Below, piece by piece: positions 1 through 64,000 of a DNA stretch of 64,000 nucleotides. The notes below the pieces were generated by a model. It was not told where the DNA came from and did no database searches. It worked only from the letters and a program-made list of their open reading frames with translations. Both the position numbers and the translations under genes were made by a program. Each line of letters opens with the position of its first letter. The stretch's first letter is position 1. Where the stretch lies: the IMG/VR virus record IMGVR_UViG_3300028045_000007, positions 1 to 64,000 of that record. One strand, given 5' to 3'. The DNA comes from a virus.

Positions 1-160
1 TATTGTTTTCCTTTATCATGGGATCGATATGATCAATTTCAAGATCATCTTCGCTGCCGCACCAAACGCATGGGCCGTTTTCGTCGAACCATTCTTGACG
101 ACGACGAGCCATCCATTCCCGTTGATAGGCCCTTTGTTTTTCTTTGTCTTTGTATCCCAT
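1..160 (-). CDS. HNH endonuclease, N-terminal part (runs off left edge)
   Basis: Translation of the minus strand from the ATG at 160 gives a basic N-terminus followed by CVWC at residues 32-35 and the HNH-like core DHIDP at residues 43-47, which is the zinc-knuckle plus first His pattern of small phage HNH endonucleases. The gene continues past base 1, so the rest of the beta-beta-alpha metal site is not visible. The start lies only 8 nt after the CCA end of the tRNA-His-like gene, so it probably shares that transcript. There is no good Shine-Dalgarno. Free-standing HNH genes next to tRNAs are common in large phages. Confidence 0.8.
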   Translation of the reverse strand, partial: MGYKDKEKQRAYQREWMARRRQEWFDENGPCVWCGSEDDLEIDHIDPMIKENN

Positions 161-168
161 GATTGTAT

Positions 169-237
169 TGGGGTGGAGCAGGGATTTGCACCCTTCCATT
201 CGGGTCACAGCCGAATTACCCACTTTGGGAACTCCAC
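169..237 (-). tRNA. tRNA-His-like (anticodon GTG), short D arm
   Basis: On the minus strand a 7-bp acceptor (GTGGAGT with GCTCCAC, last pair T-G), an anticodon stem TTCGG/CCGAA closing the 7-nt loop CTGTGAC (anticodon GTG) and a T arm AGGG-TGCAAAT-CCCT can be folded, followed by discriminator C and an encoded CCA at 169-171. C73 is typical of tRNA-His, but the extra G at position -1 is not encoded (the base is T). The D arm is very short (CCC/GGG around a small loop) and the T stem has only 4 good pairs. It could be a degenerate tRNA or a tRNA-like 3' end of the large RNA upstream. Confidence 0.6.
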
Positions 238-1500
238 AGTCCGTTTGCTGCCCTATCGCAGCGGTGTACGTGGAGGGCGGCTTACGTGTCCCCGCCCTCG
301 TTCAATACTCTCCACGTAGAGATCAAGCTTTTCACCTTGATATGAGCCTACGCTCTGTAATCAGTCACGTAGCTGTAGCCGCCATAAAAATCGCGAAACC
401 GTTAACTTCGCGTGCCGCCCCCCTAGCGGGGGAGTGCTCGGATATTTCTACACTACATTCTCATGACTTCCATACGCGGTGCCATGCCTAGGTCGGCTCT
501 CTGCATATGGCGTACTTCTGCCACGGCTTGCCAGCCGCAGCCCAAGTGATGGGTTGGTTTTTTCTTGATTGTACGTATCGCTTACTTAAACGTTATCTTC
601 AGCGATATGCAATCGTGGTCAGCATCCGTTTACCCATCCAAGCCTGCTTTCCGTGTATTTAGGGGGCTATCACAAGTTCTAACCCTGGTTGCTAGTGACC
701 GCCGATATGTGAAACACAATATACATGGTTAGGCGTCTGTGAACACGGTGATTAGCCGCTTCACTAGCTTCGTCTCTGTCGTTGCCTCTCGACTCCCAAC
801 AGCAGGACATAGTGTGTAGTTCATTCTGTGTTCCTTCTGGTGAAGCGATCAACTTCCCATAGGTCGCACGTAGCACTTTGAAAGCTTAGGACAATCGCCG
901 TACTACCCCTCGCGGGACATCTTCTCTTTTTCAAGATCAGATAGAGACGCTTCTGTCCTACACACGCTCGTTTTACTCATCTCAAAGAGATGGGCTTTCC
1001 TAAGATCACATTTTAAACAATGTTAGTTGCTTTTAGCCGTTACTTCGGTAAACGAATAAATCCGCCTTATTCCAAGCTGAATACCCACGGTGACACGTGG
1101 TCTCTTGCCTAAAACTTAATCGTGTGGTTCAGATGCGTCACCATCCTCGGTCACACTCGCCTGCCCAGTTCTCAACAAAACGGTGGACACCGCTCTATTG
1201 AAGACAAGCTTTTCTCTACCATGCGGCCCGCAGGCGACCGACTAACAGTCCTGGCCCAGCTAAAAGCACAGGATTTAGAATGTCCGGAGAACGCGGACAT
1301 ATGCTGGTGCGTCGGGCAGGTACTACCCCTGCTCCATTCCCTTACGGGATATGCCTTACTTACACTACCGACGCATGTTCCTTAGCGGCAGACGCTATGC
1401 GTCTCTGCCGCTATGATTGGTTCCGAGTTGTCAAAGAGAGGCGGCTGTGTTATGCCCTACCGCCTCGTCGGGCTCACCAGCGGCGTTTTCGCCTCCGGTA
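238..1500 (-). ncRNA. Candidate giant structured non-coding RNA
   Basis: This stretch has no credible ORF on either strand but many perfect inverted repeats: 1308-1315 with 1368-1375 (8 bp, enclosing smaller hairpins), 1280-1286 with 1294-1300, 1384-1395 with 1399-1412, 1085-1089 with 1096-1100, 978-983 with 987-992, 322-327 with 336-341, and 267-275 with 310-318 stacked on a GGGCGG/CCGCCC stem. The motif GGGGTAGTAC recurs at about 898-907 and 1321-1330. A strong minus-strand promoter lies at 1506-1533 and a tRNA-His-like gene follows at the 3' end. Size, phage location and tRNA neighbour resemble the GOLLD and ROOL classes of large ornate RNAs, but I cannot assign a class by eye. Confidence 0.65.
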
Positions 1501-1505
1501 TGTAC

Positions 1506-1533
1506 ATTATACACTAGTTTCGGTGTTCGTCAA
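1506..1533 (-). promoter_or_regulatory. Strong sigma70-type promoter for the large RNA
   Basis: Reading the minus strand, TTGACG (1533-1528), a 16-nt spacer and a perfect TATAAT (1511-1506) predict a start near 1499. Nothing coding follows for 1.3 kb, so the product is an RNA. Confidence 0.8.
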
Positions 1534-1603
1534 CTTCTTTTCGAGAAAAAGTTGGGCTGGAGGCCACACAACCCCCAGCCCAGCGGAAACACACGGAGAA
1601 AGA

Positions 1604-2476
1604 TCAGTCGTCCTGGCACTCACCCTCGCACCAATAGTCACCACAATGCTCGCAGTAGTCTTCCGAGTCGCAGTCGTAGTCATCGTCGTCCTGACCTAGA
1701 ACGCAGGGCATCGATTCTCCGATGGATACCTCGGAGCGATAGACGGGCTCCTCGATCAACTTCTCGCACTCCTCGACCACTTCGTACTTGCAAACACGCA
1801 ATTTGGAGCAAGAGCAGTCGAGCGGCACGCTGACAGCATCAGCGGGATTAACTTTAACGAGAACGACTCGACCGTCACTGCCAGCCCAGTCGGTTGCGTA
1901 GCGGTGGGTGCCAACGTGGAACCCATATGAGCAGCCAACGCTATGGTCATCGTTGACCTTGTTGCGAGGCATTTCATTAATGACTCCCACGCTATTGTCG
2001 AATCTGCCAGTGTGCTTGTCTTTCCATTCGGCGGAGATGCCCTTGTAGGCAATGAAGCATCCATCCTCGGTGACGGGGAAGTTGCCGTGTTCCAGGAATC
2101 TGTAAAGCTCATTGACGGCACGTCCGCTCGGATTTGCCATAAGCTTTTCCAGGAAGAGAGCCAGCGGAGCGTAGTCCTCGCCGTTTCGCATGAACTCGCC
2201 AATGCGGTCTGCGAGCACGTTGTTGATCTGCTCTCCATTCCAGAAGACCTCACCATACGGATTAACAGTAATGCCATTCAGTTCGCGTTCTATCGTAGTG
2301 GCAGGATTGAGCAGATCGTCGAGCCGATCGTAGCCAGACTTGTTGGACAAGATACTTGCAATCGGACCATAGTTCGGATGGGTGAGACCAAGCGAGTGGG
2401 TCTGACCGTTCCAGACCAGATTGATGTTGCCGTCAGCAGTGGTGATGTACGTGGGCTTTTTCTTTTTCCAGAACAT
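1604..2476 (-). CDS. rIIB: rIIB-like protein
   Basis: About 290 residues, starting at the ATG that yields MFWKKKKPTY. It lies one base behind the stop of the rIIA homologue (TAA-T-ATG) and is preceded by GGAG within that gene. The rIIA-rIIB order, length near the 312 residues of T4 rIIB and the late central motif FIAYKG followed by a His-rich conserved block (GFHVGTHRYA) support the call. In T4 the pair blocks Rex-type exclusion by a resident prophage. The C-terminus is an unusual Asp/Glu/Cys tail with CEHCGDYWCEGEC, a possible metal-binding knuckle. A longer in-frame N-terminal extension overlapping rIIA is possible but unlikely. Confidence 0.8.
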   Translation of the reverse strand: MFWKKKKPTYITTADGNINLVWNGQTHSLGLTHPNYGPIASILSNKSGYDRLDDLLNPATTIERELNGITVNPYGEVFWNGEQINNVLADRIGEFMRNGEDYAPLALFLEKLMANPSGRAVNELYRFLEHGNFPVTEDGCFIAYKGISAEWKDKHTGRFDNSVGVINEMPRNKVNDDHSVGCSYGFHVGTHRYATDWAGSDGRVVLVKVNPADAVSVPLDCSCSKLRVCKYEVVEECEKLIEEPVYRSEVSIGESMPCVLGQDDDDYDCDSEDYCEHCGDYWCEGECQDD

Positions 2477-2477
2477 A

Positions 2478-4409
2478 TTAGTTTTTCTCCTTGAGAGTGA
2501 TGTACTCAACAATGTCTGCCACGTTGACGTGACGAATTTGAATCTGCGAAAGTAGAGGATAACGTTCACGAAACAGTTCACAGTAATCAGGAGTGTCTGA
2601 TGGGTCGGGCACAACTAGATCGAACATCGCGAACATTGATTTAATAGTATTGCCGATGCGAGACGCTTTGGACATTGCTACCAAGTCGTCGCACACGGGC
2701 GACATATTCTTGATGGCATGGATGAGCATTGCCGGAAATGTGTAAGAGTCAAAGCTGTGTTGCATGCGACTCAGTTCGTACTTGGTCAGTAACGTTAGAC
2801 GCTTTTCTGCATACTTCTTTGCTTCGGTCTCGAAATCAGCCAGACCCAGTTTGTTACTGAGACGCTTGTAGTGCTTGTCGGCAATGCCGTAAACGGTATC
2901 GTATCCCATGGCTTGAGCAATTGCCAGGATTTCCCAAGCATTACGCTCTCTACCCTTGACCATGACGTTCCAACCAGTACGAGGTATGGCAATTGCTTTA
3001 GTGGTTTCTACCTTGTCTTCATCGACACGAGACCATTGATCCGCCTTGGAGCCACTGTATCCAGTAATGCTCTTAAAGAAGGAACGAGTGCCAGTGAACT
3101 TCTTTCGTTCACTCTGGGGAGCGTCGGGAAGCTCACTTATTCTGATGCTCGGCTCTCCGAACACCTGGGTGAAGCGAACCTCGTCCTCAACGTCGGCGAG
3201 GTACATGATGCCCTCTTGGGAACTCAACCAGTAGCGAAGCCGATTCTTGTAGGCTTGCGTCATCTTGACATCGCAGTGGACGATGACGTAATCAGTATAC
3301 TCGCTCGGCTGGAGCGATTCACGCCAGCGGTCTTGTCCGATGCAGAGCTTATTGCCCTTGAGCTTCATGCACTTGAGTTCGTACTTGCCCGATTCCTTAA
3401 TGGAAATGGATTTTTTTCCGGCGGGCAGGTCCCATACGTTACTGAAGCGTTGACGATTCCTGATCTCGGCCATGACACTAATGTCACCAGTCAGTTGTGC
3501 GTCAATCTTTACCTGAACGTCTTTCGATACCTTGTCCAGATGAGATTGAATATTGGCAATCGTGCGTTCGTTATAGTGAAGCTCCTCGCGGCTCACTGCA
3601 AAGTCACATTCGCCATTGTTAACAAACAAGATCAGGGCTCCACTCTGTCCCAGTTTGATCTTGAAGTGTTCCGTTGCCACAGTGTAGCGGACGTTACCCA
3701 TAACCACATTGATGCGGGAGGGAACACCAGCTTCTTGGCGATTGGAGTAAAGCTTGTAGTGAGCATGTTCGAAAAGAGGCTCGCACTCCTCGAATTCGAC
3801 GTTAGCCCCAGTGATCTTGGGACACATAGGCATAAATCGATACACCTTTTGTGCGGCACGCTGCCACTCGTACTCATCGCCAGCCTTGACTTGAACTGTG
3901 ATTTCAAGACCATTCGGTTCGTCAGTGGCATTGGTATCCATCAGGGCGATACGCGGCTCGCCAGTTTCGTTCCTATATGCGGAGTACGTATAGGAGGTAC
4001 CGTTCCAATAGGACGTTACCATGAACTGGTCCGTAAGAGCGAAGGGCGATTTCGAGCCCAAACCAAGGCGACCGATGAAATCGTCAGAATCACTCCTGGT
4101 GGACTCGAAGTACGTAGTGTAAACGTGCTTCACGTCTTCGGGCGAGAGTCCCGTGCCGTAGTCGCGGACCTTGAAAAAGGAAGCAAAGGAGTTGGGCATG
4201 TGAACATCGAAGGGCTTGTCGGTGGTGCCAGCTTCGACTTGAGCGTCATACGCATTGGTAGACAACTCTCTTACGACCGCAAGGATGGGGTCGGTGTACA
4301 GGCGGCTGGAGAGCACTTCGAAGGCGTGTGCGTTGGCCGCGATGGTGAAGTTGCTTTCGGAGAAGTCTCCCGACCGCTCGATGGTTCTGTCTTTAGTGTG
4401 TAGCTTCAT
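2478..4409 (-). CDS. rIIA: rIIA-like GHKL-type ATPase
   Basis: About 643 residues. The N-terminal 200 residues carry the Bergerat (GHKL) ATP-binding fold: ELSTNAYDA at 48-56 (N box, Asn and Asp for Mg and adenine), DYGTG at 83-87 (G1 box) and GLGSKSPFAL at 115-124 (G2 box). T4 rIIA has the same architecture and acts with rIIB at the membrane. The ATG at 4409 is chosen because AAGGGA lies about 6 nt upstream; an ATG 14 codons earlier lacks a site and overlaps the promoter. Transcription comes from the promoter at 4437-4464. Confidence 0.85.
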   Translation of the reverse strand: MKLHTKDRTIERSGDFSESNFTIAANAHAFEVLSSRLYTDPILAVVRELSTNAYDAQVEAGTTDKPFDVHMPNSFASFFKVRDYGTGLSPEDVKHVYTTYFESTRSDSDDFIGRLGLGSKSPFALTDQFMVTSYWNGTSYTYSAYRNETGEPRIALMDTNATDEPNGLEITVQVKAGDEYEWQRAAQKVYRFMPMCPKITGANVEFEECEPLFEHAHYKLYSNRQEAGVPSRINVVMGNVRYTVATEHFKIKLGQSGALILFVNNGECDFAVSREELHYNERTIANIQSHLDKVSKDVQVKIDAQLTGDISVMAEIRNRQRFSNVWDLPAGKKSISIKESGKYELKCMKLKGNKLCIGQDRWRESLQPSEYTDYVIVHCDVKMTQAYKNRLRYWLSSQEGIMYLADVEDEVRFTQVFGEPSIRISELPDAPQSERKKFTGTRSFFKSITGYSGSKADQWSRVDEDKVETTKAIAIPRTGWNVMVKGRERNAWEILAIAQAMGYDTVYGIADKHYKRLSNKLGLADFETEAKKYAEKRLTLLTKYELSRMQHSFDSYTFPAMLIHAIKNMSPVCDDLVAMSKASRIGNTIKSMFAMFDLVVPDPSDTPDYCELFRERYPLLSQIQIRHVNVADIVEYITLKEKN

Positions 4410-4436
4410 GTGTGTTCCCTTGTGTGAGGTGACTAC

Positions 4437-4464
4437 AGTATACTGCGTCAATAGCGTTTGTCAA
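4437..4464 (-). promoter_or_regulatory. Promoter of rIIA-rIIB
   Basis: TTGACA (4464-4459), 16-nt spacer, TATACT (4442-4437) on the minus strand. The leader before the rIIA ATG is about 20 nt and includes AAGGGA, so this unit is a normal leadered mRNA. Confidence 0.8.
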
Positions 4465-4476
4465 GTCACTTGCAGA

Positions 4477-5433
4477 TTATTTTGGGCACCTATTGTTGTA
4501 GTCACGACAAACGTCCAAGCACATCTTTTTACAGATAGTGTCCTTTTGGCAATCGTGGTTTTCAAGCCACTCCGCACGCTCTTGACGCATGTTCGGTCCA
4601 ACCTTGCCGATGGGATCGCCCATCTCACGCATATAGATGATGCAAGGGAAATGATACCCCTTTGCTACCGCCATGTCGTCCAGCACCAGCGGACACCGAG
4701 AGTTGTCAGTGTCTTCCATGCCACGAACGTGAGCACCACGCAGCACGTTATTGATACGATACCGCAAGATTGGGTACTTGTCAAGGATACGGTCGCCTAA
4801 ACTTGCCAACTGGGCAAGAGCCAGATTGTACTGGGCCGATGGAATAACCCGAATGTCAGAAACACCCAGTGCATCAGCGAACAGCACCGCGTTGACACAA
4901 TCGTGTACGTTCTCCTCAGTGAAGACCATGCCGACCGTGATGTACGTAATCTTGCTGAGACGACGAATGTTGTCGATTACAGTGTCCCATGCTCCAGGAA
5001 CGCCAGTCATCTTGTCGCCAATCGTGGCACAGCAGCCATCAAGCGAGATCGAGAGATCGTTCACGCCGCACTCGATAAGCTCGACGTACCTCTCGTGTGG
5101 GAACGAGCCATTACTTGAAATCGCAATATGCTCAACGCCGCCCTCTTTGCACATGGCCACCAGCGTGTCCAGTCCTTTGTAAAGCAGAGGCTCGCCGCCA
5201 GAGAAGCGAACGTTGCGTAGACCCTGGGAGATCCACAGACGCACTACCTCTTTTGCCTTTTCAAGTGGGAGAGTCCCTTGCAGATCTTCCCTAAGGCCCC
5301 TACAGTAAGGGCACTTGAAATTACAAGCGTGTGTGAGGATCAGTTCACACCTATGGAGAGGAGAGCTAACACTGGTGTTGGCTGCCCGCTCGTCCGACAG
5401 TGTGTAAAATCCGATGTCTTCTAGTCTTTGCAT
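4477..5433 (-). CDS. Radical SAM protein
   Basis: 318 residues. CNFKCPYC gives the CxxxCxxC cluster motif (Cys 37, 41, 44) that binds the [4Fe-4S] cluster cleaving S-adenosylmethionine. GGEPL at 79-83 is the SAM-binding motif, and ISSNG and ISLDG follow in the expected order of the TIM-barrel. The C-terminal part has six Cys (SRCP, FPCII, CQKDTICKKMC, VC and the last RCPK), a SPASM- or twitch-like auxiliary cluster region. The substrate is unknown; peptide or nucleotide modification are both known for such enzymes. It has its own promoter at 5477-5504 and a leader hairpin. Confidence 0.85.
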   Translation of the reverse strand: MQRLEDIGFYTLSDERAANTSVSSPLHRCELILTHACNFKCPYCRGLREDLQGTLPLEKAKEVVRLWISQGLRNVRFSGGEPLLYKGLDTLVAMCKEGGVEHIAISSNGSFPHERYVELIECGVNDLSISLDGCCATIGDKMTGVPGAWDTVIDNIRRLSKITYITVGMVFTEENVHDCVNAVLFADALGVSDIRVIPSAQYNLALAQLASLGDRILDKYPILRYRINNVLRGAHVRGMEDTDNSRCPLVLDDMAVAKGYHFPCIIYMREMGDPIGKVGPNMRQERAEWLENHDCQKDTICKKMCLDVCRDYNNRCPK

Positions 5434-5476
5434 GTCTCAATGAAAACTGGGCCAGGACGTTTGTTTATCCTGACCC

Positions 5477-5504
5477 AGTATACCAGCTAACTGACCGTTG
5501 TCAA
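5477..5504 (-). promoter_or_regulatory. Promoter of the radical SAM gene
   Basis: TTGACA (5504-5499), 16 nt, TATACT (5482-5477). The roughly 40-nt leader can fold a stem between GGGTCAGGA and TCCTGGCCC before the ATG at 5433. Confidence 0.75.
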
Positions 5505-5505
5505 G

Positions 5506-5871
5506 TTATTTCTTCGGCGGGGTTGGCATTTGCATCAGGAGGCTACTATCGAGGCCACCGTCGCCACCCATGAACCACTGAGGATATGCTCCGTCCCACT
5601 TCTCGGCACGGATCTTATCAATATCCAAGCGTTTCATCGCAAGGAATACCGGGTTCTCTTGGGCTTCAGAGGTTGCCTCGTTCACCATGCGGAGAGCGTC
5701 AGCTTCACCGGAGGCGATACGACGAGCCTTCTCGGCGATAGCGTTCGCTTCAAGCTCGATGATGGCGTTCTTGTCGGTTTGGGCAACCAGCAGAGCAGCC
5801 GCAACCACTTTCTCCTGCTGGGCAACAAACGTGTCCGAAGCCAGTGTAGAGACCCATGTCGGCACGCTCAT
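5506..5871 (-). CDS. SPFH/Band 7 C-terminal fragment
   Basis: About 121 residues. The Ala/Glu/Lys-rich stretch (AQQEKVVAAALLVAQ, EANAIAEKARRIASG, EADALRMVNEA) resembles the helical tail of stomatin/prohibitin-like SPFH proteins, followed by a Gly/Pro/Met-rich C-terminus. The N-terminal SPFH domain is missing: upstream sequence belongs to the receiver-like gene in another frame, which it overlaps by about 120 nt. The ATG at 5871 is one option; 5910 is the first in frame. It may be a remnant left by a deletion that joined two genes. Confidence 0.5.
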   Translation of the reverse strand: MSVPTWVSTLASDTFVAQQEKVVAAALLVAQTDKNAIIELEANAIAEKARRIASGEADALRMVNEATSEAQENPVFLAMKRLDIDKIRAEKWDGAYPQWFMGGDGGLDSSLLMQMPTPPKK

Positions 5872-6268
5872 AGAAGCCCTTGAGTTCCTCGATGATGCCG
5901 GGAAGCTCATGCGTTAGGAAAAGCCACGGGCGATAGTGTGTTGACCAATAGCCCGAATCCTCAAGCGTGTGTTTCATGCCATTCGCCGCAGGCGAATTCA
6001 TTGAATGGATAATCACGGTGTCGATCTTGGGAGAGTGTAGACTCATCCAGCGGGCGACCGCACTACCAGTGTTGTCGTCATCAACTGAAACAAAAGCCTC
6101 GCCACCCAGGTCGTGATCTAGAAACAGAGTGTCGTAGTCTTCCGTCTCCAATTGCTCGATGCACCCTGCGGCGGTGGTTGTGATATCAACCTCGACACCC
6201 GCAGCTTTGCACACGGCTTCAAACCTCTCGATACGATGAGGGTCGTCTTCAAGTACTAGTATTAGCAT
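5750..6268 (-). CDS. Receiver-like cyclic-phosphate-processing domain protein
   Basis: The first 120 residues (LVLEDDPHRIERF, then DTLFLDHDLGGE, then a late VIIHSMN) match the receiver-fold family described as cyclic-phosphate processing receiver domain (cPPRD). The acidic pair EDD, the DHDL motif and the conserved IHS/N motif are all present. The start follows directly after the stop of the metallophosphoesterase gene, so the two are coupled. The last 40 residues after ELKGFYERAD look unlike the family, are Cys/Gly-rich and overlap the SPFH fragment in another frame, so the natural C-terminus may be lost. Confidence 0.6.
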   Translation of the reverse strand: MLILVLEDDPHRIERFEAVCKAAGVEVDITTTAAGCIEQLETEDYDTLFLDHDLGGEAFVSVDDDNTGSAVARWMSLHSPKIDTVIIHSMNSPAANGMKHTLEDSGYWSTHYRPWLFLTHELPGIIEELKGFYERADMGLYTGFGHVCCPAGESGCGCSAGCPNRQERHHRA

Positions 6269-6976
6269 TTACCAATTAGTTGTAATGGTTTCGCCATCCC
6301 AGATGGTATAGCTTCTGTCTTCGATGATTGGACAACACGTCCACTCCATACCGCCTTGCTCGCCTTTAGCTCCCAGGTGATGGTGACCAAAAAACCAAAA
6401 GCGAGGTTGATAGTGTTCTCGTAATTCGTTTAGTAGAGACCTGTTGCCGTGTCCCACAATAGAGTTATATCTTTCATAACAATAAGGGATACTGGCAGGA
6501 TGGTCATGGCTGAAAATGGCGTCGATGGGACCATCGACGGTTTCGAAAGTCTTACGTATTTGTCCGTACGTAATGTCTTCTTGCGGCCACCAGCTAATGT
6601 GTGGATGACGAGCCTCTTTGTCGGCAGACGTAGCTCCCCCACAGAACAATAGTCTATACTGTTCTATTTCAAGAACACTACCGCGTGACATGTACTTCCA
6701 ATCGGGCTGTAGTGATCCACCATCAATGTCCAGACGATCAAAGTTCTCATGATTGCCATCAAGCCAATAAAACTTAACGTTTTCCTTGTAATAGGCAATC
6801 TGTTCGTCGGTGAGATATGCTCGCGTGAGCTTGTGCGGCTTGTCGTCCCATCCATACCCGAAGTCGCCACACTGAATCACGTGAGTAATATCAGGATGTG
6901 CTTGTAGGGCTCTTGCGAGCGTTATGTTTAAGTGACCCCAGTCTCCGTGAGTGTCACCCAGGATTAGGATTTTCAT
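6269..6976 (-). CDS. Calcineurin-like metallophosphoesterase
   Basis: 235 residues from MKILILGDTHGD. The dimetal site motifs appear in order: GDTHGD (7-12), GDFGYGW (about 39-45), GNHE (about 79), FSHDHP and GHHH near the C-terminus. Substrates of phage members include cyclic nucleotides, RNA ends or phosphoproteins. The ATG overlaps the stop of the macro-domain gene by 4 nt (ATGA), and the stop abuts the receiver-domain gene, so the three are one operon. This grouping suggests work on nucleotide-phosphate or ADP-ribose-type substrates. Confidence 0.85.
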   Translation of the reverse strand: MKILILGDTHGDWGHLNITLARALQAHPDITHVIQCGDFGYGWDDKPHKLTRAYLTDEQIAYYKENVKFYWLDGNHENFDRLDIDGGSLQPDWKYMSRGSVLEIEQYRLLFCGGATSADKEARHPHISWWPQEDITYGQIRKTFETVDGPIDAIFSHDHPASIPYCYERYNSIVGHGNRSLLNELREHYQPRFWFFGHHHLGAKGEQGGMEWTCCPIIEDRSYTIWDGETITTNW

Positions 6977-7401
6977 TCGGGCAGCTTGCAGATCACTGCG
7001 TTCGGTGCGACCTTTGCGATGATATCGAGTACCATCTCCCAATTACCGCCAGCGAGACCACAGCCCAGACTGTGCGGGATATAGAGAACGAGTTCGTTTG
7101 CTTCAGTAAAATCATACGCCTGATCTAGTGCGTACTCAAGGGCACCATAATTGGTTCGTAGTCCCTCGCCGTAAGTGCGTTGGCCAGCAAGATTAGCAAC
7201 GTACTGATTGTCGCCAACCGTTACAATTTGACAATCGCCTAGTTCCCATCTACGCTTTTGCGAGTACGCATCAAACACGTGGGGCCACTTGGTGCGAATT
7301 TGAAGGGCGAGACCACTACCCATCACACGCTGGCAATTAACCTGATGGCAGATGATGGCGGGTCCAGTCACGGTAAGAATGTCTTGGTCTATGGTTTGCA
7401 T
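6973..7401 (-). CDS. Macro domain protein (ADP-ribose-related)
   Basis: 142 residues from MQTIDQDILTVTG. The macro fold signatures are visible: HQVNCQRVMGSGLALQI (adenine/ribose loop with the VNC.. and GSGLA motif), YANLAGQ-like VANLAGQ, and the distal phosphate loop YIPHSLGCGLAGGNW. Such domains bind or hydrolyse ADP-ribose, ADP-ribose 1''-phosphate or ADP-ribosylated protein or nucleic acid. The start overlaps the preceding gene by 13 nt. In a phage it may reverse host ADP-ribosylation or handle by-products of RNA repair. Confidence 0.85.
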   Translation of the reverse strand: MQTIDQDILTVTGPAIICHQVNCQRVMGSGLALQIRTKWPHVFDAYSQKRRWELGDCQIVTVGDNQYVANLAGQRTYGEGLRTNYGALEYALDQAYDFTEANELVLYIPHSLGCGLAGGNWEMVLDIIAKVAPNAVICKLPE

Positions 7402-8156
7402 TTCGGGATCGGTCCTTCGTTGTTGGCCCAAGCTTCGAGATCTTCAACCGTGTACCAGCCAAAGTTATTGTCTTGCTGTTCGCGGGGGTTGAGCCAGTAG
7501 ATCACGGGGTGAGCCGACTCGGTTTCCTCGCCTTTCCAGCGAGGACTGAGGGCGTAAAACGTCTTGCCCGCCGCCTTCAGTTTCTCGTGGATGCCAGCAG
7601 CCGTTGACGCTTCCGTCAGTGCTCGCCAGTCTTCGTGAGCGGCGATCCACTTGTCGGCCCACTCTTGGGGTAGGGCGGATTGGATGATGATTTTCAGGCC
7701 ACTGTTACTGAAGGCTTGACCTTCGCTCGCAAACAGCGACTCACACGTCACGACAGCATCATCGTATGTAAATGCCCGCACAATCGCGTCGTAGACGTTT
7801 TTGTCACGAATGGCTACCACGAAGCCGCTTTCGGACCACGCACCAAGTACTTCCGCGTCATCGTCGAACCATTTCGACAGGAAGCGTTCGCCAACCTCTC
7901 CCACACTTTCCCAATCGGAGAGGGCAATCAGGTGCCACTCGATCTCCTTGATGGTCATTGTGCCGTACAGTAGTTTGCTGGTTTTGGTTACGTGGTAACG
8001 TGCCGCACCGTCCGCTTTCTCGAAAATGCCGAGATCTCGCTTGATGCCCTTGACGCCCCACTCGTGTTCGGCAGTGAAATCCCAGCCGAGGTTCACGCCA
8101 ATCAGGTTTCCGTCTTCGTCCCTGATGACTCCGTTGTCCTTGAATGTGCTTTTCAT
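7389..8156 (-). CDS. Unknown protein, 255 residues
   Basis: I recognise no family. It is acidic and soluble-looking, has no signal or membrane segment, and has several Trp-rich blocks (SDWESVGEVGERF, LPQEWADKWIAAHEDW) and a C-terminal GWYTVEDLEAW motif. It heads the operon that continues into the macro-domain, metallophosphoesterase and receiver-domain genes, so it may belong to the same function. The ATG is 6 nt behind a TATAAT box (8163-8168), so the mRNA should be leaderless. Confidence 0.75.
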   Translation of the reverse strand: MKSTFKDNGVIRDEDGNLIGVNLGWDFTAEHEWGVKGIKRDLGIFEKADGAARYHVTKTSKLLYGTMTIKEIEWHLIALSDWESVGEVGERFLSKWFDDDAEVLGAWSESGFVVAIRDKNVYDAIVRAFTYDDAVVTCESLFASEGQAFSNSGLKIIIQSALPQEWADKWIAAHEDWRALTEASTAAGIHEKLKAAGKTFYALSPRWKGEETESAHPVIYWLNPREQQDNNFGWYTVEDLEAWANNEGPIPKCKP

Positions 8157-8162
8157 GTAGGC

Positions 8163-8190
8163 ATTATACCACGTAAGTCATCGTTGTCAA
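8163..8190 (-). promoter_or_regulatory. Leaderless-type promoter for the gene at 8156
   Basis: TTGACA (8190-8185), 16 nt, TATAAT (8168-8163), then 6 nt to the ATG at 8156. The -35 overlaps the stop region of the upstream gene. Confidence 0.8.
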
Positions 8191-8447
8191 GACCTTCCTT
8201 CAAACTTCTTTTGGAGACGTAGGTATTCCTGGTATTCCTGTGATTCAACTCTTTTGATCGCCCGAGCACACCCCATCGCCTCGAATAGAATGCTGCCGAA
8301 GTTGGGAGCACCCTTGTCGATCACCATGTACGAGTTTTCATTACCTTCTCTCGGCAGAAAGAAGGCTATTCGCGTACACTTATGTAGTGTGTCCGCCACG
8401 AGGTTTACTTGTCTGTCACGATTGCGAAGTTGCGGGTGTTCAGCCAT
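8187..8447 (-). CDS. Unknown small protein, 86 residues
   Basis: Starts at MAEHPQLRNRDRQV; it overlaps the zinc-ribbon gene upstream by 8 nt. Basic N-terminus, a middle block IAFFLPREGNENSYMVIDKG that looks like beta strands, and a Gln/Glu/Arg-rich helix at the end. No family recognised. Translationally coupled to the preceding small genes from the promoter at 8959-8986. Confidence 0.7.
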   Translation of the reverse strand: MAEHPQLRNRDRQVNLVADTLHKCTRIAFFLPREGNENSYMVIDKGAPNFGSILFEAMGCARAIKRVESQEYQEYLRLQKKFEGRS

Positions 8448-8640
8448 CTTTCTTGTCCTTGGGATAGTCGTTACAGTAAAAGCCATCGCCCTTAAAGATA
8501 ACGCCAACGTTCCTACTGATGATTCTTTTCAAGTGAAGTTTCCCACAATTGGGACATTTACGCTTAGCCCCCTCAGTGATGCTCTGGAAAAACTCACATT
8601 GGAGACCACAATCCCCACATTCGTACTCATACGTGGGCAT
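8440..8640 (-). CDS. FmdB-type zinc ribbon protein
   Basis: 66 residues beginning MPTYEYECGDCG, the hallmark of the FmdB/regulatory zinc-ribbon family, with the second Cys pair CPNCG at about 29-33. The pattern CxxC-x(~17)-CxxC is complete. FmdB-like proteins are thought to bind zinc and, in some cases, regulate transcription; a phage role is unknown. The start shares one base with the stop of the membrane peptide gene upstream (TAATG). Confidence 0.85.
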   Translation of the reverse strand: MPTYEYECGDCGLQCEFFQSITEGAKRKCPNCGKLHLKRIISRNVGVIFKGDGFYCNDYPKDKKDG

Positions 8641-8765
8641 TACTGGTTAGCCATAAGCCACTGGGCAGCAGCGATCATCATGTAGATCATGGCGGCGGCA
8701 CTGCCAATACACAGAATTGCAGTAACGAGGAGCCAGACATTGAAGGTGCGGACAGCAGTCTTCAT
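8640..8765 (-). CDS. Small membrane protein, 41 residues
   Basis: Reading the minus strand from 8765 gives MKTAVRTFNVWLL and then a single hydrophobic segment rich in Ala, Ile and Met, ending QWLMANQ. One transmembrane helix is likely. The start overlaps the stop of the gene upstream (ATGA) and its stop overlaps the FmdB start (TAATG), so it is coupled on both sides. Confidence 0.7.
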   Translation of the reverse strand: MKTAVRTFNVWLLVTAILCIGSAAAMIYMMIAAAQWLMANQ

Positions 8766-8953
8766 GGTTTGGTCGAAGTTTTGTTGCCGGGGTTCGAAGG
8801 GTTGGATTCGTCTACGCATTGGTTATTTTTTGAAGGGGCCGGATAAAGAATGGCGGCTGCAATGAGCCATCCTCCAGCGACCGGATGCTCATTCATAAGT
8901 AGGTAGGTGCCACAACCAAGAAACAGGAGTGGTGCGATGTTGTTGACTAACAT
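8762..8953 (-). CDS. Small membrane protein, 63 residues
   Basis: Two hydrophobic segments (NIAPLLFLGCGTYLL and GGWLIAAAILY) are followed by a polar Asn/Ser/Lys tail. No family recognised. The ATG lies 5 nt after a TATAAT box, so this first gene of a four-gene chain is probably translated from a leaderless mRNA. Small two-helix proteins of this kind are common in phage early regions and could be membrane effectors. Confidence 0.7.
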   Translation of the reverse strand: MLVNNIAPLLFLGCGTYLLMNEHPVAGGWLIAAAILYPAPSKNNQCVDESNPSNPGNKTSTKP

Positions 8954-8958
8954 GCCTT

Positions 8959-8986
8959 ATTATACCACCGTTAAACGCTATGTCAA
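8959..8986 (-). promoter_or_regulatory. Leaderless-type promoter for the gene at 8953
   Basis: TTGACA (8986-8981), 16 nt, TATAAT (8964-8959), then 5 nt to the ATG. The -35 overlaps the last codons of the upstream gene (TTG ACA TAG). Confidence 0.8.
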
Positions 8987-9235
8987 CTCTTTTTCGAGAT
9001 CTTCCAACATCGAATCAACCAGAGCACACCTGTCCTCACGTTGCCATTCGTCAGCAATAGTTGTAGAGCCATCGGCGAGCCGACGAAGCATGGCATAGGC
9101 ACAAGGGATATTCCAGATGATATGTATTCCCTGTTCATTGTGGGGAGCCTCTGGATGCACGAAGTCCTCCATGCACTGCTCGAAGAGCATTCGGAGACCG
9201 TCGAGTTCACGTTTGGTTAGTTCCTGTATGGTCAT
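8978..9235 (-). CDS. Unknown small acidic protein, 85 residues
   Basis: Starts MTIQELTKRELDGL and is mostly helical by composition, with WNIPCAYAMLRRLADG in the middle and the acidic end MLEDLEKELT. The LEKE-type terminus is shared with several neighbouring genes. No family recognised. No clear promoter or ribosome site; a weak start is possible. Confidence 0.65.
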   Translation of the reverse strand: MTIQELTKRELDGLRMLFEQCMEDFVHPEAPHNEQGIHIIWNIPCAYAMLRRLADGSTTIADEWQREDRCALVDSMLEDLEKELT

Positions 9236-9307
9236 TTTTGTGTCAGATATGATGTTCAATGTCACAGTGATGTATGCACTTTTTGTGACGTATAGAGCAC
9301 TGTTAAG

Positions 9308-9559
9308 CTATATCGCTTCACCTTCCTCTAAAACGATTTTGAGTTTGCCACCGGCATTATCACGTGGTTCGACACGCACGATTTTGTATCCTGTCAGACA
9401 GGTGTAGTAGTTGTAATTGCCACCACCGAAGACATCAAGGCTACCCTCCCAAAAGCGAAATTCTGGCGTAAATCCTTCCGTGCAAGTGACCTGTCCCGTG
9501 AAGCGTGTCAGTTCACATTGACATGAGGAATCCCAGTAGACGACGTAAGTTTTATTCAT
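9308..9559 (-). CDS. Unknown small protein, 83 residues
   Basis: Starts MNKTYVVYWDSSC, overlapping the end of the small gene upstream by 8 nt. Cys at three places, aromatic-rich (FRFWEG, GGGNYNYYTC) and predicted beta-rich. No family recognised. It is the second gene of the unit driven by the promoter at 9692-9719. Confidence 0.7.
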   Translation of the reverse strand: MNKTYVVYWDSSCQCELTRFTGQVTCTEGFTPEFRFWEGSLDVFGGGNYNYYTCLTGYKIVRVEPRDNAGGKLKIVLEEGEAI

Positions 9560-9686
9560 TTTCGAGTTCCTTAGCAAGTGCAATTGCCATATCCCAGCCC
9601 TTCTGAGTGGGCTCGAAACGAGCAAAGGGCGAGAAGTAAAACGTATTCTTGGCGAAGTGCGGATCGATCATTTCTGAGATCTTCAT
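9552..9686 (-). CDS. Small protein, 44 residues, paralogue of the 10382-10720 C-terminus
   Basis: Reads MKISEMIDPHFAKNTFYFSPF and continues RFEPTQKGWDMAIALAKELENE. It matches the last 40 residues of the protein at 10382-10720 (IDPHFAKNTYYFSPFARFEP, then GWTMARILAEELEKE), so it is a partial duplicate that kept only this module. The ATG lies 5 nt after TATACT, a leaderless geometry. Confidence 0.75.
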   Translation of the reverse strand: MKISEMIDPHFAKNTFYFSPFARFEPTQKGWDMAIALAKELENE

Positions 9687-9691
9687 GACTC

Positions 9692-9719
9692 AGTATACCT
9701 CACGCAGCGGACGGGGCAA
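9692..9719 (-). promoter_or_regulatory. Leaderless-type promoter for the gene at 9686
   Basis: TTGCCC (9719-9714), 16 nt, TATACT (9697-9692), 5 nt to the ATG. Confidence 0.7.
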
Positions 9720-9736
9720 GTCTTTTTCAAGCGAAG

Positions 9737-9928
9737 TTATTCTTTTTCGAGCGTTGCTCTCAGCACTCCCTCAATGATATGCTGCTGGAAACGAACATCA
9801 ATGCCTTTGCGGTAGAGGTCGTCTACGATCTGGCGGGCAGAGAAGTCGGAGTCCATGTCGGTGGTGGCAAGCACGTTGCTGGTGATGGCGGCGATCTTGG
9901 CCACGATACGTTCTAATTCAGGATTCAT
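9737..9928 (-). CDS. Unknown small protein, 63 residues
   Basis: MNPELERIVAKIAAITS and on, helical, ending ATLEKE. A TTGACT-16-TACAAT promoter overlaps the ATG itself (TACAATG), so transcription from it would begin inside the coding region; the gene is more likely read from upstream, or the true start is a later codon. No family recognised. Confidence 0.6.
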   Translation of the reverse strand: MNPELERIVAKIAAITSNVLATTDMDSDFSARQIVDDLYRKGIDVRFQQHIIEGVLRATLEKE

Positions 9929-9950
9929 TGTATCACACTTAGTGTCTAAG

Positions 9951-10166
9951 TCAAGGCAGAACCCTGACTTCTTCCATCTTGAACTCCACTATTTCAAGCT
10001 CACGCCAATGGCCCGAAATGCGTAGGCACCGCTTACAGTGCTTGAAAGCAACGGTGGTGATACCCAGCGTTCCGTAGATGTCGCCAATGGGGCCGAAGGA
10101 GTGTTTACCTTTGGACTTATACTCTCCGGTGGCCTTGTCCCTGATCTTGTACGCTAGGATGGTCAT
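9951..10166 (-). CDS. Unknown small basic protein, 71 residues
   Basis: MTILAYKIRDKATGEYKSKG, then GPIGDIYGTLG and a CKRC pair. The first part resembles small phage proteins with a short beta-hairpin repeat, but I cannot name a family. It starts 2 nt after the stop of the upstream gene (TAA-CC-ATG), so it is co-translated. Confidence 0.7.
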   Translation of the reverse strand: MTILAYKIRDKATGEYKSKGKHSFGPIGDIYGTLGITTVAFKHCKRCLRISGHWRELEIVEFKMEEVRVLP

Positions 10167-10168
10167 GG

Positions 10169-10372
10169 TTATGCTCTATCTTTTTCAAGCCGTTCAAACT
10201 TCCTCAAGAGAGAAACAAGAACAGTATGTTCGTCGGAGCCCTCGGTCTCGATCTCTTCGGTGAGACGTGTGGTGATGCTGCTTGCGATAAGCTCTATCTC
10301 TTGGCGAGTGAGCTTGACGACGCGATTGCGGATCTTGTCGAGCTTGGTGGCCTTGAAGTCTTCGTATGACAT
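10169..10372 (-). CDS. Unknown small helical protein, 67 residues
   Basis: MSYEDFKATKLDKIRNRVV and a long helix ending FERLEKDRA. Its start is preceded by the shared junction GGATATAACC found between several genes here, which supplies an AGGA ribosome site 8-9 nt away. No family recognised. Confidence 0.7.
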   Translation of the reverse strand: MSYEDFKATKLDKIRNRVVKLTRQEIELIASSITTRLTEEIETEGSDEHTVLVSLLRKFERLEKDRA

Positions 10373-10381
10373 GGTTATATC

Positions 10382-10720
10382 CTATTCCTTTTCAAGCTCC
10401 TCAGCAAGTATTCGTGCCATCGTCCAACCATGTTCAGTGGGTTCAAAACGGGCAAAAGGAGAGAAGTAGTACGTATTCTTGGCGAAGTGTGGATCGATGC
10501 TATCCTGCTCCTCTAGTTCTTTGAGGAAGCAGTCTCGATACACCAGGATCTTGTCGCCCTCATGGTTGTGGCAATCAGGGTAATTCACCATGACGACCAG
10601 GGTGGAGCCAATCTGAATCCATGTACGAATAGTGTAGTTGGACGGATCAGGATTGCCAGAAGGCCGGGACCGTTGTGGCTCGTCGTACGACGACGATGAT
10701 CCAAATATGTTTATTCCCAT
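10382..10720 (-). CDS. Unknown protein, 112 residues
   Basis: N-terminus Ser/Pro/Arg-rich, middle IRTWIQIGSTLVVMVNYPD (beta strands), then the module IDPHFAKNTYYFSPFARFEP that is duplicated at 9552-9686, and the end AEELEKE. No family recognised. It starts after the repeated junction and a TAGGATA ribosome site. Confidence 0.75.
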   Translation of the reverse strand: MGINIFGSSSSYDEPQRSRPSGNPDPSNYTIRTWIQIGSTLVVMVNYPDCHNHEGDKILVYRDCFLKELEEQDSIDPHFAKNTYYFSPFARFEPTEHGWTMARILAEELEKE

Positions 10721-10729
10721 GGTTATATC

Positions 10730-10921
10730 CTATTCTTTTTCAAGCTCGTCGTTCACTCCCCTAAAGAGAGAAAGAACTTCCTTAGAGAGAAGGAACAGAC
10801 TCTTGACTCTGGTGGGGTCTGCTCCGTGTGCGATTAGTTCGTCGCAAGTGACGCCTAGGCGGGTGAGGTCGAGGGCGGTGCAGGGCTTGTAGTTGAGGGC
10901 TCGGTGGTCGTATTCGGGCAT
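10730..10921 (-). CDS. Unknown small protein, 63 residues
   Basis: MPEYDHRALNYKPCTALDLT, then a helical part and the end NDELEKE. The start follows the junction TATAACC with a GGTATAAC-like site. No family recognised; kept because of the conserved gene-junction pattern and tight packing. Confidence 0.65.
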   Translation of the reverse strand: MPEYDHRALNYKPCTALDLTRLGVTCDELIAHGADPTRVKSLFLLSKEVLSLFRGVNDELEKE

Positions 10922-10930
10922 GGTTATACC

Positions 10931-11083
10931 TTATTCTTTTTCAAGCTGAATCCAAGCAGTAGAAAGAGAACCACTACTAGAACGAAAGAGACCATACAGC
11001 CACCAACCACTCTTGGTGCGGAAGCCGGATTTGTGGTATTCGAGGATGGCTTTGATGATGGTGAGTTTGGTGTTATCTGACAT
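10931..11083 (-). CDS. Unknown small protein, 50 residues
   Basis: Starts MSDNTKLTIIKAILEYHKSG, 4 nt behind GGAGC, and ends TAWIQLEKE. The shared LEKE stop junction and the ribosome site support this frame over the overlapping hydrophobic frame at 10924-11127. No family recognised. Confidence 0.6.
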   Translation of the reverse strand: MSDNTKLTIIKAILEYHKSGFRTKSGWWLYGLFRSSSGSLSTAWIQLEKE

Positions 11084-11157
11084 AGCTCCGTATCCTGTGG
11101 GATAGTGTTTGCGATACACCTATACACACACTCTCACTAGTACTTATTAGCCCCTAA

Positions 11158-11346
11158 CTACCTCGGCCCGAACGCTCCACCGATTTTAGTGCAGCTAGAA
11201 GCGGCTGCCGCCACCTCAAGGTGCATCAGAATCTTGCTGAGTCGCTCCGCTGCCTCAGTAGCTTCCTCCCAAGTCGGGGTCCCCACGTCGTGTTGGTCCA
11301 GCACTTTGATCCACTTCTCTAACTGTCTATGGATGATCTTCTTCAT
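11158..11346 (-). CDS. Unknown small protein, 62 residues
   Basis: MKKIIHRQLEKWIKVLDQH, then a helix rich in Ala/Glu and a C-terminal AAAASSCTKIGGAFGPR. No family recognised. Second gene behind the promoter at 11545-11572. Confidence 0.6.
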   Translation of the reverse strand: MKKIIHRQLEKWIKVLDQHDVGTPTWEEATEAAERLSKILMHLEVAAAASSCTKIGGAFGPR

Positions 11347-11364
11347 GAGGGCTTCAAATAGAGT

Positions 11365-11538
11365 TTACGAGGGGTCGCTGCAACCTTTCCAGGCCCGCTC
11401 TCCATGGTCGTACCAGAACCACCCCGATTGCGTCTTACAGTACCAATCGTTGAAGCGGGCTTTCCAGCAAACATCTATGACTGCCTCATCTGGAACCCTT
11501 ACCCCGTTCTTGGTCAGGAGCTTGTTGTAATCCTTCAT
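11365..11538 (-). CDS. Unknown small protein, 57 residues
   Basis: Minus strand from 11538: MKDYNKLLTKNGVRVPDEAV followed by a Trp/Cys-rich part (CWKARFNDWYCKTQSGWFWY) and GERAWKGCSDPS. Seven aromatic and three Cys residues in 30 positions suggest a compact metal-binding or SH3-like fold, but I recognise no family. The ATG lies 6 nt after TATGAT, a leaderless geometry. Confidence 0.75.
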   Translation of the reverse strand: MKDYNKLLTKNGVRVPDEAVIDVCWKARFNDWYCKTQSGWFWYDHGERAWKGCSDPS

Positions 11539-11544
11539 GGCTCT

Positions 11545-11572
11545 ATCATATCATATGGTTAGTGTTTGTCAA
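11545..11572 (-). promoter_or_regulatory. Leaderless-type promoter for the gene at 11538
   Basis: TTGACA (11572-11567), 16 nt, TATGAT (11550-11545), 6 nt to the ATG. It is the last minus-strand promoter before the plus-strand tRNA unit. Confidence 0.8.
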
Positions 11573-11754
11573 GATCAACTTAAAAAAGAAATTCACTTGA
11601 CAGTAGAGAGCCTTTGGTGTACTATGAATGTGCATGGGCACCAACGTGAATGGCCCCTGTACAGTTGGCCTCGCAAGCCTGTAAACGAGACAAAGATCGG
11701 CCCAAGGCGAAATGGGCGAAAATCACGTCTCATCCTGTTTTTTCCTGTTTTAAG

Positions 11755-11783
11755 TGGACAGGACTTGAAAAAGAGGGTATAAT
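11755..11783 (+). promoter_or_regulatory. Promoter of the tRNA-fMet unit
   Basis: TGGACA (11755-11760), 17 nt, perfect TATAAT (11778-11783). About 105 nt of structured-looking 5' sequence follow before the tRNA. Confidence 0.7.
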
Positions 11784-11894
11784 GGTGTGACTTGCCGACG
11801 GGCGAGTAAAGGTCTCCCCACTGGTGAAGCTAGCCAGGGTGGTAAATTCCCAGAGATCCGCGTGGTTTGCCGAGGCCACACTTACAACTTATGT

Positions 11895-11971
11895 CGCGGG
11901 GTAGAGCAGTCAGGCAGCTCGTCAGACCCATAATCTGGAGGTCGCTGGTTCGAATCCAGCTCCCGCTACCA
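11895..11971 (+). tRNA. Initiator-type tRNA-fMet (CAT)
   Basis: 77 nt with encoded CCA and complete cloverleaf: acceptor CGCGGGG/TCCCGCT, D arm GAGC...GCTC, anticodon stem TCAGA/TCTGG with loop CCCATAA (CAT), variable AGGTC, T arm GCTGG-TTCGAAT-CCAGC. The first pair is an unpaired C1 x T72, the feature that lets formyltransferase recognise bacterial initiator tRNA, and overall it resembles E. coli tRNA-fMet (CGCGGGGTGGAGCAGC start). The three G-C pairs usual in the initiator anticodon stem are not conserved (A29-G30-A31 instead). Confidence 0.9.
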
Positions 11972-11974
11972 CAT

Positions 11975-12014
11975 AACCAGCCGTCACCCATGAGCCCGAC
12001 CGGCTGGTTGTTTC
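11975..12014 (+). terminator. Hairpin after tRNA-fMet
   Basis: AACCAGCCG (11975-11983) pairs with CGGCTGGTT (12001-12009), followed by GTTT. It may end the tRNA transcript, though the T-run is short. Confidence 0.55.
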
Positions 12015-12130
12015 GAGGGGATTACAAAGAGTGGACAAACGCACCCGATTCTGCTGAATCAACCGGGTGCCTCCGAAAACCACAGCCGCAGGCAGGCGGA
12101 AGCGGTGATACAAGATGTCATCGCCCCCTC

Positions 12131-12164
12131 AGGAGCACCGGGATACGTCCTGGTGCTCCTTTTT
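12131..12164 (+). terminator. Rho-independent terminator
   Basis: AGGAGCACC (12131-12139) pairs with GGTGCTCCT (12152-12160) and runs into five T. Confidence 0.75.
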
Positions 12165-12170
12165 CGTGTA

Positions 12171-12320
12171 ATTGTAGCAGCATGGGGTCACCCCTTACTT
12201 AAGCCCATTCGCTAACTTCTGAACGAAGTAAGCGTCTGGGCTAATTTCGTAGCAGGGTAGGTTTTTCCCTTACTGTGTGCCATCCTTGAAATTGTAGCAG
12301 GGTGGCATTTGCCCTTACTT
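12171..12320 (+). repeat. Three short repeats in a non-coding stretch
   Basis: Three copies (12171-12200, 12245-12274, 12291-12320) share TGTAGCAG, then a GGG...CCC mini-hairpin, then TTACT. Spacing is 74 and 46 nt. The rest of 12165-12640 has no convincing plus-strand gene; a GC-rich inverted repeat GGCCCCC/GGGGGCC lies near 12364-12383. Confidence 0.55.
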
Positions 12321-12486
12321 GGGGGCCGGGGCACACGCCTGTGGGTCAGGGTAATGTAAAATCCCGGCCCCCGAAGGGGGCCGCCCTCCGCTCAAGGCGG
12401 ATACTGGGGTCAGGCGGGCGGCAACTCCTGACGCCGATACTCTCATCCTTATCCGCGTTGCTTTGTTCTCGTTTTCAAGTCACCTC

Positions 12487-12514
12487 AGTATACTCTACTG
12501 AGCGTGGAAGTCAA
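12487..12514 (-). promoter_or_regulatory. Minus-strand promoter with no clear gene
   Basis: TTGACT (12514-12509), 16 nt, TATACT (12492-12487). Downstream on the minus strand only a GC-rich non-coding stretch or a doubtful 43-codon ORF follows. Confidence 0.55.
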
Positions 12515-12541
12515 GGAAAAGCCCGGTTTTCTTTACCGGGT
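12514..12541 (-). terminator. Terminator behind the 18-codon ORF
   Basis: Minus strand CCCGGT (12540-12535) pairs with ACCGGG (12527-12522), followed by CTTTT. It directly ends the micro-ORF transcript. Confidence 0.6.
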
Positions 12542-12589
12542 GTGTCCGTGGTACTCCAGTGGCCACGGCTCTCTTTTCCTTTCGTTCAT
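12533..12589 (-). CDS. Leaderless micro-ORF, 18 residues
   Basis: Minus strand reads MNERKREPWPLEYHGHTR and stops, with the ATG exactly 6 nt behind a TATAGT box that has a TTGACA 16 nt upstream. The unit is closed by its own terminator. The promoter-to-start geometry equals that of the larger leaderless genes, which argues the peptide is made; the peptide itself is unknown. It could also be a small RNA that happens to begin with ATG. Confidence 0.4.
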   Translation of the reverse strand: MNERKREPWPLEYHGHTR

Positions 12590-12595
12590 GCCATC

Positions 12596-12623
12596 ACTAT
12601 ACTATATGGGAGCCGATTGTCAA
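12596..12623 (-). promoter_or_regulatory. Leaderless-type promoter for the micro-ORF
   Basis: TTGACA (12623-12618), 16 nt, TATAGT (12601-12596), 6 nt to the ATG at 12589. Confidence 0.65.
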
Positions 12624-12648
12624 CTCGAAATAGAAAATTAGTTTGTTC

Positions 12649-12676
12649 TTGACTTCCGGCACCCGTACTGTATACT
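12649..12676 (+). promoter_or_regulatory. Promoter of the gene at 12733
   Basis: TTGACT (12649-12654), 16 nt, TATACT (12671-12676). The leader of about 50 nt holds a small CCCCTGAGGGG hairpin and CGGAGA upstream of the ATG. Confidence 0.8.
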
Positions 12677-12732
12677 CTTGGCGAATCGAACGAAACGCCC
12701 CTGAGGGGCACAACACCGGAGACAATAGTAAT

Positions 12733-12945
12733 ATGAGCGAAGAAATCAAACGCACCGTGGGCCGTCCCGCTTCCTTCCCCGCCAACGTGGAAACCAAGGC
12801 TTTTCTGAAAAAGCTTCCGGTCGATGCCATTGCCATGGTGAGGGAACTGGCGGAACGTCGGGGGCAGAATCTCGACTTCACCCTGGATCAGATGATCCGG
12901 CGGTCCTTCAGAGAGGCGACCCGCAGCCGCTCGAAAAAGAGCTGA
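12733..12945 (+). CDS. Small basic protein, possible ribbon-helix-helix regulator
   Basis: 70 residues starting MSEEIKRTVGRPASFPANVE. The order basic N-terminal strand, then two amphipathic helices (DAIAMVRELAERRGQ and TLDQMIRRSFREAT), and the Arg/Lys/Ser tail would fit a ribbon-helix-helix DNA-binding protein, but I cannot confirm the fold. GGAGA lies about 10 nt before the ATG. The stop overlaps the next ATG (TGATG). Confidence 0.65.
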   Translation: MSEEIKRTVGRPASFPANVETKAFLKKLPVDAIAMVRELAERRGQNLDFTLDQMIRRSFREATRSRSKKS

Positions 12946-13034
12946 TGTCCTGGGCAAAAGTCTGGTACGCATCCCTCCCTTTTTGGGCAATCGCCTGCCT
13001 GTATGCTGTCGAGCTATATTACAGGTACCACTGA
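12945..13034 (+). CDS. Hydrophobic micro-protein, 29 residues
   Basis: Starts inside the stop of the preceding gene (TGATG) and reads MSWAKVWYASLPFWAIACLY followed by AVELYYRYH. It has one possible membrane helix with many aromatic residues. A strong terminator follows at once, so it ends the operon. No family recognised. Confidence 0.55.
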   Translation: MSWAKVWYASLPFWAIACLYAVELYYRYH

Positions 13035-13039
13035 TCCAT

Positions 13040-13072
13040 GGGCCACCCGATTACAGGTGGCCCATCTTTTTT
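13040..13072 (+). terminator. Rho-independent terminator
   Basis: GGGCCACC (13040-13047) pairs with GGTGGCCC (13056-13063), then a run of T to 13072. Confidence 0.85.
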
Positions 13073-13083
13073 CAGGAATGCAG

Positions 13084-13111
13084 TTGACTTCTCGCGATCG
13101 TACGGTATACT
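13084..13111 (+). promoter_or_regulatory. Promoter of the DUF932-like gene
   Basis: TTGACT (13084-13089), 16 nt, TATACT (13106-13111), leader of about 45 nt with AAAGGA. Confidence 0.8.
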
Positions 13112-13158
13112 GACTGTGAATCGAACACAACGCAACTCAAGCAAAAGGACACAGAGCC

Positions 13159-14247
13159 ATGACCGATATCACTGGATTCTTCAACGCAAGGCAAGATGGC
13201 GACACGCACGCTAAAAGCCTCTTCACCGGGATCGGCGGCGACACCTCCGATACCATCATCTCCGACCTTCCGACCTTCCTGGAAGCCGCTGGCAGGGACT
13301 ACGGTATCCTCCGAAAGCCCGCCCTTGTGAATGATCCTTTCGGGGGAGTCGATGAGCACGGGAATATCGTTCCCGTCACCCGTGAGGTCGAAGGACAGTA
13401 TCACCTGACCCGTACCAATGATGGCCGGGTCGTCTCCCCTCACACTGTCACGGGGCAGTATGAGCCGCTGACCCTGCTCGATATCGCTGCTGAAATCCAG
13501 CCGTGGTGCGATGCCGGGTGGGTCACTCCCGATGCTGTCTACAGTGGCAAGAACGAATCCCTGGAGGTTCTCTGCCTCCGTATGGACGCCTCCGGAATGC
13601 TCCCGAACGGGGAACAATGGGATCACTATATCGTCTTCCGGAACCCGCACGGCTCCGGTGGCAAGGCCAAGGGAACCATTATCAGCTATAAGCCGGTATG
13701 TTCCAATACTTTCGGGGCTATCGGTCGCGGGATCGAATTCTCGGTGACTCACCGGATGTCCGCGAAAATGACCGAGGAAGAACGGCAGACCGTTATGGCC
13801 AAGCGGGTGGCGAAAGCGAAAGCCGCCTGGACTCAGGCCGACAAGTATATCGCCGGGCTCGCTCAGCGTATCAACGCCTGGAACGCCCAGCCCTTGACCG
13901 TGGTGCAAGCCGGTGCCCTGACCGATACCCTGCTCGGTATCAAGCCGGGAGCCGATCTCACGAACCGGGAGGAGGTTTCCAAGCAAGCCGCGAACAAGCG
14001 GGACGCGATCGTCCGAGGATTCTCAATGCCGCAATTCGGCACGAACGGTGCCACCCTGGGCGATTGGGTCAACGGTTTCACCTTCTGGAACTCCAGCCCG
14101 AATTCCGAAAGCGTGTCCAAGTCTCAAGTCGCCTCCGTGGATCGCATGATCCGGAACGTGGATCCGAACGGCTCCGGGTACAAGCTGGAAGCGAAAGCCC
14201 TCGAAATCGCTCGGCGTGTCCTGGACGGCACGATCACGCTGGCCTAA
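13159..14247 (+). CDS. DUF932-like phage/plasmid protein
   Basis: 362 residues. The pattern fits the phage/plasmid-related DUF932 group: a ligand-like N-terminal part with YGILRKPAL, a beta-rich middle (RVVSPHTVTGQYEPL, DHYIVFRNPHGSGG) and the conserved VCSNTFGA block in which Cys-Asn-Thr is typical. The function of the family is unknown; members occur on plasmids and phages near replication genes. AAAGGA lies 12 nt before the ATG. The largest product of this small-gene region. Confidence 0.7.
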   Translation: MTDITGFFNARQDGDTHAKSLFTGIGGDTSDTIISDLPTFLEAAGRDYGILRKPALVNDPFGGVDEHGNIVPVTREVEGQYHLTRTNDGRVVSPHTVTGQYEPLTLLDIAAEIQPWCDAGWVTPDAVYSGKNESLEVLCLRMDASGMLPNGEQWDHYIVFRNPHGSGGKAKGTIISYKPVCSNTFGAIGRGIEFSVTHRMSAKMTEEERQTVMAKRVAKAKAAWTQADKYIAGLAQRINAWNAQPLTVVQAGALTDTLLGIKPGADLTNREEVSKQAANKRDAIVRGFSMPQFGTNGATLGDWVNGFTFWNSSPNSESVSKSQVASVDRMIRNVDPNGSGYKLEAKALEIARRVLDGTITLA

Positions 14248-14259
14248 TCTTTACGCGGG

Positions 14260-14293
14260 CGGGGCTTGACAGCCCCGCCCCGTAAGGTATACT
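14260..14293 (+). promoter_or_regulatory. Leaderless-type promoter inside a hairpin
   Basis: CGGGGCT (14260-14266) pairs with AGCCCCG (14271-14277) around TGAC; the -35 TTGACA (14266-14271) is the loop and its edges. A 16-nt spacer leads to TATACT (14288-14293), 5 nt before the ATG at 14299. Confidence 0.75.
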
Positions 14294-14298
14294 CTGGT

Positions 14299-14520
14299 AT
14301 GTCAAGACACACAATCGGAACCAAGCGAGGTTCCGTCCGGGGGGCTCCCCCCGATGTCTATGTAGGTTTCGGAGAATTCGACGAAACCGAGGAAGCCTGG
14401 GAGCCGACCATCCGGTTGGCAAAGAACATGGGAGCGTGGGTGCTCTGTATGATTCTCTCGGCTTTCCTGTTTGTGCTCATGGTAGCCTTTGGCTGGCTAC
14501 CTGACGATTTCCTAGATTGA
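14299..14520 (+). CDS. Single-pass membrane protein, 73 residues
   Basis: MSRHTIGTKRGSVRGAPPDV, an acidic middle (GEFDETEEAWEP), then one strong transmembrane helix (AWVLCMILSAFLFVLMVAFGW) close to the C-terminus. Orientation is likely N-in with a short outer tail. No family recognised. Leaderless geometry (5 nt from the -10). Confidence 0.75.
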   Translation: MSRHTIGTKRGSVRGAPPDVYVGFGEFDETEEAWEPTIRLAKNMGAWVLCMILSAFLFVLMVAFGWLPDDFLD

Positions 14521-14525
14521 GCCAC

Positions 14526-14558
14526 GGGGCCGGTTCCGACCGGCCCCAATTATTTTTT
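14526..14558 (+). terminator. Rho-independent terminator
   Basis: GGGGCCGGT (14526-14534) pairs with ACCGGCCCC (14539-14547) and is followed by TATTTTTT. Confidence 0.85.
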
Positions 14559-14567
14559 CCTTTCCGC

Positions 14568-14595
14568 TTGACTTTCGAGTACCATGGGGTATACT
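14568..14595 (+). promoter_or_regulatory. Promoter of the interrupted tRNA-like RNA
   Basis: TTGACT (14568-14573), 16 nt, TATACT (14590-14595). The tRNA-like 5' end lies about 35 nt downstream. Confidence 0.75.
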
Positions 14596-14630
14596 GTCAC
14601 TGTTGAGGAGAGGAGATTGAAAACTCAGAT

Positions 14631-14825
14631 GGGGGGATAGCTCAATTGGTTAGAGCGGGTCGCCGCAAGGCGATGTCCTCAAGTCTTAGCCAGACTGTCG
14701 CACGGTTAGCTCCCGTGACGCATAGGAAAGCACCGGGGGGTTGCTCCCCTGAGAGACGAACAGGAATACAATATAACTCGAGGTTATTGTATCGGTTGCA
14801 GGTTCGAACCCTGCTCACCCCACCA
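14631..14825 (+). tRNA. Interrupted tRNA or tRNA-like RNA (195 nt)
   Basis: The 5' part is a normal tRNA half: acceptor GGGGGGA, TA, D arm GCTC-AATTGGTTA-GAGC (14631-14656). The 3' part is equally normal: variable CGGTT, T arm GCAGG-TTCGAAC-CCTGC, acceptor TCACCCC, A, encoded CCA (14793-14825). One acceptor pair (G5 x A68) is mismatched. About 108 nt of GC-rich, stem-forming sequence separate the D arm from an ATACA/TGTAT stem (14766-14770 with 14788-14792) that would be the anticodon stem with an oversized 17-nt loop. No anticodon can be assigned. An intron, or a dedicated tRNA mimic, are the options. Confidence 0.6.
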
Positions 14826-14901
14826 CCTACAACCCTGTATAATTCTAGCAGCGTCACGCATACTAGTTACAGGGACCGATCGCGTCATGGTCTTCCTTCC
14901 G

Positions 14902-14943
14902 CCCTGCCAGAATGGCTCTGCCATTCTGACAGGGTGTTTTTTT
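14902..14943 (+). terminator. Rho-independent terminator
   Basis: A long hairpin (CCCTG.CAGAATGGC with GCCATTCTG.CAGGG, 14902-14934) followed by TGTTTTTTT ends the tRNA-like unit. Confidence 0.85.
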
Positions 14944-15069
14944 CTATGTCCTCCCCACGGATCGGGATACTATTTCACAGTAGCAGTATATCACACCGGA
15001 GGCGGCTGTCAAGTCCTAAAACATAACTTTTACATTCCAGGTGCGGTGGTATGTGTAAAATCGGCCCCC

Positions 15070-15202
15070 TGAGGGGTCCAGGAGCCCGCGTGCCGCGTTT
15101 TTTCGCATAGCTCGCGATAGGCGTAGTCGCGTGACGGCCCAAACCTCGGCACAGAGCCGCACAGAGCGTCTCAGGGAAAAGCAAAAGAAATAAAGAAAGC
15201 AC
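15070..15202 (+). repeat. Intergenic cassette, divergent copy
   Basis: Shows the same order as the cassettes in 21-30 kb: GTCCAGGAGCCCGCG, T-run plus CGCATAGCTCGCG, GAGCCGCACAGAGCG, an A-rich tract (AAAAGCAAAAGAAATAAAG) and then a TTGCCT promoter. The preceding 14944-15069 stretch shows no gene. Confidence 0.55.
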
Positions 15203-15230
15203 TTGCCTTTCTCTCTCCATGCGGTATACT
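15203..15230 (+). promoter_or_regulatory. Leaderless-type promoter for the ORF at 15237
   Basis: TTGCCT (15203-15208), 16 nt, TATACT (15225-15230), 6 nt to the ATG. A-rich sequence upstream may act as an UP element. Confidence 0.75.
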
Positions 15231-15236
15231 GCTGGC

Positions 15237-15367
15237 ATGAATAAAGCATATTTCGTTGGGGCCGTGGGGCTCTCTCATACGCTACTGAGGCAGAAGCCGA
15301 GATAGCAAAAGACGGCGACCCCGATGGCTACTCTCTGATGGTCGAAGAAATAACGGAAACCGTTTGA
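15237..15367 (+). CDS. Small leaderless gene with apparent -1 frameshift
   Basis: The ATG at 15237 opens MNKAYFVGAVG and the frame stops at 15305. Switching to the -1 frame at GTGGGGCTC continues as ALSYATEAEIAKDGDPDGYS and LMVEEITETV to a TGA at 15365-15367 that overlaps the next -35, exactly as in other genes here. A base missing from the G4 run (true G5) or a programmed -1 shift would give one 43-residue protein. No family recognised. Confidence 0.5.
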
Positions 15368-15391
15368 CTTCTCACGATTGTGGGGTATACT
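15364..15391 (+). promoter_or_regulatory. Leaderless-type promoter of the GP88-like gene
   Basis: TTGACT (15364-15369), 16 nt, TATACT (15386-15391), 6 nt to the ATG at 15398. Confidence 0.85.
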
Positions 15392-15397
15392 GAAACC

Positions 15398-16030
15398 ATG
15401 AAGGTAACGATCAAGCAACTCGAAACGGCAACGGGTACCCTCTCCAATCCCTCTAAAATGCCGGGTTTCGGCTACGGTATTCCGGCCCGCCATTGTATCA
15501 CGGGCGGTAGGCTTCGCAAGGTCGATTGCAGCGTATGCTCGCATTGCTACGGATGCAAGGGGCGATACGTATTCAAGAGCGTGGTAGCGGCTCAGGATCG
15601 CCGTTTCGCCTCCCTGGCAGACTTGGAAGTCTGGACTGCCAATATGACAGCCCTGATTTCGAGAAAACTCGAAAAGAAAGAGAAAGTCTTTCGCTGGCAT
15701 GATTCGGGCGATATCCAATCGGCGGAACATCTTTCCGCTATCGTGCAGATCGCTCGCAACCTTCCCGCGATTCAATTCTGGCTCCCGACGAAAGAATACG
15801 GTATTGTCCGTCGATGGCTCAGGAGCCACCGTATGCCTTCCAATCTCGTCATCCGGGTTTCGGCCCCGATGGTCGGCGAATCTCTCCAGGCCATTCCTGG
15901 CACCGTTTCGAGCACCGTGCAGACTGGAAAAGGTTTCGTATGTCCCGCCCCCGATCAGAATAACGAGTGTCAGGACTGCCGGGCTTGCTGGAATAAAAAC
16001 GTGAAATCAGTTGACTATCACAAGCAATAG
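15398..16030 (+). CDS. GP88-family phage protein
   Basis: 210 residues. The N-terminal block LSNPSKMPGFGYGIPARHC, the Cys pair CSVCSHCYGCKGRY, RWHDSGDIQSAEHL and FWLPTKEY match the Gp88 family of phage and plasmid proteins. The Cys-rich ends (Cys at both termini, C..C..C near NECQDCRACW) suggest a metal or iron-sulfur site. The molecular function is unknown. Leaderless ATG; the last codons hold the -35 of the next promoter. Confidence 0.8.
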   Translation: MKVTIKQLETATGTLSNPSKMPGFGYGIPARHCITGGRLRKVDCSVCSHCYGCKGRYVFKSVVAAQDRRFASLADLEVWTANMTALISRKLEKKEKVFRWHDSGDIQSAEHLSAIVQIARNLPAIQFWLPTKEYGIVRRWLRSHRMPSNLVIRVSAPMVGESLQAIPGTVSSTVQTGKGFVCPAPDQNNECQDCRACWNKNVKSVDYHKQ

Positions 16031-16038
16031 GGTATACT
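16011..16038 (+). promoter_or_regulatory. Promoter of a small RNA
   Basis: TTGACT (16011-16016) lies in the end of the GP88-like gene, 16 nt before TATACT (16033-16038). The base triplet where other units have ATG is ACG, and no ORF follows. Confidence 0.75.
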
Positions 16039-16044
16039 GAAAGC

Positions 16045-16149
16045 ACGTGGAAGCGAGGGGCCACTCGCCGCCACTAGGGTACACGGGCGAAATCCCAATC
16101 CCGCCGGTAGCCCCGTCAAGGTGAAATAATCCTGGCGGGGCTTGTTCTA
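16045..16149 (+). ncRNA. Candidate small structured RNA, about 105 nt
   Basis: The transcript from the promoter at 16011-16038 has no reading frame longer than 11 codons. It holds GAGGGGCCACTC, GGGCGAAATCCC and a final GC-rich hairpin (CCCCGTCAAGG 16111-16121 with CCTGGCGGGG 16131-16140) followed by CTTGTTCT, a plausible terminator. An sRNA or a cis-regulatory element are both possible. Confidence 0.55.
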
Positions 16150-16185
16150 GTCCCCTTGTAAGCTCGCTCACGGCCACGGGAAAAA

Positions 16186-16262
16186 ATCAAGGTAGCTTAG
16201 CCACGCACGAAAAATGAAACGCCCGCACGCGGGCTCCCAGAGCGTCCGCTGTAATTGTGTTT
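16186..16262 (+). repeat. Intergenic cassette, partial copy
   Basis: GTAGCTTAGCCACGC, the palindrome GCCCGCACGCGGGC and CCAGAGCGTCCGCTG occur in cassette order ahead of a TTGACA box. Confidence 0.5.
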
Positions 16263-16301
16263 TTCAAGTTGACAATACACAAACTTCCGTGTTACGGTAT
16301 C

Positions 16302-16499
16302 GTGGTCGAAGTCAATGATGTCGGCTATTGTGGCACCATCATGCCGGGGCAACTCACTCACCACATTTTCGAGGGGATCACCAGCATGGTCCTGGCTCAC
16401 GCTATTGCGGGAGTGGACATCGAGGACCCGAGGTATCTGGAGGGGATCGAAACCGCTGTAGAAAACGTTGAAGGATTACTTGACGAATCACGATCCTGA
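16302..16499 (+). CDS. Unknown small protein, about 65 residues
   Basis: The frame reads VEVNDVGYCGTIMPGQLTHH, then a helical middle (SMVLAHAIAGVDIED) and an acidic end. TTGACA at 16269-16274 is followed by an imperfect -10 just before a GTG at 16302, taken as the start; ATG 16341 is the alternative. The stop overlaps the next promoter. No family recognised. Confidence 0.6.
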   Translation: MVEVNDVGYCGTIMPGQLTHHIFEGITSMVLAHAIAGVDIEDPRYLEGIETAVENVEGLLDESRS

Positions 16500-16507
16500 G
16501 GTATACT
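16480..16507 (+). promoter_or_regulatory. Leaderless-type promoter for the gene at 16514
   Basis: TTGACG (16480-16485), 16 nt, TATACT (16502-16507), 6 nt to the ATG. Confidence 0.8.
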
Positions 16508-16513
16508 GAGGAC

Positions 16514-16738
16514 ATGGAAACAACAACACTCGCACCCGGGATCTACACGCTTTTCGTGCTGTATGAAAACGGCATCTGGGAACAGCCCCTCTATCGTATC
16601 GAGGGAGAGGGATGGACCGAGCACGCTATCGAGGCAATCGCTATCAATGCGAACCGCAAGATATTCTACGCTTGCGGAGTTCAGGAAGACCGCGACGCTG
16701 ACGAAGACCTTGCTGAGAACCTTGGAGAGTGCCCCTGA
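16514..16738 (+). CDS. Unknown small acidic protein, 74 residues
   Basis: METTTLAPGIYTLFVLYENG, beta-rich start (IYTLFVLYENGIWEQPLYRI), then a helix and an Asp/Glu-rich end. Leaderless ATG. The stop TGA overlaps the methyltransferase ATG (TGATG), so the two are coupled. No family recognised. Confidence 0.75.
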   Translation: METTTLAPGIYTLFVLYENGIWEQPLYRIEGEGWTEHAIEAIAINANRKIFYACGVQEDRDADEDLAENLGECP

Positions 16739-17250
16739 TGCAATGCACGCAACGCAAGAACACGATAGGCACCTACCGGAAGCTCAAGCGGCTCATCCTC
16801 CCGGGGGCCATGGTCCTAGACTATGGCTCTGGCTATGGCCTAGGGGCAACGTTGCTCCATGCGGACGCTTTCGAGCCCAATGCACGTGAGGGAGTATGGC
16901 CCACCTACACTCAGCCCCATCACATTCCCGCGAGTCTGTACGACGTGGTGGTATGTAACTGCGTGCTAAACGTGGTGGACAAGTGGGAGGATCGGGTGGA
17001 GATCATGAACCATATCGTGCGTGCCCTCAAGCCGGGTGGGTGTGCATACATCATGGCACGCTCGCATAGGGACGTGGGCGATATCAAGCACAAAACAGCA
17101 GAGGGAGACGGCTGGAGACTGAAGAACGGTGCTTTCCAGCGTGGATACGGTCGTGACGAGCTAAGGGGCTTCCTGGTGCCCTTCGGTGAGGTGACGCGGA
17201 TTTTCCGCATCAATAGTATCGGATTCTGCTTGACAACTCCTACTCCGTAG
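16738..17250 (+). CDS. SAM-dependent class I methyltransferase
   Basis: 170 residues from MQCTQRKNTIGTYRKLK. Motif I is VLDYGSGYGLGA (glycine loop binding S-adenosylmethionine), motif II region AFEPNA, motif IV YDVVVCNCVLNVV, and LKPGGCAYIMAR is the typical post-IV strand. The substrate is not evident; this compact type methylates small molecules, RNA or protein. Coupled to the upstream gene through TGATG. Its last codons contain the -35 of the next gene. Confidence 0.85.
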   Translation: MQCTQRKNTIGTYRKLKRLILPGAMVLDYGSGYGLGATLLHADAFEPNAREGVWPTYTQPHHIPASLYDVVVCNCVLNVVDKWEDRVEIMNHIVRALKPGGCAYIMARSHRDVGDIKHKTAEGDGWRLKNGAFQRGYGRDELRGFLVPFGEVTRIFRINSIGFCLTTPTP

Positions 17251-17258
17251 GATACAAT
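17230..17258 (+). promoter_or_regulatory. Leaderless-type promoter for the gene at 17265
   Basis: TTGACA (17230-17235), 17 nt, TACAAT (17253-17258), 6 nt to the ATG. Confidence 0.8.
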
Positions 17259-17264
17259 GAGAGC

Positions 17265-17477
17265 ATGAAGCTCGTTCCGAAAACCCGCAAAGGGAAGAAC
17301 AGGCTCCACGAAGCGGGGACGGACGAGTGGCGTATCGTGAGACGGAGTGATTCCGTGATATGCTTCAACGGCAAGCCGGGCATCCTAATCGAGCCCGTGC
17401 TAGAGGATAGAACCAAAGCGGACAATAAGAGTCGCTGGGTCCTCGCTGACAATGATCCGGATTTTACGTGGGCCTAA
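17265..17477 (+). CDS. Unknown small basic protein, 70 residues
   Basis: MKLVPKTRKGKNRLHEAGTD, then WRIVRRSDSVICFNGKPGIL and a C-terminal Trp-containing tail. The alternation of strands and basic loops would fit an SH3/OB-like fold, but no family is recognised. Leaderless ATG; first of a four-gene chain. Confidence 0.75.
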   Translation: MKLVPKTRKGKNRLHEAGTDEWRIVRRSDSVICFNGKPGILIEPVLEDRTKADNKSRWVLADNDPDFTWA

Positions 17478-17491
17478 CGGCTCGCAGAACC

Positions 17492-17698
17492 ATGGTACTC
17501 TATGAGATTTGGGACGGGAACCGTTATCGGTCAACCGTCATGCCCTCGGAAGACCTCGATGAGGTTATCAGCGAGGAAGGGAGACGATGCAATCGGCTCC
17601 ACGTGGTCAAGGTGGAAAACGGGAAAAGGAGCGATCTGGTTCCCGTCCGTCACGAGGACTATTCAGACGAGGAATACGGCGATGAAGCTCGCAACTGA
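17492..17698 (+). CDS. Unknown small acidic protein, 68 residues
   Basis: MVLYEIWDGNRYRSTVMPSE, then a helix, VVKVENGKRSDLVPVRHEDY and the acidic end DEEYGDEARN. A GTG at 17468 would add 8 residues and overlap the upstream gene. There is no Shine-Dalgarno before either start. It overlaps the next gene by 17 nt. Confidence 0.7.
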   Translation: MVLYEIWDGNRYRSTVMPSEDLDEVISEEGRRCNRLHVVKVENGKRSDLVPVRHEDYSDEEYGDEARN

Positions 17699-17981
17699 GT
17701 GGCTTTTCAAGCGGCCCGCACGTGCCCTCAAGATCTATTTCGGTGGTGGTAGAAAGGATGCCATCATCGAGAAATGCATCGACTGTGTAGGCACGAGCCA
17801 GGAAGCCAAGCTCTGCCCGTGCGTGGATTGCACGCTCTGGCCGTTCCGTCCTGGTGCTACCAAGGGCGAGGTTCCGGACCACGTGCCCTCACGTGAGGAG
17901 CTGGAAAGGCTCGCGGGCGAGAAGGTGCCCGATGCCGTGCGGGAGAACGCCCGCAAGATGGGCAACGCCCGGAAAGAGTGA
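17682..17981 (+). CDS. Small Cys-rich phage protein, 99 residues
   Basis: MKLATEWLFKRPARALKIYF, then CIDCVGTSQEAKLCPCVDC followed by TLWPFRPG. This Cys-x2-Cys-G...C-x-C-x2-C-LWP(F/Y)R-G pattern is common in short phage proteins of unknown function and probably binds zinc. The C-terminus is an amphipathic helix (SREELERLAGEKVPDAVREN). Starts inside the preceding gene. Confidence 0.75.
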   Translation: MKLATEWLFKRPARALKIYFGGGRKDAIIEKCIDCVGTSQEAKLCPCVDCTLWPFRPGATKGEVPDHVPSREELERLAGEKVPDAVRENARKMGNARKE

Positions 17982-17999
17982 GGTTTCTCACAATTCTAT

Positions 18000-18028
18000 T
18001 TGACTATGCTCCGCTTTTGTTGTACTAT
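18000..18028 (+). promoter_or_regulatory. Leaderless-type promoter for the gene at 18035
   Basis: TTGACT (18000-18005), 17 nt, TACTAT (18023-18028), 6 nt to the ATG. Confidence 0.75.
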
Positions 18029-18034
18029 GTACAT

Positions 18035-18187
18035 ATGAAGCGGAGCAAAGCCAAACGAAAGCCCAAGTCGGCAGAGAAAGCCCAGCGTGGTGCTGGTGCT
18101 GCTGCAAACGCTACCAAGGGCAGGGCTCGCACCTTCCGCAACCGCAAACGTGAGGCTGCACGTAAAGCGTGCAGGGGCAACCGATGA
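18035..18187 (+). CDS. Highly basic small protein, 50 residues
   Basis: MKRSKAKRKPKSAEKAQRG and on: about 40 percent Lys/Arg, with Ala/Gly linkers and no hydrophobic core, so probably a nucleic-acid-binding or disordered protein. Leaderless ATG; its stop overlaps the next ATG (ATGA). Confidence 0.7.
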   Translation: MKRSKAKRKPKSAEKAQRGAGAAANATKGRARTFRNRKREAARKACRGNR

Positions 18188-18342
18188 TGCAAGCATGGAA
18201 CGTCTATCGTCCGAGCCACTATGGGAACCTGCGTCACATTGACACGGTATTCTATACAGCCGACTGCGATGCGGAGTGGGTCAAGGACACCCTTGTCAGT
18301 CATGACGGCTATCGTCCTGATATCATAGTGAGGAAGGCATGA
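18184..18342 (+). CDS. Unknown small protein, 52 residues
   Basis: Starts in the overlap ATGA and reads MMQAWNVYRPSHYGNLRHID, then TVFYTADCDAEWVKDTLVSHDGY and IIVRKA. A beta-alpha-beta arrangement is likely. A second ATG directly follows the first. The stop overlaps the next ATG (ATGA), so three genes are coupled. No family recognised. Confidence 0.7.
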   Translation: MMQAWNVYRPSHYGNLRHIDTVFYTADCDAEWVKDTLVSHDGYRPDIIVRKA

Positions 18343-18680
18343 AGTATCCCGCAGTACGCCGCTACATGGGTCTTCGTGCTCGATACGCCGAAGAGGATTG
18401 CCCCCGGTGTGACGATCCTGGCTCTGGTATGTGGCTCGATACTCACCACAAGGCATGGATATGCACACGGTGCAAGCGTGCTAGTAGATACCACCTACAC
18501 AAAGCGAGCAGGAACTATCAGGGCAACCCCTATCAGGGGTCGTCCAATGATAACCAGCGGGCCGAGTGTGCCACCCTGGAGGAAGCCCGTGCCCTACAGT
18601 TGAAGCTGAGTAGGCGGAACGGTGTGGGCTGGCGGATCTACGATGCTGATACCCTTGAAGAAGTCGCGGGTCCTATTTGA
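18339..18680 (+). CDS. Zinc-ribbon protein, 113 residues
   Basis: CPRCDDPGSG at 21-30 and ICTRCKRAS at about 41-49 form a CxxC...CxxC ribbon. The basic middle is followed by ATLEEARALQLKLSRRNGVGW with a final RIYDADTLEEVAGPI. Possibly a nucleic-acid-binding accessory protein. The TGA stop lies in the -35 of the next promoter. Confidence 0.75.
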   Translation: MKYPAVRRYMGLRARYAEEDCPRCDDPGSGMWLDTHHKAWICTRCKRASRYHLHKASRNYQGNPYQGSSNDNQRAECATLEEARALQLKLSRRNGVGWRIYDADTLEEVAGPI

Positions 18681-18704
18681 CTTCTCCCGATCCTGAGGTA
18701 CAAT
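18677..18704 (+). promoter_or_regulatory. Leaderless-type promoter for the gene at 18711
   Basis: TTGACT (18677-18682, overlapping the upstream TGA stop), 16 nt, TACAAT (18699-18704), 6 nt to the ATG. Confidence 0.8.
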
Positions 18705-18710
18705 AGAACC

Positions 18711-18977
18711 ATGAAGATCACTGGACAACTAATGACGCAACCGCAAGCCACAGAGACCGCCGATGGTAGAGTGTTGGTAGCGGTCTTTGGAGTCATCGCG
18801 GTACCCAAAGGGAGCGAACTGGACATCACCCATAGGCAATTCATTGTCGCTGGTGGTGCTGATTGGTCCGGTATGCACACCGATTTGAAGATCCACCACG
18901 TGGAGACGCAAGATCACCCCGAGTGTAGGGGCATGGGTGTTACCGGCATCCTCACTAGCCCCATTTGGCGGGTATGA
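18711..18977 (+). CDS. Unknown small protein, 88 residues
   Basis: MKITGQLMTQPQATETADGR, then strong beta strands (VLVAVFGVIAVPKGSELDI) and a His-rich middle. No family recognised. Leaderless ATG. Its stop overlaps the following ATG (ATGATG). Confidence 0.75.
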   Translation: MKITGQLMTQPQATETADGRVLVAVFGVIAVPKGSELDITHRQFIVAGGADWSGMHTDLKIHHVETQDHPECRGMGVTGILTSPIWRV

Positions 18978-19207
18978 TGATCGAGCAAGTACGCGGCACC
19001 AGAGCCCCGTGGGACGAACGTATCCAAGCCCTATGGGATGAGCGTGTGGCTCCTCTCTTCGCCGATGGTGAAACGTGCAGCCATGCCAACTACTTCTCCC
19101 CTCGGCCATACGTGGACGAATACAACCGGGCTACTCGTTTCGAGGGATTCTGCTACACCGTGCAGCCGGGGTATCGTGTTTGCATAAAAGAATGGTTCCC
19201 CTCTTGA
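18974..19207 (+). CDS. Unknown small protein, 77 residues
   Basis: MMIEQVRGTRAPWDERIQAL, a Trp/Asp-rich start, Cys at three positions and many Tyr residues towards the end (FCYTVQPGYRVCIKEWF). Coupled to the upstream gene by ATGA. Its TGA stop lies within the TTGACT of the next promoter. No family recognised. Confidence 0.75.
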   Translation: MMIEQVRGTRAPWDERIQALWDERVAPLFADGETCSHANYFSPRPYVDEYNRATRFEGFCYTVQPGYRVCIKEWFPS

Positions 19208-19231
19208 CTAGTACCGATTAGGTGCTATACT
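19204..19231 (+). promoter_or_regulatory. Leaderless-type promoter opening a GTG micro-ORF
   Basis: TTGACT (19204-19209), 16 nt, TATACT (19226-19231), 6 nt to the GTG at 19238. Confidence 0.75.
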
Positions 19232-19237
19232 GTCATC

Positions 19238-19276
19238 GTGAACGAGAAAACGACATTCATCCACGAACGAGAATAG
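19238..19276 (+). CDS. Leaderless upstream ORF, 12 residues
   Basis: GTG at the standard 6-nt distance from TATACT starts MNEKTTFIHERE and stops with TAG, 2 nt before the ATG of the next gene. It is likely a leader peptide that loads ribosomes for re-initiation at 19279. Confidence 0.45.
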   Translation: MNEKTTFIHERE

Positions 19277-19278
19277 AT

Positions 19279-19731
19279 ATGGGACAATACTACCACGTCG
19301 TGAACCTGGACAAACGCGAATACCTCCACCCGCATCGTATGGGGGACGGCTTGAAACTCCTGGAGTTCGGCTCCTCAGGTGACGGCACCATGCTCGGGCT
19401 TGCCGTGCTCCTGGCAGACGGCAACGGTCGCGGAGGTGGAGACCTTCACTCTGAGCATCCCATCATCGGCTCATGGGCAGGGGATCGCATCGTCATTGCT
19501 GGCGACTACGCTGACGAGGGGAACTACATCGCCGCCGAGGACATCACCCCCGAAATGGTGGAACAGATCCGCGACGACTACGGCGACGAGGAGAAGGAGG
19601 TAACGCACGAGACCATCACTCTCTACACGCTTTCCTGCGTATCATTCCGCGAGGTTTCGGAAGAGGTGCGGGCCGCCTTGCAGGGCGACCAGTGGTGTGC
19701 GGAGAACATGCGAGCGGGCTTCGGCTCGTAA
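19279..19731 (+). CDS. Conserved phage protein (MGQYYHVVNLDK type), 150 residues
   Basis: MGQYYHVVNLDKREYLHPHR followed by GDGLKLLEFG is a conserved start seen in phage and actinobacterial hypothetical proteins. The middle (HPIIGSWAGDRIVIAGDYADEG) is beta-rich and the end is acidic. Function unknown. It is probably translated by re-initiation after the micro-ORF. A hairpin that also carries the next -35 follows. Confidence 0.75.
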   Translation: MGQYYHVVNLDKREYLHPHRMGDGLKLLEFGSSGDGTMLGLAVLLADGNGRGGGDLHSEHPIIGSWAGDRIVIAGDYADEGNYIAAEDITPEMVEQIRDDYGDEEKEVTHETITLYTLSCVSFREVSEEVRAALQGDQWCAENMRAGFGS

Positions 19732-19742
19732 CGAAAATCCTA

Positions 19743-19778
19743 GGGGCCGCTTGACAAAGCGGCCCCTAGTGCTATACT
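19743..19778 (+). promoter_or_regulatory. Terminator-like hairpin with the -35 in its loop; leaderless promoter
   Basis: GGGGCCGC (19743-19750) pairs perfectly with GCGGCCCC (19759-19766); the loop TTGACAAA contains the -35. A 16-nt spacer leads to TATACT (19773-19778), 6 nt before the ATG at 19785. Confidence 0.8.
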
Positions 19779-19784
19779 GTAGTC

Positions 19785-20357
19785 ATGAATCACGCCGAAG
19801 AATCAATAGCCTACTACCTTGAGCATTATAGCTCGTGCCGCCTTGCGGCCCTCAACGCCCTGCTATTCTGTCTCAGTGGTGGTGCGGAATGGAATACCAA
19901 CGGCCAGCTAGACAACTGCTCAAGCGAGGTGCCGCCCGAGAAATGGTATCCGCCGGGTGATAGCCCGGAAGAGGCTAAAGAGTTCCACGATGGAAACGAT
20001 GCTTTCGAGCGAGCGTACTATGCCGAGAACACTTGGCACAATTGGTTTGATGCGTTCGACGTGATGCATTTCCATATCGGTGCAGTACCCGATAACGTTA
20101 GCGACGACTGGCTAGCTGTGTGTATCGAAGCGTGCGAAGCGTACCTAGCCGTGCCCAAGTGGATGCCCAAGATTGCAATAGGGTTCGACTACAGCGGCGT
20201 AACGTACACCGATGATGGTGAGCAGGTGGGAGAGATGCAACGGATTATGGAGCCGTGGCGATCCGATCCCGAGCTGAAGCTAGATAAGCCAGCCGTTACC
20301 AAAATCCTGGAAAAACTACTTGCAATTCGTGCTGAGCGTGATACAGTAGAGGCATGA
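19785..20357 (+). CDS. Unknown protein, 190 residues
   Basis: MNHAEESIAYYLEHYSSCRL, then Trp/Tyr/Asp-rich blocks (NTWHNWFDAFDVMHFHIG) and a helical C-terminus. Soluble and acidic. No family recognised. The next promoter starts within its final codons (TTGCAA 20320-20325). Leaderless ATG. Confidence 0.75.
   Translation: MNHAEESIAYYLEHYSSCRLAALNALLFCLSGGAEWNTNGQLDNCSSEVPPEKWYPPGDSPEEAKEFHDGNDAFERAYYAENTWHNWFDAFDVMHFHIGAVPDNVSDDWLAVCIEACEAYLAVPKWMPKIAIGFDYSGVTYTDDGEQVGEMQRIMEPWRSDPELKLDKPAVTKILEKLLAIRAERDTVEA
20320..20347 (+). promoter_or_regulatory. Leaderless-type promoter for the gene at 20354
   Basis: TTGCAA (20320-20325), 16 nt, TACAGT (20342-20347), 6 nt to the ATG. Confidence 0.7.
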
Positions 20358-20632
20358 GAGTCAAAGTCGAATATGCTGAGAATCCCGAGTGGGATGGAAT
20401 CATCGAGGGCGAGACATGGAACGATATCATGCACTCTGGAGTAGGTTGCACGGCTACTCGCATGACGGTGCTACCCGAGATCGAGACCTATGCCGATCTC
20501 CTCGCTCTCCAGGCAGAACGGTTCCCCGAGGGAGACGTATGTGAGGACAACGGGGGTCAACTCATCATATACACTGGTCTCCAAGAGACCAAGGGCGGGG
20601 AGTTGGAGCCAGCGGGAGAGCCGGAAGACTAG
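20354..20632 (+). CDS. Unknown small acidic protein, paralogue of 21737
   Basis: 92 residues, MRVKVEYAENPEWDGIIEGE. The C-terminal block NGGQLIIYTGLQ matches GGQIVIYTGLK in the protein at 21737-22063, and both start with a basic strand followed by an acidic loop, so they are paralogues. No family recognised. Overlaps the preceding stop (ATGA). Confidence 0.75.
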   Translation: MRVKVEYAENPEWDGIIEGETWNDIMHSGVGCTATRMTVLPEIETYADLLALQAERFPEGDVCEDNGGQLIIYTGLQETKGGELEPAGEPED

Positions 20633-20716
20633 AAGTCTGGCAAAACGCTTTACCTAAAATCCTACAGTGTGGCGTTTTGCGTTACTAAACACACCCCCAC
20701 CCCCAGCGGTACGCGG

Positions 20717-20733
20717 CCTGCCATTCTGGCAGG
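20717..20733 (+). terminator. Hairpin after 20632
   Basis: CCTGCCA pairs with TGGCAGG. The same CTGCCA...TGGCAG unit recurs in the terminators at 14902 and 30723. Here a clean T-run is absent. A GCAAAACGC/GCGTTTTGC inverted repeat lies just before it. Confidence 0.45.
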
Positions 20734-20814
20734 CTGCTGCCATTTTGGCTGTCAAGCACTTTCCGGCAACTCTTTGCCGGAAAAGATTTCCACCCCACAA
20801 TATCGACAATCCAT

Positions 20815-20842
20815 TTGCTTTTCGTGCTCAGTGTAGTATGAT
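20815..20842 (+). promoter_or_regulatory. Promoter of the gene at 20892
   Basis: TTGCTT (20815-20820), 16 nt, TATGAT (20837-20842). The leader of about 45 nt carries AAGGT before the ATG. Confidence 0.65.
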
Positions 20843-20891
20843 GAGGTGTTCAATCAATCAACCAACCGCTCACCAGAGCAAGGTAACACCC

Positions 20892-21239
20892 ATGAACGTC
20901 ATCACCCAATCCGAAGCCGCGAACCTCATCCGTCAGAGTGGCGGCAAGCTCTTCGGAGTCACCTTCCTGACCCGTGGCAAGGGCAATCTCCGCCGGATGA
21001 CCGCACGGACTGGCGTCCGCAAGGGCACCACGGGCGAGGGCCAGAAGTTCAACGCCCGCGACCTCAACCTGATCACCGTTCACGAATTCGTGACGGATGA
21101 GGCACGGGACGCGAGGGGTCGCTATCGCAATCTCACCACCCAATTCCGGAACGTGGCGATCGAGGGAATCACCCGGCTCAAGGTCGGCGGAACCGAATAC
21201 GACGTGGTTCCGGACACTTCCGGAGACTCTCCCTTCTAG
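20892..21239 (+). CDS. WYL_2/SH3-barrel-type phage protein
   Basis: 115 residues, MNVITQSEAANLIRQSGGKL, GVTFLTRGKGNLRRMTARTG, then LNLITVHEFVTD and a late VGGTEYDV. This is the layout of the Sm-like/SH3-barrel phage family (formerly DUF2693), which has an N-terminal helix with IxxSxGKxFxVxFxKR. Function unknown. A paralogue lies at 23150. Leadered mRNA. Confidence 0.7.
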   Translation: MNVITQSEAANLIRQSGGKLFGVTFLTRGKGNLRRMTARTGVRKGTTGEGQKFNARDLNLITVHEFVTDEARDARGRYRNLTTQFRNVAIEGITRLKVGGTEYDVVPDTSGDSPF

Positions 21240-21269
21240 TCTAGCCCATAGGGCTAAACAAAAATCCAA

Positions 21270-21305
21270 GGCCCCGCTTGACAATGCGGGGCCTTGTGCT
21301 ATACT
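21270..21305 (+). promoter_or_regulatory. Terminator-like hairpin with the -35 in its loop; leaderless promoter
   Basis: GGCCCCGC (21270-21277) pairs with GCGGGGCC (21286-21293); the loop TTGACAAT holds the -35. TATACT is at 21300-21305, 6 nt before the ATG at 21312. Confidence 0.8.
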
Positions 21306-21311
21306 GAAGGC

Positions 21312-21521
21312 ATGAAGAAATGCAGCACACACGGCGGAACGGAATGGAAAGGCGGCTACTGCGACAAGTGGTCCACCGATGCGGGGAAAGGCCCGTGCGT
21401 TGAGACTCACGAGCCCGAGCCCGGCACCTACGCCCACACGGCTCGTATGCTGGTCGATTGCGGGATGGACCCGGATGAGGCCGATCGCTGGAAAGACGAA
21501 ATGAAGGAGCGGGATCTGTAG
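21312..21521 (+). CDS. Unknown small Cys-containing protein, 69 residues
   Basis: MKKCSTHGGTEWKGGYCDKW, with CSTHG...YCDKW resembling a small zinc knuckle, then helical DEADRWKDEMKE. Leaderless ATG. No family recognised. Confidence 0.75.
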   Translation: MKKCSTHGGTEWKGGYCDKWSTDAGKGPCVETHEPEPGTYAHTARMLVDCGMDPDEADRWKDEMKERDL

Positions 21522-21523
21522 CC

Positions 21524-21703
21524 TGCCACAATGGCGGGGCCTAGCGGCCCCGCTAGTCGCTCCCTAAGCTCCCTGGCGGAGACCACCCCGCACCCCGCGT
21601 GGCTTAGCTACGCATGGCGAGCGAGGGTAGGCACACAAGCCCGCACGGGCAGCCTGATAGCCTGCTGTGAGCTTGAAAAGAGAAAAGAAAAGGGAAATGC
21701 CGC
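21524..21703 (+). repeat. Intergenic cassette, copy 1
   Basis: GGCGGGGCC-TAGC-GGCCCCGC terminator hairpin, GCGTGGCTTAGCTACGC, GCCCGCACGGGC, then an A-rich tract (AAAAGAGAAAAGAAAAGGG) and a TTGCCT promoter. Confidence 0.65.
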
Positions 21704-21731
21704 TTGCCTTTTCCCAATCGTGTGGTATAAT
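21704..21731 (+). promoter_or_regulatory. Leaderless-type promoter for the gene at 21737
   Basis: TTGCCT (21704-21709), 16 nt, TATAAT (21726-21731), 5 nt to the ATG. Confidence 0.8.
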
Positions 21732-21736
21732 AGAGC

Positions 21737-22063
21737 ATGAAATACAAAATCACCTGGACAGAGAATGTTGGTTACGAAGCAATCGTCGAAGGAGCAGACA
21801 GCCCCGAGCAGGCCCTAGAGTGGTTCCAAGATGATGCGGGCGAGTGGAATCCTCAGTCTACCGACTACTGTGAAATCGAACAGGACTCAATCGAGGTAGA
21901 GCCCTACTTTGATTCCAAAGAACAGCTTTCGGAACTCTGTTTCAAGCTGAGGACCGTACTCCCTCACCTGGAAGCTACCAGAGACGAAGGGGGTCAGATC
22001 GTGATCTACACTGGTCTCAAACTCACCGACCAAGGCAATCTGATCGAGCACGAACCCGAGTAG
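21737..22063 (+). CDS. Unknown acidic protein, 108 residues, paralogue of 20354
   Basis: MKYKITWTENVGYEAIVEGA, then a helix (SPEQALEWFQDDAGEW) and the shared DEGGQIVIYTGLK block. The helix insert is absent from the shorter paralogue at 20354. No family recognised. Leaderless ATG. Confidence 0.75.
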   Translation: MKYKITWTENVGYEAIVEGADSPEQALEWFQDDAGEWNPQSTDYCEIEQDSIEVEPYFDSKEQLSELCFKLRTVLPHLEATRDEGGQIVIYTGLKLTDQGNLIEHEPE

Positions 22064-22182
22064 AATCAGAAGTGTGGAAAAAGGCTTTACTTAGAATTTC
22101 AGCAGTCTAGGAAAATCCTTTACTTACATATACCACACACCCTTGGGGGCCGCCAGATTGGCGGTCTCCTGCCATTGTGACA

Positions 22183-22234
22183 GTCAAGGGAAATCGCCGA
22201 AATATTCGTGTCAAGCGAAATCACCGGAATATTC
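22183..22234 (+). repeat. Two direct repeats of about 25 nt
   Basis: GTCAAGGGAAATCGCCGAA... (22183-22207) and GTCAAGCGAAATCACCGGA... (22210-22234), both ending ATATTC, lie upstream of the promoter at 22250. A related copy is at 28760-28783. Regulator binding sites are one option. Confidence 0.55.
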
Positions 22235-22249
22235 TTTTCGAGAATTCAC

Positions 22250-22277
22250 TTGACAATCGCCTATCGTGGGGTATACT
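22250..22277 (+). promoter_or_regulatory. Leaderless-type promoter for the gene at 22284
   Basis: TTGACA (22250-22255), 16 nt, TATACT (22272-22277), 6 nt to the ATG. Confidence 0.85.
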
Positions 22278-22283
22278 CTCACC

Positions 22284-22478
22284 ATGAAGCAACCGACAAG
22301 CGAATACAGGCTGGCCATGGCGGACAAGGTGGACGAGTGGATACCCGCGTGCGGTGGTCACGAGGAGCCATTCACGGTCAACCATACCCGCTGGCAATAC
22401 ATGTACAACCCGGCCACGGGTGAGCATGGCTATCTGAATCTCGATACCGATATCATCGAGACTCCAGAATGGCTCTAG
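22284..22478 (+). CDS. Unknown small protein, 64 residues
   Basis: MKQPTSEYRLAMADKVDEWI, then CGGHEEPFTVNHTRWQYMYN and an acidic end. Leaderless ATG. No family recognised. Confidence 0.75.
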   Translation: MKQPTSEYRLAMADKVDEWIPACGGHEEPFTVNHTRWQYMYNPATGEHGYLNLDTDIIETPEWL

Positions 22479-22481
22479 GTG

Positions 22482-22616
22482 ACCCTCAGGCGGCCCACGG
22501 GCCGCTCTGCGAGGCTTTATTTTTTCGCACGTGGCTAAGCCACGCGGGCGGGCGGGCGGTGCCCGCAGCGGGCCGCACAGGCCGCGTGAGAGCATAAAAG
22601 AAAAGCAATTGAGAAC
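22482..22616 (+). repeat. Intergenic cassette, copy 2
   Basis: GGCGGCCCACGGGCCGCTC hairpin, GGCTTTATTTTTTCG, CGTGGCTAAGCCACGCGG, GCCCGCAGCGGGC, CGCACAGGCC, then AGCATAAAAGAAAAGCAATT before a TTGACA promoter. Confidence 0.75.
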
Positions 22617-22644
22617 TTGACAATCGCAGATCGTAGGGTATACT
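22617..22644 (+). promoter_or_regulatory. Leaderless-type promoter for the gene at 22651
   Basis: TTGACA (22617-22622), 16 nt, TATACT (22639-22644), 6 nt to the ATG. Confidence 0.85.
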
Positions 22645-22650
22645 GTAGTC

Positions 22651-22782
22651 ATGAAAGCCAAAAAAATCCGTGTACCAGTGCAATGCAATGAGTGTGGAAA
22701 AAAGTTCAAGGTCACGAACTTGAGTGGACGGTGCCCAAAATGCCGAGGATGCGATTTCGAGCCTACTTTTGAAGTAGCCTAG
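22651..22782 (+). CDS. Zinc-ribbon micro-protein, 43 residues
   Basis: MKAKKIRVPVQCNECGKKF, then SGRCPKCRGCDFEPTFEVA. CNECG and CPKC-RGC form a complete zinc ribbon resembling hydrogenase-maturation/rubredoxin-like small ribbons (GRCPKCxGxxF). Leaderless ATG, and flanked by cassettes on both sides. Confidence 0.75.
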   Translation: MKAKKIRVPVQCNECGKKFKVTNLSGRCPKCRGCDFEPTFEVA

Positions 22783-22785
22783 CGT

Positions 22786-22919
22786 CCACGAGAGGGGTCT
22801 ACGGGCCTCTCTCCGGGGTTATGTTTTTTCCCGCGTGGCTAAGCTACGCGGAAATCGACTCGTGCCCGCAGCGGGCCGCACAGGCCGTCTGAGAGCATAA
22901 AAGAAAAGCAATTTAGAAT
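22786..22919 (+). repeat. Intergenic cassette, copy 3
   Basis: GAGAGGGGTCTACGGGCCTCTC hairpin, TTATGTTTTTTCC, CGTGGCTAAGCTACGCGGAAAT, GCCCGCAGCGGGCCGCACAG, then AGCATAAAAGAAAAGCAATT before the promoter. Confidence 0.75.
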
Positions 22920-22947
22920 TTGACTTTTCGAGTTCACGTGGTACAAT
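22920..22947 (+). promoter_or_regulatory. Leaderless-type promoter for the gene at 22954
   Basis: TTGACT (22920-22925), 16 nt, TACAAT (22942-22947), 6 nt to the ATG. Confidence 0.8.
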
Positions 22948-22953
22948 GTAACC

Positions 22954-23091
22954 ATGACAAGAAAGATCATTGAGGACCAGGGACAGTTCTACGCTGTCGA
23001 ATACGACCCGCACTATCCCGCCGAGGTTACCATCATCGGCACTTTTGCCGATCGGGAAAAAGCCCAGGAAGTTCTTGACAAACGCTCCTGA
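22954..23091 (+). CDS. Unknown small protein, 45 residues
   Basis: MTRKIIEDQGQFYAVEYDPH, then VTIIGTFADREKAQEVLDKRS: a beta-beta-alpha unit like a small DUF of the SPOR/ACT type. The final codons (CTT GAC AAA) overlap the -35 of the next promoter. Leaderless ATG. No family recognised. Confidence 0.7.
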   Translation: MTRKIIEDQGQFYAVEYDPHYPAEVTIIGTFADREKAQEVLDKRS

Positions 23092-23102
23092 TAGGGTATA
23101 CT
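23075..23102 (+). promoter_or_regulatory. Promoter of the gene at 23150
   Basis: TTGACA (23075-23080), 16 nt, TATACT (23097-23102). A leader of about 40 nt with AAGGCAAGG follows. Confidence 0.8.
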
Positions 23103-23149
23103 CTCAGTGTTCATCGACTGCTACCGCCGACAAGGCAAGGCAAACAACT

Positions 23150-23476
23150 ATGACTCAGATCACTCAGACCGAAGCCGCCCGCATGATCCGCAACTCCGGG
23201 GGCAAGCTCTTTTCCGTCACGTTCACGAAGCGGAGCACTGGCTCCCGTCGCCGCATGACCGCCCGCGTGGGCGTTCGCAAGGGCGTTTCGGGTGGCGGGC
23301 AGCGGTTCAATCCCGCCGACCATCATCTCTTGACCGTTCACGAATTCGTGACGGACCCCGCACGGGGCGACAGGGGGCAACTCAGCAATATGGGCACGCA
23401 ATGGCGGAGTGTGCCGATTGACGGGATCACCGAGCTTCGGTGCGGTGGCCAAATCTTCCAAGTGAAGGACGCCTAG
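23150..23476 (+). CDS. WYL_2/SH3-barrel-type phage protein, paralogue of 20892
   Basis: 108 residues, MTQITQTEAARMIRNSGGKL with TFTKRSTGSRRRMTARVGVR and HHLLTVHEFVTDPARG. It aligns along its whole length with the protein at 20892, including the HEFVTD block, so it is a duplicate. Both have leadered mRNAs, unlike their neighbours. Confidence 0.7.
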   Translation: MTQITQTEAARMIRNSGGKLFSVTFTKRSTGSRRRMTARVGVRKGVSGGGQRFNPADHHLLTVHEFVTDPARGDRGQLSNMGTQWRSVPIDGITELRCGGQIFQVKDA

Positions 23477-23479
23477 AAA

Positions 23480-23630
23480 ACACCCCCGCAGGGGCGGCTG
23501 AGGCCGCCCCTGCGGACTTCTCCCGAGCTTTATTTTTGGGCACGTAGCTTAGCCACGCTGAAATCGCCACGTGCCCGTGGCGAGCCGCACAGGCCCGATG
23601 AGGACACGAAAAAGAAAAAGGGTATTCTAC
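23480..23630 (+). repeat. Intergenic cassette, copy 4
   Basis: GGGGCGGCTGAGGCCGCCCC terminator hairpin, GGACTTCTCCCGAGCTTTATTTTT, CGTAGCTTAGCCACGCTGAAAT, CCGTGG/GAGCCGCACAGGCCCG, then AGGACACGAAAAAGAAAAAGG before a TTGCAA promoter. Confidence 0.8.
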
Positions 23631-23658
23631 TTGCAATTTCAAGGCAATAGGGTATAAT
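23631..23658 (+). promoter_or_regulatory. Leaderless-type promoter for the gene at 23665
   Basis: TTGCAA (23631-23636), 16 nt, TATAAT (23653-23658), 6 nt to the ATG. Confidence 0.8.
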
Positions 23659-23664
23659 GAAACC

Positions 23665-23997
23665 ATGACGAACAGCAAGAACAACCGCAGCGAACGCAGC
23701 ATCCTTCTCTCCGTCTTCTCGGACGTGTTCAAGGATGTCAACGGCTTCCGCCCTACGGGGTGCCTGTTCCCCTCGGAATGCACCGAGGAGGAGATCCAGG
23801 CCAAGCTGGACGCCCTCCAGGTGACCCTGGAGGAGCAACTTGCCGAGGAGCAGGCTATCGACGATGATCTGGATGAGCGTTTCGAGGATTGGCGGGATGA
23901 CGCCGAAGCCATGGATGGCGATTTCGACAGCGGGATGGCTTCCGCCGGTTTCGGTACGGATGAGGACTACGGCTGCTATGGCGATGACGGCTGGTAA
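23665..23997 (+). CDS. Unknown acidic protein, 110 residues
   Basis: MTNSKNNRSERSILLSVFSD, a middle acidic coiled-coil-like helix (EEEIQAKLDALQVTLEEQLAEEQ) and a Gly/Asp/Tyr-rich tail. Strong negative charge. A DNA-mimic role is possible but only inferred. Leaderless ATG. Confidence 0.7.
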   Translation: MTNSKNNRSERSILLSVFSDVFKDVNGFRPTGCLFPSECTEEEIQAKLDALQVTLEEQLAEEQAIDDDLDERFEDWRDDAEAMDGDFDSGMASAGFGTDEDYGCYGDDGW

Positions 23998-24016
23998 GCC
24001 GACAAGGGAGCGAACA

Positions 24017-24229
24017 ATGCGACTCAGTTACCAATGGACCGGAACGAACGATAGGGGCGATGGCGAGGCGGATCTGGAACTTGAACCCCCTTGTTGTCCG
24101 GATCACTGTGGCGGCGACCTCTTTCTCGAAAGCGACCCCCGCGACAACCCCGAAAGCGAAGTGTGGCGGTGCTGCGACTGCAAACTAACATGGGACGGCT
24201 GCGGCTACGAAATCGAAGACGAGGAGTAG
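24017..24229 (+). CDS. Small zinc-ribbon protein, 70 residues
   Basis: MRLSYQWTGTNDRGDGEADL, then CCPDHCGG and WRCCDCKLTWDGCGY: two Cys groups that would bind zinc. It starts behind GGGAGCGAACA, a clear ribosome site, and is co-transcribed with the gene at 23665. No specific family. Confidence 0.75.
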   Translation: MRLSYQWTGTNDRGDGEADLELEPPCCPDHCGGDLFLESDPRDNPESEVWRCCDCKLTWDGCGYEIEDEE

Positions 24230-24232
24230 CCT

Positions 24233-24392
24233 GCCAGAATGGCGGGGCCTAGCGGCCCCTCCAGTCACTCCAGGAGCCCGCGTGCGGGGAGCGACCTCGA
24301 CCCCTTGTGGCTTAGCCACGCGGAAATTGACTCGTGCTCGTGGCGGCCCGTATGGGCCGCCTGAGGGCACAAAAAGAAAAGCAATTTGGTTC
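24233..24392 (+). repeat. Intergenic cassette, copy 5
   Basis: GGCGGGGCC-TAGC-GGCCCCTC hairpin, CCAGGAGCCCGCG, TTGTGGCTTAGCCACGCGGAAAT, GGCGGCCCGTATGGGCCGCC, then GGCACAAAAAGAAAAGCAATT before a TTGCAT promoter. Confidence 0.75.
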
Positions 24393-24420
24393 TTGCATTT
24401 CGAGGATAGTGTGGTATTAT
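24393..24420 (+). promoter_or_regulatory. Leaderless-type promoter for the gene at 24427
   Basis: TTGCAT (24393-24398), 16 nt, TATTAT (24415-24420), 6 nt to the ATG. Confidence 0.75.
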
Positions 24421-24426
24421 CTAACC

Positions 24427-24627
24427 ATGGAATACATCGACAGCAACGGCGACACCTGGACCATCTCCCTTGACCCGAAGCCCATCCCGACAGCGGCTCT
24501 GGATATCGACTACTGCCATGAGGACTACGATGGGGCTCCTGACGCCCACGATCACCGTTGTGGCAACGCGGGCAGTATTGCCGAGGCCAAGGCGATAATC
24601 GAAGAGATCGCGGCAGACTACGCCTGA
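24427..24627 (+). CDS. Unknown small acidic protein, 66 residues
   Basis: MEYIDSNGDTWTISLDPKPI, then an Asp/His-rich loop (DYCHEDYDGAPDAHDHRCG) that could bind metal and the helix SIAEAKAIIEEIAADYA. No family recognised. Leaderless ATG. Confidence 0.75.
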   Translation: MEYIDSNGDTWTISLDPKPIPTAALDIDYCHEDYDGAPDAHDHRCGNAGSIAEAKAIIEEIAADYA

Positions 24628-24629
24628 AA

Positions 24630-24778
24630 AACCCCGCACGGGCGGCTCAGGCCGCCCCTGCGGGCTTCTCGCGAGCTTTATTTTTTCCCGTGTGGCTTAG
24701 CTACGCTGAAATCGCCACGTGTCCGTGGCGAGCCGCACAGGCCCGCTGAGGGACACAAAAAGAAAAAGCATTTAGAGC
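24630..24778 (+). repeat. Intergenic cassette, copy 6
   Basis: GGGCGGCTCAGGCCGCCC hairpin, GGGCTTCTCGCGAGCTTTA, T-run, GTGGCTTAGCTACGCTGAAAT, GAGCCGCACAGGCCCG, then GGACACAAAAAGAAAAAGCA before a TTGCTT promoter. Nearly identical to copies 4, 10 and 12. Confidence 0.8.
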
Positions 24779-24806
24779 TTGCTTTTTTGAGTACAGATGA
24801 TATACT
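24779..24806 (+). promoter_or_regulatory. Promoter of the gene at 24834
   Basis: TTGCTT (24779-24784), 16 nt, TATACT (24801-24806). The 27-nt leader carries AAAGGAGCAAACC, a strong ribosome site. Confidence 0.75.
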
Positions 24807-24833
24807 CTCAGTGTTCAAACAAAGGAGCAAACC

Positions 24834-25124
24834 ATGAACAAGCACGAAGCAACACGTCTCGCATCGCTGGCCAAAGGCAAGGCCCTCATCCTGGAAGGCC
24901 AGTTTGAAATCCTGGACACCGTTGTCACTTTCGAGTTCAGGCCCGGCACCCCGGAGTTCGAAGTCGGCTGCAAGGCCCTTGAGATCCTGGAGGCAAAGCT
25001 GGAGGCCGCACAAGGTGAGGCTACAATGCTCTGGGGACTCGCCCTGGATGACATCGAGGAGCCTGGAGAAGAGTACACCGAGCAGGATGCTGCTCGCGAC
25101 TTCGGGGCCGAGCCCAAAGATTGA
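24834..25124 (+). CDS. Unknown acidic protein, 96 residues
   Basis: MNKHEATRLASLAKGKALIL, an amphipathic start, beta strands (FEILDTVVTFEFRPG), then a long helix and an acidic end. Leadered with AAAGGAG. No family recognised. Confidence 0.75.
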   Translation: MNKHEATRLASLAKGKALILEGQFEILDTVVTFEFRPGTPEFEVGCKALEILEAKLEAAQGEATMLWGLALDDIEEPGEEYTEQDAARDFGAEPKD

Positions 25125-25127
25125 CCG

Positions 25128-25315
25128 CTGCTCCTCTGGCGGCCCCTCGCAGAAAGCTGCGAGGGGCCGTTTCTACGTGTCCAGGAGCCCCGTGGGCGAG
25201 AGCCCACAAAACGCACGTGGCTAAGCCACGCGGGCGTGCCGGTGGTGCCCACAGCGGGCCGCATGGGCGGCCCCGTGGAGTCCTGTCAGAGCGAAAAATA
25301 AAATTGAGATACTAC
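25128..25315 (+). repeat. Intergenic cassette, copy 7
   Basis: GGCCCCTCGCAGAAAGCTGCGAGGGGCC-type terminator (25141-25168) with TTTCTACGTGTCCAGGAGCC, GTGGGCGAGAGCCCAC, CGTGGCTAAGCCACGCGG, CCACAGCGGGCCGCATGGGCGG, then GCGAAAAATAAAATTGAG before a TTGCCT promoter. Confidence 0.75.
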
Positions 25316-25343
25316 TTGCCTTTTCGAGTTCTTGTGATATACT
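25316..25343 (+). promoter_or_regulatory. Promoter of the gene at 25380
   Basis: TTGCCT (25316-25321), 16 nt, TATACT (25338-25343), leader with AAAGGAGCAAAC. Confidence 0.75.
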
Positions 25344-25379
25344 CTCAGTGTGAAGCAAACAATCATCAAAGGAGCAAAC

Positions 25380-25598
25380 ATGCAGTACACTCACAGCGTT
25401 TGGGAAGATCACGGACATTTCATCGGGTTGCGGCTTGGCAATTGGGAACTCCTCATGTACACGGGGGCGGATGAGCCTTTTTGGAAGGTGTCCAGAATGC
25501 AACGGCGTGGTTGCTTCCGGGGCGGTATGCACTTCCTGCGGTACTTCTCCCTGATCCGCTACTGGCCCTCAGAGGTGCATCATGCCGAGCTTGGTTGA
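25380..25598 (+). CDS. Unknown small protein, 72 residues
   Basis: MQYTHSVWEDHGHFIGLRLG, then NWELLMYTGADEPFWKVSRM and a Cys/Gly/Phe-rich end. The start follows AAAGGAG. It overlaps the next gene by 17 nt. No family recognised. Confidence 0.7.
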   Translation: MQYTHSVWEDHGHFIGLRLGNWELLMYTGADEPFWKVSRMQRRGCFRGGMHFLRYFSLIRYWPSEVHHAELG

Positions 25599-25746
25599 AC
25601 ACCTCCTGGAACGTCTCCAGCGAGCTTCAGAGGAGCGACAGCGGCAGCACGAGGCAATCATGCGAGAGCTTGTCGAGACGAAAATCACGCCGATGGATCG
25701 GGAATGGATCGTCCGCAAAAATCGGGACAAAGAAATAAAAGATTGA
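25582..25746 (+). CDS. Small coiled-coil-like protein, 54 residues
   Basis: MPSLVEHLLERLQRASEERQ and on: a single long Arg/Glu/Gln-rich helix with a basic end (IVRKNRDKEIKD). GAGGTG precedes the ATG. Its stop and the next -35 are 2 nt apart. No family recognised. Confidence 0.65.
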   Translation: MPSLVEHLLERLQRASEERQRQHEAIMRELVETKITPMDREWIVRKNRDKEIKD

Positions 25747-25748
25747 GC

Positions 25749-25784
25749 TTGACAAAACGCCAGGGTAGGGTATACTCTGGCGTT
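25749..25784 (+). promoter_or_regulatory. Promoter with a perfect inverted repeat flanking the -10
   Basis: TTGACA (25749-25754), 16 nt, TATACT (25771-25776). AACGCCAG (25756-25763) and CTGGCGTT (25777-25784) form a perfect 8-bp repeat around the -10, typical of an operator or of an mRNA 5' hairpin. Confidence 0.75.
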
Positions 25785-25809
25785 CAATCAAACCAACAAA
25801 GGAGCCAGC

Positions 25810-25995
25810 ATGATTCTTCAAGTGACCTACCAAGACGCCAGCGAGCCCGATTGCTGCCGAGTGGACTACATCGTGACCGTGGACGGCACCGAGCACTGCC
25901 TCGCCCCGTCCGCCCTCGGCACCAAGTACAACGACCGGGAAGCTATCGAGCGTGCCCGCATGCTCTTCGGCCCCGGCGTCTGCCTGCTCTTCTGA
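25810..25995 (+). CDS. Unknown small protein, 61 residues
   Basis: MILQVTYQDASEPDCCRVDY, beta strands and a final hydrophobic LFGPGVCLLF. The start follows AAAGGAGCCAGC. No family recognised. Confidence 0.7.
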   Translation: MILQVTYQDASEPDCCRVDYIVTVDGTEHCLAPSALGTKYNDREAIERARMLFGPGVCLLF

Positions 25996-25999
25996 TGCT

Positions 26000-26172
26000 G
26001 CTCCTCCTCTGGCCCCTCGCAGAAAGCTGCGAGGGGCCATTTCTACGTGTCCAGGAGCCCCGTGGGCGAGAGCCCACAAAACGCACGTAGCTAAGCCACG
26101 CGGAAATTGACTCGTGCTCGTGGCGGGCCGTACAGGCCCGCTGAGAGCACAAAAAGAAAAAGCATTTAGTTC
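26000..26172 (+). repeat. Intergenic cassette, copy 8
   Basis: GGCCCCTCGC...GCGAGGGGCC terminator, TTTCTACGTGTCCAGGAGCC, GTGGGCGAGAGCCCAC, CGTAGCTAAGCCACGCGGAAAT, GGCGGGCCGTACAGGCCCGC, then AGCACAAAAAGAAAAAGCA before a TTGCAT promoter. The first half is nearly identical to copy 7. Confidence 0.8.
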
Positions 26173-26200
26173 TTGCATTCTGACGATTGTGTGATATAAT
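26173..26200 (+). promoter_or_regulatory. Leaderless-type promoter for the gene at 26207
   Basis: TTGCAT (26173-26178), 16 nt, TATAAT (26195-26200), 6 nt to the ATG. Confidence 0.8.
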
Positions 26201-26206
26201 GACACC

Positions 26207-26344
26207 ATGAACGACACGAGCAAGAGCGATAAGCGGTACGGGCAGAGCGGGGAGTGGGGCAAGCTCTCGCAAGCCTACCGCAAGGCCGCGAACAAAAAGA
26301 GCCGCAAGAAAGCCAAAAAAGAACTTGACAATCCCGCTCAGTAG
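26207..26344 (+). CDS. Highly basic small protein, 45 residues
   Basis: MNDTSKSDKRYGQSGEWGKL, then AYRKAANKKSRKKAKKELDN. Lys/Arg-rich helix, likely nucleic-acid binding. The codons for ELDNPAQ contain the -35 of the next gene. Leaderless ATG. Confidence 0.7.
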   Translation: MNDTSKSDKRYGQSGEWGKLSQAYRKAANKKSRKKAKKELDNPAQ

Positions 26345-26352
26345 GGTATACT
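26325..26352 (+). promoter_or_regulatory. Promoter of the gene at 26380
   Basis: TTGACA (26325-26330), 16 nt, TATACT (26347-26352), leader with AAAGGAGCAAGAC. Confidence 0.8.
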
Positions 26353-26379
26353 GTGGCAACTTCAACAAAGGAGCAAGAC

Positions 26380-26595
26380 ATGACCCAGTTCAACGACAAC
26401 CTTGAAATCGGCGGAGACCTTCAGGACGAGTACAAGGCCATTCAGGAGGCCGAGCTGCTCGCAGAGGCCCCCGAGCCCGAGCCGATGACCCCCGCCGACG
26501 AAGAGGGCTTTTACGCGGAATGGTGCTACGATAACGGGGTGACCCCCGAGGAGATGGCTCTCGCCCAGGAGATGATCGAATTCGAGGAACGCTAG
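26380..26595 (+). CDS. Unknown acidic protein, 71 residues
   Basis: MTQFNDNLEIGGDLQDEYKA and on; about one third Asp/Glu, mostly helical, with a Pro/Glu linker (APEPEPMTPADEEG). Strong ribosome site AAAGGAG. No family recognised; charge would fit a DNA mimic but that is speculation. Confidence 0.7.
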   Translation: MTQFNDNLEIGGDLQDEYKAIQEAELLAEAPEPEPMTPADEEGFYAEWCYDNGVTPEEMALAQEMIEFEER

Positions 26596-26599
26596 TGCA

Positions 26600-26779
26600 T
26601 CGCTGCTCCTCCTCTGGCCCCTCGCGGAAAGACCCGCGAGGGGCCATTTCTACGTGTCCAGGAGCCCCGTGGGCGAGAGCCCACAAAATCAGCGTAGCTA
26701 AGCCACGCGGAAATCGCACCGTCTCCGCACGCGGGCATACAGGCACGCTGAGAGCACAAAAAGAAAAAGCATTTGGTTC
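26600..26779 (+). repeat. Intergenic cassette, copy 9
   Basis: GGCCCCTCGCGGAAAG...CGCGAGGGGCC terminator, TTTCTACGTGTCCAGGAGCC, GTGGGCGAGAGCCCAC, CGTAGCTAAGCCACGCGGAAAT, CCGCACGCGGG, then AGCACAAAAAGAAAAAGCA before a TTGCAT promoter. Confidence 0.8.
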
Positions 26780-26807
26780 TTGCATTTCGAGGATAGTGTG
26801 ATACTAT
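26780..26807 (+). promoter_or_regulatory. Leaderless-type promoter for the SprT-like gene
   Basis: TTGCAT (26780-26785), 16 nt, TACTAT (26802-26807), 6 nt to the ATG. The spacer is almost identical to that at 24399-24414. Confidence 0.75.
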
Positions 26808-26813
26808 CTAACC

Positions 26814-27329
26814 ATGAAGCAACGGAAAGAAATCATCTCGGCAACGCGGGCCATCCTTCACGAGTGCGTCCAGCTTGCCCCCCAGTGGGATCGCGAAATC
26901 AACAACGTGACCATCACGATCAACTCTCGGCTCACCGCGTGTGCGGGAAGGGCCAACATCCTGAAGGGAGAAATTCAGATTTCCCTTCCCTACTTTGCCG
27001 ACGATGGCAACTTCAACACCGCCCTTCGGGAAGTGGTTACGCATGAACTGGCCCATCTCCTCTCTCCCCCGACTCTCAAGGGACGCAAGAGAGACGTTCA
27101 CGGGCGAGCCTGGAGGGCCATGCACCGCCTCCTCGGTGGCAATGGTGACCGTTGTCACACTCTGGAGCTTGCGGCAGGCTACCAACGCAACACGCGGGGC
27201 CGTACGGCTCGTGTAGCGGTCTCCTGCGGTTGCGGTTGTGGCCAGCCAATGAAGCTGGGGCCGACTCAACTCAAGAGACACAATCGGGGTGAAACGTACT
27301 GCCTGAAGGGCCACAGACGCCGGTTCTAG
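26814..27329 (+). CDS. SprT-like zinc metalloprotease
   Basis: 171 residues. HELAH at 77-81 is the gluzincin HExxH motif, and HGRAWRAMHRLLG downstream supplies the third ligand region typical of SprT/Spartan-like proteins (HGxxW/F). The C-terminal CGCGCG and YCLKGH resemble the zinc ribbon that ends SprT domains. SprT proteases act on DNA-protein complexes or other targets; phage copies are common. Leaderless ATG. Confidence 0.8.
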   Translation: MKQRKEIISATRAILHECVQLAPQWDREINNVTITINSRLTACAGRANILKGEIQISLPYFADDGNFNTALREVVTHELAHLLSPPTLKGRKRDVHGRAWRAMHRLLGGNGDRCHTLELAAGYQRNTRGRTARVAVSCGCGCGQPMKLGPTQLKRHNRGETYCLKGHRRRF

Positions 27330-27334
27330 AAAAC

Positions 27335-27482
27335 ACCCCCGCAGGGGCGGCTCAGGCCGCCCCTGCGGGCTTCTCGCGAGCTTTATTTTTTCGCCTGTGG
27401 CTAAGCCACGCGGAAATCGCCTCGTGCCCGCACGCGGGCGTACAGGCCCGCTGAGGACACAAAAAGAAAAACGATTTAGAAT
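27335..27482 (+). repeat. Intergenic cassette, copy 10
   Basis: GGGGCGGCTCAGGCCGCCCC hairpin, GGGCTTCTCGCGAGCTTTA, T-run, GTGGCTAAGCCACGCGGAAAT, GCCCGCACGCGGGC, TACAGGCCCGC, then GGACACAAAAAGAAAAACGA before a TTGCTA promoter. Confidence 0.8.
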
Positions 27483-27510
27483 TTGCTATTTCGAGGTAAT
27501 CGGGTATACT
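27483..27510 (+). promoter_or_regulatory. Leaderless-type promoter for the gene at 27516
   Basis: TTGCTA (27483-27488), 16 nt, TATACT (27505-27510), 5 nt to the ATG. Confidence 0.75.
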
Positions 27511-27515
27511 GTGGC

Positions 27516-27662
27516 ATGGTCAAGACAGACGACAGCCAGACGCGGGAACACCTCACCATCCTCACCATCACTGACAGCCACGGAATGGTCGTGCTGAGTG
27601 AGACCGTCCGGAAGGACGACGCAGAGGCCATCATCGCGAAGTTCCTCTCCACTATCCGCTAG
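27516..27662 (+). CDS. Unknown small protein, 48 residues
   Basis: MVKTDDSQTREHLTILTITD, then HGMVVLSETVRKDDAEAIIA and a short helix. Beta-beta-alpha layout. Leaderless ATG. Followed 9 nt later by the next gene. No family recognised. Confidence 0.7.
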   Translation: MVKTDDSQTREHLTILTITDSHGMVVLSETVRKDDAEAIIAKFLSTIR

Positions 27663-27671
27663 GAGCCTTCT

Positions 27672-27851
27672 ATGTACCCTGAGTTTACCCTGATCGACGA
27701 TGGCACGCTTGATACAGTATGCCAGTGTGACCGTTGTGGCGAAGTCCTGCGGTTCTCTGGGGCCACGAGAGACGAATTGGGATATGTTGATCCTGAGTGG
27801 CTTGCCGATCAGGCCGAGCATCATGCCGACAGCGGCGATTGTGCCGACTAG
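27672..27851 (+). CDS. Small zinc-knuckle protein, 59 residues
   Basis: MYPEFTLIDDGTLDTVCQCD, with CQCDRCGEVLRF as one half of a zinc site and DSGDCAD at the end. AGGAG lies 7 nt before the ATG. Co-transcribed with 27516. Confidence 0.65.
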   Translation: MYPEFTLIDDGTLDTVCQCDRCGEVLRFSGATRDELGYVDPEWLADQAEHHADSGDCAD

Positions 27852-27854
27852 CAG

Positions 27855-27991
27855 CCACCCGGAGGGGTCCAGGAGCCCCTCTCCAGGGCTCTATTTTTTC
27901 CCGCGTAGCTAAGCCACGCGGAAATGAGCCCGTGCCCGCTGCGGGCCGCACAGGCCCGATGAGGGACACAAAAAGAAAAATCAATTAGTGC
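27855..27991 (+). repeat. Intergenic cassette, copy 11
   Basis: GGAGGGGTCCAGGAGCCCCTCTCC hairpin region, GGGCTCTATTTTTTCC, CGTAGCTAAGCCACGCGGAAAT, GCCCGCTGCGGGC, CGCACAGGCCCG, then GGACACAAAAAGAAAAATCA before a TTGCAT promoter. Confidence 0.75.
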
Positions 27992-28019
27992 TTGCATTCT
28001 GACGATTTCGAGGTATACT
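27992..28019 (+). promoter_or_regulatory. Leaderless-type promoter for the ORF at 28026
   Basis: TTGCAT (27992-27997), 16 nt, TATACT (28014-28019), 6 nt to the ATG. Confidence 0.8.
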
Positions 28020-28025
28020 GTTCAC

Positions 28026-28094
28026 ATGGATACAGCAAGCGAAACGAACCAGTGGGCCACGTTCAACTTGAGATTTTTCACGTACGAGCGGTAG
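28026..28094 (+). CDS. Leaderless ORF running into the HD gene in another frame, 22 residues
   Basis: The ATG at the standard distance opens MDTASETNQWATFNLRFFTY and ends ER-stop at 28094. A -1 shift at the T5 run (AGATTTTTC) would join it smoothly to the HD-domain frame at HVRAVDSHRGQ. Either the HD gene starts here with a frameshift or a missing base, or this is a leader peptide. Confidence 0.45.
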   Translation: MDTASETNQWATFNLRFFTYER

Positions 28095-28474
28095 ACTCCC
28101 ACCGAGGACAACTCGACAAGGGGGGTCTACCCTACATTCTGCACCCCTTGACCGTAATGGGGAGCGTGGACGGCATAGAGGCCAAGACCGTGGCCGTGCT
28201 GCACGACGTGGTAGAAGACACGCACGTATCGCTGGAGACGCTCTCCTTCCTTTTCCCTGATCTCATCGTGCGGGCCGTGGACGCTATCTCCAAACGTGAA
28301 GGGGAACTCAATCGAGCCTATTGGGAGCGTGTCAAGGCTAACCCGCTGGCCCTGGAGGTCAAGCTGGCAGATATCGCTCACAACACCTCGCCCGGTCGAG
28401 TGGCCGCACGAATCGAAGCAAGGCACGAAGCGAAAAAAACCGCAATGGTGGAGAAAGCCCATGCTGGAGAATGA
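28052..28474 (+). CDS. HD-domain phosphohydrolase (RelA/SpoT-like HD)
   Basis: The frame contains AVDSHRGQ, then GGLPYILHPLTVMG, LHDVVEDTHVSLETL, and VKLADIAHNT, the succession of H, HD and D residues found in the HD hydrolase domain of SpoT/MESH1-type enzymes, which remove pyrophosphate from (p)ppGpp, or dNTP/NTP related substrates. No synthetase domain is present. GTG 28052 is the first start in frame but has no ribosome site; the leaderless ATG at 28026 is in the -1 frame. Confidence 0.75.
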   Translation: MGHVQLEIFHVRAVDSHRGQLDKGGLPYILHPLTVMGSVDGIEAKTVAVLHDVVEDTHVSLETLSFLFPDLIVRAVDAISKREGELNRAYWERVKANPLALEVKLADIAHNTSPGRVAARIEARHEAKKTAMVEKAHAGE

Positions 28475-28580
28475 TGACATGTATGACATGGGGGTCACTA
28501 TGTGCTCGGCTGGTGTCGTGCTCGTGGTGCTCTTGCCCATCGGGCTGGCCGTGTCCCTGCTGATCGTGAGCTTTCTGTAG
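28461..28580 (+). CDS. Small membrane protein, 39 residues
   Basis: MLENDDMYDMGVTMCSAGVV, then one hydrophobic helix (LVVLLPIGLAVSLLIVSFL). Starts inside the HD gene, so it is coupled. Type of topology: acidic N-terminus outside or inside unclear. No family recognised. Confidence 0.65.
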   Translation: MLENDDMYDMGVTMCSAGVVLVVLLPIGLAVSLLIVSFL

Positions 28581-28759
28581 GATAGGAAAGCCGAAAAATC
28601 CTACAGTGTCACAATCCCCCTTTAGGGGCCGGGTATGTGCGTTCTACTCCCTAGTGCGTAGGCAATTCGTTCCTGGGAAAATCCTTCCCAGCAATCCTTT
28701 CGTACGTATTAGTGCGTATGGAAATTCTATCATAGAAGCATACCATACCCTGAGTGGAA

Positions 28760-28783
28760 GTCAAGCAAAATCACCGAAATCTT
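28760..28783 (+). repeat. Third copy of the GTCAAGC...CACCGAAAT repeat
   Basis: Matches the two direct repeats at 22183-22234. It sits in a 350-nt stretch (28581-28930) where I see no plus-strand gene; this stretch also holds a CCCCCTTTAGGGG hairpin, a TGGGAAAATCCTTCCCA hairpin and a possible minus-strand TTGACT-16-TATGCT promoter near 28735-28765. Confidence 0.45.
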
Positions 28784-28899
28784 TTGATATTTTCCGTGCC
28801 AAGTGGATTCCACAAAACAAAATAGCAGAACTGAATTGTCCTAACCCGCTGCAAAAGCACGAGTTAGGGCGTTTTCGAATACTACATTGGCCCGCCGAT

Positions 28900-28927
28900 T
28901 TGCTTCTCGCCCATAGCAGGGTATACT
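28900..28927 (+). promoter_or_regulatory. Leaderless-type promoter for the gene at 28934
   Basis: TTGCTT (28900-28905), 16 nt, TATACT (28922-28927), 6 nt to the ATG. Confidence 0.8.
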
Positions 28928-28933
28928 GTCCCC

Positions 28934-29128
28934 ATGAGTGAAGCACAAGACAACGGAATGGAAATCGCCGAGCGGGATGCCGCTCAAGAACAGAACGCCG
29001 AGAAGACTACACTGTCCGGCATTGGTAAGATGCTTAGGGGCATAGTCAAGAGTAACCCACACGGTGCGGAGTACTGGCGAGATGCCGCTCGCCGGATTCA
29101 GGAACGGATGTTCCAGGACATCGTGTAG
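28934..29128 (+). CDS. Unknown small protein, 64 residues
   Basis: MSEAQDNGMEIAERDAAQEQ, acidic helix, then LSGIGKMLRGIVKSNPHGAE and a basic helix ending RMFQDIV. No family recognised. Leaderless ATG. Confidence 0.7.
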   Translation: MSEAQDNGMEIAERDAAQEQNAEKTTLSGIGKMLRGIVKSNPHGAEYWRDAARRIQERMFQDIV

Positions 29129-29131
29129 AAA

Positions 29132-29280
29132 AAACCCCGCACGGGCGGCTGAGGCCGCCCCTGCGGGCTTCTCCCGAGCTTTGTTTTTTCGCACGTGGCT
29201 AAGCCACGCGGAAATCGCCCCGTGTCCGCACGTGAGCGTACAGGCCCGCTGAGGACACAAAAATAAAAGCAATTTAGAAC
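29132..29280 (+). repeat. Intergenic cassette, copy 12
   Basis: GGGCGGCTGAGGCCGCCC hairpin, GGGCTTCTCCCGAGCTTTG, T-run, CGTGGCTAAGCCACGCGGAAAT, CCGCACGTGAGCGTACAGG, then GGACACAAAAATAAAAGCAA before a TTGCAT promoter. Confidence 0.8.
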
Positions 29281-29308
29281 TTGCATTTTCCCAATACTGT
29301 GGTATACT
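29281..29308 (+). promoter_or_regulatory. Promoter of the gene at 29349
   Basis: TTGCAT (29281-29286), 16 nt, TATACT (29303-29308). The leader contains CGGATTGAGAAAC, shared with the leader at 30257-30270. Confidence 0.75.
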
Positions 29309-29348
29309 GTCGGCGGATTGAGAAACACGAAACCACGGAACAAACGAA

Positions 29349-29450
29349 ATGACCACCCGCACCTGCCTCACCTTGCTGACCCTCGCCGCTGGCACCGCCT
29401 GCTGGCTCGTTTTCGCTCTCGCCTCTACCGCTACCGCTGCTGGTCTCTAG
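29349..29450 (+). CDS. Small hydrophobic peptide, 33 residues, paralogue of 30290
   Basis: MTTRTCLTLLTLAAGTACWL, then VFALASTATAAGL. One membrane helix or an uncleaved signal-like peptide. It ends in the same ATAAGL as its paralogue at 30290 and both precede a second gene. The TAG stop is 1 nt before the next ATG. Confidence 0.65.
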   Translation: MTTRTCLTLLTLAAGTACWLVFALASTATAAGL

Positions 29451-29451
29451 A

Positions 29452-29706
29452 ATGAAAACCGAAACTATCTACATCGACGGCCAGCCGGTTGTCGCCTACG
29501 TGGTCGAATCCGCAGCCGATCTCGATTCCCTGCTGAGCAAGGCCGCCCTTGGGGTTGACCCTGAGCCCGAGCCCGAGCCCGATACCTGCGAGATGTGCGG
29601 GGATCCCTCTGGTGGGCATACCCTGTGCGGGGAGTGTAATGACTACGTTTTCGGTTTCGAGGACTGGTGCGGTTGGGAAAACGCCTATGGCGAGGAGGCA
29701 TACTAG
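29452..29706 (+). CDS. Small zinc-finger-like protein, 84 residues
   Basis: MKTETIYIDGQPVVAYVVES, a PEPEPEP linker, then CEMCGDPSGGHTLCGEC, a CxxC-His-CxxC arrangement, and an acidic/aromatic end. Immediately follows the hydrophobic peptide. No family recognised. Confidence 0.75.
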   Translation: MKTETIYIDGQPVVAYVVESAADLDSLLSKAALGVDPEPEPEPDTCEMCGDPSGGHTLCGECNDYVFGFEDWCGWENAYGEEAY

Positions 29707-29707
29707 C

Positions 29708-29950
29708 ATGGTATTCGATCCTATCACTAAGGGCTACCCCTGCTATGCTGAGTGGTGCCGTGTGCGGGCTGCCCTGATAGCCCTTCCTGACCATCCCCAA
29801 CGTATCCCTACTGTGCGTATGGCGATAGCCTCCCTGGTGCGTACCCTCAGGGGCAAGGGTGAGCGTGGTACTGCTGCTGGGGTATTGCACTATACCACGT
29901 GGCTGGGCTACCCTGTATCGGACGCTCAACTAGACAATCGGTACCACTGA
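29708..29950 (+). CDS. Unknown small protein, 80 residues
   Basis: MVFDPITKGYPCYAEWCRVR, a helical middle with several Arg and a final VLHYTTWLGYPVSDAQLDNR. It begins 1 nt after the upstream stop (TAG-C-ATG), so it is coupled. The last codons are followed by a terminator hairpin. No family recognised. Confidence 0.7.
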   Translation: MVFDPITKGYPCYAEWCRVRAALIALPDHPQRIPTVRMAIASLVRTLRGKGERGTAAGVLHYTTWLGYPVSDAQLDNRYH

Positions 29951-29954
29951 GCAT

Positions 29955-30110
29955 CCCACTAGGGGCGGCTGAGGCCGCCCCTGTGGCCCCTTCCTGGGGA
30001 CCTACCTGTACCATGCGTGGCTTAGCTACGCACAAAAAAATAAACGCTAGTACGCACGCTCCTGGGCACGTTAGAGCGTACCCTGTAGGGTACTATATAC
30101 GCATATGTGC
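29955..30110 (+). repeat. Intergenic cassette, degenerate copy
   Basis: GGGGCGGCTGAGGCCGCCCC hairpin (29963-29982), GCGTGGCTTAGCTACGC, A-run, then TACGCACGCTCCTGGGCACGT. The A-rich tract and promoter are missing here. The rest, to 30210, has several short inverted repeats and no gene. Confidence 0.6.
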
Positions 30111-30223
30111 ATAGCAAGGCACGTGCCAAGTGATGCGTATGAGAGAATCCATATTCCCCACACGACGCAAGTCGTTGTATTTCAAGGGGTTAGGAGCATA
30201 GGGATAATCTCTCGCTTGCACTC

Positions 30224-30253
30224 TCGACCGCACCCCTAATAGTATGGTATACT
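30224..30253 (+). promoter_or_regulatory. Weak promoter of the gene at 30290
   Basis: TATACT at 30248-30253 is clear. The -35 is uncertain (TCGACC at 30224-30229 with an 18-nt spacer). Confidence 0.45.
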
Positions 30254-30289
30254 GTCAGCGGATTGAGAAACGGCAAACAAGGAAACGAA

Positions 30290-30397
30290 ATGACCAACCT
30301 CATCACCCCCCGCACCGTCCTCTTCGCCCTCGCCCTCTCCGCCGCCGCCTACGTCGTGTCGGCCCTCGCCAATGCCGCTACCGCCGCCGGTCTCTAG
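30290..30397 (+). CDS. Small hydrophobic peptide, 35 residues, paralogue of 29349
   Basis: MTNLITPRTVLFALALSAAA, then YVVSALANAATAAGL. It shares the leader motif CGGATTGAGAAAC and the ending with the peptide at 29349. AAGGAAACGAA may serve as ribosome site. Signal-anchor-like. Confidence 0.65.
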   Translation: MTNLITPRTVLFALALSAAAYVVSALANAATAAGL

Positions 30398-30418
30398 GTC
30401 ACCACACAGGAGCACACA

Positions 30419-30679
30419 ATGGAAACCATCGAATTTCGCGGGCTGGTCATCGAAGTGGAAATTTCTTCCTACCCCGCTACGGGGCCGACGTTCTCCTGTG
30501 GTGGCACGCCCGCTGAATGGGATATGGAAATCTCTTCCGTGTCCCTGGGTGATGCGGAAGAACTTTCCGACTACCTTGAAATCGAGGATGTGAGCGAAGT
30601 GGAAGAATTTTCCACTGAGATGTTGGAAATCCTTGCCAACAACTGGTGGGAAGAAATTTCCGAAGAGATCGACGACTAG
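30419..30679 (+). CDS. Unknown acidic protein, 86 residues
   Basis: METIEFRGLVIEVEISSYPA, beta strands, then an Asp/Glu-rich helical half ending NNWWEEISEEIDD. AGGAG lies 9 nt before the ATG. Last plus-strand gene of this block. No family recognised. Confidence 0.75.
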   Translation: METIEFRGLVIEVEISSYPATGPTFSCGGTPAEWDMEISSVSLGDAEELSDYLEIEDVSEVEEFSTEMLEILANNWWEEISEEIDD

Positions 30680-30718
30680 GAAATCCTTTCCTACCCCACC
30701 CTCCCTGCCAAGCTGACA

Positions 30719-30750
30719 CCCTCCTGCCAAGATGGCAGGGGGGGTTTTTT
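30719..30750 (+). terminator. Rho-independent terminator of the plus-strand block
   Basis: CCTGCCA (30723-30729) pairs with TGGCAGG (30733-30739), followed by GGGGG and six T. The block of minus-strand genes begins 80 nt further on. Confidence 0.8.
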
Positions 30751-30828
30751 CGTTCTGCCAGAATGGCAGGACGCCGGAATCCGGCTAGGTCCCTCACAAA
30801 CACAGCAACACGAAAACTCGGTTAAGAG

Positions 30829-31083
30829 TTACTCAGTACCTTTGCTGTCCAACCTATAGCAGCTAAGATAGTCATCCCAACGAATGTCCCATCCAGCCTC
30901 AGACAATTCAACAGCAACCAATCGCTTCACCGCTACACTTAACGCGTAATGCCGTAATTCACCATTGTCGTAGCCATCGAGCAATCTTGACCGCACGTAT
31001 TTCAAGAACTTTTTAACTTCGCGTCGATAACGGTTCATACGATACTTTTCGAACTCTTGAGGGGTTGGTATACCAGCCATCAA
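30829..31083 (-). CDS. Unknown small basic protein, 84 residues
   Basis: MMAGIPTPQEFEKYRMNRYR, then a Lys/Arg-rich helix and an aromatic C-terminus (WDIRWDDYLSCYRLD). The start overlaps the upstream stop (ATGA). Last gene of the minus operon. No family recognised. Confidence 0.7.
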   Translation of the reverse strand: MMAGIPTPQEFEKYRMNRYRREVKKFLKYVRSRLLDGYDNGELRHYALSVAVKRLVAVELSEAGWDIRWDDYLSCYRLDSKGTE

Positions 31084-31436
31084 AATCCCCTCCGGTCGTT
31101 ATACGACCGCGAGCGTCTTTGCTGATGCCTGTAGTTAGCGTTACGACACTGGACTCGATCATAGCTGACAATACGAGTGCGACTTCGTCGCGAGGCAGCA
31201 CTCTGTCTCTGGCGGGCTGTGTCCCGCCTAACTTCTTCGCGGAACCGGCGATAGCGTTGCCTGTCTAGGCGGTCAAGCCGCCTCTGCACATTCTCATATG
31301 TGGTGAGCTGTCTTGATAGCGAGCCACATTTCGAGTAATCTGGCTGCGGCGGTCTAATTCTCGTTGACCCTTGTTGGCTAAAACCAACAGAGGAGATAGC
31401 GATTGCAGCAATAGCCGCCAGGATATATTTCTTCAT
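31080..31436 (-). CDS. Exported Arg-rich protein, 118 residues
   Basis: MKKYILAAIAAIAISSVGFS is a clean signal peptide with likely cleavage after GFS. The mature part is extremely rich in Arg, Ser and Gln with several Tyr and a Cys pair, so it is cationic and probably binds nucleic acid or cell-surface polymers. No family recognised. Confidence 0.7.
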   Translation of the reverse strand: MKKYILAAIAAIAISSVGFSQQGSTRIRPPQPDYSKCGSLSRQLTTYENVQRRLDRLDRQRYRRFREEVRRDTARQRQSAASRRSRTRIVSYDRVQCRNANYRHQQRRSRSYNDRRGF

Positions 31437-31613
31437 TTATTCAACCTTTTCAATCTCAATGGGCTCTTTCGTGTTTTCGTGTTCTTCGCTTGCTACTGGC
31501 TCCACAGAATTGTCAAGAGCCATGTTCACGGCTTGGTCCTGGTCTTCGGCATCAACCAAGTAATGCTCGTAGACCACCACGGTGCGAAGCACCGTAAGTC
31601 TGTATGTACTCAT
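31437..31613 (-). CDS. Unknown small acidic protein, 58 residues
   Basis: MSTYRLTVLRTVVVYEHYLV, then DAEDQDQAVNMALDN and an acidic tail. The N-terminal half resembles the small beta-alpha unit found in many phage proteins. AAAGGAG lies upstream of the ATG. No family recognised. Confidence 0.7.
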   Translation of the reverse strand: MSTYRLTVLRTVVVYEHYLVDAEDQDQAVNMALDNSVEPVASEEHENTKEPIEIEKVE

Positions 31614-31614
31614 G

Positions 31615-31698
31615 CTAACTCCTTTTCGAGATCGAGACATCACGCACTCTTTCGACCATAACAAACTGGCCCTCGTAGATGTATTTTGATCTAGCCAA
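31615..31698 (-). CDS. Possible small gene, TTG start, 27 residues
   Basis: An in-frame stretch (ARSKYIYEGQFVMVERVRDV and SISKRS) fills the gap between its neighbours and overlaps the upstream gene. TTG at 31698 is the only start that keeps all of it. Tentative. Confidence 0.35.
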   Translation of the reverse strand: MARSKYIYEGQFVMVERVRDVSISKRS

Positions 31699-31915
31699 CT
31701 TCGACCTCCACGTTGTAATACTCTGGCCACTCGCCCCACGGCTTTTCTTCGGGGAACTTGATGCACGGTCTGTTGTCCACCCTAATCATTTCGCGGAGGA
31801 CTGCAATCGCGAGTTCCTGAGATGACCACCCGCGAGCCACTGGCGGCGAGCCGGGTAGCCACGTGGCGTCAGCCGTGTACTTGCCGTCTTCGATGGTTAT
31901 ACGTACGACGTTCAT
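31691..31915 (-). CDS. Unknown small protein, 74 residues
   Basis: MNVVRITIEDGKYTADATWL, beta strands, then a helix and a Trp/Glu-rich end. The start overlaps the upstream stop (ATGA). No family recognised. Confidence 0.7.
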   Translation of the reverse strand: MNVVRITIEDGKYTADATWLPGSPPVARGWSSQELAIAVLREMIRVDNRPCIKFPEEKPWGEWPEYYNVEVEVG

Positions 31916-32253
31916 GAGCCGTCCTGCCCGTCTGGAGAGGGCGAAGCCTCTTGAAACTTCCACAGTCCACGCACGAAGTACGCTTCCTTGTGATCTTCGT
32001 CTTTGCCGAATAGCGTCCACGAGATCGGTGGCTCATCAGGGCTTCCAGCCCTATGGAAGTACAGATGGTCATTGGGTGATGGCTGGTCTACCATACGCAT
32101 TGTGTCTACGTCGGGACCAAGCATCAGAATGTATAGCCATCCTTCGGATGGAATGCGGCCTTCGCCTACGGTTTGAACGTCTTTATTCATTAGATTTCTG
32201 TTTCCGTTTGGTGGGGCATATGGAGCTTTGCTACTGCGTCGTGGACGACGCAT
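31912..32253 (-). CDS. Unknown protein, 113 residues
   Basis: Starts in TAATG shared with the upstream stop, giving a basic MRRPRRSSKAPYAP N-terminus. The second ATG at 32190 (MNKDVQTVGEGR) is the alternative. The middle WLYILMLGPDVDTMRMVDQP is followed by a Ser/Pro/Asp tail. No family recognised. Confidence 0.65.
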   Translation of the reverse strand: MRRPRRSSKAPYAPPNGNRNLMNKDVQTVGEGRIPSEGWLYILMLGPDVDTMRMVDQPSPNDHLYFHRAGSPDEPPISWTLFGKDEDHKEAYFVRGLWKFQEASPSPDGQDGS

Positions 32254-32624
32254 TATTTGTATTCGCCTGTTTCTGGATCCCACGTTTTGAAGGGGAGGTC
32301 TCGTGACTTCTGTGGCTTCATCGCAGGTTGCCGCGATCGTCTCTCTTTGGGCTGCTCCGGTTGCCGCAACTCGTATTCCTGCACTTTCCTTTTCGAGTTG
32401 TCCATCATGCGAACGTCATAGAAACCGTCAAAGTGCTTGTGAGCACCACACATGCAGTCGTGGTGATGATACCACCCAACAATCATGCAACGCTCGCCAG
32501 TCAGTACTACTTCGGCTATGCTGCCACAAGAGAACTTGCACTGGCGTTCATTTTCGCCTTCGTAGTCGCACGGGCCACAGCTTGCTAGCAAAGCTAGCAA
32601 AAGGGAGGCTAGTAGTTTCTTCAT
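32253..32624 (-). CDS. Putative lipoprotein, 123 residues
   Basis: MKKLLASLLLALLASC is a type II signal peptide with lipobox LASC, so the mature protein would be lipid-anchored at Cys 16. It has seven more Cys, a His-rich stretch (YHHHDCMCGAHKHF) that could bind metal, and a Lys/Pro/Arg tail. Coupled at both ends. Unknown function. Confidence 0.75.
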   Translation of the reverse strand: MKKLLASLLLALLASCGPCDYEGENERQCKFSCGSIAEVVLTGERCMIVGWYHHHDCMCGAHKHFDGFYDVRMMDNSKRKVQEYELRQPEQPKERRSRQPAMKPQKSRDLPFKTWDPETGEYK

Positions 32625-32851
32625 AGTCCTTGCCAAAGTCTCGGGTCATCGGTGTTTGATTTCAAGGTGGACAACAACACCGTGCGATTCCGCAAACGAT
32701 TCTTGACTGGTAAAGTGGCGGTTAGCCAAGTGATCAGCTCGTCATTGGTTGCATCCTTGAGATTGATAACGTATAGCATGTCATCGATGGATCGCAGGTT
32801 ATTCGCTTGCATGCGGTGTTCTACCCAGCGGTGTATTTCGTCAACCATCAT
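32621..32851 (-). CDS. Unknown small protein, 76 residues
   Basis: MMVDEIHRWVEHRMQANNLR, helical with few charges lost, ending DDPRLWQGL. Overlaps the lipoprotein start by 4 nt (ATGA) and the end of the metallophosphoesterase gene by 11 nt. No family recognised. Confidence 0.7.
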   Translation of the reverse strand: MMVDEIHRWVEHRMQANNLRSIDDMLYVINLKDATNDELITWLTATLPVKNRLRNRTVLLSTLKSNTDDPRLWQGL

Positions 32852-33434
32852 TGTGCCACCCCTCTGGGTGATCGAGAAAACGCAGATCGCTAGTTAGTCT
32901 GACTGGTCCGCCAAACATGTCGTAACCTACATCGTACTTGTGCGTGAAGACTTGCTTCGCTGCGTCTTCAGCACAGTATACCGTGTGTAGGTGACCATGC
33001 AAGTGAATACTGCCAGAACTTTTTCTGTGCCAATCGTCCAGTGGACGATGGCTCAGAATGAACGTGCGGTTTTCCACTTTGATTTCGAGGACTTCGCCCT
33101 CCAGTACCTCAACGTGCGGTACCTCTTGGCCCCTACGGTCCAATATGTCCACCAGACCAGGACCCCATTTCGAGGGCTCGTCGTGGTTCCCCACGACAAT
33201 CTTGATACGACCACCCAATTGTCTCAAATACCACAGGATACGTTCTTCGTCAACCCTAGGTCCCATAGCGAGGTCTCCCAGGTGAAAGATCACGTCGTCA
33301 TCGCTGGTGGCAGAGTTCCATCGTTCAATGACGGCCCTGTCCATCTTTCCGGTACTGCGAAACGGTCGTGAGCAGTACCGAATAATGTTGTGGTGCCCAA
33401 AGTGGGTGTCGCTAGTCGCGAATATTCTGCTCAT
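32841..33434 (-). CDS. Metallophosphoesterase of the calcineurin type
   Basis: 197 residues: SDTHFGHHNI (metal motif DxH), FHLGDLAMG, VVGNHDEPSK, LSHRPLDDWH and LHGHLHT occur in family order. The SDTHFGH start is typical of the small phage and YfcE-like phosphoesterases. A second such enzyme is encoded at 6269. Substrate unknown. Confidence 0.85.
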   Translation of the reverse strand: MSRIFATSDTHFGHHNIIRYCSRPFRSTGKMDRAVIERWNSATSDDDVIFHLGDLAMGPRVDEERILWYLRQLGGRIKIVVGNHDEPSKWGPGLVDILDRRGQEVPHVEVLEGEVLEIKVENRTFILSHRPLDDWHRKSSGSIHLHGHLHTVYCAEDAAKQVFTHKYDVGYDMFGGPVRLTSDLRFLDHPEGWHNDG

Positions 33435-33585
33435 CTTTCTTGTGCTCTAGGGGAGGTACTGTAAACTCCGCCATTTCAAGTGGCTTGAAGCACTCAGGAC
33501 ATCGCAGAAGGGGTTTGCCATCTAAACTAATGCCCGTCTGGTAAACGCCCTCTGACTTTTTACAAACGAAACAAATGGTGCTCAT
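33412..33585 (-). CDS. Small zinc-ribbon protein, 57 residues
   Basis: Minus strand from 33585: MSTICFVCKKSEGVYQTGIS with CFVC, then LRCPECFKPLE, a complete CxxC...CxxC ribbon, and an acidic end. Overlaps the next gene by 23 nt and its own upstream neighbour by 4 nt. Confidence 0.7.
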   Translation of the reverse strand: MSTICFVCKKSEGVYQTGISLDGKPLLRCPECFKPLEMAEFTVPPLEHKKDEQNIRD

Positions 33586-33983
33586 AGATACCCTTGGAAT
33601 TTCACGTTGTCACGATCTTTTAGTTCAAAACCGTGTCCATAGTAGCCGTTGTGACAGTTGAAGATATGGAGATACATTGTTTCCCGGCGATCGTCTTTTC
33701 GACGTAGCCGGAAAACGGCGATACCACCACTCTCCAACACGATACCCTCGGTGTTGGTATAGAAGAAGCTTGCATCAAAGACCCAATTCTCCCAATCTAG
33801 TTCTTGTAGCAGTTCTTTACTTGCGTCCCTACAGCCATCTTCGTCGGTAGGCGGACCCTCTTGGGGTTCTTCCGCCAAGAACCAATCTGCCCACTCGCAA
33901 CACGATTGGTAAGAATCGTATCCCACAAAGACATTATTCTCGTCTACCCAATTGTGCTTACCGTTTTCGTCGAAGTATCTCAT
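33582..33983 (-). CDS. Unknown protein, 133 residues
   Basis: MRYFDENGKHNWVDENNVFV, then GYDSYQSCCEWADWF, a pattern I recall from phage and bacterial hypothetical proteins with the GYDxxQxCCExAxWF motif. The middle and end are beta-rich (ESGGIAVFRLRRK, CHNGYYGHGFELKDRD). The start shares one base with the upstream stop (TAATG). Confidence 0.7.
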   Translation of the reverse strand: MRYFDENGKHNWVDENNVFVGYDSYQSCCEWADWFLAEEPQEGPPTDEDGCRDASKELLQELDWENWVFDASFFYTNTEGIVLESGGIAVFRLRRKDDRRETMYLHIFNCHNGYYGHGFELKDRDNVKFQGYL

Positions 33984-34321
33984 TATGCTAGTAGGATTAA
34001 ACAGGTCATGTGAGCTAATTGATCGAGCCCGATCACTTTCCAGAAAGCGTAAAGGCGTCCTTCTCGATGGTACTTTCCAGCCAGACGGCTGGAAATCCAA
34101 TCTATGGGCCAATGGAGTATACCATTCAGTGCCGCAAAAGTCAAGGGAGATTCCACAAAACCGTCAGCGAGAAACGCTATAACTGCCGTGTAGATAAGGA
34201 CATGTAGCGTTAGAATCCAGTTCGACTTACTCTTGTTGAGGCCCATCCACGTGGTCTGACATACGAAGTCAGCCACGAAGTGAGCCGCCAACAAGTAGAT
34301 TACAAGCCAAGCTTCGATCAT
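33983..34321 (-). CDS. DUF3307-like membrane protein
   Basis: 112 residues. LLAAHFVADFVCQTTWMGLN matches the start of DUF3307 proteins (HxxxDFxLQT.WM..NK), followed by HVLIYTAVIAF and the NGILHWPIDWISSRL and GLDQLAHM blocks. Three to four hydrophobic segments indicate an integral membrane protein. Function unknown, common in phages. Confidence 0.8.
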   Translation of the reverse strand: MIEAWLVIYLLAAHFVADFVCQTTWMGLNKSKSNWILTLHVLIYTAVIAFLADGFVESPLTFAALNGILHWPIDWISSRLAGKYHREGRLYAFWKVIGLDQLAHMTCLILLA

Positions 34322-35001
34322 TAGTAGCCGTAGGTCACAGTGACCAAAGCCCCCGCTTTAGTGTTGCCGTTACTCAGTAGCCACATGTTCACGCCGGGCG
34401 TATAGCTGATAGATGGCAACAGAGTTGTGGTCGAGTAGAAATCCACATTCGCCCCATTGGTGAGGGCGGCCAGAACCGAAGGTTCTGTGATCACTTGTCC
34501 TATTTCTGTTTTAAGTGGATCAAGCTCAGCGTGGGTTCCACCACTCGGTCCATCACCATCAATCACGCCATCGTGCGGTGCCACAGGAATGTTACCCAGG
34601 CTATTACGGCAAACGTCTACCATCATGTTGTGAGAAACGGACCCGCCAACAGTACCATTCGGCATCACGACCGAAATATCCCAGGTGCTATCGCCATCAG
34701 TCCCCAGGTCGCTCCGACTCGGGAAGGGTTGTCCACCGTGGTTTGGAGCATACCAAGACCAGCAGACGGCAGCATGGCCTCCGGGCGGACCACTCATGAT
34801 CTCGACTCCGTATTCCCAATACACTTTCAAGGCACAATCGACACGCACCCACTGGAGTCCAGGTCCAGCCGCAGGCAACGTTAGTACTTGAGTCTGTGGA
34901 TTGTCAATACGGAAAGTAGTGACGGTAGTAGATGGCACCGTAGGTGCCGAGGCTGGCGGTGCTAGCGGAGCTAGAGCCAGTAGTGCAGCAGTTAACATCA
35001 T
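34321..35001 (-). CDS. Exported beta-rich protein, 226 residues
   Basis: MMLTAALLALAPLAPPASAP is a signal peptide. The mature protein is Thr/Val/Gly-rich with many short strands (VTTFRIDNPQTQVLTLP and a final NTKAGALVTVTYGY) and looks like a secreted or surface beta-sandwich. No family recognised. It may also act in the virion, but the signal argues for export. Confidence 0.65.
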   Translation of the reverse strand: MMLTAALLALAPLAPPASAPTVPSTTVTTFRIDNPQTQVLTLPAAGPGLQWVRVDCALKVYWEYGVEIMSGPPGGHAAVCWSWYAPNHGGQPFPSRSDLGTDGDSTWDISVVMPNGTVGGSVSHNMMVDVCRNSLGNIPVAPHDGVIDGDGPSGGTHAELDPLKTEIGQVITEPSVLAALTNGANVDFYSTTTLLPSISYTPGVNMWLLSNGNTKAGALVTVTYGY

Positions 35002-35017
35002 GTCTTTTTCACTTCGC

Positions 35018-35323
35018 TCAAAAGAGCGGTGTAGTTTTTTTCTCACATCCACAACTGCGGTATGTCTCGGATTCCCTGTAACGGTATCCACATTTCACGC
35101 AGTAGAATTCGTTGTTGTGTTCCTTGTACATATGATCGCAGGATTCCTGGATCGCCCACAGGGCACTACTGGCATTGCGAACAAGCTCGGCCAACTGGAA
35201 GGCACTCAGTCTGAGCAGAGCATCCGGGATCATTTCTTGCGGCAGACGAGTCTCCGCAAGAGCGTGCTTGATACAGCGGCCAGCGTCATCGAAGGCCACT
35301 TCGGCATCGAATAGTTCTTTCAT
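35018..35323 (-). CDS. Unknown protein with C-terminal zinc site, 101 residues
   Basis: MKELFDAEVAFDDAGRCIKH, helical, then CDHMYKEHNNEFYCVKCGYRY and RSCGCEK with Cys/His spaced like a zinc finger. Overlaps the upstream stop by 4 nt. No family recognised. Confidence 0.7.
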   Translation of the reverse strand: MKELFDAEVAFDDAGRCIKHALAETRLPQEMIPDALLRLSAFQLAELVRNASSALWAIQESCDHMYKEHNNEFYCVKCGYRYRESETYRSCGCEKKTTPLF

Positions 35324-36057
35324 TGGTCCTTTTTCAGTTTGAAGGTCATCTTGTCCCAGTCAGCGATACACCAATCACCATCACCGTCTAGCCACAGACG
35401 CATGTACTTTTCCTCCTTGCAGGAAGCGTAAAACTCGAAAGTGGCTCCAGTCCAGGTGTGGGTAAACGTTACCCAGCATTCACCCTCCGACATACTGCAA
35501 CGCCAGTTGGTGTCATCAACGCTAATCCAGCAATCGCCTTCCACATCGATAGTGTGAGCGTTGTAATCGAATGTACGCCAGCTATCATCGATGACGGTGA
35601 CCTCTTTGTCCGAAGACTTCGGACAAGCCTCAGCGGGCAGCGTGGTACCGTCCGGAAGCAGAACCACGTCGCCGATAAGTTGCCCATGACACTCGTCAGT
35701 ATAGCAGTCGTCGTAGCCCTCGATATAGAGAACGTCGTCTTTCTCGCGGATAACCATTGGCCCGAAGTCGTTACACTCCCTCTCATACGTCTCTTCACAC
35801 CCACAGGTATAGGTAACGTAGACTTGACAGTAGTCAGGAAGCGTCGGAGGTCCGTCCGCTTTGCAAGTAAACTCGCCCGGCTTGTTGTAGTTCTCGACCC
35901 AACAGTCCAAGCCCATCATGGTGTCCTTGTCCCATTCGGCATACTTGAGATCGATCTTGGTGTCCTTTGAAGGCGTAACCACCTTCGAAGTGTTACTAAA
36001 GGCAGCCACCAACAAGACGGTGACTAGGCCACACAATACAGCAATTGTTTTCTTCAT
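35320..36057 (-). CDS. Exported Cys/Asp-rich protein, 245 residues
   Basis: MKKTIAVLCGLVTVLLVAAF is a signal peptide or anchor. The mature part is acidic with about 15 Cys (CQVYVTYTCGCEETYERECN and others), as in disulfide-bonded secreted proteins, and Trp/Asp-rich. No family recognised. Confidence 0.7.
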   Translation of the reverse strand: MKKTIAVLCGLVTVLLVAAFSNTSKVVTPSKDTKIDLKYAEWDKDTMMGLDCWVENYNKPGEFTCKADGPPTLPDYCQVYVTYTCGCEETYERECNDFGPMVIREKDDVLYIEGYDDCYTDECHGQLIGDVVLLPDGTTLPAEACPKSSDKEVTVIDDSWRTFDYNAHTIDVEGDCWISVDDTNWRCSMSEGECWVTFTHTWTGATFEFYASCKEEKYMRLWLDGDGDWCIADWDKMTFKLKKDQ

Positions 36058-37004
36058 ATACTTCTCCGCATGTGATCTGCGACAATGTAAATAAGTAGGT
36101 CGTCACACCATTCCATGTCTACCTTGTCAGGTAGAGAAGACGCGACCATCGTTTCTTCAACTCTCGCAAGAGACCTATCAAGGAAATCTTGCACTTGTTC
36201 CAGCTTGTACTCACCCTTTTTGATGTCGAGCAACATTGATGCGTACGGCAGCGGGAAGACGATCTCGCCATTGGTCAGAATGTCTTCTAGCTCATATGAG
36301 ACACGTACGGCGTGGCTCAGTGCTTTCCAGTCTTTACCGTCCTTGACGGCAGCTTGGTTGGCACGCACGCCATAACGAGAAATAGCAATGTCAATGGCCG
36401 TTCGGACGTGGTGAGAAGAAGTAGTTTCTCCGAACCACTTGCCACCGATTTGAAGCTCACGGACACCCTGCGGATTCTCACGTTCATCGTCACGAGGCAA
36501 CAGGTCCCACCTGTCGGCAAGCGTAGTATAGTCGTCGCATCCCTCGTGTAGTACGTCTTGAAATGCCTTGAGTTGGTTTAGGCGGTCGCCCTTCAAGGAG
36601 TACTTGGCGGCTTGGCTACGAGCATAGCCCACGAACGCATGCATGTTTTTCGAGAGAAATTTGTGCCTACACTTCACAAGCTCATTCCAAATCCAGCCGT
36701 ACTGACCTGTTGTTCTAGTTAGCTCTGCTGGCGTAAACAACATGTCAATGGCGACAGTCTGGCCTTGTGAAGCCAGCCTCACAAAGTGGTGTAGCCCGAA
36801 GCATTGACGGTCAACCTCGTCGGGAGCATTTTTGCGGGTGTCATCTCCGGAACCTTCGCTAAAGGTTCTCGGAATACGCCCTAACAGGATATCTTGTGCC
36901 GCAGGCAGAAAGATACCGCAATAGTCGCGATCTGATTGCTCGGTGGCAGTACCGTATAGATGACTGCCGAAGACAGTTTCGCAGATTAGGTTCTTCGGTC
37001 TCAT
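36054..37004 (-). CDS. RlaP-like DNA polymerase beta-type nucleotidyltransferase
   Basis: 316 residues starting MRPKNLICETVFGSHLYGT. GSHLYGT (13-19) and SDRD (24-27) are the nucleotidyltransferase GS...DxD signature. Later blocks (FHHF-like LHHFVRLASQG, a C-terminal LPxxV-like stretch) fit predicted nucleotidyltransferases of the RNA-ligase-associated RlaP group. The substrate could be RNA ends. A truncated duplicate lies at 37433-37675. The start overlaps the upstream stop (ATGA). Confidence 0.75.
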   Translation of the reverse strand: MRPKNLICETVFGSHLYGTATEQSDRDYCGIFLPAAQDILLGRIPRTFSEGSGDDTRKNAPDEVDRQCFGLHHFVRLASQGQTVAIDMLFTPAELTRTTGQYGWIWNELVKCRHKFLSKNMHAFVGYARSQAAKYSLKGDRLNQLKAFQDVLHEGCDDYTTLADRWDLLPRDDERENPQGVRELQIGGKWFGETTSSHHVRTAIDIAISRYGVRANQAAVKDGKDWKALSHAVRVSYELEDILTNGEIVFPLPYASMLLDIKKGEYKLEQVQDFLDRSLARVEETMVASSLPDKVDMEWCDDLLIYIVADHMRRSI

Positions 37005-37375
37005 TTTTCTAACTCTCGTAGACGAAGCTCTTCTTTGATTTCGTCTTTGTGTTCTTCGTACCATGCGTTATACAATGCCATCTTGGCCTCGTATTCGTTG
37101 AGGGCCTTTTGATAGAAGAACGTCTCGCTGTGAGTACAGAGGTCTACTGTACAGTGAGGTCTGTCGGATTCGTAGTAACAGCACTCGTAGCTCAGTTCGG
37201 ACTCAAGAAACGCTTCGGGATCTTCGGCGATTGCTTTCTGAAACATAGGCATCAGTACGTCTAAACTGACGTGATCGTCGCCCTCAGCGATTCTGTCTTT
37301 GAGGATCTTGCCCTTGGAAGCAGACTTCTTGGGCTCAACCGGCTTCTTCTTGATTCTAAATTTCTTGCGTTTCAT
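37001..37375 (-). CDS. Unknown basic/acidic protein, 124 residues
   Basis: MKRKKFRIKKKPVEPKKSAS, a Lys-rich start, then an acidic middle with CCYYESDRPHC and a final Glu/Leu/Lys helix. The start overlaps the stop of the fused remnant at 37372. No family recognised. Confidence 0.7.
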   Translation of the reverse strand: MKRKKFRIKKKPVEPKKSASKGKILKDRIAEGDDHVSLDVLMPMFQKAIAEDPEAFLESELSYECCYYESDRPHCTVDLCTHSETFFYQKALNEYEAKMALYNAWYEEHKDEIKEELRLRELEK

Positions 37376-37675
37376 GATATAATCTCGAAGTATTCGTAGT
37401 CTCGATATCTTTCTTTGCCTCTACAGCCACGCTTAGAAAGGCGTATTTGAATCATGGTGCCACAATAGTACTTTGTGCCAGCCGGTCCTCGATATTCGTA
37501 ATCGTGTACAATCCTGAAACCACGCCTCGGAAGAGGTCTTGGGGATACGCCCTAACAAGATATCTTGTGCCGAAGGCAGAAAGATTCCCTTGTAGTCGCG
37601 GTCTGACTGCTCTGTGGACGTGCCGTATAGGTGGCTACCAAATACAGTCTCGCAGATTAGGTTATTCGGTCTCAT
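37372..37675 (-). pseudogene. Fused remnants: nucleotidyltransferase N-terminus plus C-terminus of the 38131-type gene
   Basis: The first 48 codons from 37675 match the start of the nucleotidyltransferase at 36054 almost residue for residue (MRPNNLICETVFGSHLYGT and DILLGRIPKT). Then, in a shifted frame, GFRIVHDYEYRG and KRGCRGKERYRDYEYFE match the C-terminus of the small protein at 38131-38358. The in-frame ORF ends at 37433 as an unrelated tail. A deletion between two duplicated genes explains it. The shifted frame still ends in ATGA coupling with the next gene. Confidence 0.65.
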
Positions 37676-37880
37676 CGGGTATCTGCTCGAAATAGAATCC
37701 GTGGATTCGTTCTAGTTCTTTGACGACTGCGATAAAGTGCGGCAACGCGGAGTTTTTACCGGCCTTGACCAAGTTGGACTCTGCTATCGCAAGATGACAT
37801 AACATAGTGCTATAGTCTGTGCGTAGTGCCCTGTCATACTTCAGCACGATTCTTAGGTGGTTGCTATCAGGGTTTTTCAC
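37662..37880 (-). CDS. Unknown small protein, 72 residues
   Basis: MKNPDSNHLRIVLKYDRALR, helical, with LERIHGFYFEQIPDETE at the end. Overlaps both neighbours by a few bases. No family recognised. Confidence 0.7.
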   Translation of the reverse strand: MKNPDSNHLRIVLKYDRALRTDYSTMLCHLAIAESNLVKAGKNSALPHFIAVVKELERIHGFYFEQIPDETE

Positions 37881-38134
37881 TGATTTGCCTCAACAACCTC
37901 TTGTAGCTCGTCTTCGGCAACCCACACAACGTCGTCCGGATGGGTGGCAAGAGCACTCTTGATGCAGTATTCCCAAATACCCATTGCCTCGCTGTACTGC
38001 TTGTCTACGACAACGAAGACGTGCCCGGTGTTAGTCTCGATGACGTAGTTTACGTCGTAGAGCCCATCTGCCTCTTCGGGCATGATGCAACCGGCGGCCA
38101 AAAGAAACGCAAAAGCTAGGATCATGTTTTTCAT
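37877..38134 (-). CDS. Putative lipoprotein, 85 residues
   Basis: MKNMILAFAFLLAAGC has the lipobox LAAGC at the end of a type II signal. The mature part is acidic with two-strand and helix layout (HVFVVVDKQYSEAMGIWEYC). Coupled to the upstream gene by ATGA. Unknown function. Confidence 0.7.
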   Translation of the reverse strand: MKNMILAFAFLLAAGCIMPEEADGLYDVNYVIETNTGHVFVVVDKQYSEAMGIWEYCIKSALATHPDDVVWVAEDELQEVVEANQ

Positions 38135-38358
38135 TGTAGTTCGAAGTATTCGTAGTCTCGGTATCTTGCCTTGCCCCGGCACCCACGCTTGAAAATACGT
38201 ATTTGGATCCAGGTTCCTAAGTAGTAGGGCTTACCCGCTTTACCCCTATATTCGATGTCGTGTGCGAGCCTAAAGCCACGCTTCGGGTGTGCTTTCTTCA
38301 GTTCGTGTAGGCGACCTAGTGCTATCGCCTGAGTGAGTCTACGCCGGGACCTTGCCAT
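38131..38358 (-). CDS. Unknown basic protein, 75 residues
   Basis: MARSRRRLTQAIALGRLHEL, then RGFRLAHDIEYRGKAGKPYY and KRGCRGKARYRDYEYFELQ. Basic, beta-rich, possibly nucleic-acid binding. Its C-terminal half is duplicated in the remnant at 37372-37530. Overlaps the upstream gene by 20 nt. Confidence 0.7.
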   Translation of the reverse strand: MARSRRRLTQAIALGRLHELKKAHPKRGFRLAHDIEYRGKAGKPYYLGTWIQIRIFKRGCRGKARYRDYEYFELQ

Positions 38359-38836
38359 TGATGATGTCCTCGGTGCTGAACTCGTTGATAATCTTCTCCC
38401 TATGAATCGCGTAATCGAGACAGTTCTTTGTGCCTCCAGGCGAGCCGTTATAGTAAGCCGCTAGTACGTCACAGTTGTCAACCATCCACTCATTTCTTAT
38501 TTGAAGTTTGCCTGGGTTGTATCCAGGCTCGCAAATATACTTCACCTCGTCGCACTTGTCAAGTAGCTTCTGATATTTTTGTCTTGAAAAGTCAGGCCAC
38601 TTGGAATCGTACCCCTCAAACGGGAGGGCTGCGAGTACTGGCAATTTGAGGTGAAGTCCAACCTCCATCCAAAACTGATCGATACCCAGGGCTCCACCCG
38701 AGATAAGAACTAGCTCACCACCTGGAGCTTGCTCCAGAAAGTCTCGCATGTGACGGCGAATCGCTTTGTGTGCCGGGTCGTTCCTGTATCCGCCCAGCTT
38801 GTCTGGTCTGTGGCCTGTTACCGCAATATATACCAT
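38339..38836 (-). CDS. SLOG-family protein (YpsA/DUF1273-like)
   Basis: 165 residues. VTGHRPDKLGGY at the start and LISGGALGIDQFW are the nucleotide-binding signatures of the SLOG/LOG Rossmann family, followed by YNPGKLQIRNEWMVDNCDVL and GGTKNCLDYA. Related proteins sense or process nucleotide-derived ligands, and SLOG domains occur in defence systems. Role in the phage unknown. Confidence 0.75.
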   Translation of the reverse strand: MVYIAVTGHRPDKLGGYRNDPAHKAIRRHMRDFLEQAPGGELVLISGGALGIDQFWMEVGLHLKLPVLAALPFEGYDSKWPDFSRQKYQKLLDKCDEVKYICEPGYNPGKLQIRNEWMVDNCDVLAAYYNGSPGGTKNCLDYAIHREKIINEFSTEDIINGKVPA

Positions 38837-39304
38837 TCAGGATTCCCAGTACTCCACTTCGTAGTCAGTAGGTCCATCCAGCGGCGACAACATGATATAG
38901 AAACCATTGATGTCGGGCTCAATCAGCCATTGTAAGATGACTAGATCGCCTGCCATGGAACTGAAAAATGGGGTGTATACCGGCTCACCCTTCTCGTCGT
39001 GCGTAATGACGAACATTTGAAACGGTGCGTCAGCAACGATATCAAAATTGGCTAACAGGGGCTCTTGAACGCCAAACCAGTACGTGTCCGTATCAGTGTG
39101 CCATTCTAATTCACCACAGAAACTCTGTGGAACGAATACGAAGCCACCCATGTAGGTTGCTGTTAGAATGTCGTCGTTGGGCTCCTCGTCATAAATACAG
39201 ACCTGCGGAGGGGGCGGCGGATCTCCCGACCCACCCTCTTTGGGTTTTTCCCCACGGCTACAACCAAGTAGTAGTAAACATGCTGTAAGTGCTAGTAATT
39301 TCAT
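38837..39304 (-). CDS. Putative lipoprotein, 155 residues
   Basis: MKLLALTACLLLLGCSRG has the lipobox LLLGC. A Pro-rich linker (GDPPPPPQ) follows, then a beta-rich acidic domain with EEPNDDILTATYMGGF that resembles secreted bacterial pre-peptidase-like C-terminal domains. No stop between; unknown function. Confidence 0.75.
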   Translation of the reverse strand: MKLLALTACLLLLGCSRGEKPKEGGSGDPPPPPQVCIYDEEPNDDILTATYMGGFVFVPQSFCGELEWHTDTDTYWFGVQEPLLANFDIVADAPFQMFVITHDEKGEPVYTPFFSSMAGDLVILQWLIEPDINGFYIMLSPLDGPTDYEVEYWES

Positions 39305-39558
39305 TTCTGGTGAAACCTCCAAAACTCTTTGTCGCCTCTGGCAACAACTTCAATTCGCCAGCCAACGCTATTGTATTTGAGCATGATAGCTCTATCGACG
39401 CCCGGAATGTCAAATGTGCTTGGTTCGACATCTATGGGCGGTCCATTTGTATAATACTCCGCTACGAGTGCTTTGTCAATACGATCTTGCTCTTTCTTGA
39501 CAAATGCATTGACACGTTCGTCATTTTGCCTAGCTGCTTGTTGAGGATTGATAGCCAT
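39301..39558 (-). CDS. Unknown small protein, 85 residues
   Basis: MAINPQQAARQNDERVNAFV, helical start with several Gln/Arg, then IDVEPSTFDIPGVDRAIML and a beta end. Overlaps the lipoprotein start by 4 nt. No family recognised. Confidence 0.7.
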   Translation of the reverse strand: MAINPQQAARQNDERVNAFVKKEQDRIDKALVAEYYTNGPPIDVEPSTFDIPGVDRAIMLKYNSVGWRIEVVARGDKEFWRFHQK

Positions 39559-39562
39559 TCTA

Positions 39563-41038
39563 CTACTCCTGTAAGATACCGTAATTTGCTGGCGACAGAC
39601 AATCCAGCGGATTTTCGCCAACACTACTCATTTTGGCTTTTTGGATAAAGCCAGGGATACCACCGAATTCATCAAAGTTCTCTACCGTGAACACAGAGTA
39701 CCACGGCACTCCACCACCATTCTTTTTATTGGCTTGTTCGCCAGCGTCAACGTCAACATACCATTTTGGCTGTGGCCCAATAAATGCTGCCGCTGCGTCT
39801 GCTATGTCGGTCATGCCGATGCGACGACACGCTTCTACCAGAAGCATAGATTCAAATGTCTGCGTAATACGTCCGGTCATTCCGGGTGGATCTTTACGTG
39901 CGTCGGGCAATTGCCACGACTCTGGACCGAACGCATTAAGCATACCGTTAGGCATAGCTATTTGCTTAGTGGCCGTTTGCCAATGTTCAACGTGATCGTT
40001 CATAAATGCAGCCATCATGATGACGTGGGCTTCTGTGCGACCGATCCAGCTACAGGCATTGTGATGTTCTGTATTTGCCAGCTTCCACCAAAGAGTATCG
40101 TGCCACGGCTTGTAATACGTAGAACGCGGTGCCACTCTTTTCATTGTGTATGCCATACGACAGTCGTTCTGCACCATACCGAGCCAGAACTGAGCCCAGG
40201 GATTATAGTCGTAAAGACCCATGGCGTTGGTTACGGCACGCCTGAGATGTTGGCCATCATGACTGGACCAGCCACCCTCCCAGTGTGGTGTTGTCCAGAG
40301 TTTTTCGTATCGACACCACTTCTTGGTTTCAAGATGATCGCCACCAAATCCCGGAAGCTCTATTACCGGATTGCGAGTGAGATTATATTCAATTGGCACC
40401 TCTAAAGGCAAACCAGTGTTAGGATCGAGACATGCGATTCTTGTGCGACTCGTCGTGCCATCCATCTGTCGTGCATGAAGAGCGGCACCTTGCCAAGACT
40501 TCCACCACGAACCATGATACGGTGCGATACGGAATCCACCTGGACCCGCCCCGCCCGACAAACCAAAGAACTCATACGGGCCAACAGTTTGAGTTGGCTC
40601 ATAGTGATTTAGCGTGTTCTTGCAGAGGTCGTGAGCCCATTCAGGTATTACGGGATCTTTATTGATACGTTGACGATAGAGTGATTCTTCACCAAAGCCT
40701 TTCGTCAGCGTTCCTCGCGGCGGGATAACATTAATGCCCTTAACATCCCATACCTTCCTGTCGCCGATCGTTACAGCCAATCGCTTGAAATATGCGAATC
40801 CACGATCTTGAAAGCCATTGATAAAGGCTACTCGCCACGCAACCATCCCTTGTGAAATGGTCGCGAAAATGTAGCACGCGATCCCATCGATCTTTTTGAA
40901 GTAGACTACGAAACGACCGATAGCAAGGTCACCACCATACAAGTAATCAAAGTCACTAAGGGTACATGAAAACCTCTTTGCTCTTGAAAACCTGCCGCGA
41001 TAGCCGGTGTACTCGATTTTTAAACGCCCTGTTTCCAT
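39563..41038 (-). CDS. Unknown large protein, 491 residues
   Basis: No family recognised. Many aromatic and His residues: HGSWWKSWQGAAL, WSSHDGQHLRRAVTNA, STYYKPWHDTLWWKLANTEHH and EAHVIMMAAFMNDHVEHWQ. The repeated Trp/His/Asp helices would fit an alpha-alpha toroid as in many glycan-active enzymes. No signal peptide. It sits between a deaminase gene and a lipoprotein gene in the minus operon. A structural or host-cell-wall role is possible but unproven. Confidence 0.75.
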   Translation of the reverse strand: METGRLKIEYTGYRGRFSRAKRFSCTLSDFDYLYGGDLAIGRFVVYFKKIDGIACYIFATISQGMVAWRVAFINGFQDRGFAYFKRLAVTIGDRKVWDVKGINVIPPRGTLTKGFGEESLYRQRINKDPVIPEWAHDLCKNTLNHYEPTQTVGPYEFFGLSGGAGPGGFRIAPYHGSWWKSWQGAALHARQMDGTTSRTRIACLDPNTGLPLEVPIEYNLTRNPVIELPGFGGDHLETKKWCRYEKLWTTPHWEGGWSSHDGQHLRRAVTNAMGLYDYNPWAQFWLGMVQNDCRMAYTMKRVAPRSTYYKPWHDTLWWKLANTEHHNACSWIGRTEAHVIMMAAFMNDHVEHWQTATKQIAMPNGMLNAFGPESWQLPDARKDPPGMTGRITQTFESMLLVEACRRIGMTDIADAAAAFIGPQPKWYVDVDAGEQANKKNGGGVPWYSVFTVENFDEFGGIPGFIQKAKMSSVGENPLDCLSPANYGILQE

Positions 41039-41039
41039 A

Positions 41040-41576
41040 TTAACCCTCCCCTATTTTACCTACCTGGATATTGGCACGGAGCAAAAGCTCGATGCCGCTG
41101 AGAACCCTATATTCCTCATCATATATTACTCTAACAATACCCGACTGGATGATCAGTTTGGCACAATCGAGACACGGTGAAGAAGTAACGTACAAGGTGC
41201 CGCCACGTACGCTTACGGTAGAGCCAGCCGCCTTGGCTATTGCGTTTGATTCAGCGTGGAGTACCTCTGGCTTGGTTACGAGTTCGACAGAGTGCAACGG
41301 GGGGCCGCTTGTTATGCCGCATGGCAACTCTGCATTGCAGTAATTGCAATACAACAATCGCGTAACTCTGTCCTCGACCCACTCATGTACACAGCTAATT
41401 CTCTCGTTTTCGCAGCAGTTATCAAAACCAGAAGGCGTACCATTAAAACCAGGGAGCATCAGTCCGTCTGGCAGTACAATTACGGCACCGACCTTCGTGC
41501 GTTGAGCCCGCGACAGCTTACTCAACGCACGAGCACAGTCCATATATGCCTTATCTAGTGATTTCTGATTTGCCAT
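41040..41576 (-). CDS. Deoxycytidylate (dCMP) deaminase-like
   Basis: 178 residues. HAESNA (about 107) and TSSPCLDCAK (about 131) are the zinc-binding HAE and PCxxC motifs of the cytidine/deoxycytidylate deaminase superfamily. Four further Cys in FDNCCENE and LYCNYCNAE resemble the structural zinc seen in T4-type dCMP deaminase. It would supply dUMP for thymidylate synthesis. Confidence 0.85.
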   Translation of the reverse strand: MANQKSLDKAYMDCARALSKLSRAQRTKVGAVIVLPDGLMLPGFNGTPSGFDNCCENERISCVHEWVEDRVTRLLYCNYCNAELPCGITSGPPLHSVELVTKPEVLHAESNAIAKAAGSTVSVRGGTLYVTSSPCLDCAKLIIQSGIVRVIYDEEYRVLSGIELLLRANIQVGKIGEG

Positions 41577-41802
41577 CGAATGGATTTAGTAGTTGGGCGG
41601 TTTTTTCCGCTTCGAATAATCGACTCAGTTCGGAACGTAGACCACGGAGCCAGTTGGCAGCTATAGCTTGAAAAGCAACTTCCTCGTCGCCTTCTTGCGA
41701 TACGGCTAAGTCTCTCAACTCCCCCATATGCACCTGTGCAGCACGCCTACCTCGCATTCGAGCCAAGAAAAGCGTGTGTGCGAAGGTATCTTTCTTAGGC
41801 AT
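41551..41802 (-). CDS. Unknown small protein, 83 residues
   Basis: MPKKDTFAHTLFLARMRGRR, helical with an amphipathic middle and LFEAEKTAQLLNPFDGKSE. Overlaps the deaminase by 26 nt. No family recognised. Confidence 0.7.
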   Translation of the reverse strand: MPKKDTFAHTLFLARMRGRRAAQVHMGELRDLAVSQEGDEEVAFQAIAANWLRGLRSELSRLFEAEKTAQLLNPFDGKSEITR

Positions 41803-42335
41803 TATTTGTTTTCGTCGTCAGGGTCGAAGGATTGAAACGGCAATTGTAAGAATGCTTTAGCGTATTTCGACATCAGCTTGTCGTAAATGTCTTCTGGCGA
41901 ATATGACTTATCTTTTGAAATGACATGCATATCTGTTGACAGCATCGATGCTTTCACTGATATCTCATGAAACCCAATGACAATATTCTTGATGAGCTTC
42001 TCTATGCGAGCCTTACGAAGTCTGACTTCTGCATCTTGAAGCGTCTCTTTTAGTAAGTTCAAGCTTGCCCTTAGTGCGTCGCGACGCTTCTCCCAATTCA
42101 GACGTTGCAACGCGGTGACAGGGGGTTCGTCACATGACAGAATCGCGGAACTAATTTTTGAACTCTTAAACATTGCGTGAGCGTCCCGAGGATCGGCAGC
42201 GTCCACACATACTCCGCTGAAATCCATATTTACAGGATCAAACTCTTCTTCTGCAAATGCGTCAATATCCTGCACGAAGACGTTACTCTGGATCTTACCG
42301 CCCTCCCTTATGTGATAAACGTAGTATCTAGTCAT
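41802..42335 (-). CDS. Unknown protein, 177 residues
   Basis: MTRYYVYHIREGGKIQSNVF, beta start, then a long helix with heptad-like Leu (RLNWEKRRDALRASLNLLKE) and a helical C-terminus. Leaderless geometry at the promoter 42341-42369. No family recognised. Confidence 0.75.
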   Translation of the reverse strand: MTRYYVYHIREGGKIQSNVFVQDIDAFAEEEFDPVNMDFSGVCVDAADPRDAHAMFKSSKISSAILSCDEPPVTALQRLNWEKRRDALRASLNLLKETLQDAEVRLRKARIEKLIKNIVIGFHEISVKASMLSTDMHVISKDKSYSPEDIYDKLMSKYAKAFLQLPFQSFDPDDENK

Positions 42336-42340
42336 GATGA

Positions 42341-42369
42341 AGTCTACTATCTAGATGACACGAAGTCAA
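42341..42369 (-). promoter_or_regulatory. Leaderless-type promoter for the gene at 42335
   Basis: TTGACT (42369-42364), 17 nt, TAGACT (42346-42341), 5 nt to the ATG. Confidence 0.7.
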
Positions 42370-42650
42370 GAAATTTTGCCCCAATTATTCAAGAGCCGCA
42401 GGAGTTCGTGAGTACGAATCTCTAGCTCCTTCTTGCGTAAGTGACTTGGGTTCGTGGCCAGTTCGCTCAATAGGTCAGCAAGCTGCTTGTCGATAACGGC
42501 TAACAGCATACTAACGGTTGGCGGCTTAGGGCCAAACAACGCTTCTGTTACGCCTAACACTAGCTCGATACCAAGAGCCACTTCGGGTGACGCCACGGCA
42601 AGTCCAGCACGTACAATAGGATCGTTAAGTATATCGGTTACTTTTTCCAC
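42366..42650 (-). CDS. Unknown small protein, 94 residues
   Basis: MEKVTDILNDPIVRAGLAVA, a long weakly hydrophobic stretch (GIELVLGVTEALFG) and a Leu/Glu/Arg helix. A DUF of phage holin-associated type is conceivable but not supported. No family recognised. Confidence 0.7.
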   Translation of the reverse strand: MEKVTDILNDPIVRAGLAVASPEVALGIELVLGVTEALFGPKPPTVSMLLAVIDKQLADLLSELATNPSHLRKKELEIRTHELLRLLNNWGKIS

Positions 42651-42676
42651 TAGATGAATCCACCTTTAGAATACAC

Positions 42677-42937
42677 TCACTTCGCATTCACTGACTGTAT
42701 TTTGAATTCAACCGTGAGGCCATTACTGGTTTCGACGTATTTACATCGAACCTGTATCGTGGAATTCGCCAATACTTCGTTATCGCCTACACGTCCCCTA
42801 AGCCAGCGATGCAGGAGCGGCTTGATGTCTTCGATAGCCTCTACCTGTTTGGGGATGGCTTTTTCAAGGCCAATTGGAGCAGAACGTAAGATTCTGCCAT
42901 TCTTGAAAGATACTTCGGTGCTAAAACGAGTCTTCAT
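42677..42937 (-). CDS. Unknown small protein, 86 residues
   Basis: MKTRFSTEVSFKNGRILRSA, then a basic helical part and a beta end (TIQVRCKYVETSNGLTVEFK). Promoter at 42947-42975. No family recognised. Confidence 0.7.
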   Translation of the reverse strand: MKTRFSTEVSFKNGRILRSAPIGLEKAIPKQVEAIEDIKPLLHRWLRGRVGDNEVLANSTIQVRCKYVETSNGLTVEFKIQSVNAK

Positions 42938-42946
42938 GATGACTCT

Positions 42947-42975
42947 ATTATACGGTCGCGAAGCTAGTGCGTCAA
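42947..42975 (-). promoter_or_regulatory. Promoter of the gene at 42937
   Basis: TTGACG (42975-42970), 17 nt, TATAAT (42952-42947), 9 nt to the ATG. Confidence 0.75.
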
Positions 42976-43689
42976 CCTACATCGTCTATTTTTCCGCAAC
43001 CCAGACGTATTCGTCCACCAGTGGCTAATGCTGTGCCTGGCAATATCGATCTCGACCTGAGATAGCGTCTTTTGCTCTCCGTCCTTGACGTACGTCGGAT
43101 ACATCACGCATGACATTGCATTCGTCCCAAATGGTAGAATTACTGAACCAGTTGGAGCCGTATCTGTCATACTGAATACATGGGGCACCCCAAACACGTG
43201 TCCGAGTTCGTGTAGTGCAACTGAAAAAGCCTGTGTGGGGTTATCCTCTAAACGATCTGCATCTAGTAGGATCACGCGGTCACGCGGCAACCACATACCC
43301 AGTACGTTATCCGTTATAGCATAGGGCGATGTCTGGAGATCATCGATGACGATATTGATCACACCGGCACGTTGAAGTACTTCGATCGGCGTGTCCGGAG
43401 ATCCAATATAGACCGTAACCCTGATCGGCACATGACCGATCCACTCCTCGATCGCCTTGCACAATCCTACCATTGTTTCTGGGTACTTGTCGATCTGTTC
43501 TTTGTGAACTATAAACTCAAACGAGACATAAAAGTTATGCTCACTGGTGGCAGAATCCCGTGTTACTTCTACGTCTGGTGGACTAGTGAAGCTCAGTTGA
43601 TCAGTTAGATCGTACTTGTTCTGAGTAGGCGTTACGCAACAGGACAGGATCAGTAGGTATAAGCCAATCGGGATATATCGTAGCTTCAT
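42964..43689 (-). CDS. Matrixin-like zinc metalloprotease lipoprotein
   Basis: 241 residues. MKLRYIPIGLYLLILSCC carries a lipobox-like end. HELGHVFGVPH is the HExxHxxGxxH metzincin motif, and SCVMYPTYV downstream supplies the Met-turn, so the protein is a matrixin-type protease anchored outside the cytoplasm. A role in cell-wall or surface protein cleavage during lysis, or in exclusion of other phages, is possible. Confidence 0.8.
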   Translation of the reverse strand: MKLRYIPIGLYLLILSCCVTPTQNKYDLTDQLSFTSPPDVEVTRDSATSEHNFYVSFEFIVHKEQIDKYPETMVGLCKAIEEWIGHVPIRVTVYIGSPDTPIEVLQRAGVINIVIDDLQTSPYAITDNVLGMWLPRDRVILLDADRLEDNPTQAFSVALHELGHVFGVPHVFSMTDTAPTGSVILPFGTNAMSCVMYPTYVKDGEQKTLSQVEIDIARHSISHWWTNTSGLRKNRRCRLTH

Positions 43690-43753
43690 AGTACAATCTC
43701 ACTTCTAATGAACAGGGCCGTGCAAGGCTGGGAGCCATTCACTAATACTCTAA

Positions 43754-44188
43754 GTGACCGGCCCGGAAAAACTTGAAAAAAGGAAAAGGATACACGCCAC
43801 GTACTACTTACTAGGTGAGGCTGCCATTTTGGCATCCGGGTTTGACACCGCATGTTCGCTTCGCATTCTTCGTTCTGGCTTTCATGCTCTTATTTTGTCA
43901 TCAGATTCGGCTTTTGTCACCAAGTTTATGGAAACAATCATCACATCCGAGCAAGATCTTAGTAGTCATGATGAACCATTACCTGATGGCGTGCTGTTGG
44001 TACATTTTAAGATCGTAGGTGTCGGACCCAACACTTTAACTGAAGCTAATCACTTAGGACCTAAGATTTGCGACATCGTTCGTCCGCAACCTGGGTTTTT
44101 TGTAATTGGTAGCACCGAGGAAGGTATACGAGCCGCAATGCATGACCTCGTAGACCGTTTCTGTGATTCTAGAGAGGAAGTAGAATGA
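43754..44188 (+). CDS. Unknown protein, 144 residues, GTG start
   Basis: MTGPEKLEKRKRIHATYYLL (GTG read as Met), then hydrophobic GEAAILASGFDTACSLRIL, beta strands and a final helix. No ATG is available near the start. TAATAC lies 5 nt before the GTG, but the -35 is weak. First gene of the plus-strand late block. No family recognised. Confidence 0.65.
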   Translation: MTGPEKLEKRKRIHATYYLLGEAAILASGFDTACSLRILRSGFHALILSSDSAFVTKFMETIITSEQDLSSHDEPLPDGVLLVHFKIVGVGPNTLTEANHLGPKICDIVRPQPGFFVIGSTEEGIRAAMHDLVDRFCDSREEVE

Positions 44189-44481
44189 ATCAACGTTCAA
44201 AGAGAGCAAGAGATCGTAAGAAGACGCAAGATATCGACGTATCAACAATCCAAACGGGTGGTTATGTGGCCCATCACGGTCGTAACCAAGATCCTAACGT
44301 TCGCGTCCCGAAGGCTACTGGTGATATGACCGAGGGCATCAGGTCCGGTCTTGCCAAGGCTTCTCCCTTTTTCAAGAAGCTGAAAGAACTAAAGCCCGAC
44401 AGTCCAGAAGAGGAAAAGAAGGCGGTGGCCGAAGCAACAGAGAAGCATACCAAAAAGAAGGGCAAAGTAAAAGAAGAGTAG
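44185..44481 (+). CDS. Unknown basic protein, 98 residues
   Basis: MNQRSKRARDRKKTQDIDVS, basic start, a Gly/Ala middle (MTEGIRSGLAKASPFFKKLK) and a Lys/Glu tail. The start overlaps the upstream stop (ATGA). No family recognised. Confidence 0.75.
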   Translation: MNQRSKRARDRKKTQDIDVSTIQTGGYVAHHGRNQDPNVRVPKATGDMTEGIRSGLAKASPFFKKLKELKPDSPEEEKKAVAEATEKHTKKKGKVKEE

Positions 44482-44482
44482 T

Positions 44483-45073
44483 ATGACATTCACCGTAGTG
44501 GCCAGCGGCACCCTCACCTACGATGACGTGTCAGATATAGTTGAAGCATTAACCAGGACTGAGGGGCGAAAGTATCCAATTCCTGGGATGGACTTCGAAG
44601 ACACGGCTCAAGAAATCCGTGCAGAGTGTTTGCGGGTATTGAGCTTCTACGACCAGAGCCGCATCGGACCTTCTCCGTTTAAGTTTCTTCAGACGTGTGT
44701 CCGTAACTTCTTATACAATAAACGAAGAGGGATTTGGGTTCCGAACAATCCGCCGTGTACTCGTTGCCCCATGTGGAATAAGGCAAGTAAGTTTTGTACT
44801 GCTGAAGAGGTAGATTGTCGCAAGATAGTGCAGCACCGCAAAAACATGAACACTAAAGCTGCATTAAAGCAACCGGCTTCTCTTGAGGTTGACGTGTCTG
44901 ATCCAGAGCATGAACTCGCCATCGACGCCATGCTCCTAGATGAAAGCATTCGTGAGGCCATGCCCCCTCATCTTGTTTCACAGTACGAAAAGATGTTGGC
45001 TGGCGAACATGTTACGGCACGTATTAAGCGACAGGTACGCGACATTGTATCAACCATTATCCATCATGCCTAG
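44483..45073 (+). CDS. Sigma-70 region-2-like protein
   Basis: 196 residues. The block TAQEIRAECLRVLSFYDQSR, then PFKFLQTCVRNFLYNKRRGI resembles sigma-70 region 2 (core binding and helix for -10 recognition) as seen in phage late sigma-like proteins. CTRCPMWNKASKFC and CRKI add a Cys cluster that may bind zinc. It could direct late transcription of the virion genes behind it. The helix-turn-helix region 4 is not obvious. Confidence 0.6.
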   Translation: MTFTVVASGTLTYDDVSDIVEALTRTEGRKYPIPGMDFEDTAQEIRAECLRVLSFYDQSRIGPSPFKFLQTCVRNFLYNKRRGIWVPNNPPCTRCPMWNKASKFCTAEEVDCRKIVQHRKNMNTKAALKQPASLEVDVSDPEHELAIDAMLLDESIREAMPPHLVSQYEKMLAGEHVTARIKRQVRDIVSTIIHHA

Positions 45074-45875
45074 ATCATTTCCCGAAGAACAGCGACTCAT
45101 GGTTCGTGAACTTGCCGAGCAAGGTCACACCCATGTCGCAATTGTTAATGCGATGAGGGAACGTTTTCCTCAAGACTGGAAGGCGAAGAATGCTCATCGT
45201 ACCGTGAGTCGCATACTCAAAGACAACCCAGTAAAGTCCGCGATCCCCACGCCCGACATGCCTATGCCGAGTGTTAAGGTACCCTCGATGCCTAAGACGT
45301 TGGACGAGATGACGCGGGAGGAACGAGCACGTTACATCGAGGCACGCCTCCAAACGACGCCCAGATTTCGCATGGCATTCCGAAGCTTTGCCAAAGAAGA
45401 TAAGGATGTATTTGTCGATGAATACATGAGGATCATCAGGTCTACTGATACTCTCACCGAGGTAGAGGAGCAGGCGTTGTTCGCCGCCATTCTTGAACTC
45501 ATTCTTGCTTTTCAAGCACTTAATCGTAAAGAGAAGGAAGAACAGTGGCGTGACCAATCTTTAGCCGGGGAAATCGACGAGGATGATCCCCGCTATCGTC
45601 GTTTGGTAGAACCCAAGTATCAGAAAGAGTACGATGATCATATGAAGATGTATCAGCGTGGTACAGAGCAACTCAAGATGTCTCGTAGGGATCGTCTCAA
45701 GGAGGTGCGATCACAGAAACAGACGTTGATTGACTTAGCCGAAGAGTTATCGAGTAAAAATGCACAGTCAGAGGTAGCACACGAGATCGAACGCTTAGCT
45801 AAATTGCGAGACGATGAGCTTAAGCGTTTGTTGGAGCTAGGACATATCCATGGAGTGTTTGCGGACTATGAATAA
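45066..45875 (+). CDS. HTH protein, possible small terminase subunit
   Basis: 269 residues starting MPRSFPEEQRLMVRELAEQG. The N-terminal RLMVRELAEQGHTHVAIVNA with VSRILKDN is a helix-turn-helix of the type found in small terminase and transposase-like proteins. A Pro/Met-rich linker precedes long helices (QKQTLIDLAEELSSKNAQSE). It is the first gene upstream of the packaging region with a DNA-binding domain, which favours a small terminase role. Overlaps the upstream stop. Confidence 0.55.
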   Translation: MPRSFPEEQRLMVRELAEQGHTHVAIVNAMRERFPQDWKAKNAHRTVSRILKDNPVKSAIPTPDMPMPSVKVPSMPKTLDEMTREERARYIEARLQTTPRFRMAFRSFAKEDKDVFVDEYMRIIRSTDTLTEVEEQALFAAILELILAFQALNRKEKEEQWRDQSLAGEIDEDDPRYRRLVEPKYQKEYDDHMKMYQRGTEQLKMSRRDRLKEVRSQKQTLIDLAEELSSKNAQSEVAHEIERLAKLRDDELKRLLELGHIHGVFADYE

Positions 45876-46824
45876 AGAGCAACTAAAGATAGCGATGTTG
45901 TTTGCTTCTTGGGAAGAATTTGGCGAGGGGTGGAGCACGCCCATTGGCATTAGAGAAGAGCTGAGATCTCGTGGTCACGAGGTACGCCAATATAATCTTT
46001 ATCACGATCAAGGTATATTGTTTGCGGACAATGTGCGTCACTATTCTAATCAGGGTATTAACCAACTGTATCAAGATTTCCATGCGGGCACGTTTCGTCC
46101 TGACGCAATCTTCTGTATGGATTATGGGCCGTGGGACGCGATGCAATTTGGCAAACAGTATTTTCCTGGTTCCGTTTTAGTGAAAGAAGCTGGCGACGAG
46201 CCACAGGCTCACGCACAGCACTGTAGGGCAGCTCCGAGAGTTCATGTTATCTTGTCTCCTGACCTTCAATGTGTTGAACGTTATCACACAATGGGGTTCC
46301 ACGCGGTTCATTGGACGCACCATGCTGACCGCCGTATCTTCTATCCCCGACAGGAGGTGAATATCGAGTTTGATTGTGTGACCACGTGTGGTTCACGTGG
46401 CGAGAACGGTCTCACTGACAAGATTCAGAAGGCTCTCGGGGCTCGTTTCAACAATGAACGCTATTTCTTTGGCGACGACCACGCCAAGCGTCTCTGTATG
46501 GGTAAAATGGTCTTTCAATGTTCACAGTTCAAGGAAATTACTCGTCGCATTTTTGAAGGTATGGCATGTGGTCGCATGGTCATCACGGATCGCATACCGG
46601 ACAGTACCGGACTGTCAGAAATGTTTATTGAAGGTCAAGATATAGTGTACTATGACAGTGCGGAAGACGCTATCAATAAGATTCGTTACTATGCTTCGCA
46701 TGACGTGGAACGCGAAGAGATCGCTGTAAATGGCTACAAGAAGGTAATGGCCTATCATACGGAAGTGCAGCGTTGTGATGATTTCGAAGCATGCGTGCTT
46801 GCCGCCAAGGAGACCTTGGTATGA
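45868..46824 (+). CDS. Glycosyltransferase, GT-B type (CgeB/GT4-like)
   Basis: 318 residues from MNKEQLKIAMLFASWEEFGE. It has the layout of GT-B enzymes: an N-terminal Rossmann half with the short GxGW-like loop, then VHVILSPDLQCVERYH, VHWTHHADRRIFYP, and the C-terminal EITRRIFEGMACGRMVITDR block that contacts the nucleotide sugar. It may decorate phage DNA, virion or host surface glycans. An ATG at 45850 would add six residues. Confidence 0.75.
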   Translation: MNKEQLKIAMLFASWEEFGEGWSTPIGIREELRSRGHEVRQYNLYHDQGILFADNVRHYSNQGINQLYQDFHAGTFRPDAIFCMDYGPWDAMQFGKQYFPGSVLVKEAGDEPQAHAQHCRAAPRVHVILSPDLQCVERYHTMGFHAVHWTHHADRRIFYPRQEVNIEFDCVTTCGSRGENGLTDKIQKALGARFNNERYFFGDDHAKRLCMGKMVFQCSQFKEITRRIFEGMACGRMVITDRIPDSTGLSEMFIEGQDIVYYDSAEDAINKIRYYASHDVEREEIAVNGYKKVMAYHTEVQRCDDFEACVLAAKETLV

Positions 46825-47630
46825 CGAGTAGTGAGCGACATCTACGTCCCGATCAATCACGTTGGGACTTTAACGTACAACGATACAAAGATGATCGTGA
46901 CGTATTTTCGGAAAAAGGATTACTGTCTATTGTTGTGCTTGCACACGGTCGTCCGGAACATACTCATCTTGCCGTGTCGTCAACTATATCCTGTCTTCAA
47001 GATTATCCTGGTGAGATTGAGTGGATCTTTATTGAGAACTGCGATAGTGACGCTAACATGAAGTTCTTTAGGGGATTAGATCTAGAAAGAAAGGTTATCG
47101 TTTGTCAGAGCAACTATGGCATTAATGAGGCACTCAATCAGGGGTGGAAACTGTCTCGTGGCGAGTATGTCATGATTCATGAAAACGACTGGCAAGCGAT
47201 ATGCAACATAGATTTTGTTACGCCAGCCAAACAGATATTTGAGCAAGAGATTGATGTTGGTGTAATACAGTTACGTGACCCACACGATCCGAACGAGAAT
47301 TTTGGACGAGGTAAGCCAGAGTACAATCCCTGGTCCTGCACCGTAGAACAGGTTATGGAAGCTGGCTTTCATATATACGAGAGTCAGACTAGTGACGGAC
47401 ACTCTTATTTCGTGTCGAATCATCCTAATGGATTTAACAACAACCCAGTAATCATTCGGAAGAGTCTATATCATGCTTGTGGATCCTATCCAGAAGCACT
47501 GATGGGCTGCGATCCTCGCCATGGAGAAACAGAGTATCAAGCTCGTGTAGCTTACAAAGGCTATGAGACGGCGTACATTGGTGTGCCTATTTACCAACAC
47601 ATGGGACGAATACAGACTAAGGCGACGTAA
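46821..47630 (+). CDS. Glycosyltransferase family 2-like
   Basis: 269 residues from MTSSERHLRPDQSRWD. SIVVLAHGRPEHTHLAVSST and IEWIFIENCDSD, then NYGINEALNQGWKLSRGEYV and HENDWQ show the GT-A fold of family 2 with a D-x-x acidic metal motif. It starts in the ATGA overlap with the GT-B gene, so both act in one pathway. Substrate unknown. Confidence 0.8.
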   Translation: MTSSERHLRPDQSRWDFNVQRYKDDRDVFSEKGLLSIVVLAHGRPEHTHLAVSSTISCLQDYPGEIEWIFIENCDSDANMKFFRGLDLERKVIVCQSNYGINEALNQGWKLSRGEYVMIHENDWQAICNIDFVTPAKQIFEQEIDVGVIQLRDPHDPNENFGRGKPEYNPWSCTVEQVMEAGFHIYESQTSDGHSYFVSNHPNGFNNNPVIIRKSLYHACGSYPEALMGCDPRHGETEYQARVAYKGYETAYIGVPIYQHMGRIQTKAT

Positions 47631-47632
47631 GC

Positions 47633-48268
47633 ATGAGAACAAATAAGCTATCTAACGATACGTCAGATGCACATATTATTGGACGTGTATTGTCCATGAC
47701 AGATAACATTCCCAAGTTCATTATTGATGTTGGTGCGTCTGAGGGGCATTACAATAGCAACTCAATGCCGTTAATACTTGAGATGTCTTGGTGTGGCATT
47801 CTGCTTGAACCCATGCCGATTCAGTTTAAGCAATTGATGACAAGATATCAAGACATCGATGACATTCAATGTATCAATGCGGTGTTGTGCGATAACGACA
47901 GTATCGTTGATATGTTTATTCACCCTAATGATGGTGACGGTACCACAGCAGGCAACCATGGTTCGTCACTCATCAAAATGGCTCGTAATAAAATTGTTGT
48001 AAAGGTGCCATCTATATCATATGAGAGCTTAAATAGCTTGCGTAATCTAAGGGATGTAGGAATTTTGTCTATCGATACGGAAGGATACGATTTTGATATT
48101 TTGCGTGGCCTACTGCCTCTTGGTCTGCCAGCAGTTATCATTAGTGAGGTTATTGAGGTGGGCGAAGAAGACAAGGTGCGTTTTATAGAGTCGTTTGGCT
48201 ATCATATGATCATTGATGGGCATTCAAATAAAGCCTGGGCATTACCACATTATATACGGGAGAACTAA
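47633..48268 (+). CDS. FkbM-family methyltransferase
   Basis: 211 residues. IDVGASEGHYNSN is the SAM loop, GILLEPMPIQFKQL follows with the E-P-x motif, and SIDTEGYDFDILRG is the FkbM signature IDxEGxxxxxL. It would O-methylate a sugar or other hydroxyl, consistent with the two glycosyltransferases directly upstream. Confidence 0.85.
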   Translation: MRTNKLSNDTSDAHIIGRVLSMTDNIPKFIIDVGASEGHYNSNSMPLILEMSWCGILLEPMPIQFKQLMTRYQDIDDIQCINAVLCDNDSIVDMFIHPNDGDGTTAGNHGSSLIKMARNKIVVKVPSISYESLNSLRNLRDVGILSIDTEGYDFDILRGLLPLGLPAVIISEVIEVGEEDKVRFIESFGYHMIIDGHSNKAWALPHYIREN

Positions 48269-48269
48269 T

Positions 48270-48533
48270 ATGGAAAACAATTTTACGACCGGCGTTCCAC
48301 AGGGCGAAAGTAACGGAAGTGTTTTTCCGGATCAATACGGAAGTGTTTTTCCGGATCAATCGTGCCACTACGTACAGTCAATGCCCTGGACATACGTGCC
48401 GTATCCGACCAAATCTGCTCGTGAGCAGGTACAGGACGAGATTCTTATTAAGTTAGCCGAAGCAATTGAAGGCAATGACTTAAAGAAGGCAAGACAATTA
48501 ATTGAACTGGCAAAAACCCTAAAGGAACTGTAG
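48270..48533 (+). CDS. Unknown small protein with a tandem repeat, 87 residues
   Basis: MENNFTTGVPQGESNGSVFP: the block GSVFPDQ occurs twice in a row because of a perfect 19-nt core of a 24-nt tandem duplication at 48317-48364. The C-terminal half is an amphipathic helix (ILIKLAEAIEGNDLKKARQL). No family recognised. Confidence 0.7.
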   Translation: MENNFTTGVPQGESNGSVFPDQYGSVFPDQSCHYVQSMPWTYVPYPTKSAREQVQDEILIKLAEAIEGNDLKKARQLIELAKTLKEL

Positions 48534-48546
48534 AAGGAGATTAGAT

Positions 48547-48756
48547 ATGCCCAAACAAAATGACAAGGTATTGATTGATGGCGTGAAGGCACGCATTGAA
48601 ACATTCTGGGGACAAGGCAAGCACACTGTGTATAAGCTTGACGATGGTCGGGTAGTTTTTGATATTAGTGACGATGCTATTGTAGCAGATGAGCCAGTGA
48701 TCAAGAGAGGTCCCGCCCCGAAACACCCATACAAGAAGCCTAGCTTGGATGACTAA
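48547..48756 (+). CDS. Unknown small protein, 69 residues
   Basis: MPKQNDKVLIDGVKARIETF, with YKLDDGRVVFDISDDAIVA: a small beta barrel of the phage SH3/OB type is likely. AAGGAG lies 6 nt before the ATG. It overlaps the nuclease start by 8 nt. No family recognised. Confidence 0.7.
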   Translation: MPKQNDKVLIDGVKARIETFWGQGKHTVYKLDDGRVVFDISDDAIVADEPVIKRGPAPKHPYKKPSLDD

Positions 48757-49234
48757 GATTAAGCCAACTATTATTGTTGACACTCGGGAGAAGCTCCCTT
48801 GGGACTGGGAAGACGACGACGCTTTTGCGTCAGTAATCTATCGTAAACTTGACGCGGGTGACTATAGCATCGAGGGTCTCGAAGATGTCATTTTCATAGA
48901 ACGCAAGGCGTCTGTGGACGAGTTGTATAACAACTTTACCACGGGGAAGAAGCGTCTTGCGGCTGAGTTCGACAGGGTGACCGATCATAGGGTCAAGATC
49001 TTCATTATTGAAGAGACGTGCGAGGACATTCTCAATCCTCGTAAATACTACGTCAATAAAAAGAAGATCAATCGCAAGAGTCCAAAGATGCCTCCTGCTG
49101 TTGTAGCCTCTAGTCTTACTAATTTAGTGTTAGAGCAAAACGTACACGTGATCTTTGGTGGAAGTCGAGCACAGTCAATGGTTCGTGGTATCCTTTTGCG
49201 TGCCTGGGAGCTATATCAAAAAGGTCAACTATGA
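48749..49234 (+). CDS. ERCC4/XPF-type nuclease
   Basis: 161 residues. IIVDTREKLPW (VDxRE), KLDAGDYSIEG and VIFIERKASVDELY (ERKxxxD) make up the GDxxxERKxxxD core of the ERCC4 nuclease fold, with KRLAAEFDR following. Phage members act on branched DNA or in recombination. The stop overlaps the terminase ATG. Confidence 0.85.
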   Translation: MTKIKPTIIVDTREKLPWDWEDDDAFASVIYRKLDAGDYSIEGLEDVIFIERKASVDELYNNFTTGKKRLAAEFDRVTDHRVKIFIIEETCEDILNPRKYYVNKKKINRKSPKMPPAVVASSLTNLVLEQNVHVIFGGSRAQSMVRGILLRAWELYQKGQL

Positions 49235-51255
49235 AGGCTTCGAACATTAGAAGGCTACGTGGTGCCCCCTGGAGTCACATATGGACAAAGGACGATATTA
49301 AGACAGTCTTCGATGAGTGTGGTCCATTTCATAGTATCTACCATGCGTCAACGTTCAATCTGTCATGGTTTGTCGAGAAGACATTCAATAACCAACAGGG
49401 GAAGCCGCTTAAACTAGAAGACTTCCAGCAGATTATGCTGGATATGCTATGGCACAAGAAGTTCCCATTGGTTCTAGCCACACGTGGTGCCGGCAAGACC
49501 TTCATATTAGCATTGTATGCATTACTCAAGGCACTCCTGGTGCCCGGCTCGAAGATCGTGATCGTGGGGGCGGGCTTTCGTCAGGCAAAGCTTGTCTTCA
49601 AATATATTGAACAACTGTATGAGTCTAGCCCATTAATCAAGGAGGCCGTCTCCCATTGGGGCGGCCCTAAGTATGGATCTGATGCGGCAACACTTCGTGT
49701 TGGCTTATCGCACATTCAGGCTATCCCGATTGGTGATGGCGAGAAGATTCGTGGTTTGCGTGCTACGGTTCTGATCGCTGATGAGTTTTCATCTATTCCT
49801 GAAGACATCTTTGATATTGTTATTGAGCCGTTCACCGCCGTTCATATGAACCCGGCAGAACGTGCGGCACAAAAGAGATTCACGAGACGATTAGAAAAGC
49901 TTGGTGCGGACGACGGTCTCATTAAGGCCATTGAGAGTACTCAGGGGTTTGGTAACCAAATTGTACTCTCTGGCACCCCAAGCTATAAGCACAATCATTT
50001 TTACAAGAGATGGGCCGTCTATATGGCCTTTATCAAGTCGCGTGGCGACCCTAAGAAATTGAAGCGTGCCCTTGAAGAGCGGCAGCTACAGTCAACGGGT
50101 CGCTGGCAAGAGGTGGACGAGGATGATGTTGCCCATGCCGAAACATCTTGGCACCATTATGCTGTTTTCCAGTTACCCTATACGGCTTTGCCTGAGGGGT
50201 TTATGGAAGAGGACATTATCCGTAAAGCGAAGGCAACATATCCCGCCCACCGTTTTGCTATGGAGTACATGTCACAGTTTCCGGATGATACCGATGGTTT
50301 CATTCGACGATCCTGGATTGACAGAGCTACTCCGCGAGGACCAGACGATATTCCAGTTACAATAGAACTATATGGTGATCCGCGTGCAACATATGTGATG
50401 GGGGTTGACCCCGCTCGATTTAATGACAACCTGGGCGTAGTCGTTTTCAAGATCACTGACCGTGGCAAGGAATTCGTTTATTGTCAAGCCTGGGACAGCA
50501 CTCAGTTTGGCGTATCAGCACAGAAGATCCGAGAGATTGTGAAACGATTCAATGTCTCCTATATCGTAATGGATAAAGGGGGTGGCGGCGAGGCTATTCG
50601 AGAATGGCTATGTAAGAAGACCGATGGTGTTGATCCGGCAGATTTCATTTGGGTCATTCCTGACCAGATGGAGAAGTTTACCGGCAACAAGATGGGTATG
50701 TCGGCTCCAGGTCAGAAGATCTTGGAGATGGTGGACTTCACGCCATCATGGATTTCTCAGGCTGCCCATGCGGTTTCTGCCAACATCGAACAGGCCAATG
50801 TTTTGTTTGCAGACCGTGGCTATGCTGAAGCGGTGTACGACCAATACTTGCGTCACTTTTCCAAGCAAACAATCAACGAAAGCGAAAAGGTGTTCCTACA
50901 GCGTGACTTATGGGGTATGGACGAGTGGGAAGCCGAACAGGTGGGACCTGGGATTAAACCTACTTTTGGAGTACAGCAAAACATAGATGAGTGCATTAAT
51001 GAAACGTGTGCTATTATGCGTATGGTTAGTCCCAAAGGTACCGAAAGTTTTGAACTGCCGAAATTGGCCGAACAGCCCGAAGGGTTAGATATGCGTCGTC
51101 GAGACCGTTGGTCTGCTCTGATGCTCGCTAACTATGCCGCTAAAGTATACATGGGTACTGGCCACAAGACTAGTAATTCACCCGGCCTCGCCACTGGTAC
51201 AGGCCGCAACTATACAAACCGTGGAGTCCGTCGTAGAGGGTCCGTCTCTTATTAG
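49231..51255 (+). CDS. terL: Terminase large subunit
   Basis: 674 residues. ATRGAGKT at 83-90 is the Walker A motif, VLIADEF at 180-186 Walker B, and ILSGTPSYKHN-like IVLSGTPSYKHNHF follows as the C motif. The nuclease half begins at about 390 with MGVDPARF and holds further Asp clusters (VMDKGGGGEAI). It packages DNA into the prohead through the portal. The ATGA overlap with the nuclease gene and the portal gene downstream confirm the order. Confidence 0.9.
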   Translation: MKASNIRRLRGAPWSHIWTKDDIKTVFDECGPFHSIYHASTFNLSWFVEKTFNNQQGKPLKLEDFQQIMLDMLWHKKFPLVLATRGAGKTFILALYALLKALLVPGSKIVIVGAGFRQAKLVFKYIEQLYESSPLIKEAVSHWGGPKYGSDAATLRVGLSHIQAIPIGDGEKIRGLRATVLIADEFSSIPEDIFDIVIEPFTAVHMNPAERAAQKRFTRRLEKLGADDGLIKAIESTQGFGNQIVLSGTPSYKHNHFYKRWAVYMAFIKSRGDPKKLKRALEERQLQSTGRWQEVDEDDVAHAETSWHHYAVFQLPYTALPEGFMEEDIIRKAKATYPAHRFAMEYMSQFPDDTDGFIRRSWIDRATPRGPDDIPVTIELYGDPRATYVMGVDPARFNDNLGVVVFKITDRGKEFVYCQAWDSTQFGVSAQKIREIVKRFNVSYIVMDKGGGGEAIREWLCKKTDGVDPADFIWVIPDQMEKFTGNKMGMSAPGQKILEMVDFTPSWISQAAHAVSANIEQANVLFADRGYAEAVYDQYLRHFSKQTINESEKVFLQRDLWGMDEWEAEQVGPGIKPTFGVQQNIDECINETCAIMRMVSPKGTESFELPKLAEQPEGLDMRRRDRWSALMLANYAAKVYMGTGHKTSNSPGLATGTGRNYTNRGVRRRGSVSY

Positions 51256-51310
51256 TGTACTAGAGACATGAGCAATTATATCGCAATCTAATTACCCTGG
51301 AGCCCCTTCC

Positions 51311-53734
51311 ATGACTAAGAAACGCACTAATGCCGTCGAGAAAGCTCGCGAAGCCGTAATGTCACGTGCCGCTTCCCCTAACACTATGCTGTCGGCAACG
51401 AGCCGTACCAACGGCATGGATCGCACTAAGGGTTATTTTTACGGTAACATGGGTGACAGCGTTGAGCGTCGTGCCGATGGTGACGGGATGCTTGGTGGGG
51501 GCTCAGACATGTTTGGAGGCGGAGGTTCATCCTGGCAGGCTCAGGGTCCTGGCAACTACTTTGGATCTGGCCTCATTAGTGGCTTTGGTCGTATGCATGG
51601 CGGCGGCTATGGAAATGCTGGAGGATTTACATATCTCCGTCGTTTTTCGTCAAACGCATCCTTTAACCACGATATCATCTCGCGATGCATGATGGCGTAT
51701 CTGGGTTACGGAGTAGTGCGTAATATCATCGATCTTTATGCCGACTTCGCTACCGAAGGTATTGAGATTGATCACCCAGACGAGAGTGTTCGTAACTTCT
51801 ACAGGGCGTGGGCGACCAAGGTTGACTTACGTGACCGCATCCATAATTTCTTTTTGAATCTATTCGTTTCAGGGAACGTATTTGTACATCGTCGCTGGGC
51901 TGAACTGACCCCTCAAGAAAAGCGTGCGATGAGACGTTCTAAGGCGACAGAAAAGCTTGGTGATTCTCTGATCGTACGGGGTGCATCGAAAGACACTACG
52001 GTAGAGGGGCGTGAACACGGATTTATTGATTGGTACCTGAGTCAAAAAGGTGAGATCAATCTCGGTGACGACTCTAAGAATGGCGATAAGACAACTGCCG
52101 CACCGAAGACTCCGCAAGAAGAGAACATGCCAGAGAATCTAGAAAAGCGTATTCCTTGGGGATACACTTTTCTGAATCCACTTCAAATGGAAATGAGAGG
52201 TCGCAAGTTGCGTGGCGACCACTATTGGATCATGGCAATCGACAAACGCGACACGTTAGATTTGGCTCGCGGTTTAGGAATGCGAAGTACGCAAGAACTG
52301 GGTACGACCGAAGTTAACTTGCCGCGTGAGTTCCTGAGTCGCATCAAGGCTTATAGCGGCCCCGGAGCCGGTTACTCCGCAGAGGTCAAGCTAAACAATG
52401 AAGAGCTGTCTGTCGTGCAGGCACCGGGCAAATGGGACTGGTTTGATTGGGCGGTGCCGTTCTGCTTCCCGGCACTACGGGCATTGACATTCAAGGACTG
52501 TCTACGCAACATGGAAATGAAGGCTTGCCAGTCTGTCATTAACTCCATATTCCTTTTCAAGCTGGGTAACATTAAGGAAGGCTTACCCGCTGAGGACGAA
52601 CACTTCGAGCGTTTGGCAGACATGCTTCAAATGCCTGGACAGGCTTTGAATATCCTATGGAACGAGGCCATTGAGGCCGAAGTCATCCAGGCTGATGTCA
52701 AGGGTATTTTCGACATTGGCAAGCATGACTCTGCCGACAAGGATATCTTGACTGCACTTGGCATCCCCGAGGTATTGATTGGTGGCAAGGGCGGCAATTT
52801 CTCCAACTCATTTATAGCCGTATCAACAGTCCTAGAGCGTCTTGAGTCGTACCGTAATAAGGTACATACTTGGCTCATGAGCGAGATGAAAGTGATCGCT
52901 GACGCGATGGGCTTTCAGAAGCTTCCTACGATCAAGTTTGGTCGTACCAGTCTCAAGGATGAAAAATCACATCAGGCGTTCCTGACTGGTCTATATGATC
53001 GTGGAATCCTGTCTGGCGATACATTGCTCAGAGAGGCCGATACTGATGCCGAGATTGAAGCTTCCAAGATGAAGGAAGAGAAGAAGAAGTACAAAGAGAA
53101 GGATATCTTCGAGCCTAAAGGGCCTTTTGTTAAAGATCCCAAGCCAGCTCCCGGCACTCCTGGTGCGAAGCCGCCTGGAGGTGCTGCACCAAAGGCTAAA
53201 CCCAAGACTCCAAATGGCCGTCCACAAAATAGTGGTACTGGCCCCACTGGCGAACAGAGTAATCCGCGTGGTCCAAAAGGACAGAACGTTGCCGTCATCC
53301 TGGAGGCACAAGAACTTATTGGTCGTCGCGGACGTGCCATGCTTGAGCGTGTCGAGTCCTTCATTAGTGAACGTGTCATACGTGCTAAGGCCAGAGAGAA
53401 TCCTAACCTTAAGCACGTGAAAAATCTACGTGCCGAAGAACGCGACCGCCTTGAGTGGTTGATCTACAATGTTTTCAGTCACATGCCACTACCAGAAGAA
53501 CAGGACAAGCCGATTGAAGATGAATTCATCATCAATATGCTTCGCTCCGATGCTTGTGAGCGAATCAAGGTAGAGGTATTTAATATGTATACCGACAAGG
53601 TAGCCGAGTACAGTAAAACATACGGTAAGACGCCAACACGTGAGATGCGTCGTCAATTTATGGTATCTGCTTGGACCCAAACGGCCATCATGGAACATAT
53701 TGAACAAAAACCTGAGCCACTTTTAGGGTATTAG
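51311..53734 (+). CDS. Portal protein
   Basis: 807 residues directly behind the large terminase. A Gly/Met-rich N-terminus (GMLGGGSDMFGGGGSSW) is followed by RCMMAYLGYGVVRNIIDLYA and FFLNLFVSGNVFVHRRW, the wing and stem type blocks seen in portals, and HDSADKDILTALGIPEVLIG, typical of the crown/clip region. The Pro/Lys-rich linker (KDPKPAPGTPGAKPPGG) separates a helical C-terminal domain. Long for a portal, possibly a fusion. Confidence 0.75.
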   Translation: MTKKRTNAVEKAREAVMSRAASPNTMLSATSRTNGMDRTKGYFYGNMGDSVERRADGDGMLGGGSDMFGGGGSSWQAQGPGNYFGSGLISGFGRMHGGGYGNAGGFTYLRRFSSNASFNHDIISRCMMAYLGYGVVRNIIDLYADFATEGIEIDHPDESVRNFYRAWATKVDLRDRIHNFFLNLFVSGNVFVHRRWAELTPQEKRAMRRSKATEKLGDSLIVRGASKDTTVEGREHGFIDWYLSQKGEINLGDDSKNGDKTTAAPKTPQEENMPENLEKRIPWGYTFLNPLQMEMRGRKLRGDHYWIMAIDKRDTLDLARGLGMRSTQELGTTEVNLPREFLSRIKAYSGPGAGYSAEVKLNNEELSVVQAPGKWDWFDWAVPFCFPALRALTFKDCLRNMEMKACQSVINSIFLFKLGNIKEGLPAEDEHFERLADMLQMPGQALNILWNEAIEAEVIQADVKGIFDIGKHDSADKDILTALGIPEVLIGGKGGNFSNSFIAVSTVLERLESYRNKVHTWLMSEMKVIADAMGFQKLPTIKFGRTSLKDEKSHQAFLTGLYDRGILSGDTLLREADTDAEIEASKMKEEKKKYKEKDIFEPKGPFVKDPKPAPGTPGAKPPGGAAPKAKPKTPNGRPQNSGTGPTGEQSNPRGPKGQNVAVILEAQELIGRRGRAMLERVESFISERVIRAKARENPNLKHVKNLRAEERDRLEWLIYNVFSHMPLPEEQDKPIEDEFIINMLRSDACERIKVEVFNMYTDKVAEYSKTYGKTPTREMRRQFMVSAWTQTAIMEHIEQKPEPLLGY

Positions 53735-53752
53735 TCATATGAGGGATCTCGT

Positions 53753-54670
53753 ATGGACAAGACTGTAGCCATTATCCGTAAAGTCGGAGACAAATATTGT
53801 GTTTTCTCCGAAAGCGGCAAGAACTTAGGGTGTTCTACAACTCGTCAGGGTGCAGAAAAGCGATTACAGCAGGTTGAACACTTCAAGAATAAAGGGTCAT
53901 CAAACATGAATTACGACAACGCATTTGATAATTTTACCAAGGCACTTCACGACATTGATCCGACTGAGGTTGGCAAAGCTCCTGAAGCGTCTCCTCGTGA
54001 GATTGATGTAGAGTCTGAGACTCTGACGGTATCTGATACTTTGCAGGTTGGCAGCATTGCTAGTCGCCAGTCAGATCGACTGTTAGATACTAAGGACCAT
54101 TTCCCAGTCTTCTCTCAGGTACAAGCTCAGTCTAGTATGGCTCGCGTGATGCAACTCAACGAGTCGCCCTCTTGGTATAATGGCTCCATTGCCGAGCTTC
54201 GCCAAGAAGTCTACAACGGCATCATGAATTTGCACCCAGAGATTGAGTTGAATATTAGGGTGCCAGTTGAGCAGACTACCGCTCTATCCGATGGCGAAGA
54301 GGCTTCCAAGACCACTCAGCAGTCCATTGAAGATCCGATGAACACCTTGAAAAAGGATAATGTTCCTCAGGTGGGCCGCCCGACCCTGACGAGTGCCCAG
54401 GTAGTTCAGGCTCTTGAGGACGAAGAGACTCGCAAGGCCATTAGTGGTCGTTTAATGGAAATGGTCGATAAGCAGATCGACCACTTGAAAACAGCTAAGA
54501 AGGTAGCGACCCGTCTCCTAAAGAGCGGCCTGAAGGCTGAAGAATTTGATCAGATGAGCACGTACGTTCAAGAGGATATCTTGCGTGAATTAGTTTCGCG
54601 TGGTGTGAATGCTACCGCTACTGATCGTCGCCGTGAGTTGCTTGACCGTTTAAGTCGTAAGGAGGACTGA
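53753..54670 (+). CDS. Head-associated protein, unknown, 305 residues
   Basis: The N-terminus (MDKTVAIIRKVGDKYCVFSE, then GKNLGCSTTRQGAEKRLQQV) matches a short domain common at the start of phage and Mu-like proteins that reads K-x-C-V-x-S-E-S-G-K-x-L-G. A central acidic part and a long C-terminal helical domain follow. Position between portal and scaffold gene suggests a structural or assembly role. Confidence 0.65.
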   Translation: MDKTVAIIRKVGDKYCVFSESGKNLGCSTTRQGAEKRLQQVEHFKNKGSSNMNYDNAFDNFTKALHDIDPTEVGKAPEASPREIDVESETLTVSDTLQVGSIASRQSDRLLDTKDHFPVFSQVQAQSSMARVMQLNESPSWYNGSIAELRQEVYNGIMNLHPEIELNIRVPVEQTTALSDGEEASKTTQQSIEDPMNTLKKDNVPQVGRPTLTSAQVVQALEDEETRKAISGRLMEMVDKQIDHLKTAKKVATRLLKSGLKAEEFDQMSTYVQEDILRELVSRGVNATATDRRRELLDRLSRKED

Positions 54671-54672
54671 TC

Positions 54673-54981
54673 ATGCCTACTGATCTGAACGCAGGATATA
54701 CAAATAACGTAAACGTCATTCAGTCTCGCGTGGACGGTGCCCATTCGGTTCGTTATACGGATCGTCCCATTGACTATAATGGAGACGGGGCAAAGTCAAA
54801 AGTGACCATTACGTTTGTTAGTGGTGATGCCACGGGCACTCCCGCTGCTCCGGGTGGCAAAATGAGACAGACCGTTACGAAGCCCACTGGTATCGCTCGC
54901 AGTATCGTGGACGAAGTTACCGAAACTGACGGCGGTGTTCATAGCGATAGCGATGTAGACCAATTCACAGAGGGGAGTTGA
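54673..54981 (+). CDS. Unknown virion-region protein, 102 residues
   Basis: MPTDLNAGYTNNVNVIQSRV, a beta-rich protein with Gly/Thr/Asp and acidic tail. GGAGG lies just upstream of the ATG. Between portal and protease/scaffold genes. No family recognised. Confidence 0.7.
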   Translation: MPTDLNAGYTNNVNVIQSRVDGAHSVRYTDRPIDYNGDGAKSKVTITFVSGDATGTPAAPGGKMRQTVTKPTGIARSIVDEVTETDGGVHSDSDVDQFTEGS

Positions 54982-54983
54982 TC

Positions 54984-55148
54984 ATGGCAGATATTAAATC
55001 TAACGATAAGATGTTTGGACGAGGCGATTGGGATCGTAATCGTGGCATGCAGCACGATACTTTCAGTGAAGCTTTGGAGCGTGCTCATGCTGAGCAAGAA
55101 CCAAAAGAAAAGCCCAAAATCGTCCCCTTGAAGATTTTCGAGCAGTAG
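54984..55148 (+). CDS. Unknown small basic/acidic protein, 54 residues
   Basis: MADIKSNDKMFGRGDWDRNR, then a helix (SEALERAHAEQEPKEKPK) and IVPLKIFEQ. It starts 2 nt after the upstream stop (TGA-TC-ATG) with GGGGAG before it. No family recognised. Confidence 0.7.
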   Translation: MADIKSNDKMFGRGDWDRNRGMQHDTFSEALERAHAEQEPKEKPKIVPLKIFEQ

Positions 55149-55177
55149 TTTCGCCGTTTAGTTTATTGTCAATTGAC

Positions 55178-57034
55178 ATGAAATATCGCACTACATTCAC
55201 TACAAAGGCCGAGGTTGTTCATCCTCAGTCCAAAGAGTTTAAGGCAATTGCCAGTACTCTTCAGGAGAGTTACGGGTTTGATCTTAAGCCGCAGATGGAT
55301 CTCCTCTACGCTCGTTCGTGTCTGGTTTCTGCCGGCACCTCTGTTGGTGTAAATGATAACGACGATATCTTTACACGCGAGGAAGCCTGGGCAGCCCGTC
55401 ACACGCCTGTCCTCAAGCCATTCAATTGGCAACACCAAGACAAAGATATTCTTGGTGTAATGTATACAGTTCAAGCCTGCGATCTAGACGGCAACGTCCT
55501 TGACATTTCGGACGACACGCCTCCTGATTGTGACTTTGACTTATGGGTAGAAGCCGCCATTTTCCGCTTGATTCATGAAAGTCGTGCCGCCGAGATCGAA
55601 GCTCGTTCGAAAGCAGGCACGCTTTTCGTATCTATGGAAGCTTGGTTTGATGATTACAGTTATGGTTTATGTGACCCCGATACTGGTGATCTAGGCAAAA
55701 TTGTAGCCCGTCAACAAAATACCACGTTCCTGGATCGGCACTTACGTGCCGGTGGTGGCACGGGGGTATATCGTGATCCTGAGTCAGATCAGGACATGCG
55801 GATCGGTCGCGTCCTAAGGGCAATTACCTTTGGAGGTTGCGGCTTCGTGGACCGTCCCGCAAATAAGCGTTCCAAGATTGATACTGTTGAGTCTATGAAC
55901 TCTTCAGCGGAACGAGACACCGAATCGCAAATTGAAATCTTACTCCAAAAAGTGGAAGTGCTTGAGGCACAACATACACAACAACAAGCGGAGGAATTGG
56001 TAATGAACCATACTCAAGGTAACCAGGGGTCTGACCCCGAAGTCATTGGAGCGGCTATTGGTGCTGAACTCGACAAGCGAGACAAAGCAGAAGCCGTAGA
56101 ACGTGAGCGTACCGACTTGGTAGCTCGTGCAGAAGCAGCGGAAACCGCAAAAGACGAACTTCAGGCAAAGGTTGACGAACTTAGTCAAGCTCAGGACGCC
56201 AAGGACGTTGAGGTTGAGGCTCTTCAGAACCAACTTAAGGAATACGACGATGCGGTTGAGGGGCTCGTGCAAGAGCAGTCTACTGCTAGTGCTCCTGCTG
56301 AAATCGCTGCTATCGATGGTGTCACTGATGGTGACTCCGCTTGGAATGCCAAGATTGCTTGGATTCAGAAGTCGATGGCGTCTTTGCGTGATCGTGCGGC
56401 TCGTGCCGATGAGCTTGAAGCAGAGCTTGCCAAGGCCGAGGCTGTTGTACGTGAACAAGAAGTACGTAGCCTGTTTGGCGATCTGATGTCGGATGAGGCC
56501 GTTGAGACATTCGTGTCGCACGCCTCTTCTCTCGACGAAGACGAATATTCTCGCTGGCGTGACGAGAAGGAGCTAATGCTTCTTGAGCTATCGCAAGCGA
56601 AAAAGGAACTGCCCGAAGCTTTTAAGAAGAAGGGCAAAGATGACGACGACAAGGACGACAAGAAGGATAAGGGCAAAGCCAATATCTTTGAAGGTCTCCT
56701 AAGAGATCGTCGTGCGGAGGCGTACCCAGAGACGCCGACCGACATGGGCGACATGATCAACCCCCCTGGCGGCGAAGGCGTCGAGAGTGGTGTGAGTGCC
56801 GACCAATTAAGAACACCTCGTAACAAGATTGCTGGTAGCACTGCCGGGAACGATCCTGTCGAAGAGCTTGAGAACGCTCAAGCCGAAGACGGCATCCAGC
56901 TTGCCGGTGCCCAAGCGAGTGACGATGGTGAGGGTGAGAACCCGTTCCGCACCCTTGCGGGACTGGTGACTAACACCCATGAGGAAGAAGATGATGAAGT
57001 TCAGGATCGTCCTGGCTTTGACCCAGTTCAGTAA
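55178..57034 (+). CDS. Prohead protease with fused scaffold-like domain
   Basis: 618 residues. The N-terminal 230 (LYARSCLVSAGTSVGVNDND, KPFNWQHQDKDILGV, TLFVSMEAWFDDYSYG, CGFVDRPANKRS) resemble a phage capsid maturation protease: His in NWQH and Ser in VSMEA are candidate catalytic residues. From about 275 an acidic Ala/Glu/Gln coiled coil follows, as in scaffolds. A strong internal start is seen at 56003. TTG 55166 would add 4 residues. Confidence 0.7.
   Translation: MKYRTTFTTKAEVVHPQSKEFKAIASTLQESYGFDLKPQMDLLYARSCLVSAGTSVGVNDNDDIFTREEAWAARHTPVLKPFNWQHQDKDILGVMYTVQACDLDGNVLDISDDTPPDCDFDLWVEAAIFRLIHESRAAEIEARSKAGTLFVSMEAWFDDYSYGLCDPDTGDLGKIVARQQNTTFLDRHLRAGGGTGVYRDPESDQDMRIGRVLRAITFGGCGFVDRPANKRSKIDTVESMNSSAERDTESQIEILLQKVEVLEAQHTQQQAEELVMNHTQGNQGSDPEVIGAAIGAELDKRDKAEAVERERTDLVARAEAAETAKDELQAKVDELSQAQDAKDVEVEALQNQLKEYDDAVEGLVQEQSTASAPAEIAAIDGVTDGDSAWNAKIAWIQKSMASLRDRAARADELEAELAKAEAVVREQEVRSLFGDLMSDEAVETFVSHASSLDEDEYSRWRDEKELMLLELSQAKKELPEAFKKKGKDDDDKDDKKDKGKANIFEGLLRDRRAEAYPETPTDMGDMINPPGGEGVESGVSADQLRTPRNKIAGSTAGNDPVEELENAQAEDGIQLAGAQASDDGEGENPFRTLAGLVTNTHEEEDDEVQDRPGFDPVQ
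56003..57034 (+). CDS. Internal start: separate scaffold protein
   Basis: In-frame ATG (MNHTQGNQGSDPEVIGAAIG) preceded by GGAGG nine bases earlier, the best ribosome site of the region. The product, about 343 residues, is the coiled-coil part of the protease-scaffold polyprotein, as in lambda C/Nu3. Confidence 0.5.
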   Translation: MNHTQGNQGSDPEVIGAAIGAELDKRDKAEAVERERTDLVARAEAAETAKDELQAKVDELSQAQDAKDVEVEALQNQLKEYDDAVEGLVQEQSTASAPAEIAAIDGVTDGDSAWNAKIAWIQKSMASLRDRAARADELEAELAKAEAVVREQEVRSLFGDLMSDEAVETFVSHASSLDEDEYSRWRDEKELMLLELSQAKKELPEAFKKKGKDDDDKDDKKDKGKANIFEGLLRDRRAEAYPETPTDMGDMINPPGGEGVESGVSADQLRTPRNKIAGSTAGNDPVEELENAQAEDGIQLAGAQASDDGEGENPFRTLAGLVTNTHEEEDDEVQDRPGFDPVQ

Positions 57035-57049
57035 AAGGAGGCTATAATT

Positions 57050-57517
57050 ATGGCTCTAAAAGGAACCCGACAAACCTGGCAGACGAACATCGATCTGACA
57101 GTATCCGGTGTCGCTGAGCGTGGTGGTATTCTTTCGTTCGTTCCCGGCGTAGTAGGTCTTGCAGAGTACGGCAACGCTGCCGCAGTCTCAGGAGCACTTT
57201 CGAAGCCTGCTGGCTTACTTTTAGATGATGTAGAAGCGATGAACTTCTATAATCACGGAGAGTATCGTCAGCGTAACGTAGTCCCGCAAGGTAGTGTCAT
57301 TGGCATTGCTACAGAAGGTGAATTCTGGACGGACTTCGTTGAAACGGCTACTGCGGATGGGTTCAGCGTAGGTACTTACGCTCCCGGTGACACTTTGTAT
57401 CTTGGTGACGATGGAGAGGTAAGTCGTCAGCAAATTCACGCCCTTCGTGTCCAAGTTGGTGTGTGCCTCAGTGCAGCCACCGCTGACGGTTTCATCAAGA
57501 TCCGTCTTGAACTATAA
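57050..57517 (+). CDS. Head decoration-like protein, 155 residues
   Basis: MALKGTRQTWQTNIDLTVSG, beta-rich with Gly turns. The block PAGLLLDDVEAMNFYNH plus GTYAPGDTLYLGDDGEV aligns with the protein at 59856 (PLGMQLHDIEWMN, GTISPGDTVYVGPSG). Location between scaffold and capsid genes fits a decoration or minor capsid protein. AAAGGAGG precedes the ATG. Confidence 0.65.
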   Translation: MALKGTRQTWQTNIDLTVSGVAERGGILSFVPGVVGLAEYGNAAAVSGALSKPAGLLLDDVEAMNFYNHGEYRQRNVVPQGSVIGIATEGEFWTDFVETATADGFSVGTYAPGDTLYLGDDGEVSRQQIHALRVQVGVCLSAATADGFIKIRLEL

Positions 57518-57529
57518 GGAGGACTGAAT

Positions 57530-58570
57530 ATGAATTACGTACAACGTTATCCACAAAAAGCCATTGAGGCTCTACGTGCAACGGCGAGTCCGGACAGTGA
57601 TGTTCGTTGCCGTGCTCAAAAGACCCTTGCGGCTGAATTGAATGGCCCTCTTCGTCAGGGCGTATTCGATCGTGACAACCTGGGTGGGATTTACGAGAAG
57701 CAAGTTCTCGCCCCCGGTGCCCAGGCTAACTACCCGCTTGACTTCGTAAGGCCCGGTGAAGAAGATGATTACATGGCCTTCACCCTGCCGAAGCAAGGGC
57801 GTGTACCCGAGCGTCACGTTGAAGGCGACGAGCTATGGGTTCCGACGTTCAACGTTGGAAACGCCATTGACTGGTCGTTGAAGTACGCGAAAGAAGCACG
57901 TTTCGACGTGATCATGCGTGCTATTCGTGTTTACGAAGCTGGTTTTGTTCGCAAGATCAACAGTGACGGCTGGCGTACCATCCTTGGTGCTGCTGATGGT
58001 CGTGGCACTGTTGTGACAGCTAATGGTGCCGCTCCGTTTACTGGCTCGACGCTTGTTCCGACTGCGGCTGCTGGACAGTTCACCAAAGAACTGATCAGTC
58101 GCATGAAGACAGCGATGACTCGTGGTGCTGGTGGCAATGGTAACTCCGGTCGTCTGACCGACGTTTACCTGTCGCTTGAGGCCATGGAAGACATCCGTGC
58201 CTGGGACGTGGACGAGATTGACGAGTTTACTCGTCGCGAGATCTTTGTCAGTAAGGAATACGGCCTTGCCCAGATCTACGGGATCGTTCTTCACGAGATG
58301 ACTGAGTTTGGCGAAGGCCAAGAGTACGAAGAGTTCCTCGAAGTAACTCTTGCTCGTGCCCACTCGACTGCCGGGTCCGTAACCGCCAGAGAGTACTGCA
58401 TCGGTCTTGACCTGTCCACGATGGACAGCTTCGTGATGCCGATTCGCGAAGAACTGCAAACTTACGAAGACCCCGCTCTCTACCGTGAGCAGCGTGCCGG
58501 TATCTTCGGATGGATGGAGCACGGCTTCGCCGTTCTTGATCCGCGTCGTGTTCTCATCGGAGAATTCTAA
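57530..58570 (+). CDS. Major capsid protein (probable)
   Basis: 346 residues behind scaffold and decoration genes and closed by a strong terminator, as usual for the capsid gene. The N-terminal helix region (RATASPDSDVRCRAQKTLAA), E-loop-like stretch (PERHVEGDELWVPTFNVGN) and the last strands (DSFVMPIREELQTYEDPALY) fit the HK97 fold in length and order. AAGGAGG precedes the ATG. Confidence 0.7.
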   Translation: MNYVQRYPQKAIEALRATASPDSDVRCRAQKTLAAELNGPLRQGVFDRDNLGGIYEKQVLAPGAQANYPLDFVRPGEEDDYMAFTLPKQGRVPERHVEGDELWVPTFNVGNAIDWSLKYAKEARFDVIMRAIRVYEAGFVRKINSDGWRTILGAADGRGTVVTANGAAPFTGSTLVPTAAAGQFTKELISRMKTAMTRGAGGNGNSGRLTDVYLSLEAMEDIRAWDVDEIDEFTRREIFVSKEYGLAQIYGIVLHEMTEFGEGQEYEEFLEVTLARAHSTAGSVTAREYCIGLDLSTMDSFVMPIREELQTYEDPALYREQRAGIFGWMEHGFAVLDPRRVLIGEF

Positions 58571-58591
58571 GCCGACGTTTAACTGTAATAA

Positions 58592-58632
58592 GGGGGCAGC
58601 GAGTTTTTGGCTCGCTGCCCCCTTAGTGTATT
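58592..58632 (+). terminator. Rho-independent terminator after the capsid gene
   Basis: GGGGGCAGCGAG (58592-58603) pairs perfectly with CTCGCTGCCCCC (58611-58622), then T-rich. Confidence 0.85.
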
Positions 58633-58651
58633 TATATTTAGGGGTGTAGAC

Positions 58652-59521
58652 ATGAGTGAAACAAAAGTACTAACTGTTGGTCAAGCGGCATCTGCCCTGG
58701 ATATCTATCTGTCCGCCAGTAGCGTTGCCGTTAGTGGTAAATACGTTGGATTCGAGCTTTTTGACGCAGCGGGTGTATCTGCCGCGAGCGGAGTAGCTCT
58801 TAATCCAGCTCTTGGTAGCTACACTGGCGACGGCACGATTCCCGCTGGCTATCAATTGGGCGATTGGCGTGTTGACTGGACCATTATTACGGTAGCGGAC
58901 AGTTTGGCCACGGCAACAGAACCATTTACAGTACAGGACGTACTGATTTCTATAGGTTTTGTGCCGTCCACCGACGTTACCAGTCAAATTTACGAAGCCG
59001 TTCGATTAGACATTGGTGACCCCGATGGAACTACATTTGACGACGACTTCTTAAAACGTATTCTACAGAAGGCCGTGCGTAGACTTAATCATCGCCTTGG
59101 CTTGTCAGTAGTGTCTAGACCACAGGGCATTCCTGGCGGATTTGGCGGTCCACGCATTCAGGTAACGCCTATTGCGGCAGACGTTGAGGCTGGCACAGTA
59201 ACGCCCAGCAATGATGAGATACACGACCTTGTTATTATGCAAATGGAGCTGATCATCCTTGAAAGCGAAGTAAGTGCTCTCAAAAGAATGGCAGCCTCCA
59301 ACAACATTGGACCATACAGTGCTTCGGTTTCCGCTGCCGCGAATGATGGAGTATCGGTGACTAATGCCGATGGCGTGTCTATCTCAATCTCCCCATCACG
59401 TCTCAAGATACGTGCTGAGCTTCATAAGTTTGATGTTAAGCAACGCCGCGAGGAGCTAGAGGCTGCCGTGCGTGCTTTCTTAAGTCGTATGACTGGAAAC
59501 TTTGGAAAACTCATATACTGA
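58652..59521 (+). CDS. Head-to-tail connector-like protein, 289 residues
   Basis: MSETKVLTVGQAASALDIYL begins a beta-rich Ig-like half (DAAGVSAASGVALNPALG). From about 107 the helical YEAVRLDIGDPDGTTFDDDF, then RILQKAVRRLNHRLGL resembles head-tail adaptors of the gp6 type. The last part is helical. The stop overlaps the next ATG. Confidence 0.6.
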   Translation: MSETKVLTVGQAASALDIYLSASSVAVSGKYVGFELFDAAGVSAASGVALNPALGSYTGDGTIPAGYQLGDWRVDWTIITVADSLATATEPFTVQDVLISIGFVPSTDVTSQIYEAVRLDIGDPDGTTFDDDFLKRILQKAVRRLNHRLGLSVVSRPQGIPGGFGGPRIQVTPIAADVEAGTVTPSNDEIHDLVIMQMELIILESEVSALKRMAASNNIGPYSASVSAAANDGVSVTNADGVSISISPSRLKIRAELHKFDVKQRREELEAAVRAFLSRMTGNFGKLIY

Positions 59522-59865
59522 TGCTGGTGCATGCCAAAATCCCCCGTGGCGTCCTACATCTGGAAGGATTCAGAATTTATGGCCGCGAAACAAAGCAGCC
59601 ACCCCGTGACATACCCTTTACACTCTACGCTCATTTCAAGGACAGTTTGACAGACGGCACATACCGCGAAGGTTACCTACAACAGCTATTCGGCCACGTT
59701 TTTCCGGAGATAGCTTTTACATATCGAGAACTTCGTTGGTTGCCAGATGATACATTAGATGCCATAGGCCCACTAATGGTTCAGGATTACGACATTAAGT
59801 GGTCACACAAAAAGAAAGTAGACCAGATCAAGATAGCCCTTCGAGCTAAATCGCCATGTCAATAA
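59521..59865 (+). CDS. Head-tail or tail-completion protein, 114 residues
   Basis: MLVHAKIPRGVLHLEGFRIY, beta-rich and basic with Trp/Arg, no family recognised. Overlaps its neighbours by a few bases (ATG at TGATG), so translation is coupled. Position after the connector suggests a stopper-type role. Confidence 0.65.
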   Translation: MLVHAKIPRGVLHLEGFRIYGRETKQPPRDIPFTLYAHFKDSLTDGTYREGYLQQLFGHVFPEIAFTYRELRWLPDDTLDAIGPLMVQDYDIKWSHKKKVDQIKIALRAKSPCQ

Positions 59866-60422
59866 AGCCACTCAGACAAACACAACAAGTCAACGTAGAC
59901 TTTATTTGTCCCTGGACACAGGAGAGTGGCGGCTGCCTAACGCTTGCCACCGCGTCTGGCGTTACGTTTGCACAATATGCATACGATCCTACGGATGCCG
60001 CCCCACTAGGCATGCAGCTCCACGATATTGAGTGGATGAATACGACCCTGCATTACAATAGGACATATCGCGGCATCACAACCGATGTGCCCTATGGCAC
60101 GGTTGGTATCGGGGTGCGGGGTGAATTTAGTACAGATTGGGTTTATCCTGTTGGTACGATATCACCCGGTGATACCGTATACGTTGGCCCCAGTGGTATG
60201 TTTACTAATTCTGATAGTTTTGGTGGCATGCAGATTGGCAGGTTCATCGGGGCACTGCAAACAGACCCTCATACAGTGACTTTTCGAGGAATGGGTTTTA
60301 GTCGTCAATACATGGACACCGTGACAAAACAAATTGTATGGGAAAACAACCCTGCTGACGCTACTGAGTTGGCAACTCCTGGATACATCAAGATTGCCGT
60401 AGACATGGGGGCTAGACTATGA
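59856..60422 (+). CDS. Virion protein, paralogue of 57050, 188 residues
   Basis: MSIKPLRQTQQVNVDFICPW; the blocks GMQLHDIEWMNTTLHYNRTY, VPYGTVGIGVRGEFSTDWV and SPGDTVYVGPSG align with the protein at 57050. An insert (QYMDTVTKQIVWENNPADA) is unique. Possibly a second decoration or tail-neck protein. Confidence 0.65.
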   Translation: MSIKPLRQTQQVNVDFICPWTQESGGCLTLATASGVTFAQYAYDPTDAAPLGMQLHDIEWMNTTLHYNRTYRGITTDVPYGTVGIGVRGEFSTDWVYPVGTISPGDTVYVGPSGMFTNSDSFGGMQIGRFIGALQTDPHTVTFRGMGFSRQYMDTVTKQIVWENNPADATELATPGYIKIAVDMGARL

Positions 60423-60961
60423 CACTACTACCTAGTAATCAAGATCTTACGGCAGCCAGCGGTTTAGTCAATATACCGTTCCTGGAGGGTATTTATCATT
60501 CTATGATGGATGAGGCGATGCTTGATATGGGGCGTGTGGTGACATTTCATTTGCCAGCTATTAGACAACAAGATACGACCACACAAAGCAAGGCTGCTCC
60601 ACAACAGTTTAATCCTTTCTTTGGTGGAGTTGCTGTACCGCAACATACCACTAGGCAGCCGGGGGTGCAGGTTACGCATCGCGATGTCAATTACAATGCT
60701 CAGATTGTGCTTGGACCGCAAAAAGTTGATAATGATGCCCAGGGCATCGGCGAATTGCTTGATGGCGAAGCAATGATTACTGTTGTTATTGAGGCATTAG
60801 AACACGTTGAAGAGGCTCATAGCGTCAGCATCGAGGGTCGTCGCTATGCTGTTCAGCATCCTACTCGCCCGGTTGGCTTTAGCCAAAGACGTTATCTAAT
60901 GGTAAAGCTTAGAGAGATTCAAGAGCTTGAGCCAGGAACCCCCGACAATACGGTTGGCTAA
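60419..60961 (+). CDS. Unknown virion-region protein, 180 residues
   Basis: MTLLPSNQDLTAASGLVNIP, a Gln/Thr-rich loop and a beta-helical C-terminus (SVSIEGRRYAVQHPTRPVGF). No family recognised. Overlaps the upstream stop (ATGA). Likely a neck or tail completion protein by position. Confidence 0.65.
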   Translation: MTLLPSNQDLTAASGLVNIPFLEGIYHSMMDEAMLDMGRVVTFHLPAIRQQDTTTQSKAAPQQFNPFFGGVAVPQHTTRQPGVQVTHRDVNYNAQIVLGPQKVDNDAQGIGELLDGEAMITVVIEALEHVEEAHSVSIEGRRYAVQHPTRPVGFSQRRYLMVKLREIQELEPGTPDNTVG

Positions 60962-60963
60962 TC

Positions 60964-61989
60964 ATGGGACTTGAATATAAACTACGCAGCTTGCTAAAGT
61001 TGAACTATAAGTTCTTCATTGACATGCATATGTTACGTGAAGGGGCTTTCACTACGATAGCATCTGGAGCAACATTCTATGATGGTAGCGACATGAGTGT
61101 TCTACTGCCAGATGCTCATGCAGATGATACGTTATATGGCGTTGCAGACGGACAAGTGTGGCAATCTCCTTTTCGACAATGGGTATACGAGTCTGGTGTT
61201 CCTCTCGATGGCACCAACGTTCCGTCGCCGCCTCTAGTTGCTTCGGGCGTTTACATTGAGGGTGCCTTCAGGGCTACAAATGATGCTGTCTTCCCGCACA
61301 CCATCGATTACATTAATGGTAGAGTAATCTTTGACACCCCTCAATCATTGGATTTACAGGTACACGGAGAATTCTCGACGCGAGAGGTTCGTGTAGGGTT
61401 TGAGCATGAGTTCAACCGACAGTTTAATACGGGGTTTTTGAATAGTAAGTATACTACAAACCCACTCACGTCCATGCAGTTGGTTTATCCTTCTGGTGCA
61501 GCACAACCATTCCCAGCCGTTTTTATTGAAGTAGATCGTCGAGACTTTAGTGCTTTCGAACTAGGAAACCGCAGTGCAATCATCGAAGACGAAATTAAGC
61601 TACATGTTTGGGCCGTCAATGACATTCAGCGTGACAACATTGTGGATATCTTAACTGGACAATGGCGTAAAGCATTGCCCATGATAGACTTCAATATTGC
61701 ACCATTGCCGCTTTCTGGCATATACAATACCTTGTCTCCTGAATATGTTGCATATCAGACTATGCTGAGAAATACAACTCTAGTGACCACAATTGGCTCT
61801 GGAGTGCCGATTCGATACATCTCTCACATCGATGAAGCGTATGCTCAAAATCTTCCCGCTGCGGAGGAATATGAGAGGGCGTTGGTGACGTATGTAGTCA
61901 AAGTATATCTTAACGCTCCAACTACGCCGCTAGGACAGGTTTTCGGTCCCATCACTACATTGCCGACTATACAGGACCCCGGTATTTAG
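60964..61989 (+). CDS. Unknown virion protein, 341 residues
   Basis: MGLEYKLRSLLKLNYKFFID, then an alternation of beta strands and aromatic loops, with GRVIFDTPQSLDLQVHGEFS and FNRQFNTGFLNSKYTTNPLT. Tail-related by position before the tube-like gene. No family recognised. Confidence 0.65.
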   Translation: MGLEYKLRSLLKLNYKFFIDMHMLREGAFTTIASGATFYDGSDMSVLLPDAHADDTLYGVADGQVWQSPFRQWVYESGVPLDGTNVPSPPLVASGVYIEGAFRATNDAVFPHTIDYINGRVIFDTPQSLDLQVHGEFSTREVRVGFEHEFNRQFNTGFLNSKYTTNPLTSMQLVYPSGAAQPFPAVFIEVDRRDFSAFELGNRSAIIEDEIKLHVWAVNDIQRDNIVDILTGQWRKALPMIDFNIAPLPLSGIYNTLSPEYVAYQTMLRNTTLVTTIGSGVPIRYISHIDEAYAQNLPAAEEYERALVTYVVKVYLNAPTTPLGQVFGPITTLPTIQDPGI

Positions 61990-62068
61990 TGTACTATCGT
62001 TTAGCGGCAATGGTACCACGCTGTGAGATTTTGAGTTCATGAACTGCCCCGATTAGGGAGGAAACAAT

Positions 62069-63487
62069 ATGGCTAACAACAACCGTGTCTTCTGGGCGAT
62101 CGAGCAAGTCGCCATTAAAGATAACGCAGCTCCTCCGACTGGGGCTGTGGCACCTGTAAACTCACGAGAGTTTAGTACAGGCGTCCTTGCTTCTGGTATT
62201 GACGAGATTGGGGGTATCTGGGAGGTACCTCGTGGTCTTCAAAGTATTGGTATGTCCACGACGTTTAATCTTGAGCAAGTTTTCCAACTTGGACAAGTAG
62301 AGCTTTACGAGTATTCTGAGCGTCAACCAGATATTGAAGTCACCATGTCAAAGATTATCGACGGTACCAAGCCGTTGTTCTTGATGGTGACCGATCCGGC
62401 TGGTGCTAATGACATTGTGGCTCGTACTACCAGTTATCGAGTCGATGTTGCTCTCCAGATCTATCCTGATTCACAATTCCGTGCCACCGGCAGACCGCAG
62501 TCTATTGTTACTGCTTCCGGCATGTACTTGTCCAACGTCTCGTACGTTTTCCCGATTGATGGTGCGGTCACCGAAGACGTAACGTTAGTTGGTAACGACA
62601 AGATTTGGGGTTCGATCGTGGCGGTTAGTGGTCAAACTGCTGGTCATGATGGCGGTCAAGGTGGCGGCGAGCCGCTGGTTCCGTGGCCCGATGCTCAAGA
62701 TGGTGAGACTCCTATGGCTCCGGAAGGTACACCATCTGGTGTATTTGGTCACGATGGCCTGACTTCGGCTCTTGTCGAAGGTGGTGCGTCAGAATTGGCT
62801 GGCGGCACAGATCGTTTTGGTGTTATCATCGTAGGTTCTGGCGTACAGCGTCGCGAAGAGATTGACATCCGTCGCTCTATTCTACCGCGAGATATTCCTG
62901 GTGTCATTAGTCCTGTTGTGTCTGGTATTGATGCGGCCTATGTAAACGGCGGCGGTGGTGCTGAGGGTCCTGGTACCCTGCTTGGCACCGACGTGTTGAT
63001 TGGTAATGCCAACACTGACTATATTGCAGAGCACGTTCAGTCAATCACTTTGTCCTTCGCGATTGCACGTGAAGACATCTTTGAACTTGGTTCGAAGCGT
63101 CCATACGTCAAGGTGCCTGATTATCCGCTAGAGGCGACGACTGCTGTTGAGGTTATCACGGCTCAGGGTGACTTGGTTGATGCCACTTCTACTCCTGATT
63201 ATGGTGGTGACAACACATCGTCCTCTAACACGGTTATCATCCGTACTTGCGATGGTCTCCAGGTTGACCTTGGTGACACCAACCGTCTGACGGGCGTTGA
63301 TATGGGTGGCGGAGATGCTGGCGGTGACAATATGACTGTTACCTACAACTACTCTAGCTTTAACGTATTCAACGTTTCTCATGACTTCTTCCAGCCCAAC
63401 CACCGTGTTTTAGTATTCGAAACCGGGAACAGTCGCTTCAACGTTGGGGCTCCTTCGTTCCTGCGTTCTGATTTGGGTATCTTCTAG
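62069..63487 (+). CDS. Tail tube-like structural protein, 472 residues
   Basis: MANNNRVFWAIEQVAIKDNA, then GIWEVPRGLQSIGMSTTFNL and VELYEYSERQPDIEVTMSKI, beta-rich as in tube proteins. A Gly/Asp/Pro-rich middle (GGQGGGEPLVPWPDAQDG) looks like a linker or surface insertion. The AGGGAGGAAAC site is strong and the gene has its own leader and a terminator behind it, which fits an abundant structural protein. Confidence 0.6.
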   Translation: MANNNRVFWAIEQVAIKDNAAPPTGAVAPVNSREFSTGVLASGIDEIGGIWEVPRGLQSIGMSTTFNLEQVFQLGQVELYEYSERQPDIEVTMSKIIDGTKPLFLMVTDPAGANDIVARTTSYRVDVALQIYPDSQFRATGRPQSIVTASGMYLSNVSYVFPIDGAVTEDVTLVGNDKIWGSIVAVSGQTAGHDGGQGGGEPLVPWPDAQDGETPMAPEGTPSGVFGHDGLTSALVEGGASELAGGTDRFGVIIVGSGVQRREEIDIRRSILPRDIPGVISPVVSGIDAAYVNGGGGAEGPGTLLGTDVLIGNANTDYIAEHVQSITLSFAIAREDIFELGSKRPYVKVPDYPLEATTAVEVITAQGDLVDATSTPDYGGDNTSSSNTVIIRTCDGLQVDLGDTNRLTGVDMGGGDAGGDNMTVTYNYSSFNVFNVSHDFFQPNHRVLVFETGNSRFNVGAPSFLRSDLGIF

Positions 63488-63501
63488 TAAGGTACTGTTC
63501 G

Positions 63502-63537
63502 GCGGCGAGGTCTCGGGGGTGATCTCGCCGCTCTTTC
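63502..63537 (+). terminator. Hairpin after the tube-like gene
   Basis: GGCGAGGTC...GATCTCGCC with a CTCTTTCT tail. Weak but followed by a second, better terminator. Confidence 0.6.
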
Positions 63538-63579
63538 TACCCCCAGGTGCAAGGTACAATTCGTTTTGCGTACACAGTA

Positions 63580-63604
63580 GGGGCACCATCGTGCCCCTTT
63601 TTTA
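63580..63604 (+). terminator. Rho-independent terminator
   Basis: GGGGCAC-CATC-GTGCCCC (63580-63597) followed by six T, right before the next gene. Confidence 0.85.
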
Positions 63605-63606
63605 GT

Positions 63607-64000
63607 ATGACGGTACAGGATAAAATCAATAAGCTTTTGTGGGATCGTAGATGTGTCGTGTTTCCTAGCGACATGGAGATCCCAGATGGTCTAGAATATG
63701 TTATGTTGTTGGACCTGACGTTAGAAGACCGCAATCGCTATATCATGGTACGCGATTTAGAGGAACGCAAGAATCGTGCTATGGGAGTCCCTACCGAGGG
63801 TGAGCTACTTGACAATGCTCGTGCGGGGGGATATTGGGGCGACGTAGAGACAGAGATCGAAAGTCATGCCGACGAACACTTGGCTTTTCTTGAGGCAGAA
63901 TTTAACGCAAAGAAGAAGTTTAAATCTCGTCAAAATATCATCAAGAAACAGATTGAAGATACGATTGCCAAGCAAGAGTGGGTAAAGCGTAAACGCAATG
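63607..64000 (+). CDS. Tail-assembly-region protein, N-terminal part (runs off right edge)
   Basis: From ATG 63607 the open frame reaches the window end: MTVQDKINKLLWDRRCVVFP, then PDGLEYVMLLDLTLEDRNRY and a basic/acidic helical part (LEAEFNAKKKFKSRQNIIKK). A position after the tube gene is where tail assembly chaperones lie. No family recognised. Confidence 0.65.
   Translation, partial: MTVQDKINKLLWDRRCVVFPSDMEIPDGLEYVMLLDLTLEDRNRYIMVRDLEERKNRAMGVPTEGELLDNARAGGYWGDVETEIESHADEHLAFLEAEFNAKKKFKSRQNIIKKQIEDTIAKQEWVKRKRN

What the first reader, a model, noticed from the sequence alone, without database searches (positions are those of the whole stretch)
8153..42369. Systematic leaderless gene starts: -10 box exactly 5-6 nt before the start codon in 28 transcription units
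At 28 starts on both strands (8156, 8953, 9686, 11538, 12589 and 42335 on the minus; 14299, 15237, 15398, 16514, 17265, 18035, 18711, 19238, 19785, 20354, 21312, 21737, 22284, 22651, 22954, 23665, 24427, 26207, 26814, 27516, 28026 and 28934 on the plus) a -10 hexamer (mostly TATACT, TATAAT or TACAAT) ends 5 or 6 nt before ATG or GTG, with a -35 TTGAC or TTGC 16-17 nt upstream. Transcription normally begins about 6-7 nt after the -10, so these mRNAs should start at the start codon and have no Shine-Dalgarno. Other genes in the same window (4409, 5433, 12733, 13159, 20892, 23150, 24834, 25380, 25810, 26380) have leaders with AAAGGAG-like sites, so two classes coexist. A whole phage early region built this way is unusual.
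Basis: partly seen in the sequence, partly recalled or inferred. Interest (0 to 1): 0.92.

Follow-up and report, generated by a model that had tools for sequence, protein, structure and literature searches.

The report
Leaderless early genes across phage clade
In this uncultured family of large phages, many small early genes have the host-type promoter pressed against the start codon, so their messages should begin at the first codon with no ribosome-binding leader, and this layout is kept in distant relatives next to a phage-encoded initiator-like tRNA.

Summary
All 28 listed starts have a -10 ending exactly 5 or 6 nt upstream; window 8-43 kb has 31 such promoter-start pairs, against 0.93 expected. 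The window is part of a 154-kb uncultured phage; I compared 16 relatives. Across these 17 phages, ATG peaks sharply 5-6 nt after strong sigma70-type -10 boxes (156 cases), with a pyrimidine just before the ATG (82-93%), as expected if transcription starts on the A of ATG. The layout is conserved at homologous starts (20/37; leadered genes 3/42; core genes 5/1011). Eight reference phages have none, and two candidate host bins show no such peak. Leadered genes use the same promoters and form a separate conserved class. Strict sigma70 promoters are absent from the 107-kb late region. About 12 units sit in a repeated ~140-nt terminator/promoter cassette, like the PeSL cassettes of T4-type phages. 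At the head of the array lies an initiator-like tRNA that keeps the formylation determinants but lacks the three G-C anticodon-stem pairs. Extra initiator tRNA is known to favour leaderless translation, so it may be part of the system; this is untested. No RNA data exist, and the host is unknown.

The parts
7389..8190 (-). leaderless unit: TTGACA-16-TATAAT, gap 6, ATG 8156, 255 aa
8762..8986 (-). leaderless unit: TTGACA-16-TATAAT, gap 5, ATG 8953, 63 aa
9552..9719 (-). leaderless unit: TTGCCC-16-TATACT, gap 5, ATG 9686, 44 aa
11365..11572 (-). leaderless unit: TTGACA-16-TATGAT, gap 6, ATG 11538, 57 aa
11895..11971 (+). initiator-like tRNA-Met(CAU): 1:72 C.T mismatch, G2:C71, C3:G70, A11:U24, A73; 1 of the 3 G-C anticodon-stem pairs; a promoter-like TGGACA-17-TATAAT lies 111 nt upstream
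12533..12623 (-). leaderless micro-ORF unit: TTGACA-16-TATAGT, gap 6, ATG 12589, 18 aa, overlapping a terminator-like hairpin at its end (coding status unproven)
12649..12945 (+). leadered gene 12733 with the same promoter type (-10 ends 12676); leadered in 8/8 relatives
13084..14247 (+). leadered DUF932-like gene 13159 (Pfam match just below cut-off); -10 ends 13111; no homologous start tested has the leaderless layout (0/4)
14257..14280 (+). perfect 10-bp inverted repeat with part of the -35 TTGACA in the loop (promoter of 14299)
14266..14520 (+). leaderless unit: TTGACA-16-TATACT, gap 5, ATG 14299, 73 aa; same layout in 4 of 5 homologous starts (a further homologue, in G008, is at gap 6)
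15203..15305 (+). leaderless micro-ORF unit: TTGCCT-16-TATACT, gap 6, ATG 15237, 22 aa (coding status unproven)
15364..16030 (+). leaderless GP88 gene: TTGACT-16-TATACT, gap 6, ATG 15398, 210 aa; leaderless in 5 of 9 homologues
16480..16738 (+). leaderless unit, ATG 16514, gap 6, 74 aa
17230..17477 (+). leaderless unit, TTGACA-17-TACAAT, gap 6, ATG 17265, 70 aa
18000..18187 (+). leaderless unit, TTGACT-17-TACTAT, gap 6, ATG 18035, 50 aa; conserved in 3 of 4 homologues
18677..18977 (+). leaderless unit, TTGACT-16-TACAAT, gap 6, ATG 18711, 88 aa
19204..19276 (+). promoter TTGACT-16-TATACT, gap 6, GTG 19238: 12-codon ORF, possibly a leader peptide of the gene that follows
19740..19769 (+). perfect 13-bp inverted repeat around the -35 of 19785
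19751..20357 (+). leaderless unit, TTGACA-16-TATACT, gap 6, ATG 19785, 190 aa
20320..20632 (+). leaderless unit, TTGCAA-16-TACAGT, gap 6, ATG 20354, 92 aa
21267..21296 (+). perfect 11-bp inverted repeat around the -35 of 21312
21278..21521 (+). leaderless unit, ATG 21312, gap 6, 69 aa
21704..22063 (+). leaderless unit, TTGCCT-16-TATAAT, gap 5, ATG 21737, 108 aa
22250..22478 (+). leaderless unit, ATG 22284, gap 6, 64 aa; conserved in G002
22503..22644 (+). first strong copy of the ~140-nt repeated cassette; further copies start at 22806, 23517, 24278, 24665, 25190, 26059, 26666, 27370, 27876 and 29168, and a weak one at 21593
22617..22782 (+). leaderless unit, ATG 22651, gap 6, 43 aa
22920..23091 (+). 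leaderless unit, ATG 22954, gap 6, 45 aa
23631..23997 (+). leaderless unit, TTGCAA-16-TATAAT, ATG 23665, gap 6, 110 aa
24393..24627 (+). leaderless unit, TTGCAT-16-TATTAT, ATG 24427, gap 6, 66 aa
26173..26344 (+). leaderless unit, ATG 26207, gap 6, 45 aa
26780..27329 (+). leaderless SprT-like gene, ATG 26814, gap 6, 171 aa; leaderless in 3 of 4 homologues
27483..27662 (+). leaderless unit, ATG 27516, gap 5, 48 aa; conserved in G002
27992..28094 (+). leaderless micro-ORF, ATG 28026, gap 6, 22 aa (coding status unproven)
28900..29128 (+). leaderless unit, ATG 28934, gap 6, 64 aa
41802..42369 (-). leaderless unit, TTGACT-17-TAGACT, gap 5, ATG 42335, 177 aa
42677..42975 (-). near-leaderless unit, TTGACG-17-TATAAT, gap 9 (about 3-nt leader), ATG 42937, 86 aa

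Best explanation
These are the early genes of an uncultured phage clade, transcribed by host RNA polymerase and built as self-contained units. Each has its own sigma70-type promoter fused to the ORF so that transcription starts at, or within about 3 nt of, the start codon; many also have a terminator-like hairpin. Shown here: the promoter-start geometry, its excess over chance, its conservation, the initiator bases, and the repeated cassette. Inferred: the mRNAs are leaderless and initiate on 70S ribosomes, as other leaderless mRNAs do. A second, conserved set of early genes uses the same promoters but a leader. Because a leaderless ORF has no Shine-Dalgarno, it should be expressed only from its own promoter and not from read-through. 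That makes each ORF a plug-in unit that can be gained, lost or shuffled by recombination between the repeated cassettes (inferred). The phage's initiator-like tRNA may help to tune initiation toward this class (speculative).
For: All 28 sites verified. 31 sites against 0.93 expected. ATG at gap 5-6 in 129 of 423 strong promoters in 11 phages, with about 6 per offset at background, and 156 in 17 phages. Starts called without any promoter or ribosome-binding signal still show the -10 peak at gap 5-6 (43 and 56 against about 8 per position) beside a separate Shine-Dalgarno peak. ORFs at gap 6 have median 95 codons against about 20 for offset ATGs. Pyrimidine at -1 in 82% (gap 5) and 93% (gap 6), against 47% for SD genes; at gap 9 the Y/R step moves to -4/-3, keeping the distance to the -10. 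Homologous starts: 20/37 against 3/42 and 5/1011, with 0/37 at control offsets. Reference phages: 10 strong promoters in 1.3 Mb, none with the layout. 60 genomes of one putative host family: 3 matches. Cassette: 12 copies in G000, 15 in G002.
Against: No transcript 5' ends, ribosome profiling or proteomics. The host is unknown; if it belongs to a group rich in leaderless genes, the layout may simply follow the host. The signal fades in distant relatives (G008, G009, G017, G018). 17 of 37 homologous starts did not show the layout at the threshold used. Four of the 28 ORFs have 22 codons or fewer.
Confidence: 0.83

Rival explanations
1. Host mimicry: the host itself belongs to a group in which leaderless genes are common (Actinobacteria, Deinococcus-Thermus and others), and the phage simply uses the host's ordinary gene layout. 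This would change the meaning of the layout, not its existence.
For: Leaderless genes make up on average about 19% (Actinobacteria) to 39% (Deinococcus-Thermus) of genes in such groups (PMC3160421), with the same -10-to-ORF spacing of about 6-7 bp (PMC12340547). No host is known for this clade.
Against: The two cellular bins that contain a clade contig (Hydrogenophaga, Nitrospirales) show no comparable peak, although these bins may not be the hosts. The late genes of the same phage and a conserved set of early genes use leaders, so the phage is not uniformly leaderless. The -35 boxes here are strong, unlike the mostly -10-only promoters described in Deinococcus.
Confidence: 0.35
2. The ATG is part of an extended promoter or initiator motif (CATGA) and real translation starts downstream in a leadered mRNA.
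For: The sequence around +1 is itself biased (C at -1, A after ATG), and four ORFs have 22 codons or fewer.
Against: ATGs at gap 6 open ORFs with median 95 codons (91% at least 40 aa) against about 20 at other offsets. Homology to other phages often runs to the first codons (query start 1-3 in many hits). Gene starts called on coding potential alone coincide with many of these ATGs.
Confidence: 0.06
3. The phage initiator-like tRNA has nothing to do with leaderless translation: it replaces host tRNA-fMet destroyed by anticodon nucleases such as VapC, and the changed anticodon stem evades cleavage.
For: Phage tRNAs with altered anticodon loops are proposed to evade host tRNases (PMC10264068), and VapC of Shigella targets tRNA-fMet. 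The phage also encodes an RNA ligase and a CCA-adding/poly(A)-polymerase-type enzyme.
Against: The tRNA lies at the head of the leaderless array in most clade phages, and the changed pairs are exactly those that mark initiators. That is suggestive, not decisive.
Confidence: 0.4

Closest known systems
Leaderless (TA-led) genes of bacteria, e.g. Deinococcus-Thermus and Actinobacteria (PMC3160421, PMC12340547)
   Same: -10 hexamer ending about 6 nt before the start codon; no Shine-Dalgarno; coexistence with leadered genes
   Different: Here in a phage clade, concentrated in the early accessory region, with -35 boxes and spacers of 16-17 nt; Deinococcus sites mostly lack a classical -35
Cluster O mycobacteriophages such as Corndog (PMC4351075)
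   Different: Three such promoters are described there, in phages of a host group rich in leaderless genes; here there are up to about 28 per genome, conserved in a family with unknown host
PeSL cassettes of T4-type phages (Arbiol 2010, Comeau 2014, cited in PMC4503421)
   Same: Repeated composite terminator plus early-promoter element between small early ORFs, reported to mediate gene shuffling
   Different: Here the cassette usually ends so that the ORF is leaderless; no sequence relation to the T4 elements was tested
Start-associated sequences (SAS/ESAS) of cluster K mycobacteriophages (PMC12699233)
   Same: Repeated element at many gene starts
   Different: As I recall them, SAS are ribosome-binding-type elements; here the element is a promoter and no Shine-Dalgarno is involved
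Bacterial initiator tRNA-fMet
   Same: 1:72 mismatch, G2:C71, C3:G70, A11:U24, A73, CAU anticodon
   Different: The three consecutive G-C pairs of the anticodon stem, highly conserved in all domains of life (PMC7949028), are incomplete in 11 of 12 phage copies

Membership tests
Leaderless (TA-led) genes | -10-like signal about 10-12 bp upstream of the start codon | tested here: met
   All 28 at gap 5-6; clade-wide peak
Leaderless (TA-led) genes | Mapped transcript 5' end at or within a few nt of the start codon | not testable with these tools
   No RNA data; the Y(-1)R(+1) step on the ATG is indirect support
Leaderless (TA-led) genes | The ATG next to the promoter is the real translation start | tested here: met
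   ORF lengths, homology reaching the first residues, signal-free start calls; not for the four micro-ORFs; no protein data
PeSL-type regulatory cassettes | Repeated terminator plus early-promoter element between small ORFs | tested here: met
   12 copies in G000, 15 in G002
PeSL-type regulatory cassettes | Demonstrated role in recombination and gene shuffling | not tested
   Only the variable gene content of the region was seen
PeSL-type regulatory cassettes | Carried by T4-type phages | tested here: inconclusive
   UvsX- and DnaB-like proteins, but the terminase and capsid match known phages only remotely
Initiator tRNA-fMet | Unpaired 1:72 plus formylation determinants 2:71, 3:70 and 11:24 | tested here: met
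   12/12 copies have a non-pairing 1:72; 10/12 have all the determinants listed (exceptions: G008 2:71 G.U, G010 11:24 U:A)
Initiator tRNA-fMet | Three consecutive G-C pairs 29:41, 30:40, 31:39 | tested here: not met
   0-2 of 3 in 11 copies; only G017 has all three. It is therefore called initiator-like, not an initiator

The most novel reading that the evidence does not exclude
The clade runs a dedicated leaderless early-expression programme: dozens of promoter-fused ORFs together with a phage initiator tRNA that is formylated but lacks the 3GC signature. The tRNA raises fMet-tRNA and, because it is poorly selected in canonical 30S initiation, favours 70S initiation on 5'-terminal AUGs, so early phage messages are preferred over host messages.
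Probability: 0.2. Interest if true: 0.88.

Novelty: new variant of a known kind. Interest (0 to 1): 0.64.

Why it matters
Leaderless messages in phages are known mainly as single cases such as lambda cI, or as a few predicted promoters in mycobacteriophages. A clade in which most independently promoted early genes are leaderless, beside a conserved leadered class with the same promoters, gives a natural comparison of why a virus would drop the ribosome-binding site. It also suggests why gene callers that score ribosome-binding sites may misplace the starts of these small genes. If the initiator-like tRNA proves to act on leaderless messages, it would be a viral means of switching the initiation pathway.

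Tried and rejected
Near DNA relatives in the phage collection: none. Host from terminase and capsid matches: only remote hits to Bacillus, Staphylococcus and Microcystis phages, not informative. Host from MAG bins: Hydrogenophaga (68% GC in the stretch sampled; phage contig 53%) and Nitrospirales; not trusted as hosts. A-rich UP element as a general feature of leaderless promoters: rejected, A content upstream of the -35 is 0.29 against 0.31; it belongs to the cassette only. Embedded hairpins as intrinsic terminators of the upstream gene on the coding strand: not supported where read, because no T-run follows them; the T-run lies on the opposite strand at 19740-19769. The first pattern for the tRNA-like RNA was too tight and found nothing. 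Literature searches for phages with many leaderless early genes returned none in the open-access library; subscription papers are missing from it.
Full report
What the window is. The window is bases 1-64,000 of a 154,408-bp virus record. It has no near relative among 50,697 phage records. Its terminase (49231-51255) is at best about 28% identical to those of Bacillus phages, but 53-81% identical to most of some 20 other uncultured IMG/VR contigs and to contigs in two cellular bins, with a few more distant ones at 38-44%. I fetched ten of these viral records whole, and later six more phage contigs (one of them, G014, lacks its last 2 kb), for comparison.

The observation. All 28 sites are as described: the -10 ends exactly 5 or 6 nt before the start codon, with a -35 at 16-17 nt. 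The region 8001-43000 has 31 ATG/GTG codons with a promoter at gap 5-6, against 0.93 expected and at most 3 in 100 shuffles. The scanner also found 42 promoter-like sites in the first 20 kb against 15 expected. Four of the 28 head ORFs of 12-22 codons and are less certain as genes.

Not a chance or gene-calling effect. Taking every strong sigma70-type promoter in 11 phages without regard to genes, ATG occurs 39 and 90 times at gaps 5 and 6, against about 6 per position elsewhere, with a smaller peak at 8. In 17 phages the counts are 51 and 105. Conversely, starts chosen on coding potential and start-codon type alone show a -10 peak at gaps 5-6, beside a separate, ordinary Shine-Dalgarno peak. 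ORFs opened by ATGs at gap 6 have median 95 codons and 91% reach 40 aa; ATGs 15-40 nt downstream open ORFs of about 20 codons.

Evidence on the transcription start. At gap 6 the base before the ATG is C or T in 93%, at gap 5 in 82%; in Shine-Dalgarno genes it is 47%. Pyrimidine -1 / purine +1 is the usual initiator of sigma70 promoters (established knowledge). In the gap-9 group this step lies three bases further upstream, so its distance from the -10 stays the same and the leader would be about 3 nt. This fits initiation on the A of the ATG for the main class, but it is indirect.

Conservation. Homologous starts in other phages carry a promoter at gap 5-9 in 20 of 37 cases for the leaderless genes, in 3 of 42 for the leadered genes and in 5 of 1011 for core genes; at the control offset of 15-19 nt the leaderless set has 0 of 37. 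The clearest cases are 14299, 15398 (GP88), 18035 and 26814 (SprT-like). The leadered genes 12733, 13159, 20892 and 23150 are never leaderless in the relatives tested; gene 4409 changes class (leaderless in three of ten). The two classes are therefore real and mostly stable. The peak is strong in G000-G002, G004, G005 and G010, present in G003 and G007, and weak or absent in G008, G009, G017 and G018.

Is it unusual? T4, SPO1, phiW-14, P23-45, lambda, P1, T5 and phage G together hold 10 strict promoters and no case. Sixty genomes of the family of one cellular bin hold three matches in all, and stretches of two cellular bins show no comparable peak. Leaderless genes are common in Actinobacteria and Deinococcus-Thermus (PMC3160421, PMC12340547). 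Cluster O mycobacteriophages have three predicted leaderless promoters (PMC4351075). The kind is known; the scale and the clade-wide use in a phage early region are what is new as far as the open-access library shows.

Early region. In G000 all 26 strict sigma70 promoters lie in 1-43 kb and 150-154 kb, none in the 107 kb between. That stretch holds the terminase, portal, capsid and replication genes and carries TTAGTGTAT(T/C/A), seven times, all on the coding strand, against none in a shuffled genome; 6-12 copies occur in most relatives. This looks like a phage-specific late promoter (inferred).

Modular cassettes. Between 21.6 and 29.3 kb most intergenic regions are copies of one ~140-200-nt element. 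Parts: a terminator-like hairpin, a GTGGCTTAGCCAC-type hairpin, a second G+C-rich hairpin, an A-rich stretch, and the promoter. A profile finds 12 copies in G000, 15 in G002, 6 in G013, 2 in G001 and 1 in the Hydrogenophaga-bin contig. Most copies in G000 and G002 end in a leaderless start; some (24834, 25380) feed leadered genes. This resembles the PeSL cassettes of T4-type phages (cited in PMC4503421). Gene content in this region is variable: leaderless starts are 17.6% of genes without homologues in the clade and 3.7-6.4% of the widely shared ones.

Initiator-like tRNA. The tRNA-Met at 11895-11971 resembles E. coli tRNA-fMet. Twelve phages have such a gene, ten of them at a comparable place 0.7-3.3 kb upstream of the 12733 or 13159 homologue (G008 is 9.5 kb away and no neighbour was found in G017). 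All twelve have a non-pairing 1:72, and most keep G2:C71, C3:G70 and A11:U24, which assist formylation; eleven lack the full set of three G-C pairs of the anticodon stem. Thirty of 299 other phage tRNAs also have a non-pairing 1:72, so that feature alone is not proof. Raised initiator tRNA strongly enhances leaderless translation (PMC9031893), and the 3GC pairs matter for the step from the 30S to the 70S complex (PMC7949028). The phage also encodes a peptide deformylase. A role in leaderless initiation is a hypothesis; protection against VapC-type nucleases is an equal or better-founded rival (PMC10264068).

Mechanism, step by step. Shown by sequence: promoter at fixed distance, conservation, initiator bases, two classes, cassettes. 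Inferred: host RNA polymerase starts at the ATG; the transcript is translated from a 5'-terminal AUG by 70S ribosomes; read-through transcripts are not translated at these ORFs, so each unit is independent. Speculative: the tRNA tunes the process.

Limits. No RNA or protein data, host unknown, several records are fragments, and the gene caller was a simple script of my own. Promoter thresholds are consensus counts; a different threshold changes the conservation counts but should not change the contrast between classes.

Noticed in passing
window 14631-14825; G002 84952-85144; L173 4140-4390: A tRNA-like RNA (acceptor, D and T arms recognised by Rfam) in which the anticodon arm is replaced by about 135 nt of sequence, with its own promoter; conserved in G002, which shares TCTTAGC and TAGCTCCCG motifs and the leader TGAAAACTCA. 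Function unknown.
   Followed up: partly
window 14257-14280, 19740-19769, 21267-21296 and promoters in G001-G005, G010, G012: Inverted repeats built into promoters: arms of 9 bp or more centred near the -35 (13 of 378 against 0.2 expected) and arms of 6 bp or more in the -35/-10 spacer (18 against 2.4); the arm sequence differs between sites while pairing is kept. Operator, blocked read-through or mRNA 3'-end protection are all possible.
   Followed up: partly
window 51252, 58623, 61986; genome 67636, 76291, 81088, 131882: TTAGTGTAT(T/C/A) motif, strand-specific to the late region in nearly all clade phages: candidate late promoter.
   Followed up: partly
window 12649-12733 and 13084-13159, and relatives: Leaders of gene 12733 and, in some relatives, 13159 carry a short G+C-rich hairpin followed by an A-rich stretch, seen again in relatives with different sequence.
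   Followed up: no
genome 138485-139147 (-), 147649-148854 (-), 149402-150652 (-): Peptide deformylase, T4-type RNA ligase and CCA-adding/poly(A)-polymerase-like enzyme: a possible tRNA-maintenance set.
   Followed up: no
G001, G003, G009, G013, G014, G017: These relatives carry 25-51 predicted tRNA genes, while G000 has only 4.
   Followed up: no
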